Shown one piece after another: positions 1 to 25,965 of a DNA stretch of 25,965 nucleotides. Position numbers and translations under genes: made by a program. Numbering within the stretch: position 1 is the stretch's first letter; every line of letters starts with the position of its first letter. Origin of the DNA: a virus; IMG/VR virus record IMGVR_UViG_3300031952_000123, positions 1 to 25,965 of that record. One strand, 5' to 3'. The notes below the pieces were generated by a model. The model searched no databases and was not told the origin of the DNA. It saw only the letters and a list, made by a program, of their open reading frames with translations.

Positions 1-505
1 TCCCGCACACGCGGGGGAAGTCCCACACGTCATCGGGAACACGTCCCTCCGCAGAGGCCCGCTTGTCGTGGTACTTGGTCTGCCGGGCGGAGGGCACTCG
101 TACACTGTCTGTGTACCACTCGGTTCCAGGCCGAGAGAAGCGTAGGATGGGACGGTAGCCGTTGCCGAAGTCGCTGTTCCGGTGCTGTCCGAAGGTGAAC
201 CGCCACAGAAATAAACGGACCTGCCACTCTGAGGGGGAATCCGATCTCCAGCATCCGAACCACCTTAGTACATCCGAGAGGTAAATATGGTTTATGCTTA
301 GCCAGAATACCTTTGGATCATGTAACAAAGCTGCTGTGGCTATCCCTTCGAGAAGCCAGTGCAGATAGTCGTTACGCTGATCCGACACACCGCCATCATA
401 GACTACACCCAAGTTGTCGGGGGGATCAGCGAAGATCATCGTGGCTGGAGGTAGAGTGGGGAGTATTTTCAGGAAATCCCCACAGAGAATGGCGTGTTTA
501 CTCAT
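1..505 (-). CDS. DNA (N4-cytosine or N6-adenine) methyltransferase, 3' end cut off by window edge
   Basis: The reading frame stays open from ATG 505 to the left edge, so the C-terminus is missing. Residues 27-30 read DPPD, followed by NLG, in the place of the DPPY/NPPY catalytic motif of S-adenosylmethionine-dependent N4/N6 methyltransferases. The visible end (DDVWDFPRVCG) matches the segment common in phage N6/N4 methylases. It would methylate phage DNA, for protection or regulation. The start is fixed by GGAGG five bases upstream and by an ATGA overlap with the previous gene's stop. The family is fairly sure. The target base and site cannot be read, and the final D in place of Y in the motif is unusual. 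Confidence 0.8.
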   Translation of the reverse strand, partial: MSKHAILCGDFLKILPTLPPATMIFADPPDNLGVVYDGGVSDQRNDYLHWLLEGIATAALLHDPKVFWLSINHIYLSDVLRWFGCWRSDSPSEWQVRLFLWRFTFGQHRNSDFGNGYRPILRFSRPGTEWYTDSVRVPSARQTKYHDKRASAEGRVPDDVWDFPRVCG

Positions 506-699
506 TCGGGCCTCCACGTTGCGTCACGGAGGATGTTATCCTGCTCGATGCTGTCGAGAAGGTCCTCAATGGCGTGATCGGACATGGGTTCATATGCCTC
601 GCAGGCCCTGCTCGTGGACCACTCGTGGTCCCCCGTCAAGCGGCACTTGAGTCCGAATGGGTCGTAGAAGGCGCAATCGCTACAGTGCTTCTCTATCAT
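502..699 (-). CDS. small Cys-rich protein, possible zinc-binding
   Basis: A 65-residue protein beginning MIEKHCSDCAFYDP. A CxxC pair near the N-terminus and two further Cys (KCRL and ACEAYEP) resemble small phage zinc-ribbon-like proteins. The rightward gene at 2068-2307 has a similar Cys pattern (CxxC, LCGYYP, PCYRYE), so the two may be distant paralogues. The C-terminal third is acidic. It lies between the 703-987 gene and the methyltransferase and overlaps the latter by ATGA, so it is probably translationally coupled. Function is unknown. Confidence 0.75.
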   Translation of the reverse strand: MIEKHCSDCAFYDPFGLKCRLTGDHEWSTSRACEAYEPMSDHAIEDLLDSIEQDNILRDATWRPE

Positions 700-702
700 A
701 CG

Positions 703-987
703 TCACCACCCAATTACATCGGAGGGTACGAGAGACTCCACGAAATCCGTTTTGACTTGACGGTGATTTTTCCCATCTACGAGGCCTTGTTCGTAGGCCT
801 GCTTGACCAAGTTTCTTATGGCCTTTCGTAGCTCTTTCTCACAATGAGACCGGAGCAACTGGGCCGTTATTTGAAATCCGGTATCCCAAAGTAAACGAAT
901 TACGGGACGGTAACATGGGGTGTCTGTTTCGATTTCTACGGCGACGGCCGTGTCGGTCTTACCGGCTTTGAACTCAATGTTAAACAT
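703..987 (-). CDS. hypothetical protein, 94 aa
   Basis: Not recognised. The start ATG at 987 has a clear GGAGAAAAC Shine-Dalgarno site, and the gene overlaps the end of its upstream neighbour by a few bases, as expected for coupling. The N-terminal half is beta-like (MFNIEFKAGKTDTAVAVEIE). The middle is basic and helical (CEKELRKAIRNLVKQAYEQG). No signal peptide, membrane segment or catalytic motif is visible. It is the second gene of the leftward unit starting at 1339. Confidence 0.7.
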   Translation of the reverse strand: MFNIEFKAGKTDTAVAVEIETDTPCYRPVIRLLWDTGFQITAQLLRSHCEKELRKAIRNLVKQAYEQGLVDGKNHRQVKTDFVESLVPSDVIGW

Positions 988-1339
988 TGTTTTCTCCTCT
1001 CTCTTCCTTCTGTTGTGGATTCACCAATGGCGACAACTCTCTTAGGGCTTTATCGAAAATCCCACTCGGTATATCGTCCATCTGGAGACGATATCGGAGT
1101 TTCTCCCCCCGGTCGAGAAAAAGGCTTAAGGTGGGAGGAACATGGTTGTTGGTGTGGAAAATGAGATGGTCCCCGAATGTGACGCCATGACGGATGGGGA
1201 CAAAGAAGAAAAACCAATGGCCTTCATCTGTCTTAAATCTGGCACGGACCAGGGTATGGCACCGGCAGGGGTTGTATGCCTCCACCACGATAAGGTGTTT
1301 CCCTTCGGGTGAGTTCTTGGCCGGTCGTTGTTCTTCCAT
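980..1339 (-). CDS. hypothetical protein, first gene of leftward unit, leaderless start
   Basis: About 119 residues starting MEEQRPAKNSPEGKH. Not recognised; there is an aromatic stretch (HWFFFFVPIRHG) and an acidic/basic tail ending KEERGENNV. A longer reading from a TTG at 1381 is possible. I prefer ATG 1339, because the -10 hexamer TACAAT ends exactly 6 bases before it, which would place the transcript start on the A of ATG. The stop overlaps the next gene's start (987), so the unit is coupled. Confidence 0.72.
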   Translation of the reverse strand: MEEQRPAKNSPEGKHLIVVEAYNPCRCHTLVRARFKTDEGHWFFFFVPIRHGVTFGDHLIFHTNNHVPPTLSLFLDRGEKLRYRLQMDDIPSGIFDKALRELSPLVNPQQKEERGENNV

Positions 1340-1345
1340 TCCCCC

Positions 1346-1374
1346 ATTGTACCAGTAACTACCATACAATGCAA
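1346..1374 (-). promoter_or_regulatory. sigma70-type promoter, leftward (TTGCAT-17-TACAAT)
   Basis: On the minus strand, TTGCAT (1374-1369) and TACAAT (1351-1346) are separated by 17 bases. Six bases then lead to ATG 1339, predicting a leaderless mRNA for the leftward unit 1339 to 1. The same TTGCAT -35 recurs at 4625-4630, 19396-19401 and 19843-19848. Confidence 0.75.
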
Positions 1375-1411
1375 TACCCAATCACAGGTTTAAGAAAAAA
1401 AAGATGGTGGG

Positions 1412-1440
1412 TTGACTCCCTGCGGGGGTGGTGGTATAAT
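1412..1440 (+). promoter_or_regulatory. strong sigma70-type promoter, rightward (TTGACT-17-TATAAT)
   Basis: TTGACT at 1412-1417, a 17-base spacer, and a perfect TATAAT at 1435-1440. It is divergent from the promoter at 1346-1374 and drives the helicase operon. The spacer contains CTGCGGGG, one mismatch from the window-wide motif CTGCGGAG. An ATG begins 6 bases after the -10 (1447). Confidence 0.85.
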
Positions 1441-1481
1441 AGGGGTATGGGAATCTGGCAACTTGCCATCATACAAGCCTC

Positions 1482-1539
1482 GGCGGGGGCGTGGAACTCT
1501 TCCTGCCTATTCCCAGCCACTATCCCCCGCCTCTTTTTG
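1482..1539 (+). terminator. terminator-like hairpin in the leader of the helicase operon (candidate attenuator)
   Basis: GGCGGGGG (1482-1489) pairs perfectly with CCCCCGCC (1524-1531), and a GTGG/CCAC pair extends the stem inward. TCTTTTTG follows at once. It lies between the promoter at 1412-1440 and the first gene at 1553, whose Shine-Dalgarno (AAAGGGA) directly follows the T-run. A reading frame starting at ATG 1447 runs through the hairpin. Attenuation is inference; the loop is long (34 bases), which weakens it as a simple terminator. Confidence 0.5.
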
Positions 1540-1552
1540 AAAGGGACCGACC

Positions 1553-1909
1553 GTGGACGAAAAACAGAAGTGTTGTGCATCGTTGAGGGGGGAGGGACCA
1601 GGGGGGGAATTTCATCGGCACCAGTGCTCAAGGAACGCCACGGTGGAACGGGGCAGAAAGATGTACTGCAAACAGCACGATCCAGCCCAGGTGGAGATGA
1701 GATTGGCTGAGTCCATCAGAAAAGAGAAAGAAAAGTGGGACGGTGAACGTAAGATAAGGGAGGAGTACGCACGTCTTCACAAAGCATTCCCCCTGTTGGT
1801 GGAGACCCTCAAGACGGTACGTCAGAAATTTGATGATTGGACTCTCGACTATCTTGATATGGAAATGGTGGACAAGGCCCTGGAAGCTGTGGGGAGTAAT
1901 CGTGACTGA
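1553..1909 (+). CDS. small Cys/His (zinc-finger-like) protein with helical tail
   Basis: 118 residues starting at GTG 1553, with AAAGGGA upstream. Residues about 7-42 hold CC, HRHQC and YCKQH, a Cys/His arrangement seen in small phage zinc-finger-like proteins. The remainder is charged and helical (KEKEKWDGERKIREEYARLHKAF), probably coiled coil. It is the first gene of the rightward operon that contains the RepA-like ATPase, so a replication accessory role is possible, but nothing proves it. Its stop overlaps the GTG start of the next gene. Confidence 0.7.
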   Translation: MDEKQKCCASLRGEGPGGEFHRHQCSRNATVERGRKMYCKQHDPAQVEMRLAESIRKEKEKWDGERKIREEYARLHKAFPLLVETLKTVRQKFDDWTLDYLDMEMVDKALEAVGSNRD

Positions 1910-2075
1910 TTTGAATTATCCACAAACGGACATGGGAAACGCTCTGCGGTTCGCCACGGATTACGGGAACAAGGTGAGGTACGACCACACGAGCGGTAAG
2001 TGGCTGGCCTGGGACGGTAGAAGGTGGTGCAGGGATGGGGGGGAGGGACAATGGGGGGGAACCTACCATGAGTGA
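1902..2075 (+). CDS. stand-alone N-terminal domain of phage primase/helicase
   Basis: 57 residues from GTG 1902, which overlaps the previous stop. The pattern TDMGNALRF...RYDHTSGKWLAWDGRRW resembles the short N-terminal region of large phage/plasmid P4-type primase-helicases (TDxGNAxRF, then KWLxWDGxRW). In those proteins it is followed by several hundred residues of helicase. Here a stop comes soon after RDGGEGQWG and the ATPase is a separate gene (2300-3364). It is either a remnant of a split gene or an independently made domain. Confidence 0.65.
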   Translation: MTDLNYPQTDMGNALRFATDYGNKVRYDHTSGKWLAWDGRRWCRDGGEGQWGGTYHE

Positions 2076-2307
2076 TTTCCAATTTGAGAAGGGTCTTAGA
2101 GAGCATCAAGAAGAGATGTCCAAAGAGATACAACGCCAGAGGGAGATACCGGCAGAATGTTCGACATGCTGTTACTCTACGGTGGGGGTTAACCTTTGTG
2201 GGTACTATCCAGGAAATCCGAAACCAATAGAATTGAGAAGGGGGTTTCCGTGCTATAGATACGAGAAGGATGTAATATGGAGGAAGAAAGAAGGCCAACT
2301 TGGCTGA
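2068..2307 (+). CDS. small Cys-rich protein, possible zinc ribbon
   Basis: 79 residues from ATG 2068 (MSDFQFEKGLREHQEE), with a G-rich Shine-Dalgarno upstream. A charged helix comes first, then ECSTCC, LCGYYP and FPCYRYE, giving five Cys in a spaced pattern similar to the 502-699 protein. The start overlaps the end of the primase-like fragment, and its stop overlaps the TTG start of the ATPase, so all four rightward genes are coupled. Function is unknown. Confidence 0.75.
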   Translation: MSDFQFEKGLREHQEEMSKEIQRQREIPAECSTCCYSTVGVNLCGYYPGNPKPIELRRGFPCYRYEKDVIWRKKEGQLG

Positions 2308-3364
2308 GATACAAAAGTCTGCCAACGTAGTGTTCCTAAAGGATGTTAAGTCGGAAACAACTGAGTGGTTGTGGCCCGATAAGATACCCCTGGGGATGTA
2401 CTCCATGCTGGTGGGCGTACAGGGAGGGACGAAATCCTTCTTGTCGCTGTATATGGCGGCGCAGATATCTACGGGGAGACCGTGGGCGGACGGGGAAGGA
2501 AAGAAGCAGACTATTGGGTCCACCATCATACTGTCCACGGAGGATTCGGTCTCGAAGACGATCAAACCACGGTTGCAGGCTGCACAGGCGGACATGGGGA
2601 AGATCGCTGTGATACCCAGTTTCAACATTGGGGATAAGACCAAAGGGCTGTTCAATCTTACGAAAGATTTGGACGTACTATGGGATGCGGTCAAGCAGAT
2701 ACCGGACTTGAGACTCATTATCATTGATCCCATTTCGGCGTACATGGAGGGGAAGGATGAGAACAAGAACTCGGAAGTGAGAGAGTACCTTATGCCCCTG
2801 TCGGTGATGGCAGCGGAGAAGAATATCGCTATCGTGGGTATCAGCCACCTGAACAAAAATGAATCAGCCTCCGCAGAGCACAGGGTTATTGGGTCCACGG
2901 GGATTTCCGCTACGGCGCGAGCTATGTGGTTGATACAGACGGACCAGAAGGATAGAGACCGCAGGAAAATGCTGTTCTTCAAGGGTAATCTGTCCCCTAA
3001 GACCACGGGGCTGGCGTACAGGATTACGTCTGCTCCTATCGTAACGGAGGATGGGAAGACTGGGCAGGTTGGATATTGCCTGTTCGAGAAAGGGATTCTG
3101 TTGGAGACTGCAAAGGAAGAGTTGGCTCCTCCGCAGGGTCAGAATGGGAGGCCGAGGAAGCAAGAAAGCGCAGGGGATTGGCTGTGGAAGTACCTATCGG
3201 ATGGGCCGAAGCCAGCAGCAGATGTATACAGGGATGGAAAAACGGAGGGATATTCGGAGAGAACCCTGCAAAACGTCAAGAAGAAAGATGAGATACAGGC
3301 TGTGAAGAATACCCTACCGGAAGGGGGGGGATACTGGGAATGGTCCCTGCCTACCCTCGATTAG
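2300..3364 (+). CDS. RepA-like AAA_25 replicative ATPase/helicase
   Basis: 354 residues. Start is TTG 2300: in the same frame upstream there is a stop at 2273 and no ATG. Walker A is GVQGGTKS (residues about 39-46). The LSTED segment (79-83) fits the strand after Walker A, and Walker B is LIIIDPIS (139-146). SHLNKN and an Arg-rich segment (TARAMWLI...DRDRRK) follow, as in hexameric RepA/DnaB-type helicases of the RecA fold. The C-terminal 60 residues (GDWLWKYLSDGPK...YSERTLQNVKKK) look like a small winged-helix DNA-binding domain. It probably unwinds DNA at the origin; iteron-like repeats lie immediately downstream. Confidence 0.82.
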   Translation: MAEIQKSANVVFLKDVKSETTEWLWPDKIPLGMYSMLVGVQGGTKSFLSLYMAAQISTGRPWADGEGKKQTIGSTIILSTEDSVSKTIKPRLQAAQADMGKIAVIPSFNIGDKTKGLFNLTKDLDVLWDAVKQIPDLRLIIIDPISAYMEGKDENKNSEVREYLMPLSVMAAEKNIAIVGISHLNKNESASAEHRVIGSTGISATARAMWLIQTDQKDRDRRKMLFFKGNLSPKTTGLAYRITSAPIVTEDGKTGQVGYCLFEKGILLETAKEELAPPQGQNGRPRKQESAGDWLWKYLSDGPKPAADVYRDGKTEGYSERTLQNVKKKDEIQAVKNTLPEGGGYWEWSLPTLD

Positions 3365-3378
3365 ACGCTAAAAACGCT

Positions 3379-3542
3379 AGGTCGCAAAAACTCCCCCAGA
3401 GACCCCCATATTTGCGACCTTCCCATTTTCACCCCCCCCCTTCTTGCACCCTTCAAGGATATTAGAGTAATAACGTGGAAGGTTGTATAAAGGGGTGTCT
3501 TAGGACGTGTATTTGCGACCTTCCCCTCCTTTGCGACCTTCC
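3379..3542. repeat. iteron-like repeats TTTGCGACCTTCC (three direct, one inverted)
   Basis: TTTGCGACCTTCC occurs at 3411-3423, 3512-3524 and 3530-3542. An inverted AGGTCGCAAA at 3379-3388 can pair with the first copy (10-bp stem, 22-base loop). Thirteen-base identity in three copies is far above chance. They lie just after the RepA-like ATPase gene and could bind an initiator. The first inverted pair might alternatively terminate the rightward operon. Confidence 0.7.
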
Positions 3543-3648
3543 GTAGGTATAGACTGTAACGATTGTAGGGGTTGGTATTTTCTGTATTTTTTCGGCGTGG
3601 GGGAGGTCTTTGGCCGGGGTTCGCCCGCGTCTCCGGGGGGCCGGCTGG

Positions 3649-3696
3649 GTTATCGGACGGTGTGGTTATCGGACCTGGGTGTTATCGGACGTGGGC
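3649..3696 (+). repeat. three tandem 16-bp repeats with core GTTATCGGAC
   Basis: GTTATCGGAC starts at 3649, 3665 and 3681, an exact 16-base period, with a variable 6-base tail rich in G and T. The arrangement is typical of iterons or clustered operators. It lies about 100 bases beyond the TTTGCGACCTTCC repeats in the same gene-free region. Confidence 0.75.
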
Positions 3697-3959
3697 TTCC
3701 TCCACAGAGAAGAGGCAGACATGGGCATGGATAGGGGAGGGCGCCTACTAATGGTGCGTGCTTGGTCCCAGGGCATGGGCAAAGAGGGCGTCTGGAATAC
3801 GCTACAATGGGCGATCTACCTGTGGAGGGTATGGGAGGGCACACACACTATCGACCCTGCGGAGGGCTGCGATAACGGGCGCGGACTATGGGCAATTGGG
3901 TACTATGGGTCGGACGGGCGGAGGATCAGGCATTGTAGGGCGTGCTCGGCGGGTGGGAC

Positions 3960-3990
3960 GCAAGACAAAGCCCGCCACACGGGACGGGCT
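3960..3990 (-). terminator. possible rho-independent terminator of leftward unit
   Basis: On the minus strand, AGCCCG and CGGGCT form a 6-bp stem with a 10-base loop (3990-3969), followed by TTGTCTTG. The T-run is imperfect. It lies downstream of the last leftward gene (4033). Confidence 0.4.
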
Positions 3991-4032
3991 GTGCGAAGGA
4001 TGAAACGCTATGTCACAAATAACGATTGTTGT

Positions 4033-4221
4033 TTATGACAATGGGCAGTAATATCGGGCTGCTGGATTATCTCCTTTAGACCACCGGTAGCGTATTTTCG
4101 CTACTCGGAATTGATACCCTTTGTGCGCCATTTTGATGCCCAACCGGCGAGCAGATGATTTGGCATTTGAGCGGTTCCTATGTGTGGACCATACTACATC
4201 ATTTGAGACGACATACCACAT
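4033..4221 (-). CDS. hypothetical basic protein, 62 aa
   Basis: Small basic protein starting MWYVVSNDVVWSTHRNRSNA, rich in Arg, Lys and aromatic residues (GYQFRVAKIRYRWSKGD). Not recognised. The start is supported by the conserved leader GGAGGATTGAAC immediately upstream, shared with three neighbours. It is the last gene of the leftward unit from the promoter at 4603. The charge suggests nucleic-acid contact, which is inference. Confidence 0.75.
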   Translation of the reverse strand: MWYVVSNDVVWSTHRNRSNAKSSARRLGIKMAHKGYQFRVAKIRYRWSKGDNPAARYYCPLS

Positions 4222-4224
4222 AGT

Positions 4225-4497
4225 TCAATCCTCCTCTTCGGGTCTACAACAGGCATTCGCGGCTTCCATCCCCAAACACACACTACCACATTCCAGGCAA
4301 TCCCATGCTTCCCATTGCGTGCTCCTCTTGCCCGTGCTGGCCGAATAGACATCGCCCACAACGCCCATGTAGTCGGCGTCTGGACTAATCCCATCCATCC
4401 GTCTGGCCAGCATCAGCGCACGCCATCCACCGTGTATCGTGTCCACACGCGCTTGGCGTGCCAGTCTGTCGATTGCTTTTTCTCTTTGCGTCAGCAT
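4225..4497 (-). CDS. hypothetical protein with C-terminal Cys cluster, 90 aa
   Basis: Starts MLTQREKAIDRLARQARVD at ATG 4497, directly after GGAGGATTGAAC; a longer in-frame reading upstream lacks a ribosome site. The N-terminal half is helical. The C-terminal half has CLECGSVCLG and ACC, with a CxxC that may bind a metal, and ends in acidic PEEED. Function is unknown. It overlaps neither neighbour but shares their leader sequence. Confidence 0.75.
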   Translation of the reverse strand: MLTQREKAIDRLARQARVDTIHGGWRALMLARRMDGISPDADYMGVVGDVYSASTGKRSTQWEAWDCLECGSVCLGMEAANACCRPEEED

Positions 4498-4514
4498 GTT
4501 CAATCCTCCAGGTG

Positions 4515-4568
4515 CTACAACAATGCCAAGAACACCCATAACGTCAATACCCAAATTTCACGGCTCAT
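4515..4568 (-). CDS. tiny hydrophobic peptide MSREIWVLTLWVFLALL
   Basis: 17 codons with the same strong leader (GGAGGATTGAAC plus one base) as the neighbouring genes. The peptide is a short positively charged head followed by about 13 hydrophobic residues, enough to insert in a membrane. It is the first open frame after the promoter at 4603-4630. It could be a small membrane peptide (lysis, toxin or leader). The ribosome site is convincing, the function is not known, and chance cannot be excluded. Confidence 0.5.
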   Translation of the reverse strand: MSREIWVLTLWVFLALL

Positions 4569-4602
4569 CGTTCAATCCTCCACGGCACTATCGCCTATGG
4601 AT

Positions 4603-4630
4603 AGTATAGCATACCCTGCGGAGAATGCAA
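4603..4630 (-). promoter_or_regulatory. extended -10 sigma70-type promoter with CTCCGCAG in the spacer
   Basis: TTGCAT (4630-4625), a 16-base spacer, TATACT (4608-4603), with TGC directly before the -10 (extended -10). The spacer contains one exact CTCCGCAG (4623-4616). It drives genes 4568 to 4033; the transcript would begin near 4596. Confidence 0.75.
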
Positions 4631-4724
4631 ACGAAATCCATACAAATGGCATGTTTTACAAATGTACAAGGAGAATTTTTGGTATTAAAAGCCCGAAAAA
4701 CCCCCATCTCTCTTTTTCTACCTA

Positions 4725-4919
4725 CTACACTTGTAGAAGCTCAATTCCCCTACATATGTCCAGAACGCCAGTACCCATATCTCCCTGGCGAAGCCGCGGT
4801 ATCGTGAAGGCCCAGGAACCGTCTCTCTCGTCTGGATCATCTTTCCCTCCACACACATGGTCCATACCATTTCCGACTCTATAGTGACAGTGTTTTCCAA
4901 TGTACGGGCTGGTGTTCAT
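4725..4919 (-). CDS. hypothetical protein, 64 aa
   Basis: Starts MNTSPYIGKHCHYRVGNGMD at ATG 4919, with TGGAGTAACGACA as ribosome site, similar to other starts in this region. An alternative overlapping frame (4718-4900, TTG start) lacks this support. Hydrophilic, with no recognised motif. It lies downstream of 4965-5291 in the leftward unit. Between its stop and the promoter at 4630 (about 95 bases) I see nothing definite. Confidence 0.5.
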   Translation of the reverse strand: MNTSPYIGKHCHYRVGNGMDHVCGGKDDPDERDGSWAFTIPRLRQGDMGTGVLDICRGIELLQV

Positions 4920-4964
4920 TGTCGTTACTCCAAACTCCAGGAATAAGGATAAGTCGTTGAAGTG

Positions 4965-5291
4965 CTATCTCACGCGTATACTGGCGTATACGAAAGGTGT
5001 TTCATCCGAAAAGCCTTCTCCGCCGTTTTCAACCATATAATCCTTCTCGTTTATGGCCACTTGATCAACCGTACTGGCCTTTGCAACTTCGTCCGCCAGA
5101 GCTTGGCTCCCATTCAAATCCCAGTCACCTTGCGCCAGTTGATCCATCGCGTCTTCTAACGCTTCTCGGTCGTTGTTGCCAATACCCGTGGCTACGTCCG
5201 TAAATTCTGTAGTACATACACCACAGCCTTGGAAGTAGTCTGACCACTCCAGGCCGTGCAACACAATTTCATAGTCTTCGATCTTCTTCAT
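4965..5291 (-). CDS. conserved-type phage hypothetical protein, 108 aa
   Basis: Starts MKKIEDYEIVLHGLEWSDYFQGCG at ATG 5291, with AAGGAG eight bases upstream. The pattern YFQGCG...F.DVATGIGNNDREALEDAMDQLAQGDWD looks like a family I have met in phage genomes without assigned function. Acidic, soluble, no membrane segment. It follows 5294-5782 with an overlapping stop/leader, so the two are probably coupled. Confidence 0.75.
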   Translation of the reverse strand: MKKIEDYEIVLHGLEWSDYFQGCGVCTTEFTDVATGIGNNDREALEDAMDQLAQGDWDLNGSQALADEVAKASTVDQVAINEKDYMVENGGEGFSDETPFVYASIRVR

Positions 5292-5293
5292 GG

Positions 5294-5782
5294 TCAATTC
5301 TCCTTGTGTTCTGCCTTCTCGGCAAGCTCATCGAAGTTACTGCAATCGACGCCGAAAACTTCCAAAAGCCTTTGCAGATCGGCCAGTTCCTCTGCTTCTA
5401 TCTCGGCATAGTAGTCGGCGTCCGAGTCACTTTCCACGCTCCGTAGACCGCCTGACTCCAACACGACGTCGCGTCTGTCTCCCATCTCGTCCCCATAGGA
5501 CAGTTTCGCACGGGCATGAATGCCGACGAAATACCAATCACCCCGCCGGAGAGACTCCATGCGCCGATAATCCTGCTCGACCGATTCTGGATTGCCGGAC
5601 TGTGCGCCGGATATCGCAGCGATGAAATACCGATACTCGTGCCTGCCGGCGCAGCCTTTCTCTTTCCGGTCGATGGTTCTGTCGGCCGGACCAAGATCCT
5701 CCGAGTATTCGCCCAGATATGACGTATCCGGGTCCGTATCTATCGCATGTACGATAACAATTTTGTCAATTCGGACCTTCAT
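5294..5782 (-). CDS. hypothetical acidic protein, 162 aa
   Basis: Starts [20 protein letters not shown] at ATG 5782 after GGAGGATTGAAC. The N-terminal half has mixed beta-like segments and an HEYRYFIAA stretch. The C-terminal half is strongly acidic ([21 protein letters not shown]) and helical. Not recognised. First member of a pair with 4965-5291. Confidence 0.75.
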
Positions 5783-5829
5783 GGTTCAATCCTCCTTCAA
5801 GCTATCCTCATTGCTTCGATTTTGATCCT

Positions 5830-6258
5830 CTACCAGTCGATCTTTTTACCCTCGGTGGCGGCGTCGGTGGCGGCGTCAGCCTTGGCGTAAGCGGCCTTGG
5901 CGTAGGCGTCTGCAGCGGCCTTGGCGTCGGCGTAGGCGGCGTAGGCGGCGTCGGTGGCGGCGTTGGCCTTGGCGTAGGCGTCTGCAGCGGCCTTGGCGTC
6001 GGTGGCGGCGTCAATGGCGTCGGCGTAGGCGGCGTTGGCCTTGGCGTAAGCGGCCTTGGCGTCGGCGTAGGCGGCGTAGGCGGCGTCGGTGGCGGCGTCA
6101 GCCTTGGCGTAAGCGGCCTTGGCGTCGGCGTAGGCGGCGTAGGCGGCGTCGGTGGCGGCGTTGGCCTTGGCGTAGGCGTCTGCAGCGGCCTTGGCGTCGG
6201 CGTAGGCGGCGTCAATGGCGGCGAGAAACTTTTTTCGTTTGTTACGCGGTAATACCAT
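5830..6258 (-). CDS. alanine-rich tandem-repeat helical protein
   Basis: 142 residues, starting [20 protein letters not shown] after a strong GAGGAGGAAC site. From about residue 13 to 135 it is almost wholly Ala with Asp, Lys, Tyr and Thr, built from degenerate repeats such as [20 protein letters not shown]. At DNA level these are GGCGTCGGCGTAGGC-type repeats, prone to slippage. A long single helix or coiled coil is expected. Similar composition is known in Ala-rich helical antifreeze-type and phage accessory proteins, but I cannot assign a function. The out-of-frame Pro/Thr-rich reading of the same DNA is a shadow. Confidence 0.75.
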
Positions 6259-6286
6259 GTTTGTTCCTCCTCAATAGGCACAATTG

Positions 6287-6568
6287 TTACCAACGCAGAT
6301 CATCCGGCAGTTTCGAGTAGATCATATCGCAGATACGTTCATACACAATCGCCGCGCCAACACGTCCCGCTGTACGGCACTGCATAGCTACGTATTTGTT
6401 GACGGCATAATTGCGGATGTGACCTGCAATAGCGAGATAACCTTTTCGCCTATCACCGATAAGTGCGGCAGCCTTATCGCGTTGTGGTCGGCCCGTCCGA
6501 CCGATATAGGCCAACCACGCGCTAAGGTCATCGCGCGTCATGCAGTCTAAATTAGGCACGGTGTTCAT
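6287..6568 (-). CDS. hypothetical protein, 93 aa
   Basis: Starts MNTVPNLDCMTRDDLSAWLAYIG at ATG 6568, with GGAGGAAC ahead. Helical and basic (DRRKGYLAIAGHIRNYAVNKYVAMQ). Not recognised. Its start overlaps (ATGA) the stop of an 11-codon frame that begins at the predicted transcript start (6600), so translation may be coupled to that leader peptide. The 20-odd bases before its start resemble those before the 6258 start (ATTGTGCCTATT, then GGAGGAAC), indicating duplicated initiation regions. Confidence 0.75.
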   Translation of the reverse strand: MNTVPNLDCMTRDDLSAWLAYIGRTGRPQRDKAAALIGDRRKGYLAIAGHIRNYAVNKYVAMQCRTAGRVGAAIVYERICDMIYSKLPDDLRW

Positions 6569-6600
6569 CTTTGTTCCTCCATAATAGGCACAATTCCCAT
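6565..6600 (-). CDS. leaderless mini-ORF MGIVPIMEEQR
   Basis: ATG 6600 is exactly 6 bases after the -10 hexamer TATACT, so it would sit at the 5' end of the transcript. The frame closes after 11 codons with TGA overlapping ATG 6568. It looks like a leader peptide that feeds ribosomes to the next gene. Too short for coding statistics; positional evidence only. Confidence 0.4.
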   Translation of the reverse strand: MGIVPIMEEQR

Positions 6601-6606
6601 GCCCAA

Positions 6607-6635
6607 AGTATACACTATGCGCCTACCGAAGTCAA
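6607..6635 (-). promoter_or_regulatory. strong sigma70-type promoter (TTGACT-17-TATACT)
   Basis: TTGACT (6635-6630), 17-base spacer, TATACT (6612-6607) on the minus strand. It drives 6568, the Ala-rich gene and probably 5782-4725. It follows a terminator (6834-6867) and a duplicated upstream segment. Confidence 0.85.
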
Positions 6636-6724
6636 CTTTTTTTGCGTCGATTCCTCTTGTATTTTTTACCCACATATGTTATGCTTGTCCATATTCCGGT
6701 TGTAGTCCACCCACAAACGGGCAA

Positions 6725-6828
6725 CGTCCCATAACGACAATAGGGGCAAGCGTCCCATAACGTCTACCCCTCCCCAGGTCCTATAATCACATACCCTCAC
6801 CAGTATCAAATTACGAGCCGACCCAAGC
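6725..6828. repeat. regulatory-segment repeat, copy 1
   Basis: Contains CGTCCCATAACG twice (6725-6736, 6751-6762) and CAAATTACGAGCCGAC further right (about 6809-6824). The same order with the same sequences occurs at about 7641-7727. It lies about 90 bases upstream of the promoter at 6607-6635. No gene is visible in the stretch 6636-6913 apart from the terminator. Confidence 0.7.
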
Positions 6829-6833
6829 GCATG

Positions 6834-6867
6834 AAAAAAGCCCCCGCAGAGATGGTCTCTGGGAGGC
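6834..6867 (-). terminator. rho-independent terminator
   Basis: On the minus strand, GCCTCC-CAGAGA pairs with TCTCTG-c-GGGGGC (6867-6840, one bulge and one G-T pair), followed by TTTTTT (6839-6834). It ends the unit 7466-6914. Confidence 0.85.
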
Positions 6868-6913
6868 TCAGGGTGAGAAAGAAAGGTGTTCAATCCAAGG
6901 GTGTTTCCACCCC

Positions 6914-7105
6914 TTAATAGTGCTCATCACACCGGCACGTTTCCCTATCCCCACACGGTTCTTGGTTCCATAACCGAGAGACGGTCGGGTAGCCTTTGAC
7001 GTACCCAACCCCACCGGTCTTCTTCTCTTGCTTCGGCACGGCTGCAAACTGTTCCGCCCGTGCCACAGCCTTTTCGGTTATTGGTGTGCGTTCTGTCGTT
7101 GCCAT
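6914..7105 (-). CDS. hypothetical protein with C-terminal Cys, 63 aa
   Basis: Starts MATTERTPITEKAVARAEQF at ATG 7105, with CTGGAG upstream. A helical N-terminus is followed by Gly/Tyr-rich KKTGGVGYVKGYPTVSRLW and a Cys-containing end (PCGDRETCRCDEHY), which may bind a metal. Not recognised. The start overlaps the previous stop (TAATG), so it is coupled. Last gene before the terminator. Confidence 0.72.
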   Translation of the reverse strand: MATTERTPITEKAVARAEQFAAVPKQEKKTGGVGYVKGYPTVSRLWNQEPCGDRETCRCDEHY

Positions 7106-7281
7106 TATTGTATCTCCAGCGTCCCCACCGTATTCCTATTCGTGTCTTGAAGGAACCACTCCCGCACAAAGGGTTCCTTCAATAACCTCTCCTCCACTCT
7201 GCGGAGGATTCCAGCCAACTCCCATTGTGGATCAAACGCAAACGCCGCGTTGTCCATATTCACTCGAATCACAGCCTCCAT
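7105..7281 (-). CDS. hypothetical protein, 58 aa
   Basis: Starts MEAVIRVNMDNAAFAFDPQWELAGILRRVEERL. ATG 7281 is chosen over the in-frame GTG at 7290 because GAGGAG lies at the right distance. A beta strand followed by a helix with EERLLKEPFVREWF. The pattern looks like a small soluble phage protein; function unknown. Middle of the three-gene unit 7466-6914. One CTGCGGAG motif (7199-7206) falls inside the coding sequence. Confidence 0.75.
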   Translation of the reverse strand: MEAVIRVNMDNAAFAFDPQWELAGILRRVEERLLKEPFVREWFLQDTNRNTVGTLEIQ

Positions 7282-7283
7282 CG

Positions 7284-7466
7284 TTACCACTCCTCACAAG
7301 CCTTCAAGAACCGTCCCCTGTTGAACAACCCGTTTTCGATCTGGCATACATCGGCCACCCCGCTGCAACAACAATCCCATTGCAACCGGGCCGGTGTCTC
7401 ACTTGTGTCCAACGGCCTCACGCTTGCCAATGCCTTTGCCAATGCTATGAAGTGCTTCCTCGACAT
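7284..7466 (-). CDS. hypothetical protein, 60 aa
   Basis: Starts MSRKHFIALAKALASVRPLDT at ATG 7466 with TGAGGAGAAGTAAC as ribosome site. A helical N-terminus, a CCCSG cluster near the middle, and the ending NRGRFLKACEEW. Not recognised. First full-length gene after the promoter at 7518-7546; the stop of a 10-codon leader frame overlaps its Shine-Dalgarno. Confidence 0.75.
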   Translation of the reverse strand: MSRKHFIALAKALASVRPLDTSETPARLQWDCCCSGVADVCQIENGLFNRGRFLKACEEW

Positions 7467-7478
7467 CGTTACTTCTCC

Positions 7479-7511
7479 TCAAAAGTACAATCGTGTTCGG
7501 ATGGTGTTCAT
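7479..7511 (-). CDS. leaderless mini-ORF MNTIRTRLYF
   Basis: ATG 7511 begins exactly 6 bases after the -10 (TACACT). The 10-codon frame ends in TGA, which overlaps the GAGGAG site of the 7466 gene. Same arrangement as the mini-ORF at 6600. Positional evidence only. Confidence 0.4.
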   Translation of the reverse strand: MNTIRTRLYF

Positions 7512-7517
7512 ATGCAT

Positions 7518-7546
7518 AGTGTACACTATCCCAATACCTATTGCAA
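7518..7546 (-). promoter_or_regulatory. sigma70-type promoter (TTGCAA-17-TACACT)
   Basis: TTGCAA (7546-7541), 17-base spacer, TACACT (7523-7518), minus strand. The last part (ATAGTGTACACT) resembles that of the promoter at 6607 (ATAGTGTATACT). Drives 7466-6914. Confidence 0.75.
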
Positions 7547-7640
7547 GCAAATTACGCGTCAATCTGATATTTTTCTTGCTTCCCCCTTCCACCCGTGATA
7601 CAATCCCCCTGGATGTCTCTGTCTGCGCCCCTGGCCCCTC

Positions 7641-7727
7641 CGTCCCATAACGTAAAGGGGGTAGGCGTCCCACAACATCTGCCCCATCCATGTCCACTCA
7701 TTCCCACGACCAAATTACGAGCCGACT
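7641..7727. repeat. regulatory-segment repeat, copy 2
   Basis: CGTCCCATAACG (7641-7652), CGTCCCACAACA (7666-7677) and CAAATTACGAGCCGAC (about 7710-7725) repeat the order of the 6725-6828 segment. It lies about 95 bases upstream of the 7518-7546 promoter, the same distance as in copy 1. No gene is visible between 7512 and 7744. Confidence 0.7.
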
Positions 7728-7744
7728 CCCTCCGCAGTTCCCAA

Positions 7745-7936
7745 TTACGATCCGGCCCGCCCCCGCCCCGTCTCTATCCCCGCCCTCCTATCCCGTTCCT
7801 TCTTCATCTTCCTGCGGAGGGCTACCACGATCCTCGACGCGTTCCCTAATCCCCACGACGCCATGAGCATATCCCCTATACCCTTAGCCACTTCCTCCGC
7901 CGCCGCACTTGACATCTTCCTCCTGGTAGGTATCAT
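7745..7936 (-). CDS. hypothetical basic protein, 63 aa
   Basis: Starts MIPTRRKMSSAAAEEVAKGIG at ATG 7936, which overlaps the previous stop (ATGA). The internal ATG 7915 has AGGAGG three bases before it and is an alternative start. The helical core is followed by a very basic tail (RRKMKKERDRRAGIETGRGRAGS), suggesting nucleic-acid or membrane-surface binding. Function is unknown. Confidence 0.6.
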   Translation of the reverse strand: MIPTRRKMSSAAAEEVAKGIGDMLMASWGLGNASRIVVALRRKMKKERDRRAGIETGRGRAGS

Positions 7937-8094
7937 CTTGTTGGCTTCACCACGTAGCCCAGACCACCACAGGCGGGGCAGCTATGTCTCTTCTCCGTGT
8001 TCTCACAACAGGAACATCTCATTCCGTACAGACGCAGGTAGTTCCTATCGTACTTCTTCTTATCGACCAGCCTGTACCAACTTCCCTTGCTCAT
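7933..8094 (-). CDS. small zinc-ribbon protein, 53 aa
   Basis: Starts MSKGSWYRLVDKKKYDRNYL at ATG 8094 with AAAGGG upstream. A longer reading from 8172 would run through the tRNA-like gene and is rejected. CSCC and CPACGGLG (residues about 27-44) form a DnaJ-like CxxC...CxxCGGxG zinc ribbon. It could bind nucleic acid or protein. It immediately follows the tRNA-like gene and overlaps the next gene by ATGA. Confidence 0.75.
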   Translation of the reverse strand: MSKGSWYRLVDKKKYDRNYLRLYGMRCSCCENTEKRHSCPACGGLGYVVKPTR

Positions 8095-8113
8095 ACCACA
8101 CCCTTTCAAAAAA

Positions 8114-8195
8114 TTGGCCCGGAGGGACTCGAACCCCCACCTTCCGGTCGATATCGCGCGTTCGCCGGACATTCTCTACTTTAAGCTACGGGCCA
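8114..8195 (-). tRNA. tRNA-like gene, non-canonical D and anticodon arms
   Basis: 82 nt on the minus strand. Acceptor TGGCCCG pairs fully with CGGGCCA. T8 and A9 are present, and the T-arm GGGGG-TTCGAGT-CCCTC is canonical. A TCCGG/CCGGA stem sits in the anticodon position, but it encloses 17 bases instead of 7. The D-loop lacks the usual GG. No anticodon can be read with confidence; no CCA is encoded, and TTTTTT follows. It may be a degenerate tRNA, one with a short insertion, or a tRNA mimic. Confidence 0.6.
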
Positions 8196-8203
8196 TTTGG
8201 TAG

Positions 8204-8230
8204 AAAAAAACGTCCCCCACAGGGCGGGGA
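8204..8230 (-). terminator. rho-independent terminator
   Basis: On the minus strand TCCCC (8230-8226) pairs with GGGGA (8217-8213) over an 8-base loop, followed by CG and seven T (8210-8204). It ends the unit containing the acidic protein gene. A CTGCGGAG copy (8260-8267) lies between it and that gene's stop. Confidence 0.75.
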
Positions 8231-8283
8231 TGGTGGTCGTTAGACCCCCCCTATTGACCCTGCGGAGGGTATCCATAGCTCAT

Positions 8284-8502
8284 CTACGTATCATAGTATG
8301 AGGGTCCATCCTCATAGGAGTCCTCCATTCCATCATAGTCCTCGTCCTTGTCGTCCATGCAATCATCCCCACAATCCTCATCGTCTGTGTCTTGCTCATC
8401 CTCGTCAGAATCCACATCATCGTCACAGTCATCCTCGTAGTCGTCCGGGTCCAAGTCGCTAATCCGGTCATCGTAATTGGGGTCTACCTTGTACTCTGTC
8501 AT
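8284..8502 (-). CDS. hyperacidic protein, 72 aa (possible DNA mimic)
   Basis: About half of the residues are Asp or Glu (37 of 72 by hand count), with scattered Tyr and three Cys. Starts MTEYKVDPNYDDRISD after AAGGG at a suitable distance. Phage hyperacidic proteins such as Ocr, Gam-type inhibitors and other DNA mimics block restriction or repair enzymes; a mimic role here is inference from composition only. It has its own strong promoter and a terminator on its left, so it may be expressed alone and early. Confidence 0.75.
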   Translation of the reverse strand: MTEYKVDPNYDDRISDLDPDDYEDDCDDDVDSDEDEQDTDDEDCGDDCMDDKDEDYDGMEDSYEDGPSYYDT

Positions 8503-8526
8503 CGTTCAACCCTTTCATTTTTCTCT

Positions 8527-8555
8527 ATGATATACTATAGTACAACGCTTGTCAA
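8527..8555 (-). promoter_or_regulatory. sigma70-type promoter (TTGACA-17-TATCAT)
   Basis: TTGACA (8555-8550) is a perfect -35; a 17-base spacer leads to TATCAT (8532-8527), minus strand. It serves the hyperacidic protein gene. It lies just downstream of the metallophosphoesterase gene end. Confidence 0.82.
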
Positions 8556-8561
8556 GAGCAA

Positions 8562-9293
8562 TTATCCTTTTTTCGAGGAAAAATTGCTTTTGTGGTAGGG
8601 TTCTCCGCGCCCCATAGGCATCATCACGTGGATCGGTTCCCCGTCCAACACCACCGCCGCCGACAGGATGGGCTTATCATCCATCTCCCTACCGTACACG
8701 AACTGGAAGGCATCCATGTCTATCCCGCACCCTACATCCATCGCAAATACCCGCTCGTCCCAGTTCACACGCCACTTCACCCCGGCCCTACTGTGGCAGT
8801 GGCCCATGACCACGCTCTTGAGCATCTTGCCCGACTTGGTCCATGCCGGGTGAATCCCCCCTGACTTGGAACCATGGCAATAATACACGTTGTCGAATTT
8901 GAAGTGAAAACCCCAGGTCCAGGTAAGAGGCTTGATGCTCTTGTCCTTCTTCTCGTATCCCCACAACGTGTTATAGTTCAGCAAGGCCCGCTCCGGTATT
9001 CCCACGGTCTTAGCCAATCGCTGCGGCCTACAATCGTGGTTCCCGATACACACCATAGCATTAGGGAACGCCTTGTGCCACAGGTGAATCTTCTCACGGG
9101 TCTGTTCATACTCATCACCCGCCCCCGGACACTCAGGTTCCTTAGCGTGAAAACTAATCGCGTGCCAATCCACCACGTCCCCGATGAATACCACCGTATC
9201 ACACTTGTACTTCCTCCGCAGGTCTTGGCAGAACGCCAAGTATCCCGGATGCGTCACCGGCTCATGCAGGTCCCCGATCACCATTACACGCAT
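8562..9293 (-). CDS. calcineurin-like metallophosphoesterase
   Basis: 243 residues. The motifs of the dinuclear-metal phosphoesterase fold appear in order: GDLH (residues 7-10), GDVVDWH (38-44), GNHD (84-87) and GHCHS (164-168). Phage members of this family hydrolyse phosphodiesters or phosphomonoesters (DNA, cyclic nucleotides or RNA ends); the substrate cannot be read. The ATG at 9293 has GGAGGTGGAG upstream and overlaps the previous gene's end. It is last in a unit of nucleotide-related genes (9996-8562). Confidence 0.85.
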   Translation of the reverse strand: MRVMVIGDLHEPVTHPGYLAFCQDLRRKYKCDTVVFIGDVVDWHAISFHAKEPECPGAGDEYEQTREKIHLWHKAFPNAMVCIGNHDCRPQRLAKTVGIPERALLNYNTLWGYEKKDKSIKPLTWTWGFHFKFDNVYYCHGSKSGGIHPAWTKSGKMLKSVVMGHCHSRAGVKWRVNWDERVFAMDVGCGIDMDAFQFVYGREMDDKPILSAAVVLDGEPIHVMMPMGRGEPYHKSNFSSKKG

Positions 9294-9634
9294 GACTCCA
9301 CCTCCAGTTTTCGTTTCAGCGTTTCCAAATCTGCGTATACGGGAATACCCTTCTCCTTGGCCCGCTCAATCTCCCGCGCCGTCCCTGCGGAGGTCTCCCA
9401 CCCGGGAACTAGGAACACTGCATCACATACGTCGAGGAAAGCCTGGCTGTTGTTGAAGTAGTCAGTGTATTCCCAATTCCCGAATACGACCCCCTGGATC
9501 ATATCAATAGCCGGGACGTACACAGCGTACCCCAACTGCCTAACCCGTTCCCCCCATTTTATCATCCGATGTACATTTCTTAAGTACCCACACGCATCAT
9601 CACTGAGTTTCCCCGCAATGTATACTCGTTTCAT
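9284..9634 (-). CDS. DUF4406 / nucleoside 2-deoxyribosyltransferase-like protein
   Basis: 116 residues. The N-terminal VYIAGKLSD, then VPAID, a long middle, CDAVFLVPGWETSAGTAREIERAKEKGIPVY fit the DUF4406 branch of the deoxyribosyltransferase-like fold. Relatives move or cleave the base of deoxynucleosides or nucleotides, which suggests altered dNTP pools. The Shine-Dalgarno of this gene is provided by a copy of the CTGCGGAGG motif (GGAGGATAAGTAATG), and its ATG overlaps the previous TAA. The fold is confident, the reaction is not. Confidence 0.75.
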   Translation of the reverse strand: MKRVYIAGKLSDDACGYLRNVHRMIKWGERVRQLGYAVYVPAIDMIQGVVFGNWEYTDYFNNSQAFLDVCDAVFLVPGWETSAGTAREIERAKEKGIPVYADLETLKRKLEVESCV

Positions 9635-9996
9635 TACTTATCCTCCGCAGATTTGATGATTTCGTGCAGGCACCCCATAGCGTTGAATATAATGGCGCAC
9701 AGGGTATCCTCGGCTATCACTTTACCATGATTGTCAAACTCTTCATAGCCCTGTTGGATCAACCAATAGGCTATCGCGTGACGAATGAGACTATCTAAGT
9801 ACGTCTCAACCGGAATCCCCTTTTTCCAGTTATCAAATTCCCTTCTCGATCCATCTGGCAAGGTCCTGTGCTGATCGAGGTACTGCACGTATCTCCGCAG
9901 CACAATTGGAGAGAGTGCCTTGACGTAGGACAACTTCCCTTGCACCGTATCTCTCGTGGCCCCCCCGCCGAACGTCCTAATCTGTTCATCTGCCAT
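9634..9996 (-). CDS. DUF5664-type dATP/dGTP diphosphohydrolase-like protein
   Basis: 120 residues. The N-terminal TFGGGATRDTVQGKLSY, followed by LSPIVLRRYVQYLDQHR, DNWKKGIPVETYLDSLIRHAIAYW and a final EDTLCAIIFNAMGCLHEIIK, matches the phage family annotated as dATP/dGTP diphosphohydrolase (DUF5664). It would hydrolyse purine dNTPs to monophosphates. It overlaps both neighbours (ATG within the preceding gene's end; TAATG at its own end). The pair with the deoxyribosyltransferase-like gene suggests nucleotide-pool control. Confidence 0.75.
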   Translation of the reverse strand: MADEQIRTFGGGATRDTVQGKLSYVKALSPIVLRRYVQYLDQHRTLPDGSRREFDNWKKGIPVETYLDSLIRHAIAYWLIQQGYEEFDNHGKVIAEDTLCAIIFNAMGCLHEIIKSAEDK

Positions 9997-10426
9997 CTTC
10001 TATTCCTTTCCTACCAAGCATTACATCCCCTGACAACAGGGGAATCTTCACGTAGAAAACGTCCCCATTCCGCATGAATATCCCGGTCGTTTCCACCTTC
10101 CGAGCCTCCGCAGTGGTCGGCCCCAGGATATCCCGGCTTACATAAGCCCGGAATCCCATAGGCATAGGGTAGATCGGTGCCCCCCCCAGCCACGTCACCC
10201 CCTCTCCACCCAGCATTGGGCAGTAAATAGCCATCTTGAGCACCGAGTCACTCTGCGGAGGATGATTGGCCGTTATGACCAGTGCCCCGCAGAACCCCAC
10301 GAATTGCTGCTTGACCAGTATGGGTGCCCCTCGTGGAAATATCCTCTGGCACAGAACGTAGTACCCCCTCGGTTTCCCCTTGACCACATGAGGGCACAAG
10401 CTAACTGGAATACGAATTGGCTCCAT
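9986..10426 (-). CDS. hypothetical protein, 146 aa
   Basis: Not recognised. The start is set at ATG 10426 (MEPIRIPVSLCPHVVKGKPRG), because the longer reading from 10492 would run through the tRNA-like T-arm and read typical tRNA-derived residues. No Shine-Dalgarno is visible, as the gene begins 3 bases after the RNA's 3' end; translation may depend on processing of the RNA. The sequence is beta-rich with many Gly and Pro, as in small capsid or fibre-associated proteins, but no motif supports that. Confidence 0.6.
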   Translation of the reverse strand: MEPIRIPVSLCPHVVKGKPRGYYVLCQRIFPRGAPILVKQQFVGFCGALVITANHPPQSDSVLKMAIYCPMLGGEGVTWLGGAPIYPMPMGFRAYVSRDILGPTTAEARKVETTGIFMRNGDVFYVKIPLLSGDVMLGRKGIEDGR

Positions 10427-10428
10427 AA

Positions 10429-10531
10429 AGTGCGGAGTAGGAGTCGAACCTACACCTCCAGGACTTATCGGCCATCTGATGTTTGCAACCATCTGATAGT
10501 TGCTCCTGGTGCTCTCCGAGAGCTTCCGCGC
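10429..10531 (-). tRNA. tRNA-like RNA 1 with 42-base anticodon-position loop
   Basis: Canonical T-arm GTAGG-TTCGACT-CCTAC and acceptor GCGCGGA/TCCGCAC (one mismatch). There is only one base between acceptor and D-stem, D-arm GCTC-TCGGA-GAGC with a 5-base loop, and then A26. The anticodon-position stem CCAGG/CCTGG encloses 42 bases and is followed by a 4-base variable loop (AGGT). The insert holds ATCAGATGG twice and an inner hairpin GCAACT/GGTTGC with loop ATCAGAT (CAG at anticodon place). Intron, pseudogene or mimic cannot be told apart by eye. Confidence 0.55.
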
Positions 10532-10536
10532 GTAAT

Positions 10537-10618
10537 CGCTCCAAGCGGGAATCGAACCCGCATCACCCGCTCTCGGCGGGGTCCTTCCTGGGGACGTAGC
10601 CCTTTAGACGATTGGAGC
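10537..10618 (-). tRNA. tRNA-like RNA 2
   Basis: 82 nt on the minus strand. Acceptor GCTCCAA/TTGGAGC is perfect; T8 is present and the T-arm GCGGG-TTCGATT-CCCGC is canonical. Between them are hairpins GTCC-CCAGGAA-GGAC and CCCGC-CGAGA-GCGGG, which could be anticodon arm and long variable arm. The anticodon would then be AGG with C instead of U at position 33, and the D-arm is poor. No CCA is encoded. Confidence 0.6.
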
Positions 10619-10622
10619 AACA

Positions 10623-10672
10623 GGGGGCGGGACAGGTCTTGAGCCTGAAAGTGGCCTGCACCACCCGCCCCC
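10623..10672 (-). ncRNA. compact structured RNA 3, 50 nt, armless-tRNA-like
   Basis: A perfect 9-bp terminal stem GGGGGCGGG/CCCGCCCCC closes two small hairpins: GTG-CAGGC-CAC and CAGG-CTCAAGA-CCTG. The second resembles a T-arm with C in place of T54. It begins 4 bases from RNA 2. The layout is that of a tRNA lacking the anticodon arm; alternatively it is a plain GC-rich hairpin. Confidence 0.4.
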
Positions 10673-10675
10673 ACA

Positions 10676-10732
10676 ACCCCGGCCCACCGGATAGCCAGCT
10701 ATTGCGAGGCGTTACGGATTTACGGCCGGGGT
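10676..10732 (-). ncRNA. compact structured RNA 4, 57 nt
   Basis: A perfect 9-bp stem ACCCCGGCC/GGCCGGGGT closes a 39-base interior with a small hairpin ATAG-CTGG-CTAT. It lies 3 bases from RNA 3. No T-arm is visible. It is the first element of the array in the direction of transcription, after the end of the SSB-like gene. In 10733-10755 I see nothing else. Confidence 0.35.
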
Positions 10733-10755
10733 CCTACACTCAGATCAACCCAACC

Positions 10756-11211
10756 CTACGGGGGGGTAGTATTGTCCCCCACCTGCACCGGAATAACCTC
10801 CTTCAAGCGGCAGTTGGTGTACTCCCTACCGTCCTTCTTGCTTGTGGTGGTGATGATCTCGACGTTCAGGATCGTCCCAACCGACTTCATCATTACGTCG
10901 TTGGCCAGTGCCAGGGAATCAATCGCGGCACCGTTGTTCAGCACCCGCGCGGTCTGCTTGAGAATCCCCAACTGCTTGGTGCTGTAGAACCCCGCGCTGA
11001 ACTCCTGCCCGTTCAGCTTGCCATCTTCGCGCTTCTCGATCCGTGCCGTCAACTTCCACCAACCCTGCGTACCCTCGAATACGCCCTTGTCGCACTTGAT
11101 AATGGTGACGATGTACTTGTCATCCGGAGGCATCCAATCTGAGAACTCCCGCGCGTCCTTGAAAGCTGCATTATGTTCCGCCAAAAGTTGTTCAAACCCC
11201 AAATCTGACAT
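10756..11211 (-). CDS. DUF669-like phage single-strand DNA-binding protein candidate
   Basis: 151 residues. The N-terminal MSDLGFEQLLAEHNAAF is followed by DKYIVTIIKCDKGVFEGTQGWWKLTARIEKREDGKLNGQEF, a beta-rich pattern, and KQTARVLNNG...VGTILNVEIITTTSKKDGREYTNCRLKEVIP, which looks like the repeated small-barrel arrangement of DUF669-type proteins. These are commonly found beside Sak4-type ATPases and are thought to bind single-stranded DNA. The Shine-Dalgarno GGAG lies 7 bases before ATG 11211. Directly downstream of the Sak4-like gene, which supports a recombination role. Confidence 0.6.
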   Translation of the reverse strand: MSDLGFEQLLAEHNAAFKDAREFSDWMPPDDKYIVTIIKCDKGVFEGTQGWWKLTARIEKREDGKLNGQEFSAGFYSTKQLGILKQTARVLNNGAAIDSLALANDVMMKSVGTILNVEIITTTSKKDGREYTNCRLKEVIPVQVGDNTTPP

Positions 11212-11225
11212 CTTGAATCTCCAAA

Positions 11226-12122
11226 TTACGAACTCTGTTTCGCACGCTCGACCACAACGGCCGAGTCATACCTATTCACGAACGCCATCCACCCTTCCAC
11301 CAAGGGCAACTCGAACTTGCGCTCCATACTCGGAACACCACGGCTCTTGTTGTCCCTTGACTCCGTGGTCATCGAATCCACGTAGTACACATGCCTTGTC
11401 TCCGATCCGGCCGGGACCTCAATCACTTGGCCCCCCGGCAACGTCTTCTTGACCTTCTTCTCAACCGTCTGGGGGATGCAGTACACCGTGAGCTTGAAGT
11501 CCGCCTTGGTCAGAATCTTCTTGGCCACCCCCGGATACACGCTCTCCCTGATCTTCGTCACCATCTTCTTGGACGCCGGATCGACCTCATCCTTGGTCCT
11601 CATGTGCCCCACCACTGCCCACGCATACCCGGCCTGCTCGATGTCCAGAATCTTGGACCAGAACCGTTGCAGGATCAGGTTGTACCCGTACCCCTCGCTC
11701 CGGTAGTCCGTGATGTCCTCGACGCCCTTCTCCTCTTCGAGCTTATGCTTGACCATCGCAATCAACTCATCCACCGTATCAAAGGTCACGCGCCGGAACC
11801 GCCTGTTGTTGTTCTTGGCGTCCACGAGGAGCTTGTCCACGATAGCGTCGAGGCTGGCGTAGTCCTTGACGTAAATCCTCGTCGCGTGCCCGCCCGGCAC
11901 CGCGTTGGCCCCATCATCGAAATCCAAGATCAGATTGTCGGGGATACTGGAGATGAACGTAGTCTTCCCCTCCCCACTCGGACCCACGATAAACAGCCTC
12001 AGCCCCACCGCCACCTTCGGATCATACCCACGTTTTGCCCCCAGAGCCGCCCAATCGTCAGGCACCACGGGCACGGTATTGGGCGTAACCTCCACTATCG
12101 GATTCGTAGTCGGTTGGTCCAT
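11226..12122 (-). CDS. Sak4-like AAA_24 ATPase (phage recombination)
   Basis: 298 residues. Walker A GPSGEGKTT (residues 47-55) and a Walker B-like RVTFDTVDEL (111-120) mark the RecA-type fold. The segment IPDNLILDFDDGANAVPGG after Walker A is typical of the phage AAA_24/Sak4 proteins, which assist single-strand annealing or strand exchange. A long C-terminal region (GGQVIEVPAGSETRHVYYVDSMTTESRDNKSRG) fits the same family. A CTGCGGAGG copy supplies the Shine-Dalgarno (GGAGGAGAAGTAATG). TAATG overlap with the preceding small gene. Confidence 0.8.
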   Translation of the reverse strand: MDQPTTNPIVEVTPNTVPVVPDDWAALGAKRGYDPKVAVGLRLFIVGPSGEGKTTFISSIPDNLILDFDDGANAVPGGHATRIYVKDYASLDAIVDKLLVDAKNNNRRFRRVTFDTVDELIAMVKHKLEEEKGVEDITDYRSEGYGYNLILQRFWSKILDIEQAGYAWAVVGHMRTKDEVDPASKKMVTKIRESVYPGVAKKILTKADFKLTVYCIPQTVEKKVKKTLPGGQVIEVPAGSETRHVYYVDSMTTESRDNKSRGVPSMERKFELPLVEGWMAFVNRYDSAVVVERAKQSS

Positions 12123-12292
12123 TACTTCTCCTCCGCAGGGGCCGCTCGTGCAGCCGCCTCAATGAACAGGCAGATGTCGTTTAGGTGTCCGAGATATTCC
12201 ATCCGTCTTGACTTGGGAATCGCTTCAAACATATCATTGGTGGTATCCAATGTTGCTGCCGCTTCTTCCTTCGTAAACTGGCCTTGTGCCAT
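12122..12292 (-). CDS. small hypothetical protein, 56 aa
   Basis: Starts MAQGQFTKEEAAATLDTTND at ATG 12292, with GAGGTGAT upstream, and ends APAEEK with TAA overlapping the Sak4-like ATG. Helical and mildly acidic, with MEYLGHLNDICLFIEAAARAA. The tight coupling suggests an accessory partner of the recombination genes. Not recognised; too short for firm assignment. Confidence 0.7.
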   Translation of the reverse strand: MAQGQFTKEEAAATLDTTNDMFEAIPKSRRMEYLGHLNDICLFIEAAARAAPAEEK

Positions 12293-12300
12293 ATATCACC

Positions 12301-12963
12301 TCACAAATTAAGGGTTGCTTTCACCACCGCCACGGCCGATTGCGTATCGGTATCCTGAATCCCATTCATCACAACCTTGATCTTGTCGAGCATGATTGGC
12401 GCGTCCTTCATCTCCTTCATAATTGCCGAGACGCTCTGCACGACCTCCGTGAACGCTTTAGCCTTGGCCTGAACCTCCGCAGAGGATTCCGAAGTGGCCT
12501 GGTCTACTGCCTGTTCCAATTCTGCGGAGGTAACATCACCAGGCCTCTTACGCATCAGGCCCAGGAATCCCGTCAGCGTCCCGAACCCGGCCAGGCCCAG
12601 GCCCATCGACAGTAGGCCCTTCTCTCCGAACAGGGTTTCCTCCCGTTGCTGCGCCATCGTCACGTTGCTCGTCACCGCGTCCTTGATAGTCCCATACACC
12701 AAGGTATCCGTCTGTAGCTTCTGTTGCAAGTCCAGTTGGATTGACTGGTGGGCGGAATCCACCCGGCCCGAAAGCATTTTCGCCTTGGCCAGATTTGGGT
12801 ATCCATCGAAGTCCCCCACACTCGCCGCCCCGCTCTCGACCGCGTACTCCTTGGCCCTCTGGTCAAGGGTAGCTGGCGTAACAACGTCGCTGAACGCCGC
12901 ACACCCCAGCCCCGCCCCGATCACGACCAAGCACACCATAACCACGATTGTCTTCCCCATCAT
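12301..12963 (-). CDS. putative lipoprotein / membrane-anchored protein, 220 aa
   Basis: The N-terminus [24 protein letters not shown] has a short basic head, a hydrophobic stretch and Cys at residue 21. The lipobox (AGLGC) is imperfect. A second hydrophobic segment lies at about residues 105-127 ([20 protein letters not shown]). The rest is Ala/Gln/Lys-rich helix ([25 protein letters not shown], then [11 protein letters not shown]). It could be anchored in the cell envelope, e.g. in superinfection exclusion, lysis or as a DNA-injection accessory. The second ATG (12960) is also possible. ATG overlaps the stop of the SEC-C gene. Confidence 0.65.
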
Positions 12964-13124
12964 TTATCTCCAATCTCGAACATTGCTTTGAGTTTCGCCC
13001 ACATGGTCTTCTGTTCCTCCGTGGGGGGTTTACCACAGCACTTCTTGTACTTGTGCCCCGAACCGCACGGGCACTTGTCATTTCGTCCCGTCTTCATTAA
13101 TCTCTTCATGTTTTTCTTCTCCAT
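12960..13124 (-). CDS. SEC-C motif miniprotein, 54 aa
   Basis: Starts [17 protein letters not shown] at ATG 13124, with AAAGGAGAT six bases upstream. [14 protein letters not shown] (residues 18-31) is the zinc-binding SEC-C motif known from the tail of SecA and from many small proteins. A short helix follows ([15 protein letters not shown]). It overlaps the end of the nuclease gene in another frame, and its stop overlaps the start of the membrane protein gene. Zinc binding is confident; the partner is unknown. Confidence 0.8.
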
Positions 13125-14124
13125 TTTCTATCTCCTTTCGATCTGCGAACCGATACCTGGTTTCAAACAACGCATCCCAATTCTTTGGGTCCGTCTCACA
13201 CAACTCATGGTACACGCATTGTTTCTCATACGCGAAGCACTCCCTCCGTGTCACGTCTCGGTCGAAATACGCGGGGATGACGCCCCTACGCCCCTGCAAA
13301 TTCCTCAAAACATTGCACGCATACACCAACTCCTCCGACCACATCGGCTCGGTGTAGATGATCCCTCTCGACCGGATATGATCATCGGGCTTCTCGGCAT
13401 ACCATTCTTTGACCCTGCGGAGGTAGGCATCGGGGAGGGGAACGTTCCACTCCTTGGCGTGCTTCTCGTCCGTCTTGCACAACTTGATCCCTGGCGTCGT
13501 GATCCCGTCAAGTATGAATCCTCTGATAACTCCGTACCCAGGAGATACCAAGATTCTATATATCCTTGCCTGCAACGACCACGCGATTCCACCGAAGATT
13601 GACTCCAAAGACCGTCCGGTGCTCTTATGGTCTCGAATCCACACTGAATTTTCAGTCGTCGATGTATCACGTAGGATTTTATCGACCGTCCCCTCGAATA
13701 GGAAGGGCCAACTTTGAAAATGAACTTGCAATTTTGTCTCCACCCACTGAGTCTCGAAGTAGAGGGGTTGAGGGAATCGTTCCCAGAAGATTTGGGACAT
13801 GGCGACGGCCTTATTATACAACTCGGTCAGCATCCCAGCCTGACGAGCCGTGTTCCCGTCGAGGTCCTCCCCCTTGTTTACCCGATCCATTAGGGCCGTC
13901 TGCTGCTTCTGTACCTCGGCCATCACCGTCATCTCGCTGCCCGGCCCCAGACATTGCAACCGATGGTAGATCGTACCGAGCGTAGCGGCATCCTTTCGCT
14001 CCGTGCCCCGCAACTCGATCCCCATGCGGTATTTGCACCACCACTTGCGCTTGCACGCCAAGGCACACGCCAACTTCGATTGGCTGCACACCACCGGAAT
14101 AGGTTCAAGCTTGGTCAGGTCCAT
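13078..14124 (-). CDS. Cas4/RecB-like PD-(D/E)XK nuclease with iron-sulfur Cys cluster
   Basis: About 348 residues. ATG 14124 is chosen because GGAGG lies 6 bases upstream; the ATG at 14130 abuts it. The sequence has the order C ([18 protein letters not shown]), [31 protein letters not shown] (the D...DxK core) and a final [14 protein letters not shown]. One early Cys plus three late Cys is the 4Fe-4S arrangement of Cas4, AddB and related exonucleases. It probably resects DNA ends for recombination with the Sak4-like ATPase. It overlaps the upstream gene end and the SEC-C gene. Confidence 0.8.
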
Positions 14125-14308
14125 TATCATCCTCCAACGTCATGGGGTAACCTGCCTCAATTGCAAGCAGAACGATGGGGCAGGAAGGAAACAATTCCGA
14201 ACACTGTTTCCAAGGGGCACAATCCCCGTCATCATAGTAGAAGCATCGTCGGTACTCGCTAAGAGTAAACAGGTCTTCGACAATTTTGAACATTTGCTCT
14301 TGTTTCAT
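14105..14308 (-). CDS. small Cys-containing protein, 67 aa
   Basis: Starts MKQEQMFKIVEDLFTLSEYRR after AGGAGAGATCA. Four Cys (CFYY, DCAPWKQC, SCPIV) suggest a small metal site or disulfide. The C-terminus is acidic ([10 protein letters not shown]). Overlaps the start of the nuclease gene by about 20 bases, so it is coupled to it. Not recognised. Confidence 0.7.
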   Translation of the reverse strand: MKQEQMFKIVEDLFTLSEYRRCFYYDDGDCAPWKQCSELFPSCPIVLLAIEAGYPMTLEDDNGPDQA

Positions 14309-14317
14309 TGATCTCTC

Positions 14318-14650
14318 CTACGTAGCTATCCACGGATATCTCGGACGGAAGATAACGTACACCTCCGCAGAGAATGAATGGGCAATGTCATTCAACCCAC
14401 TCAGAGTTACTCTTCCCCCCCCACAATCGCCGATCAATCCCTTAACCTCAAGTCCAGAAATATGGTCTTCCCCAGGAGCACAGTAGACATCCTCCCAATG
14501 TACACAATTGGCAAGGTCATCCCATGTCATCTGAAAGTCGGTGAGCTTCTGTTCAATGGCCGTCTTGAGTTGGGTACACATTCTCTCATACGACTCTTGC
14601 CGCAGGAGTTCCAACTTCTCTGTGCTCACGCCCTTGTTTGGATCAATCAT
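14318..14650 (-). CDS. hypothetical protein, 110 aa
   Basis: Starts MIDPNKGVSTEKLELLRQESYERM, a helical N-terminal part, then KLTDFQMTWDDLANCVHWEDVYCAPGEDHI and a beta-like C-terminus (AEVYVIFRPRYPW). No family recognised. ATGA overlap with the previous small gene. One CTCCGCAG copy (14363-14370) lies in the coding sequence. Confidence 0.7.
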   Translation of the reverse strand: MIDPNKGVSTEKLELLRQESYERMCTQLKTAIEQKLTDFQMTWDDLANCVHWEDVYCAPGEDHISGLEVKGLIGDCGGGRVTLSGLNDIAHSFSAEVYVIFRPRYPWIAT

Positions 14651-14787
14651 TGTGGTTCAAATCTCCCACTCTGTGTTTGAATTTCCAGGGCCTCTATCCG
14701 CTCCTCCAGTTTCGCTATAGTCTCTTGTTGGACTATAACCTTGGCTTCTAGGTCGATAAGTCTTCGCCATGTTCTATCGTCAGTCAT
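14647..14787 (-). CDS. small coiled-coil protein, 46 aa
   Basis: Starts MTDDRTWRRLIDLEAKVIVQQ at ATG 14787 with CAGAGAGAA upstream. Almost the entire chain (LEAKVIVQQETIAKLEERIEAL) has a leucine/isoleucine heptad pattern and should form a coiled coil. First gene after the terminator at 14806-14853, so its transcription would need read-through of that terminator. The longer in-frame reading to 14865 would run through the terminator hairpin and is rejected. Confidence 0.65.
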   Translation of the reverse strand: MTDDRTWRRLIDLEAKVIVQQETIAKLEERIEALEIQTQSGRFEPQ

Positions 14788-14805
14788 TGGTTCTCTCTGG
14801 TTAAG

Positions 14806-14853
14806 AAAAACGAGCGGGCGGATCGAAGACACTGCCAACGACCCGCCCGACTC
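14806..14853 (-). terminator. rho-independent terminator or attenuator
   Basis: On the minus strand GAG-t-CGGGCGG (14853-14843) pairs with CCGCCCG-CTC (14821-14812) with one bulged base and a 21-base loop, followed by GTTTTTCTT. A CTCCGCAG copy (14853-14860) abuts its 5' side. It separates the short transcript from 14936 from the recombination operon. Confidence 0.8.
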
Positions 14854-14861
14854 TGCGGAGG

Positions 14862-14936
14862 TCAAATCTGGTGGGTGTTGCGAGCCAACTCTTTACGTTT
14901 CCGTGGGTCCAACAGGACTTGTTGTGCAACACCCAC
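14862..14936 (-). ncRNA. short structured transcript, also a 24-codon leaderless frame
   Basis: The predicted transcript start (14936) is 7 bases past the -10. An 11-bp perfect stem GTGGGTGTTGC (14936-14926) / GCAACACCCAC (14881-14871) encloses hairpins GTCC-TGTT-GGAC and ACG-GAAA-CGT (GNRA loop). The same bases read as a frame from GTG 14936: VGVAQQVLLDPRKRKEL and on to NTHQI, ending at TGA 14862. It may be a small RNA, a leader peptide, or both; with the terminator directly after it, attenuation of the downstream operon is plausible. Confidence 0.6.
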
Positions 14937-14942
14937 AACTGT

Positions 14943-14971
14943 ATTGTATCCGATTTGCTACCATAGGTCAA
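14943..14971 (-). promoter_or_regulatory. sigma70-type promoter (TTGACC-17-TACAAT)
   Basis: TTGACC (14971-14966), 17-base spacer, TACAAT (14948-14943), minus strand. Directly downstream of the gene at 14979-15143. Drives the leader RNA and, if the terminator is passed, genes 14787-10756. Confidence 0.85.
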
Positions 14972-14978
14972 GGGAAAA

Positions 14979-15143
14979 TCACGATTTCTCAACATTTTTT
15001 TCGTCCTCGTCCAGGACCCATTGAAGTGCCAACGCATAGCATCGTAACTTGATCCGCGTATAGATATCACTGGTCGAATCCGTCTTTGGCATATCGGCAC
15101 GGGTAGCTTCCAATTCTTCCATGATTTCCTTCTCTGGTCTCAT
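14979..15143 (-). CDS. small hypothetical protein, 54 aa
   Basis: Starts MRPEKEIMEELEATRADMPKT at ATG 15143, overlapping the previous TGA. Helical, with a central TSDIYTRIKLRCYALALQWVLDEDEKN. Not recognised. Last gene of the polymerase unit. Its end lies 8 bases before the next promoter. Confidence 0.7.
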   Translation of the reverse strand: MRPEKEIMEELEATRADMPKTDSTSDIYTRIKLRCYALALQWVLDEDEKNVEKS

Positions 15144-15721
15144 TCATTGCCCCCATCCAGCAACACCGGGGGAACATCGAATACATCCGTCAGCGCACAA
15201 GCCAGCATTATATGGAGCATGAGGGTCCCCACCTTCCTCCGCACGTCGGGGCTACGGGACTTCCACGGGAGGAAGATCGTATGGAATCCGTACTTGGCCA
15301 TTGCCATCGCCAGCCGGTGGCACACGAACTCCGGCTGCTTGATACGGGGGTCGTCCGCCAGCAACTCCACGGGGGACGCCTCCACCAGCAGGTACGGGAA
15401 CTTGCACCCACACGACAGCTTCCGAAACGCCTTGGCCTGCCTCACCCGGTCATGGGTATCGTTCAGGTTCTTGAAGATTTCCAGTTGGGTCGCTTTCCTC
15501 TCGAACACGCACAGGTCTGGGTACTCCACCAGCCGGTAGTCCCCAAACGGAAGCGCGATCCGTTCCTCCTTGACGGGGATCACCAACTCCTTGAACGTCA
15601 ACTCTGGGTGGGCAATCCTGATGGTTGCCGGGAACAGAATTGGGCACTGTTCCCTCGTGTCGATCTGCACCGTGATCCCCTGCGGAATCGCATACCTATA
15701 GAACACATCATTGTTGGTCAT
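15140..15721 (-). CDS. ERCC4-type structure-specific nuclease
   Basis: 193 residues. The motif set of the XPF/Mus81/ERCC4 nuclease domain is visible: VQIDTRE (D21), FGDYRL (60-64) and FERKA (ERK at 74-76), with helical NDTHDRVRQAKAFRKL following. Such enzymes cut branched DNA at flaps, forks or recombination intermediates, using a divalent metal. No helix-hairpin-helix domain is seen, as usual in phage versions. Overlaps by ATGA both the methylase upstream and the small gene downstream. Confidence 0.85.
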   Translation of the reverse strand: MTNNDVFYRYAIPQGITVQIDTREQCPILFPATIRIAHPELTFKELVIPVKEERIALPFGDYRLVEYPDLCVFERKATQLEIFKNLNDTHDRVRQAKAFRKLSCGCKFPYLLVEASPVELLADDPRIKQPEFVCHRLAMAMAKYGFHTIFLPWKSRSPDVRRKVGTLMLHIMLACALTDVFDVPPVLLDGGNE

Positions 15722-16263
15722 ACGTCATTCCCCCATACGTCCCATCCTTCTGTTTTCGTTCGTGCAAACAACTCTATTCGAGAAACGTCTCCGCAGAGTT
15801 GAACTATTCTATCTCGAATCTCCGAAGGCTTCTCCGAATGTCTTCCAATTCGAGCGTCACAAACTTGTAGAACACTTCTACTCTTTCTCAACGTCTGGCA
15901 ATGTCCTTTCGTCCCCAACAGACAAATCTCCGAGTTGGCCCTTGTGTAGTTCCCGCACCCTACGAAGTAGGAGTCCGATACCCTATTCCTCTTGATCCAT
16001 GTAAAGGCGCAAGTAGCATACTTGAATCCCCAAGCGTCAATTACCTTTAATCCAGAAGGAAGATTGGGAAACGTCACCCATAAAAACAGAAAACATGTTT
16101 CTTCCGACAAGGAAGGCACTGGTAGCTTCTGTATCCATTCTTCATCCTGTACTTCGTAGTGATTCGCCGGGCATTTCAGCCCACTACCGTTATTCCACCC
16201 CAATCCGTTCCACGGGGGATCAGCATAGATCACAGTGTATTTCCTGTCCGGGAATGGAATCAT
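15718..16263 (-). CDS. MT-A70-family DNA N6-adenine methyltransferase
   Basis: 181 residues. DPPW at residues 15-18 (YADPPWNG) is the catalytic motif of the MT-A70 family. FLFLWVTFPNLPSGLKVIDAWGFKYATCAFTWIK and the C-terminal ARIGRHSEKPSEIRDRIVQLCG-RIELFART follow in the usual order. It would add N6-methyl to adenine in phage or host DNA. The start has AAAGGAAAGAGAC upstream and overlaps the polymerase stop. The target sequence is not readable; CTCCGCAG (with its single A) is one candidate, untested. Confidence 0.85.
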   Translation of the reverse strand: MIPFPDRKYTVIYADPPWNGLGWNNGSGLKCPANHYEVQDEEWIQKLPVPSLSEETCFLFLWVTFPNLPSGLKVIDAWGFKYATCAFTWIKRNRVSDSYFVGCGNYTRANSEICLLGTKGHCQTLRKSRSVLQVCDARIGRHSEKPSEIRDRIVQLCGDVSRIELFARTKTEGWDVWGNDV

Positions 16264-18857
16264 GTCTCTTTCCTTTCATAATCCCACGGCACTGTTCTTC
16301 CCACCCACCTCGAAAACACTTCGAGCAGGGGGGGATGTTTCATACAGTCGCCCATGATCGCGTCCACTCGTTCTCCCTCCGCAGGGTAAGTGTCCACAAA
16401 CAGAGCGTCGTAGATTTGCAGGCATATCACACTGCGGAGGTTTGCTTCCATGAAACGTGCTTGGGCCCGGTACTGGACTGAGTGCAGCAGTTGGGCGCAG
16501 GGGGTCTGGTGGAGGAAGTTGCATATTTCCCCCCCCTTTCCAGCCGTACACCCGACCCCGAACGTCCTGGACCATCCGGTGGGCAGAACAAGATACCCCT
16601 GTCTACCGGCCAAGGCTATCATCTCATCTTGCCACGCCTTGTATACGTGGTGTTTGGCATACCACGTCTTGATCGCCCGATCACAGAACTCAATATCGAC
16701 CTCGATTCCCGCGTCTCTCCGGGCCGTGCTCTGAAAGGCGTCGGCCCCCCCACGGAACAGGACGAGGAAATTGAGCGTCTTCCCCAGTGCGTACTTCACC
16801 GGCTCCCGCTTCTTGAACCCCACCGGGTTCTCGTTGGGGAACAGCGTCAAGGCGGTTCGAGTATGGATGCTCTCCCCTTCTTTCGTATAGGCTTCCATGA
16901 GCAGGGGGTCGCCAGACAGCAACGCTGCCATCCGTAGATGATCTTGGTTCACGTCGTACTCAACGATCTTCCCCCCCGGCCATCGGGAGCACGAGCAATC
17001 ACGTATGCTGTGTGGCTCCGTCTGCCGGGCGGGTTTCTTGCACGAGAACCGTCCCTGAATCTGACCCCCGCTCTTGACATCCGAACTTCCCCCCCGCTCC
17101 GAGTACATAGGAATTGCGTACCACGTCGGATAGACCATCCCCACGTCCCCGGTGTGTGGCATAATCCCCTTCCGAGGATCGATCAGGAGCGGACCCGTGT
17201 AAGTAGAAACGAGTTTGGATCGTTCCTTGTAGTCCTGGAACATCGCAATAAGTTGCTTGTTCTTTCCCTCCGGAATATGTTCCAAGATGAGATTGACGTT
17301 CTCGACCCCTATCGAAATCTTCTTTGTCTTCCCCGTCCACTCCACTCGGCTGTCTTCCAACAACCCTGCTTCTCGCAGGCAGTCGAGTAGGAGTTGTCTC
17401 AGGGGAGCATCTGATCCGGTCCCGCAAAGTTTGATCTCGTGGTCCGTCTCTGCGGAGGTCAAGAGATTTTGGCATCGGATGGTCTCTTCCTCATGGAAAG
17501 CCTGTAGCTTGGCGACGTCAAATGAGCTACCCGTCTCTTCCAGGTAGAACGTATCCCACAGGATCATGTTCCGAGTCCAAGCGCAGGTCTTGCTCAACTT
17601 GGGAGAGTCGGGGCCGTATCGTTCCTTGATCCTCCGCAGGAGTTCCTCGTACAGGACGAGGGTAGCCGCCGCGTCAAGGCAGTTGTAGTAGTGTAAGTCC
17701 TTATCCCACGAGGACTTAGCATTACCAGACTTTCCGGTTACGTTAACTTCGGAATAGTCCGCGATCCCGAATAGCGTAGCCAATTCCTTGAGGCCCTTCT
17801 CCGGCTGCTGCTCATAGAGGAGGAAACTCAACAACAACGTGTCGTCCAGAGTTATTCGTCTTTGGTTAATCAGGAATGGAAGTATTGGGTCTTTTGACAA
17901 GTACAAATACAAGAGATCGAACTTGATATTCTGTCCAACCACCACAACCTTTTGTTCGTTAATCCGGTAAAACCATTCCCGTATCTGCTCTTTGTGATGG
18001 GGTTCAGACCACACATACTGCGCCGTCCTCAGTCTGTCCCCATCCCTCCATCCAAACGCTACGGAGACGATCTGGTCCTCGAACGGAACCCCGTCGATCT
18101 CCTTCGACTTGATCGGGTGGAACACCGTCTGTTCCTTACCCTCCAAGATTCCATAGGTCTCGATGTCCATTGTGACGAACGGGGGTAGAACCTGCGGAGG
18201 ATCAATCCCCACCTCCGGATCAATCTGCAACGCATTGGGGATTAACTCCCCCCGGAGGTAGCGAAGGATCAACGAGAAATGGGTTTCGACGGCGAATATT
18301 TTCCCCGGCTCCCGCAATGGGTGAAGCATAGCAGGATGGAACGTGCAAAACACACGAACCTTACCACCAAATACAGCACTCTTCTGACCCTGCTTCTTGA
18401 GGGCCGCACCCAATGAGGACAGGTGAAGGGCGGAATAGGCTGCCTTAGCTCCCAACGCCACGATAACGACCTCTTCATACATTCCTCCAAGTATAGCTAC
18501 GTCCTCTTGCAAGTACGGGAGGCACGCCCGGATATTGGACTGTGACTCGTCCGCCCCCTGCGGGGGTTTGCACCGGCAGGAATTGACCAAGTACACGTCA
18601 GCGTAGTCCGTCAGTCGCGACGCCCGGACCATCTTCTCCAACAACTGGCCGGTGAATCCAACGAACGACTTCCCTTTCATATCCTCTTGGTGCCCCGGAC
18701 TTTGGCCGGTAAATAAGATTGCTACGTTTTTTTGTAGTGGTTGTCCATCATAGAGACTTCTTGTGGGTAGTCCGGGATTCCTTGCCGATTGGTACAATGG
18801 GCATAGTTTACAATCTGAATGTGATTCAAACGTCAGGCTGCCCACAAATAGCCCCAT
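16260..18857 (-). CDS. family-4 uracil-DNA glycosylase fused to 3'-5' exonuclease and PolA-type DNA polymerase
   Basis: 865 residues. Residues 1-205 form a family-4 UDG domain: iron-sulfur Cys C16, C19, C94/C96 and C112, motif GQSPG (51-55; normally GEAPG, so Glu is Gln) and HPAML (174-178). A DnaQ-type exonuclease follows: DIE (231-233), NIKFD (310-314), YNCLD (391-395). The polymerase has motif A DVNQDHLR (D634), motif B KTLNF (K693, F697) and motif C QIYDALF (D817). Catalytic Asp, Lys and Phe remain, but motif A Glu is His (640), motif B Arg is Tyr (689) and motif C HDE is YDA. This is the main replicative polymerase of the phage. UDG-PolA fusions are known in SPO1-like phages. Confidence 0.88.
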   Translation of the reverse strand: MGLFVGSLTFESHSDCKLCPLYQSARNPGLPTRSLYDGQPLQKNVAILFTGQSPGHQEDMKGKSFVGFTGQLLEKMVRASRLTDYADVYLVNSCRCKPPQGADESQSNIRACLPYLQEDVAILGGMYEEVVIVALGAKAAYSALHLSSLGAALKKQGQKSAVFGGKVRVFCTFHPAMLHPLREPGKIFAVETHFSLILRYLRGELIPNALQIDPEVGIDPPQVLPPFVTMDIETYGILEGKEQTVFHPIKSKEIDGVPFEDQIVSVAFGWRDGDRLRTAQYVWSEPHHKEQIREWFYRINEQKVVVVGQNIKFDLLYLYLSKDPILPFLINQRRITLDDTLLLSFLLYEQQPEKGLKELATLFGIADYSEVNVTGKSGNAKSSWDKDLHYYNCLDAAATLVLYEELLRRIKERYGPDSPKLSKTCAWTRNMILWDTFYLEETGSSFDVAKLQAFHEEETIRCQNLLTSAETDHEIKLCGTGSDAPLRQLLLDCLREAGLLEDSRVEWTGKTKKISIGVENVNLILEHIPEGKNKQLIAMFQDYKERSKLVSTYTGPLLIDPRKGIMPHTGDVGMVYPTWYAIPMYSERGGSSDVKSGGQIQGRFSCKKPARQTEPHSIRDCSCSRWPGGKIVEYDVNQDHLRMAALLSGDPLLMEAYTKEGESIHTRTALTLFPNENPVGFKKREPVKYALGKTLNFLVLFRGGADAFQSTARRDAGIEVDIEFCDRAIKTWYAKHHVYKAWQDEMIALAGRQGYLVLPTGWSRTFGVGCTAGKGGEICNFLHQTPCAQLLHSVQYRAQARFMEANLRSVICLQIYDALFVDTYPAEGERVDAIMGDCMKHPPLLEVFSRWVGRTVPWDYERKET

Positions 18858-19366
18858 GTCTTTCTATTCACGATCTGCCCGACTGTGACAACACTTATAC
18901 CATAGCTTTCTGCTATTTCCCTTCGTGTAAACTCCCCGGTCCTCCACATGTAGACGATGAGCCTAACGTCTCTCTCCGTCAGCTTTGCCGCAGGATTATC
19001 TTCCCCTATGCCAATTGGAGGATTGACCTTTGTTCCATGTCTTACTGAATCCATGACATTCTCTTTCCATGTTCCCCATTTAAGGTTCCCCAGTCGGTTA
19101 TCACTTGGGTCCCCGTTCAAGTGTCTACATTGCATCCCATCCGGACAAGGACCCACGAATGTCTCCAGCACCAACACATGAACTCGTCTTTCAAATCTTT
19201 TCTCCCCGGCGCATAGGTGTACTCTCCTATACCCAAAAGAATCGTGGCGGAGTCTCAACCAACGTCCATGTTTACTCCAACCTTTTCCTGGTTTTGGATT
19301 GGACCATACACGCCCATCATCGGTTACTTGATATCCGGGGCAATATGGTACGGGTTTCATCGTCAT
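18833..19366 (-). CDS. NUMOD4-HNH homing endonuclease
   Basis: 177 residues. The N-terminal VPYCPGYQVTDDGRVWS is a NUMOD4-like DNA-binding segment. The HNH core is VHVLVLETFVGPCPDGMQCRHLNGD-NRLGNLKWGTWKENVMD. The C-terminal KLTERDVRLIV...TRREIAESYGISVVTVGQIVN is a helix-turn-helix. Such free-standing endonucleases cut near their own site in phages lacking it and spread by repair. The start ATG 19366 lies exactly 6 bases after the -10, with no Shine-Dalgarno, so it is probably leaderless. The gene overlaps the first 25 bases of the polymerase gene. Confidence 0.88.
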   Translation of the reverse strand: MTMKPVPYCPGYQVTDDGRVWSNPKPGKGWSKHGRWLRLRHDSFGYRRVHLCAGEKRFERRVHVLVLETFVGPCPDGMQCRHLNGDPSDNRLGNLKWGTWKENVMDSVRHGTKVNPPIGIGEDNPAAKLTERDVRLIVYMWRTGEFTRREIAESYGISVVTVGQIVNRKTWGYLWAA

Positions 19367-19372
19367 GCGTAG

Positions 19373-19401
19373 ATTGTACCCTCTGCGGAGGTTGGATGCA
19401 A
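19373..19401 (-). promoter_or_regulatory. sigma70-type promoter (TTGCAT-17-TACAAT) with CTCCGCAG in the spacer
   Basis: TTGCAT (19401-19396), 17-base spacer, TACAAT (19378-19373), minus strand. The spacer holds one exact CTCCGCAG (19390-19383). The upstream 18 bases AGTAGATTTCTCTTGCAT are identical to those at the promoter 19820-19848. Drives the HNH gene and probably the polymerase unit. Confidence 0.82.
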
Positions 19402-19417
19402 GAGAAATCTACTACGG

Positions 19418-19795
19418 TTAAAAGTTGGTAATATCTGGGAGACCCACGAACTCCGATCTATTCCTCAACCACATCCATAACTTGTGGTATCGTTCATGGT
19501 CATAGTCCTCAGGGTTACGAGGGCGGTTAGGTAGTCCTTCATCCAATAGACACATCGCCTGTACGGACGCCACGTCATTAAGATGAATAGGCCCATCCTC
19601 CAATGGACCGAAGCTTGAGCAATGACCAAGACCAAACAGATCATAACCACCTGATTTACACTTGGTGATTGCTACTCCGCTCCCCTCATAACCACTTGCC
19701 TCGTACCAGTACACGAACCACTCGTACTCTTCCTCAAGGATATTCTTCCAGTCCCAATCGGAGAACTCGTCTGGCCCAATTTTGTATTTTTCCAT
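19418..19795 (-). CDS. hypothetical acidic protein, 125 aa
   Basis: Starts MEKYKIGPDEFSDWDWKNILEEEYEW at ATG 19795, with AAGGAAG upstream. Rich in Trp, Tyr and acidic residues, with GYDLFGLGHCSSFGPLEDGPIHLNDVASVQAMCLLDEG in the middle and NPEDYDHERYHKLWMWLRNR towards the end. Not recognised. It sits alone between two promoters with identical upstream sequence, so it forms a short unit of its own or with the HNH gene. Confidence 0.7.
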   Translation of the reverse strand: MEKYKIGPDEFSDWDWKNILEEEYEWFVYWYEASGYEGSGVAITKCKSGGYDLFGLGHCSSFGPLEDGPIHLNDVASVQAMCLLDEGLPNRPRNPEDYDHERYHKLWMWLRNRSEFVGLPDITNF

Positions 19796-19819
19796 TTTTC
19801 TTCCTTTCTGTATGCACAC

Positions 19820-19848
19820 ATTGTACTACCTACGGGGTATCAATGCAA
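19820..19848 (-). promoter_or_regulatory. sigma70-type promoter (TTGCAT-17-TACAAT)
   Basis: TTGCAT (19848-19843), 17-base spacer, TACAAT (19825-19820), minus strand. It overlaps the stop region of the large virion protein gene. Shares AGTAGATTTCTCTTGCAT with the promoter at 19373-19401. Confidence 0.82.
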
Positions 19849-19855
19849 GAGAAAT

Positions 19856-22800
19856 CTACTGGAGGGAGGCGTAATATCTCTGCACGGAGTCGGGTCCGCC
19901 CTGTTCGATATCCTCCGTCATCCGTCCCAGCCCCGCCTCTCCGATAACCTGTGAGAATATCGGACGGTAGGCGGTGGGGATTCCCCTCTCGATGCGGGAC
20001 AGTCGGCTGATCTGCTTGCGGTTCTCAATAGCTTTCAGGTCAGACTTCTTGATCTGCAACTCCCCAAGCTCCGGGTACACCTTCTGGAACTCGGCCTTGA
20101 TCTTGTCGGCCTTCTGGGTCTCGTTGTCCGTGATCGCTTGGGTGAAATCCCGTCGGTATCCCCGAATACGATCTCTCTGGGACACCAGCCACTTAGCCGC
20201 GCCAGCCTCCGCAGAGACGGAGGTGGGGCGCAGACCCATAGACCGTAGGGTAAGCTCCATCGGGGAGAGTGTCCCGATCAATGACTTGTTATGGTCATAT
20301 AGGGGCACCCGGCCCTCCGGAGTCGGGTTCGTGTAGTCCGCGTACCGGGGGGAGAGCGTCCGGTAGGCCCGGCTCAGTGCGATCCCACCCGGAACCGCCA
20401 TAGCCGCAGCCCCCGCCAGTTGGGACGTATCCCCCTTCAACAGTCCCATCGCTGTCGTTCCCGCCACCTGTGCAATCGGAGGTACAAATGGGAACGGGTA
20501 GAACGGGGACTTCTCATACTCCGGGATAGGCAATGCCCCCGTCATCAACCCCTTGGATATGTCGACCCCCAGAAGGTCCCGCGCCGTCAGGTATGCCGCC
20601 GCTGATCCAGCCGTAGCCCGTCCGATGAATCCAAAATCGAGCTTGCTGGGGTCCATCCCCATACGTAGCGAGCCATGCAACGCCCCCATCATGCGAAGGG
20701 GGAAGTGCATGAACTGCCTCGCCGCTGGGGACCAATTCATAATGGCCTTGGGTACCCCCAGTGGTCCCCCCGTAAAATTGGATACCATGTTGAGGGTCTG
20801 CCCCACCTCACCCGCTTCCTTGAGGATAGCTGCCCGGCCCTCTGCGGAGGCTTCGGCCAGCTTGGTAGCGTTATGGAATAGGTGGGTATTCTTCCCGGAG
20901 TAGTAGGCCAGCAGTTTATTGTGAGTCTCGGAAGTGGAGAAGGGGAGCATCATCGCATCCTTGACCTTCCCCCACACGGTCTTTGCCCCCACACTCAACG
21001 CGCCCGATTGCTCCGTCTCTATAGCCAATTGGGTGCTGATCGCCTTAGATGCTGTCCCAAGGTCTTCTACGAAGTCGGGGAACGCCGCCTTGAACGCCTC
21101 GTCTCGCCCCACCCCCTTAGACAAGTCTCCAACATATCGGCTCATTCGAGATAGCATCCCCTCTTGACCGGCGAATCCCTTGAGGCCATACCATATACCA
21201 CGCACGCCCACAGAGTTGACGGTTGTGAGGAGGGGTTGTAGTGAATTAGCTGCGGCCGACGATACGTTACCCCCCAAAGTGGATAGGTAGAAGTTACTCG
21301 CTGCGGCACTACTCATGGAATCGAGGGAAGAGAAGAATTTGGAGTCCTTGTAGTAGTTCATCAACCATTTCTTGTTCTCCGGCCCAATCACCGAGTCGAT
21401 CATGGGGTGGCTTCCCAGCCAGTTGTATATCTTCTCCTTGTGTATAGTGGCATTTAAGGATCGTGCCAGTTGCTTGTCAGTCATCACTCCCCGGACGTGA
21501 GGAATAAGCCCGTCTTCCACATAGGATTTGGCCCACGGGTCCTTATCGAACTCCCCTTTACGCTTGACAATAGCCTCAATCTCTTTACCATACCCGGTCC
21601 CATGCCACGCATGGGTATCTGCCACGGTGCTTACGTACCGGCCCAGTGCCTCATGGGGATCGAGGGAATACTGTCCCGGCTCTGCCAGCACCCTACCGAT
21701 GCTTTGGAACTCCTTCTTGATTGCCTCCTGCCCCCCGAACCGTGCCTGTTGGAGAGATAGGGCCATTGCGTCCAAGGTAGACCTAGCCTTTTCTGGTTTA
21801 CCCAACCGAGCCACAAAATTCATATTACTCTTCTCGGAATACTCGGTCATCCTCTGGGCGAACATGGCCCGGTGTGCCCCCTCGTCCGTCCCGATCACCT
21901 TGACCTCGTTCCACACCCTCTCCACTGTACTCGCCGCTTCTCCCGACCACCTATTCAAGACCGCACGAGCCGCCTTATTGTATCCGAGCGGAATCATCCC
22001 GGCCTTTTCCATCTCCAACAGGTTATCCAAGTTGCCCATTGAGTAATCAGGGCGTTCCACATAGGCCCCACTCACCTTTGTATAATCCTCATCATGCACG
22101 TAGTTACGACTCTGTACACCGCTCACTCCTCGGTGGTAGTCATTCTCGTACCTGTTGAATTTTACCGAACGGGGGAAATGGCTATCTATCCTCCCCCCAG
22201 AAACCAACCCCTTCTTCTCAACCGCATCGTGGATACGCTTCTCCGCCTCTGGATTGCTGGTGGCCCACTTCCATACGTCATCTTGCAAGTCCCGCATCTT
22301 ATCGGCTGCTCCTACAACCTCTTTCCGCATCTTGCCTTGAAGTCCCGCTGCAACGGGAACATTCTTTCCCCCCATAAGTGCTATGATTTCCGGCTCATTC
22401 CCAAGCAGCTTCACCATACTGTGGTCTGCGTTTTGTAACCCATCCATCCGTGCCGCCACCGCAAGACGCTCGACCTTGCTCATGGGTCCGGCATCGAGGA
22501 ATATCTTGTTGGCCCTCTCCCAATACTTCAGTTTGAACGCAGCCGTGGCCTCATACACAGAGTTCAACTTCTCGAACAGTCCGGGGTGTGTGCGCAGGTT
22601 CATCATCGCCCCGTGCATCCCGGCGAACAACGAGTCCATCGCAGCGGCCTTGGGCAATAAACCCCTCCGCAGGGCGAGAAGAGGTTCGGTCGTGCCCAGG
22701 GGAAATTTCCAAAGGCCCACGACCAGCCCGGCGATCACGAGGGGGTTGGTGGCTATGTCGGTGATGGTCTTGAGGATTGGGTTTGGGTGCTTGCCGGGCA

Positions 22801-22996
22801 GGAGCGTATCCCGCACCGTCTTGATCTGGGTGGGGGTGAGTGTAGAGGGGGACAGCATCGCTCTGGTAATACCATCAACGTCGCCACGGAGGAGGTTGGC
22901 AAATGCGAGTTGGGGCCTGTCATACCCGGTGATTGGGAAGTCTGCGGAGGCTACCCCATAGGGAGCGTCGTCATCGAGTTCATATTTTTTGCCCAT
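19856..22996 (-). CDS. large internal virion / polyvalent-type protein, 1046 aa
   Basis: Mostly helical Ala/Gly/Lys-rich protein with several hydrophobic or small-residue stretches: about residues 83-97 (NPLVIAGLVVGLW) and, in the last quarter, GRATAGSAAAYLTA, PPIAQVAGTTAMGLL and LAGAAAMAVPGGIAL. The pattern resembles the very large internal or ejected proteins of podovirus-like phages (LPD38-type polyvalent domain), which enter the cell with the DNA and cross the envelope. It is last in a block of virion-like genes. AGGAG precedes ATG 22996 with little space. Assignment is by general resemblance, not by a sharp motif. Confidence 0.6.
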   Translation of the reverse strand: MGKKYELDDDAPYGVASADFPITGYDRPQLAFANLLRGDVDGITRAMLSPSTLTPTQIKTVRDTLLPGKHPNPILKTITDIATNPLVIAGLVVGLWKFPLGTTEPLLALRRGLLPKAAAMDSLFAGMHGAMMNLRTHPGLFEKLNSVYEATAAFKLKYWERANKIFLDAGPMSKVERLAVAARMDGLQNADHSMVKLLGNEPEIIALMGGKNVPVAAGLQGKMRKEVVGAADKMRDLQDDVWKWATSNPEAEKRIHDAVEKKGLVSGGRIDSHFPRSVKFNRYENDYHRGVSGVQSRNYVHDEDYTKVSGAYVERPDYSMGNLDNLLEMEKAGMIPLGYNKAARAVLNRWSGEAASTVERVWNEVKVIGTDEGAHRAMFAQRMTEYSEKSNMNFVARLGKPEKARSTLDAMALSLQQARFGGQEAIKKEFQSIGRVLAEPGQYSLDPHEALGRYVSTVADTHAWHGTGYGKEIEAIVKRKGEFDKDPWAKSYVEDGLIPHVRGVMTDKQLARSLNATIHKEKIYNWLGSHPMIDSVIGPENKKWLMNYYKDSKFFSSLDSMSSAAASNFYLSTLGGNVSSAAANSLQPLLTTVNSVGVRGIWYGLKGFAGQEGMLSRMSRYVGDLSKGVGRDEAFKAAFPDFVEDLGTASKAISTQLAIETEQSGALSVGAKTVWGKVKDAMMLPFSTSETHNKLLAYYSGKNTHLFHNATKLAEASAEGRAAILKEAGEVGQTLNMVSNFTGGPLGVPKAIMNWSPAARQFMHFPLRMMGALHGSLRMGMDPSKLDFGFIGRATAGSAAAYLTARDLLGVDISKGLMTGALPIPEYEKSPFYPFPFVPPIAQVAGTTAMGLLKGDTSQLAGAAAMAVPGGIALSRAYRTLSPRYADYTNPTPEGRVPLYDHNKSLIGTLSPMELTLRSMGLRPTSVSAEAGAAKWLVSQRDRIRGYRRDFTQAITDNETQKADKIKAEFQKVYPELGELQIKKSDLKAIENRKQISRLSRIERGIPTAYRPIFSQVIGEAGLGRMTEDIEQGGPDSVQRYYASLQ

Positions 22997-22999
22997 CTC

Positions 23000-23431
23000 C
23001 TAACGCCCGCCGATAAGTCTTTCGCCCCTTGCAAGAGAAGGACCAATAACGCCTCCCGACAGGTGGGACATCAGGCTTTGCCGAGCTTCGGACTCTTCGA
23101 GTTGAGCTTGGGGTAACGCCGCCTGGTAGTACAAGCTCTCTGGGGTCACGGACCTACCCTGTGACTGTAAGGCTTCCCGTTGCAGGTCGGCCTCTCCCAT
23201 CTCCGTAGGAAGATTGAGCATCTTTTGAATGGCAGCAAATAGCAGGAGGCCCGGAGCATAGGGTCCGACCTTCTTGGCCACTCTCGTACCCAATCCTTCC
23301 GCAGGTAAAGTCTGGATTCCCCCTGTAACCTTCGATATCCTGGGGTTGAGTCTCATTTTTTCTTTCACGGACCCGCTTACCCTGTCACGCAAGGCTCTTC
23401 TCATAAACTCCCGTGCGGATTTTGTTGCCAT
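23000..23431 (-). CDS. hypothetical virion-associated protein, 143 aa
   Basis: Basic N-terminal half (SAREFMRRALRDRVSGSVKEKMRLNPRISKV), a short hydrophobic segment (APGLLLFAAIQKM) near residues 58-70 and a Gln/Glu-rich helix (GEADLQREALQSQG...LPQAQLEESEARQSL). TAATG overlap with the preceding gene; directly upstream of the large virion protein. Likely a small structural or ejected protein, by position only. Confidence 0.65.
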   Translation of the reverse strand: MATKSAREFMRRALRDRVSGSVKEKMRLNPRISKVTGGIQTLPAEGLGTRVAKKVGPYAPGLLLFAAIQKMLNLPTEMGEADLQREALQSQGRSVTPESLYYQAALPQAQLEESEARQSLMSHLSGGVIGPSLARGERLIGGR

Positions 23432-23970
23432 TACAGATTACTCCTCAAGATTCCCGTGATCCCCCCGCCAGCAGCCGGTTGGCTCCCCGCCATCCCAGGT
23501 GTTCCCGCCATCCCCTGCGCGGCCTGGAGTAGCATGGCCACTTGATTCTGCTGTCCAGATAGGAACATCTCCATCATCCTATCCTCCTGTGCTCGACGGA
23601 GATCCTCTTTCCGTATCTCTCTCGTCTCCTTTAAGGACTTCTCCGTGCCCGCTCTGGATTCTTGCACCAGCAACTTGGTAGCCTCCGCAGACATCCCGGC
23701 GAGTTTCTCCTGCAATGCAAGTTCCGCGCGGGAGATATTCCGTTGTCCTGCTGCTCCGAACTGCCCAAGAATCTCATTCCCAAAGTAGGCCCCACCGGCC
23801 AAAGCAGCAAGACCACCAGGAGTCGATGCAGCTTCTTCCGCCTTCCCCCATCCTGCCTTGGCCAGTCCGGGCGTGGCCTTACCCGCGGCCTTAGCCCCTC
23901 TACCCAACATCTTTAATCCACCGGGGACCATCGCAAGAAGAGACAACAGCTTGAGCAATGCAGCAGGCAT
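23431..23970 (-). CDS. hypothetical virion-associated protein with hydrophobic N-terminus, 179 aa
   Basis: Starts MPAALLKLLSLLAMVPGGLKML, a hydrophobic N-terminal helix. Gly/Ala-rich segments (GGLAALAGGAYFGNEILGQFG) and a long charged helix (SLKETREIRKEDLRRAQEDRMMEMF) follow, ending in a Gly/Pro/Ala-rich tail. Together with its neighbours it resembles podovirus internal core proteins able to contact membranes. Function is inferred from context only. Confidence 0.65.
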   Translation of the reverse strand: MPAALLKLLSLLAMVPGGLKMLGRGAKAAGKATPGLAKAGWGKAEEAASTPGGLAALAGGAYFGNEILGQFGAAGQRNISRAELALQEKLAGMSAEATKLLVQESRAGTEKSLKETREIRKEDLRRAQEDRMMEMFLSGQQNQVAMLLQAAQGMAGTPGMAGSQPAAGGGITGILRSNL

Positions 23971-23972
23971 AG

Positions 23973-25340
23973 TTACAGTCCTTCAATACCACGAGTATCC
24001 AATTGATCCAACGTCAGTTTCCTCGCGGGAACCACAGGTGTTATTGACCCTGCGGAGGGAAACACGGATAGCTTCATCTTGTTGAGAAAATCATACGCTT
24101 CAACATCCTCTGGAGTAGCATTGGGGGGGTAGGCATACGGGTCACTATATTCCATCTTCTTCCTTAGTCCTTCTTTGACAGAAGCCGTTGCTTTTCTCAT
24201 ATCACCCATAAGGACTTTACGCAACGCTATTTCCGAACTTACGGTAGACCCGCTGATTGACCCTGTAGCTTCACGTATAACATGGGCCACCGTCTTACCA
24301 GTTTGGTCCCCTGCAATCTTCGTCCCTGTTTCACCACCCAATCCCATCAACGTTGACCTCCGCAGACCCAACCTTACCTTCTCTCTCCCCCACGCTTTCT
24401 TGTCGCTCTCCGTTGAGGATTCCTTGATCTTCTCATCTACCGCCAACATCCCACCATCCAGACCAGCGATAGCCTTCCGAACATCCATATAGTCAATCTC
24501 TCCCCGTGCAATCCCGTCCTTGATCTTATGGGCATCGGAACTACTCAATGCGGTGATATCCACCTTGGACCCATTAGCAGTCACTCTCTCCTGAACCGCC
24601 CCAAGAATAGAACGCGTACCCCCGACAGTGATCGTCTCAGGCACATAACGAGTGGCAGGTCCGGCTTGGGTTCGTTCCGTTACAGCGTTTCGTACCTCCA
24701 TAGGGATAGTTAGATCAAATCCCTTATTCTGCAGAATAGAATTTTTGGATAATTCTATTTGACCATCATGCACTATTTTGTCCTGTTCGGCCTTCTCCGC
24801 ACTGGACGTCAATCCATCATCATACGTCGCCATAGCAGATTCTTGCATTTGGGAAAGATCGACGGCACTGAGCATTACTTTGGCGGATTCTCTGGCCGAA
24901 GCCAATGCAGCCGCCCCCCTTGCTCCCTCCAAAGCCATCAGCCGCCTATACGCCTTCTCCGCCCTCGCATCGTCGTGGCCTTGGTCGGCCAATTCCGCCT
25001 CGCGTAGAAGCTCGCTCTGCTTGGCCAAGAACCCCTGATTCTGGGTCTGGAGCATCTCCGTATGTTTCCGATCCTCCCCCTTGGACGCAATCTCCGCAGC
25101 CATTTCCTTATCCCGCATCGCCAAATCCGCCGCCTGCTTCTGTATCGCCTGCTGACCGGCCATCGCCTGTTGCTTCTCTGCGGAGGCGGTCTGCATCCCG
25201 GCCCGTTGCGTCTCACCCTGTTGCTGCATGGCCGTAATCAACCGATTGCTCGATTGCTGCTGGCCCTGTTGCAAGGATTGCGACACATAAGGATCAAGTT
25301 GTCCCCCCGTCACGTTTGGGGCATCCGGTGCTCTTGCCAT
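23973..25340 (-). CDS. Gln/Ala-rich coiled-coil virion protein, 455 aa
   Basis: The first 190 residues are Gln/Ala/Lys-rich helix (GQQQSSNRLITAMQQQGETQRAG, then AMRDKEMAAEIASKGEDRKHTEM), a predicted coiled coil. The centre holds a more mixed domain (FDLTIPMEVRNAVTERTQAGPATRYVPETI). The C-terminus has YSDPYAYPPNATPEDVEAYDFL. ATG 25340 has AGGAACATAG upstream. The composition fits internal virion proteins of short-tailed phages. Overlaps nothing but lies 2-3 bases from both neighbours. Confidence 0.65.
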   Translation of the reverse strand: MARAPDAPNVTGGQLDPYVSQSLQQGQQQSSNRLITAMQQQGETQRAGMQTASAEKQQAMAGQQAIQKQAADLAMRDKEMAAEIASKGEDRKHTEMLQTQNQGFLAKQSELLREAELADQGHDDARAEKAYRRLMALEGARGAAALASARESAKVMLSAVDLSQMQESAMATYDDGLTSSAEKAEQDKIVHDGQIELSKNSILQNKGFDLTIPMEVRNAVTERTQAGPATRYVPETITVGGTRSILGAVQERVTANGSKVDITALSSSDAHKIKDGIARGEIDYMDVRKAIAGLDGGMLAVDEKIKESSTESDKKAWGREKVRLGLRRSTLMGLGGETGTKIAGDQTGKTVAHVIREATGSISGSTVSSEIALRKVLMGDMRKATASVKEGLRKKMEYSDPYAYPPNATPEDVEAYDFLNKMKLSVFPSAGSITPVVPARKLTLDQLDTRGIEGL

Positions 25341-25341
25341 A

Positions 25342-25965
25342 CTATGTTCCTATAGATTGTCTTGGACCCCACTCCCCCGTAGTCAGGTTAGTTGTTCTAT
25401 GGTAGGGGACGAAATTTGCTTTCGTATACGCTTGATTTTCTTCCTCCGCAGTGCGTTCGATCTGGGCAATGGCCACGAGCGTGGGGGTGATATCCATAGT
25501 GAACGTCGGACTCTGGACAATCCAGTTGGCGAGGTTCTCCATCCCGCTCATCTTCATCTGCTCCAGGGTAGCCTCCAACTGCGCCCCCTGCAACGCATAC
25601 TGCTGACGGTTGGACTCTTGATACTTGAGCATCTCGACGTGTTGCTGCTCCTGGTAGCCAACGTACATGTTCGATTTGGTGTAGGCGTCGGAGGTTATAG
25701 CGAGATAGTTCTCCTGCTGCTGTGCCCGAATCTTGGAGAAATTCGATTGGATGTTGCTTTGCACCGTGGCCAGTGTCGTCTTCTTGCTGGCTTGGAACTG
25801 CTGGTACTCCTTGCTGTCCGTCCCATAGTTCTGAGAGATGTTCCTTTCCTCGTCCTTCATCGACCCCATCACCGCCTGAACCCCCGCCTGCATCTCGTGG
25901 GCCTTGGCGAAATCGTTGTCCTGGGCGATACTGGTATTGATCGCATCGAACTTCTTCAATACCAG
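25342..25965 (-). CDS. virion-associated helical protein, 5' end cut off by window edge
   Basis: The frame is open to the right edge, so the N-terminus is missing; the first visible possible start (TTG 25959) has no support. About 207 residues are seen: helical and Gln-rich (IRAQQQENYLAITSDAYTKSN, then YQEQQHVEMLKYQESNRQQYALQGAQLEATLEQMKMSG), ending RTTNLTTGEWGPRQSIGT. Similar in character to the 455-residue neighbour. Probably an internal virion protein. Confidence 0.65.
   Translation of the reverse strand: MVLKKFDAINTSIAQDNDFAKAHEMQAGVQAVMGSMKDEERNISQNYGTDSKEYQQFQASKKTTLATVQSNIQSNFSKIRAQQQENYLAITSDAYTKSNMYVGYQEQQHVEMLKYQESNRQQYALQGAQLEATLEQMKMSGMENLANWIVQSPTFTMDITPTLVAIAQIERTAEEENQAYTKANFVPYHRTTNLTTGEWGPRQSIGT

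Follow-up and report, generated by a model that had tools for sequence, protein, structure and literature searches.

An asymmetric DNA word iterated on both strands in a clade of uncultured tailed phages: a possible Chi-like directional site

Chi sites are short, strict, G-rich words scattered through genes, with dialects that differ at their 3′ end; the words of B. subtilis (AGCGG) and S. aureus (GAAGCGG) are examples. In lambdoid phages, Chi is described as over-represented in the Rec+Inh- class, that is in recombinase-positive, inhibitor-negative phages (PMC3784561). Iterated words are also found at single-strand interruptions: phage tf is nicked 14 times, at a strict 9-mer of which few one-mismatch copies exist, its relatives have similar nick positions but a different main site, and the tf nicks, like the five major nicks of T5, are reported on one strand (PMC3517423). 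The stoperators of mycobacteriophage cluster A are 13 bp, asymmetric, genome-dispersed words that co-diverge with their reader and are described as lying mostly in one orientation relative to transcription (PMC6550527). Finally, the DNA uptake sequences of Haemophilus and Neisseria have a strict 9-mer core present in very many copies on both strands of the chromosome (PMC1939737).

The word described here resembles Chi in being short, strict, G-rich, scattered through genes and variable at its 3′ end, and resembles the interruptions of tf, T5 and phiKMV in being iterated with few near-variants and a consensus that varies between relatives. It differs from Chi in its sequence, which is new, in its density (one site per 0.7-2.5 kb in the clade), in being known from sequence alone, and in its balanced, alternating strands with close convergent pairs. 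In contrast to the nick sites it occupies both strands, with 24 to 61 octamers per genome in eight large genomes of this dialect. It lacks the predominant orientation of stoperators and, unlike uptake sequences, it is carried by phages. As a Chi-like site, its sequence was not found in the published literature examined.

The window, the whole stretch of 25,965 nucleotides analysed, is half of a circular-mapping tailed-phage genome of about 52 kb. Its most frequent 8-mer is CTCCGCAG, for which an earlier note had counted at least 38 copies evenly divided between the strands. This count was borne out (20 on the plus and 18 on the minus strand), against Markov expectations of 0.83 (order-2), 1.6 (order-3) and 4.5 (order-4). 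The word core, CCTCCGCA[G>A], is strict; the longer form CCTCCGCAG is present at 34 of the 38 sites, and CCTCCGCAG[AG] at 30. The longer context TTGACCCTGCGGAGG, noted before at 8256, 13411 and 24046, is also seen in the printed site contexts. The sites of the window are:

47..54, +, CTCCGCAG site
2869..2876, +, CTCCGCAG site within the helicase gene
3129..3136, +, CTCCGCAG site within the helicase gene
3857..3864, -, CTCCGCAG site
4616..4623, -, CTCCGCAG site
7199..7206, -, CTCCGCAG site
7730..7737, +, CTCCGCAG site, left member of 82 bp convergent pair with 7812
7812..7819, -, CTCCGCAG site, right member of 82 bp convergent pair with 7730
8260..8267, -, CTCCGCAG site in TTGACCCTGCGGAGG context
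9214..9221, +, CTCCGCAG site, left member of 171 bp convergent pair with 9385
9385..9392, -, CTCCGCAG site, right member of 171 bp convergent pair with 9214
9643..9650, +, CTCCGCAG site
9893..9900, +, CTCCGCAG site
10106..10113, +, CTCCGCAG site, left member of 147 bp convergent pair with 10253
10253..10260, -, CTCCGCAG site, right member of 147 bp convergent pair with 10106
12131..12138, +, CTCCGCAG site
12475..12482, +, CTCCGCAG site, left member of 47 bp convergent pair with 12522
12522..12529, -, CTCCGCAG site, right member of 47 bp convergent pair with 12475
13415..13422, -, CTCCGCAG site in TTGACCCTGCGGAGG context
14363..14370, +, CTCCGCAG site
14853..14860, -, CTCCGCAG site
15789..15796, +, CTCCGCAG site
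16377..16384, +, CTCCGCAG site in polA, left member of conserved convergent pair with 16432
16432..16439, -, CTCCGCAG site in polA, right member of conserved pair with 16377
17450..17457, -, CTCCGCAG site in polA
17632..17639, +, CTCCGCAG site in polA
18192..18199, -, CTCCGCAG site in polA
19383..19390, -, CTCCGCAG site
20207..20214, +, CTCCGCAG site in 1046-aa gene
20842..20849, -, CTCCGCAG site in 1046-aa gene
22665..22672, +, CTCCGCAG site in 1046-aa gene
22942..22949, -, CTCCGCAG site in 1046-aa gene
23683..23690, +, CTCCGCAG site in 179-aa gene
24050..24057, -, CTCCGCAG site in TTGACCCTGCGGAGG context
24358..24365, +, CTCCGCAG site
25092..25099, +, CTCCGCAG site, left member of 86 bp convergent pair with 25178
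25178..25185, -, CTCCGCAG site, right member of 86 bp convergent pair with 25092
25444..25451, +, CTCCGCAG site

The joined genome is a 52,040-base circle with 61 CTCCGCAG copies, split 30 to 31 between the two orientations, and its genes are transcribed almost all in one direction. The enrichment stands against a codon-aware null, which gives 2.8 +/- 1.7 copies where the 22 core genes used from the joined genome have 34, and 41 of 42 TerL loci of relatives (at least 52% identity) carry the word at least once. The original observation is therefore real, and larger in extent than first noted. Two of the roles suggested with it are disfavoured. Stoperators are described as predominantly in one orientation (PMC6550527), whereas here the two strands share the sites equally although nearly the whole genome is read one way. 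Three stretches empty of the word do exist, but not as segment markers: the spacing of all sites in the joined genome fits an exponential (KS p = 0.96), so that these stretches are ordinary gaps. For packaging or copy control, the analysis turned up evidence in neither direction.

The word is the top octamer in 33 of the 42 terminase relatives, which belong to an uncultured clade with a GC content of 38-56%. Measured against a codon-shuffle null, its enrichment in nine genomes is about 12- to 31-fold, far above the O/E of 2.5-3.1 given for Chi in lambdoids (PMC3784561), the two measures being different. Where amino acids are identical, 296 of 359 sites (82%) are kept in a relative, as compared to 11,020 of 109,450 control 9-mers (10%). 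Judged from these sequence comparisons, the word sites are demonstrably under purifying selection and conserved as DNA. The polA pair at 16377/16432 is also found in the relative G002 at identical spacing, despite diverged intervening DNA. One lineage has switched its sites as a set, wholesale, to GCCCCGCAG; this dialect switch, from CTGCGGAGG to CTGCGGGGC, is seen in G011 versus its sister G012 and alters just two of the last three bases. A change at two of the last three bases also separates the Chi words given for E. coli (GCTGGTGG) and P. syringae (GCTGGCGC) (PMC5959072).

The following genes were considered in the window phage:

2300..3364, +, AAA_25 (RepA/DnaB-like) helicase, not on the strand that encodes the majority of genes
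10756..11211, -, gene with weak similarity to single-strand-DNA-binding proteins (E = 0.014)
11226..12122, -, core gene for a Sak4-like recombinase
13078..14130, -, core gene for a PDDEXK_1 nuclease
15140..15721, -, core gene for an ERCC4-type nuclease (PHROG E 1.3e-5; Pfam match short of the threshold)
15718..16263, -, MT-A70 methyltransferase, patchy across the clade
16260..18857, -, core gene for a DNA polymerase A that carries an N-terminal uracil-DNA-glycosylase domain

The earlier suggestion of a methylase target is disfavoured for the phage's own enzymes, whose genes are patchy in the clade. A homologue of MT-A70 was found in 2 of 19 compared relatives, and in one (G012) of the 10 whose contigs include the adjoining polymerase gene; MT-A70 thus does not account for the sites. 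For the phrog_67-type methylase ORF, no more than 1 of 19 relatives has a homologue.

In a scan that did not rely on homology, the word also proved enriched in L140, L145 and L127, fragments of another phage with a gpE-type capsid. These fragments gave no blastp match to ORFs of the clade and share with it the word plus its rare variants. The occurrence of a common word in phages with no detected relation favours a host-encoded reader. This phage is a single case known from three short contigs, and with the remainder of its genome out of view, it could instead share a phage-encoded module with the clade.

The orientation grammar of the sites is new; like the per-strand spacing, the dialect switch and the conservation across the clade, it lay beyond the reach of the earlier note. 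When both strands were pooled, spacing was close to random in most of nine genomes, whereas sites of the same orientation were evenly spaced (p < 0.05 in 13 of 18 strand sets; gap CV 0.46-0.95 versus 0.92-0.96 under the null; combined z = -6.9). The window phage itself displayed no significant same-strand regularity (p = 0.53 and 0.13). Each eighth of the nine genomes contains both orientations, except for one orientation in one eighth of G012, and orientation relative to transcription is balanced (176 versus 193 in 8 genomes oriented by core genes). Regular spacing within an orientation and near-random pooled spacing fit a reader sensing one orientation at a time. An uptake-type or other host 'self' tag, such as the DUS and USS of Neisseria and Haemophilus, would match in length, strictness, copy abundance, presence on both strands and a minority of inverted repeats; alternation or same-strand regularity is not reported for these tags in the portion of the source used here (PMC1939737). 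A tag readable either way would need no regularity per orientation, and a phage would have no obvious gain from uptake, and we give this reading scarcely any credence. The mean spacing on one strand, about 1.6-3.3 kb and regular in most genomes, could also suit single-strand initiation (priming) signals, one per Okazaki-sized stretch per strand. Plasmid ssi sites also occur as inverted pairs, and the window-phage helicase matches helicase parts of primase-helicase families, with no primase domain named among its matches. Priming nevertheless appears improbable, as the helicase type changes within the clade (AAA_25 in the window phage, D5-like in G002) without a change of word, and no protein was found that recognises a 9-mer for priming.

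Neighbouring sites alternate in orientation, and convergent pairs CCTCCGCAG→←CTGCGGAGG are enriched under 500 bp: 272 pairs comprised 136 '+-', 64 '-+' and 72 same-orientation arrangements. The '+-' excess had a permutation p of 5e-5 in the first contig set and was repeated in the second (0 of 5000 permutations). Such pairs could be explained by a protein, from the phage or from the host, which organises or loops DNA, binds the asymmetric 9-mer and prefers facing sites within about 500 bp. The shortest pairs of the first set hint at helical phasing (R = 0.59, p = 0.019), as do the pooled sets (R = 0.37 at 10.25 bp, nominal p = 0.005 for a period picked afterwards), but the second set by itself showed weak phasing (R 0.24-0.36). 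Of 9 large genomes, 8 encode a predicted winged-helix-like protein (166 aa), yet its gene was not found in G011, whose word is normal. Together with a total spacing that is near random in most genomes while same-strand spacing is regular, this makes looping rather unlikely.

Alternatively, a nickase might cut one strand per site, both strands in turn, so that virion DNA would be a patchwork of overlapping single strands and the '+-' units would serve as long cohesive ends. The core genes that are well conserved include the one for the ERCC4-type nuclease, and the phage tf word is likewise a strict, co-evolving 9-mer, but the nick sites described for tf, T5 and phiKMV are confined to one strand (PMC3517423), against 30 versus 31 here. 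Contig ends showed no clear preference for sites (of 90 ends, 6 fell within 50 b against an expectation of 3.8, and 3 within 20 b against 1.5), and a phage-encoded nickase alone does not account for the phage outside the clade. We consider nicking unlikely.

Inverted pairs would also account for strand balance in one-directional genomes if CCUCCGCAG and CUGCGGAGG in one transcript formed message-regulating hairpins. Six phages have tight pairs with a spacing of 21-25 bp; the CCTCCGCAA variant is found more often in the sense allowing G-U (28 versus 11), and the base-3 variant shows a slight bias in that direction too (19 versus 15). However, the base-1 C-to-T variant lies in the wrong sense (6 versus 13), 5 of the 20 tight pairs have a complementary next inner base and 5 a complementary next outer base, which is the chance level and does not extend the stem, and the majority of sites have no near partner. 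An RNA-level role is very improbable.

Of the roles first listed, a Chi-like site is the best and has gained support, although it is not proven; we tentatively propose, at somewhat less than an even chance, that the word acts as a directional site of the Chi kind, read by an enzyme of the host that processes DNA ends. The site would be 5′-CTGCGGAGG-3′ on the G-rich strand, and its reader a host-encoded helicase-nuclease of the RecBCD/AddAB class. An enzyme entering broken or linear phage DNA from either side would meet a correctly oriented stop within a few kb, where it would cease degradation and leave a recombination-ready 3′ tail. In a '+-' unit, the site read from the left would lie just left of the one read from the right; the tails of two resected molecules would then overlap by tens to hundreds of bases and could be joined by the phage's Sak4-type recombinase. 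The phage would thereby bear the host mark 'do not destroy, recombine'. Its Sak4-like gene makes the window phage recombinase-positive, and no RecBCD inhibitor was named in the PHROG matches of the scanned proteins, a subset of all proteins; this combination would agree with the Chi-like reading. The even same-orientation spacing, the presence of both orientations throughout the genomes, the purifying selection, the sharing of the word with a phage outside the clade and the form of the dialect switch also speak for it. Against it, close '+-' pairing is not predicted by simple Chi theory, the overlap idea being our own; the enrichment lies well above that given for Chi in lambdoids, though by another measure; the window phage lacks significant same-strand regularity; and a single phage outside the clade was found to share the word. 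In a survey confined to 398 Bacillota genomes, CTGCGGAGG reached at most about one per 31 kb, far below Chi density; its excess over a control with the reversed word was clearest in G339, a genome of 2.7 Mb (67 versus 6).

It is also possible, if doubtful, that the word belongs to an address system distinct from all Chi, nick, stoperator and uptake systems described so far. An asymmetric 9-mer, regular on each strand, arranged in alternating and convergent pairs and split into heritable dialects, would be maintained in an uncultured phage family and an unrelated phage, and its reader would act on opposed site pairs, in cohesive-end making, overlap-guided joining or looping.

Whichever reading applies, a sharp prediction follows: whatever reads the word has to recognise CTGCGGAGG across most of the clade and CTGCGGGGC in a single lineage. 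If the word is not Chi, it is a dispersed DNA signal for which no description was found in the literature. If the word is Chi, it would be the signal with which the host group recombines, and its sequence could be used to find the host; the dozens of phage contigs would then form a natural set for reading the placement rules of such sites, among them an orientation rule not met in the literature examined.

The window contains 38 copies of the octamer CTCCGCAG (the word, each copy being a site), 20 in one orientation (+) and 18 in the other (-), as an earlier note had claimed. It is the commonest octamer of the window, where an order-2 or order-3 Markov background predicts only about 1–2 copies. 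The site coordinates given in that note, the longer TTGACCCTGCGGAGG copies and the word-free stretches are all correct. A second IMG/VR contig, G001 (IMGVR_UViG_3300031746_000052, 42,744 bases), overlaps both ends of the 25,965-base window (1–4354 at 100% identity and 13,651–25,963 at 99.95%), and the two close to a circle of 52,040 bases, the joined genome of the window phage, with 61 octamers (30 and 31 by orientation). Contig G007 represents this phage too (99.97% identity across 14,840 bases). The note had suggested that the word-free stretches mark segments; this idea did not hold, since gaps between sites follow an exponential distribution over the joined genome (KS p = 0.96) and the stretches therefore need no explanation.

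Pooling 628 sites in 31 contigs gives the consensus C(89%) C T C C G C A G(88%)/A(12%), with mostly purines after it. Its inner bases are fixed by the search pattern, and inner strictness was therefore judged from one-mismatch counts: the joined genome holds 56 perfect copies of the 9-mer CCTCCGCAG (read CTGCGGAGG on the G-rich strand) and at most six of any single one-mismatch variant. Among 5.39 million open-licence papers, no phage paper was found to contain these words standing as whole words, and CTCCGCAG occurs in an excerpt of one Myxococcus paper; as far as searched, the word is undescribed. Separate repeats among the frequent 12-mers of the window (GCCAAGGC, 18 copies; ACGCCGCCTACGCCG-like 12-mers, 8 copies) may belong to a repetitive protein-coding stretch.

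The joined genome is that of a tailed phage, with a terminase large subunit (TerL), a weak portal match, Sak4, PDDEXK and ERCC4-type nucleases, and a DNA polymerase A whose N-terminus carries a uracil-DNA-glycosylase domain (window 16260–18857). A 528-aa protein, presumed to be the capsid from its position alone, matches no PHROG or Pfam family. Neither it nor the portal has a match among the 50,697 phage records of INPHARED, where the terminase reaches only 22% identity, in 11 Paenibacillus larvae phage records; cellular genomes gave a single distant TerL match (29%). The window carries a tRNA found with Rfam (8114–8195, minus strand) and a tRNA-Pro(agg) found with ARAGORN (10536–10619, minus strand); ARAGORN found no tRNA in eight other large genomes of related phages. 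The terminase and portal genes are followed downstream by a trypsin-like peptidase gene (L002:16908–17735).

We searched for relatives with a 455-aa unknown protein, the polymerase, Sak4, the presumed capsid, an 877-aa tail-like protein and the terminase. Among the 47 terminase loci found, 42 share at least 52% identity, and the octamer is present in 41 of these, so that its presence in the relatives was confirmed as well as in the remainder of the genome. In 33 of the 42 loci, some of which are near-identical, no octamer is more over-represented than this one or its one-base shift CCTCCGCA; the nine exceptions are eight fragments of at most 6.5 kb and genome G012. Five distant terminase loci (23–28% identity) contain 0 or 1 octamer apiece. 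As GC content ranges from 38% to 56% within this clade of uncultured tailed phages, base composition is not the cause. The iterated word is real and conserved.

The earlier view that amino-acid demand does not explain the copies was borne out by a codon-aware null. When synonymous codons were shuffled in the core genes of nine genomes, with G012 scored for its own word, 0.75–2.8 sites remained on average where 19–34 are observed, which rules out codon or protein demand as the cause. Fourfold-degenerate bases are near random between distant members (23–33% identical), yet of the 34 sites that the window phage has in core genes, 7 recur in the related genome G002 at the same codon and in the same orientation. 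Between phages with identical amino acids under a site, 296 of 359 sites persist, against 11,020 of 109,450 control 9-mers kept identical, these counts covering all ordered pairs of eight genomes and hence not being independent. Two paired sites within the polymerase gene, at window 16377 and 16432, are equally far apart in G002 although the DNA between them has changed. From the codon shuffle, site retention and this conserved pair it follows that purifying selection acts strongly on the DNA words themselves. Many other sites came and went, 92 of 135 site columns occurring in a single genome.

One lineage has switched its version of the word. G012 contains no CCTCCGCAG and a single CTCCGCAG in 52 kb; it carries instead 29 copies of GCCCCGCAG, with almost no variants. 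In the midpoint-rooted terminase tree it is sister to G011 (support 1.0), which holds 30 copies of CCTCCGCAG, and none of the G012 sites in core genes lies at a G011 position. On the G-rich strand the change from G011 to G012 is from CTGCGGAGG to CTGCGGGGC, at two of the last three bases. The Chi sequences of E. coli and P. syringae, as compared in an excerpt of PMC5959072, differ only within the last three bases; the phage versions likewise differ near the 3′ end, which is a resemblance and not a test.

The orientation of sites follows a grammar as well. Convergent neighbours (+-, CCTCCGCAG then CTGCGGAGG) are close and divergent ones (-+) far apart in the six contigs examined first (permutation p = 5e-5). 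In 25 further contigs, 280 of 429 adjacent sites alternate where 223 +/- 10 are expected (0 of 5000 permutations), and the median gap is 432 bp for +- versus 946 for -+. In G006, G013 and G014 the two kinds of gap differ little. The permutation p-values are optimistic and overstate independence, because common descent gives the 25 contigs of this second set some site positions in common (18 of 25 sites in the case of G009 and G014). Pooling 630 sites from the 31 contigs, pairs less than 500 bp apart comprise 136 +-, 64 -+, 29 ++ and 43 --, whereas at 1500–4000 bp the four classes are about equal. Near-identical contigs were dropped before the alternation, consensus, phasing and pooled-pair counts, as were G012, for its different word, and two short loci (L043 and L052) not shown to be duplicates. 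Helical phasing of pairs was suggestive in the first set, weak in the second and nominal in the pool, and was not counted for the best reading.

Sites of the same orientation are spaced more evenly than chance (CV 0.46–0.95 versus 0.92–0.96; 13 of 18 sets at p < 0.05; combined z = -6.9), whereas spacing is near random in most genomes when both orientations are pooled. This test took contigs as circles, overlapping ends being present only in the joined genome, G009 and G010. The regularity is at its weakest in the window phage (p = 0.53 and 0.13). The candidate that remains is a reader which would recognise a single orientation at a time and profit from regular placement on each strand.

Several genes and roles were considered for the reading of the word.

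Genes considered (coordinates; strand where noted; feature)
window 15718–16263; DNA methyltransferase, patchy in the clade
L002:3838–4581; DNA methyltransferase, patchy in the clade
window 2300–3364; strand opposite most genes; AAA_25 (RepA/DnaB-like) helicase of the window phage
L008:2960–4342; strand opposite most genes; D5-like helicase of G002
L002:4597–5094 and orthologues; small protein predicted to be winged-helix-like, gene upstream of the terminase and well conserved among clade members

A stoperator role, proposed earlier, is disfavoured by the sites, which lie on both strands (176 sense and 193 antisense over eight genomes) though genes called in the joined genome point one way in 42 of 44 cases; stoperators have mostly one orientation according to an excerpt of PMC6550527. 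For the same reason transcription roles in general are hard to fit. The suggestion of a methylase target is likewise disfavoured for the phage's own methylases, whose genes are patchy. The two helicases represent a non-orthologous swap, across which the word is unchanged. The winged-helix-like protein was rejected as a universal reader because it was not found in G011; in G012 it is diverged. The model of this protein (mean pLDDT 79) had no Foldseek match at E <= 0.001. An RNA hairpin role is unlikely (wobble variants are mixed, with no stem extension). Contig ends do not behave as breaks at sites (6 of 90 within 50 bases versus 3.8 expected, duplicates included), and recent recombination edges at sites say little, since the 20 short high-identity segments include several from one locus and are skewed by the conservation of sites.

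IMG/VR was also scanned, independently of homology, for opposed pairs of the word 11–40 bases apart, which gave 52 stretches. Those clearly enriched beyond the finding pair are all clade members except L140 (6 octamers in 6.4 kb; 4 beyond the pair, P = 2e-4) and L145 (7 in 6.9 kb; 5 beyond the pair, P = 7e-6), both values being before correction for 52 stretches. A few other stretches have 3–5 sites in 8–15 kb, with no clear enrichment. L127, a relative of L140 and L145, has 3 octamers, not significant alone; the three, being mutually related, count as one case. L145 encodes a gpE-type major capsid protein (1073–2083) and head-tail genes. The three loci gave no blastp match at 1e-6 when compared with ORFs from 32 clade contigs, nor did hhalign match the L145 capsid to the presumed capsid of the clade (probability 0.1%). 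Rare variants are nevertheless common to both groups: CCCCCGCAG in all three loci and TCTCCGCAG in L140 and L145. That a phage with no detected relation to the clade, seen in partial contigs, shares both the word and its variants is the best ground for thinking that the reader may be host-encoded.

Against a Chi reading speaks the negative count of the word in 398 Bacillota genomes; the strength of the enrichment and the lack of a known host also weigh against it. A Chi-reading DNA-end-processing enzyme would nonetheless fit best as the reader, because a recombinase is present, no RecBCD inhibitor was named among the clade phage proteins scanned, and lambdoid phages with a recombinase but without such an inhibitor over-represent Chi (PMC3784561, section 7). 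We infer that +- units would yield overlapping tails on resected molecules. Two-strand nicking, a protein binding opposed sites, or priming at the sites may be the explanation instead. By analogy with lambdoid Chi the word would work like Chi in these phages, and is classed as such and not as a Chi.

Follow-up and report, generated by a model that had tools for sequence, protein, structure and literature searches.

Tandem tRNA-like and stem-closed RNA modules in a conserved slot behind the single-stranded-DNA-binding protein gene of a phage lineage

Four compact RNA modules, here called M1 to M4, lie in tandem between the gene of a single-stranded-DNA-binding protein (SSB) and the next gene of a viral replication operon, and the analysis supports the view that two of them, M3 and M4, are tRNA-derived and non-decoding. 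A tRNA-like architecture, a non-canonical middle, a conserved slot, covarying stems and an exact junction with the following start codon were directly observed. As an explanation we favour, tentatively and short of calling it probable, that the array is processing punctuation after the SSB gene; its cleavage, the enzymes and the effects on the messages are what we infer.

The window, which is the whole stretch of DNA that was analysed, is a single viral record from IMG/VR, 25,965 bases long. Its genes are mostly on the minus strand and resemble a tailed-phage replication module with a DNA polymerase A protein, a PD-(D/E)XK exonuclease, a Sak4-like AAA protein and the SSB. The DNA polymerase A protein (16260-18857, minus strand) has an N-terminal uracil-DNA-glycosylase domain, and an ORF at 8958-11597 of contig L093 looks related to it. 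The OB-fold SSB gene (10756..11211, minus strand) is located directly upstream of the array, with 23 nt between its stop codon and M1. Its assignment is based on phrog_378 'single strand DNA binding protein', which was matched by 9 of the 18 family members; the AlphaFold model had a pLDDT of 83 and its Foldseek matches were the PrgE ssDNA-binding protein and SSBs. Downstream of the array follows the gene of the 'PIxIPIS' protein (9986..10426, minus strand, 146 aa), which is conserved in synteny and gave no family and no fold match in the family and structure searches. In the INPHARED phage collection no relatives were found for the array region, the AAA protein or the PIxIPIS protein, and the relatives of the polymerase there were all below 30% identity. 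A host search by genome scan gave two weak matches, and the one inspected (L059) resembles an unrelated ATPase.

The window also contains an iterated 9-mer, CCTCCGCAG, with 34 copies in 26 kb on both strands, where 0.35 are expected and 100 shuffles gave a maximum of 2. The copies have no conserved flanks and are found, for example, at 9213-9221 (plus), 10253-10261 (minus), 12474 (plus) and 16376 (plus). In nine related phages the core CTCCGCAG has 17-66 copies per contig. Three others have two copies at most, and their top 8-mers are the variants CCTCTGCAGA, CCCCGCAG and CCCTGCAG. CCTCCGCAG resembles a recognition site of the Chi type or a similar one, iterated and specific to the lineage.

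The array occupies positions 10429-10732 of the minus strand. As the first-pass annotation had proposed, it consists of four stem-closed modules, with closing stems of 9, 9, 7 and 7 bp for M1, M2, M3 and M4, respectively. The spacing of 3-5 bases that it had given holds for the first two gaps (3 and 4 nt), and the third is 5-6 nt. M1 (10676..10732, minus strand) is closed by the perfect 9-bp stem ACCCCGGCC/GGCCGGGGT around a 39-nt interior, and M2 (10623..10672, minus strand) by the perfect 9-bp stem GGGGGCGGG/CCCGCCCCC around a 32-nt interior. Both are without a T arm, and their fold z-scores are -2.6 and -3.2. M2 can alternatively be folded into a D-like and an anticodon-like hairpin with the 7-nt loop CTCAAGA (U33, CAA), at -23.5 vs -30.0 kcal/mol for its best fold. 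This 50-base form had been taken for a tRNA lacking its anticodon arm; it is the T arm that is missing instead. A reading of M1 and M2 as T-armless tRNAs was dropped, because the best folds are single long stems. Individually these two modules are less striking (the window has 7 perfect stems that are 9 bp or longer and enclose loops of 20-60 nt, vs 2-5 in shuffles), and the weaker case for them is that they are tandem, adjacent and located in the slot downstream of SSB.

M3 (10537..10618, minus strand) has the perfect 7-bp acceptor GCTCCAA/TTGGAGC and the T arm GCGGG-TTCGATT-CCCGC, together with a long variable arm, CCCGC-CGAGA-GCGGG. Its canonical anticodon arm is missing, as a 4-bp stem carries the loop CCAGGAA with C33 in place of U33. 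M4 (10429..10531, minus strand) has the acceptor GCGCGGA/TCCGCAC, with one C-A mismatch, and the T arm GTAGG-TTCGACT-CCTAC. A single base (A) separates the acceptor from the D arm GCTC-TCGGA-GAGC with its 5-nt loop, and the anticodon region is a 42-nt loop on the stem CCAGG/CCTGG, with G at position 33 and a whole middle of 71 nt. The repeat that had been noticed in this loop proved to be a 17-nt tandem duplication (10470..10503, minus strand; GCAACTATCAGATGGTT / GCAAACATCAGATGGCC), identified by the repeat search and in the sequence. An alternative hairpin of M4, GCAAC-T-ATCAGAT-G-GTTGC, would place U33 and CAG in a 7-nt loop, and the fold that is forced to contain it lies 1.6 kcal/mol above the minimum. 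The textbook T arms and acceptor stems and the abnormal D and anticodon regions described at first sight are therefore both present in these two modules. An anticodon arm with a 5-bp stem, a 7-nt loop and U33 was absent from M3 and was found in M4 only in the alternative fold.

When the tRNA finders were run, M3 was the only module of the array that was recognised. ARAGORN called it a tRNA-Pro(agg) of an odd, class-II-like form that lacks U33. The Rfam tRNA model (RF00005) scored it at 34.6 bits, above the gathering threshold of 29 bits. M4, M1 and M2 gave no match with ARAGORN or Rfam tRNA. The window has no canonical tRNA, and neither program reported a tmRNA. A search of the window and ten related loci with Rfam at permissive thresholds returned nothing credible except tRNA.

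The SSB-downstream slot was compared among about 18 viral contigs collected from IMG/VR by AAA-protein searches, many of them 50-57 kb long. The gene order AAA/Sak4 - SSB - slot - PIxIPIS is conserved in most of these relatives at AAA identities of 39-68%, and the slot is usually structured. An element with acceptor and T arm is present in the window (two copies) and in L002, L004, L009, L011 and L014. The only normal tRNA in these slots is the tRNA-His of L002. L009 has a tRNA with a shrunken anticodon arm and a 36-nt middle, and its D-arm start and T arm are those of the L002 tRNA-His. In L014, L011 and L004 the acceptor and T arm hold a small insert of 35, 26 and 22-25 nt, respectively, and the L004 and L011 elements are shrunk to about 57 nt. 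In L007 (L007:9608-9757) a tRNA-like piece with a T arm and another hairpin are nested in a 15-bp closing stem, and in L008, L012, L013 and L014 the slot contains a module closed by the AATGCTGGCG... stem. Within IMG/VR the AGGATAG-acceptor element was found in this group only, and so was the AATGCTGGCG module, bar apparent chance matches in coding sequence. Where the AATGCTGGCG...CGCCAGCATT stem occurred beyond the group, the inspected cases lay inside long coding frames and were put down to chance. Across all elements the length of the middle varies between 22 and 95 nt; in most relatives it is 22-37 nt, which is too short for a normal anticodon arm.

These lengths weigh on the question whether M3 and M4 could still function as tRNAs, with an anticodon arm that is unusual or contains an intron. 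Even with M3 accepted by ARAGORN and Rfam and the U33/CAG hairpin of M4 so close to the minimum, we regard this as very improbable, given the C33 and the 4-bp stem of M3, the middle of M4 that is 71 nt in any reading, and the short middles of the relatives. The intron-bearing tRNAs suggested by the first-pass annotation were not supported either, because Rfam matched no group I intron (the M4 insert exceeds a normal loop by only 35 nt), G33 in M4 counts against an archaeal-type bulge-helix-bulge tRNA intron, and the middles of the relatives are mostly too short. Its list of readings was in the right neighbourhood, namely tRNA-derived and non-decoding, but it was without the conservation of the slot and the parallel to T4 and T5.

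The frequency of such elements was compared with chance in 510 kb of this virus group by a scan script that required a 5-bp T stem with the loop TTCRANY inside a 7-bp acceptor. The scan gave 10 matches, vs 0, 1, 0, 1 and 1 in five dinucleotide-shuffle sets. Three of the matches fall in the window, at M3, M4 and 8114-8195, and the match at L081 3223, which does not look like a tRNA, is probably the expected chance match. When further contigs were scanned more loosely, one convincing case was added, at L093 6955-7080, along with several unconvincing ones. These results caution that tRNA finders probably overlook most elements of this kind in viral metagenomes.

Outside the slot, a fifth tRNA-like RNA of the window (8114..8195, minus strand) has a perfect acceptor and T arm, a 17-nt anticodon loop and T6 after it, and scored 40.9 bits with Rfam tRNA. 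It is preceded by a terminator-like hairpin. This copy and one at L069 13486 are the two in the group that lie outside the slot, and the L093 element, which in G019 precedes the AAA gene by about 9.7 kb, is a third. The latter is a 127-nt RNA with a perfect acceptor and T arm, a 95-nt middle and a fold z-score of -2.9. It is contained in a structured and apparently non-coding stretch of about 550 nt (L093:6890-7440; G019 26890-27440), for which no Rfam family was matched.

The relatives also provided the covariation check. Across ten elements 97.5% of the cells in the acceptor and T stems were paired, and 9 of 12 pairs had two-sided changes; the scan had required pairing, so the pairing figure is somewhat overstated and the covariation partly follows from the selection, but the shuffle count is without this bias. 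The stem covariation was 0.81; shuffling lowered it to 0.23, and sliding left no more than 0.18. A canonical anticodon arm was found in 1-2 of the ten elements vs 25 of 32 scan matches in T4/T5 tRNA regions (Fisher p 0.0002-0.002, which is only indicative because the samples are small and the elements related). Judged from sequence, the elements keep the processing half of a tRNA and lose the decoding half. An attP-style tRNA 3'-half for integration was ruled out, since the elements also have the 5' strand of the acceptor, and this strand covaries.

The same data bear on neutral decay of tRNA genes, which had been listed among the early readings. It would fit the normal tRNA-His that is still in the slot of L002, the L009 element that shares its D-arm start and T arm, and the tandem duplication in M4, which looks fresh. 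Simple decay is nevertheless disfavoured and in our view decidedly unlikely, because the middle is lost and yet the acceptor and T stems stay paired, covarying by two-sided changes, in relatives so distant that their AAA proteins share about 45-50% identity. The loss hits the same side of the molecule, its decoding part, every time. Phage genomes are also compact and tend to shed unused DNA.

The free length of the middle on a chassis that is kept would be expected if the elements were trans-acting stable small RNAs, with the outer half for maturation and stability and the variable middle as the working part. Such a middle might bind a host protein, antagonise a defence or act as a decoy for tRNA-targeting enzymes. 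In line with this, T4 RNAC and RNAD were detected by Northern blot (PMC9697503), and phage tRNAs counter tRNA-depleting defences (PMC11555353). Of the decoys proposed at first, one for anticodon-cleaving defence is possible, but decoys of anticodon nucleases are expected to keep the anticodon loop, which is the very part that most of the elements have lost. The middle is not conserved among the relatives. The best antisense pairing of the M4, 8114-8195 and M2 loops with the phage genome was within the range of shuffled loops, which for M4 and 8114-8195 argues against a target in the phage itself. Since the conserved slot and the start-codon junction are also left unexplained, we consider a trans-acting role unlikely.

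Several slots lack the T-arm element altogether, namely those of L008, L012, L013, L015 and L016. Terminator-like hairpins, most with T runs, are found in the slot of L008, L012, L015, L042 and L054, and short T runs end the L004, L009, L011 and L014 elements. Together with the long closing stems of M1, M2 and the AATGCTGGCG modules, which are without a T arm, this could mean that only the stems matter, as protectors of the mRNA 3' end or terminator-like hairpins behind SSB, and that the likeness to tRNA is incidental ancestry. Such a role for the stems alone appears distinctly unlikely, as it does not explain why the exact T loop (TTCRANY) and the 5-bp T stem are retained, and no T runs follow M1-M3 in the window.

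The array abuts the start codon of the PIxIPIS gene, where the discriminator T of M4 is followed by TT and the ATG (10424..10429, minus strand; ATG at 10426). The close start and the missing ribosome site given in the first-pass annotation were confirmed. An identical T73-TT-ATG junction was found in the window, L004 and L009, with stem letters in the window that are unlike those of the other two; the junction may be common to the three by descent rather than by selection. No Shine-Dalgarno-like site precedes the gene in any of them, and 50-65% of the long ORFs have a site by the same test. Such a site was also absent from this gene in L007, L008 and L013, which have no abutting element. An open frame runs through the 3' half of M4 into the PIxIPIS gene (10424-10492, minus strand; MVANIRWPISPGGVGSTPTPHF-MEPIRIP), and the T-arm reading frame is likewise open in L004 and L009. 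An N-terminally extended downstream protein is therefore a minor alternative.

Processing punctuation is favoured because of the T-TT-ATG junction, the minihelix formed by acceptor and T arm, and the cleavage precedents in the T4 SSB mRNA. In the proposed mechanism a tRNA gene would once have followed the SSB gene, in front of the gene that comes next, and its decoding domain would have been lost or overwritten, whereas the acceptor stem and T arm would have been kept because host tRNA-processing enzymes read that half. The present array would be transcribed within the phage replication operon as non-decoding tRNA-derived and stem-closed RNAs. A cut by RNase P at the 5' end of an element would release the SSB message, and a cut by the 3' tRNA-end nuclease at or near the discriminator would let the message of the next gene begin with UUAUG. 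The array would then punctuate the operon, separating the messages on its two sides and stabilising them to different degrees; the stable RNAs cut out of it would be by-products or else a second product. Against this stands that recognition by RNase P is not predicted for M1 and M2, because they have no T arm. The mismatch near the end of the M4 acceptor stem could weaken the RNase P cleavage, and the tRNA-like form is not essential, because five of the slots are without a T-arm element. The copies outside the slot, and the lack of a Shine-Dalgarno-like site in relatives that have no abutting element, also count against it. That the lineage uses stripped outer halves of tRNAs as processing marks, with a cut after SSB and a leaderless next message, is a broader claim that we hold to be somewhat unlikely.

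For RNase P, a minihelix of acceptor, T stem and T loop (AT1) is a model substrate, and the natural substrates include the T4 gene 32 (SSB) mRNA, the phage "M3 RNA" and the P1/P7 C4 RNA (PMC11143913). RNase E also cuts the T4 gene 32 mRNA, right at the end of the coding sequence (PMC3014915). M3 and M4 resemble these substrates in the acceptor/T-arm minihelix and in the SSB mRNA, with the cleavage being predicted here. To our knowledge, no tRNA-like module is located at the end of T4 gene 32. In mitochondria, tRNA structures between genes direct the processing of the mRNAs; these tRNAs also decode, whereas decoding seems to be lost in the window array.

The closest parallels, known for decades, are the tRNA-like stable RNAs of T4 and T5. 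A scan of the same type on T4 and T5 recovered annotated small stable or tRNA-like RNAs, namely rnaC of T4 and RNA1 and RNA2 of T5. These three, whose annotated function is unknown, are among the matches without a canonical anticodon arm and are also outside Rfam tRNA. Like M3 and M4, T4 rnaC has an acceptor (CGGAACG/CGTTTCG) and a T arm (CCGGG-TTCGAAT-CCCGG) around a non-tRNA middle of 60 nt, and it lies a few bases from the neighbouring RNA, as do the modules of the window with their gaps of 3-6 nt. T4 rnaD, which with rnaC makes up the species 1 and 2 RNAs, gave no T-arm match, like M1 and M2. The T4 RNAs differ in their place, which is the end of a tRNA cluster, and in their length of 119-139 nt, compared to 50-103 nt in the window, whereas the window array is found in a replication operon behind SSB, abuts a start codon and has no cluster of working tRNAs. 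The roles of RNAC and RNAD were stated as unknown in papers of 2010 and 2022 (PMC3014915, PMC9697503).

In T5, RNA1, RNA2 and RNA3 are tRNA-like stable RNAs. RNA1 and RNA2 (middles of 53 and 89 nt) resemble M3 and M4 with an acceptor, a T arm and an abnormal middle, and RNAI, RNAIII, RNAIV and RNA2H resemble M1 and M2 with closing stems and no T-arm match, so that T5 shows the same mix of RNAs with and without a T arm as M1-M4. The T5 RNAs differ in being located among many working tRNA genes, and the annotation of that stretch shows no link to SSB or a start codon. Since the scan recovers rnaC, RNA1 and RNA2, the array is best filed, by its architecture and packing, as a compact variant of these RNAs. 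The T4/T5-type architecture recurs here smaller, without a tRNA cluster, fixed behind SSB and sometimes set against a start codon. If processing marks of this kind do exist, they might also explain why T4 and T5 keep their tRNA-like stable RNAs, and the old question about these RNAs becomes a single idea open to testing, namely that the outer half of a tRNA may serve as a processing mark in phage messages.
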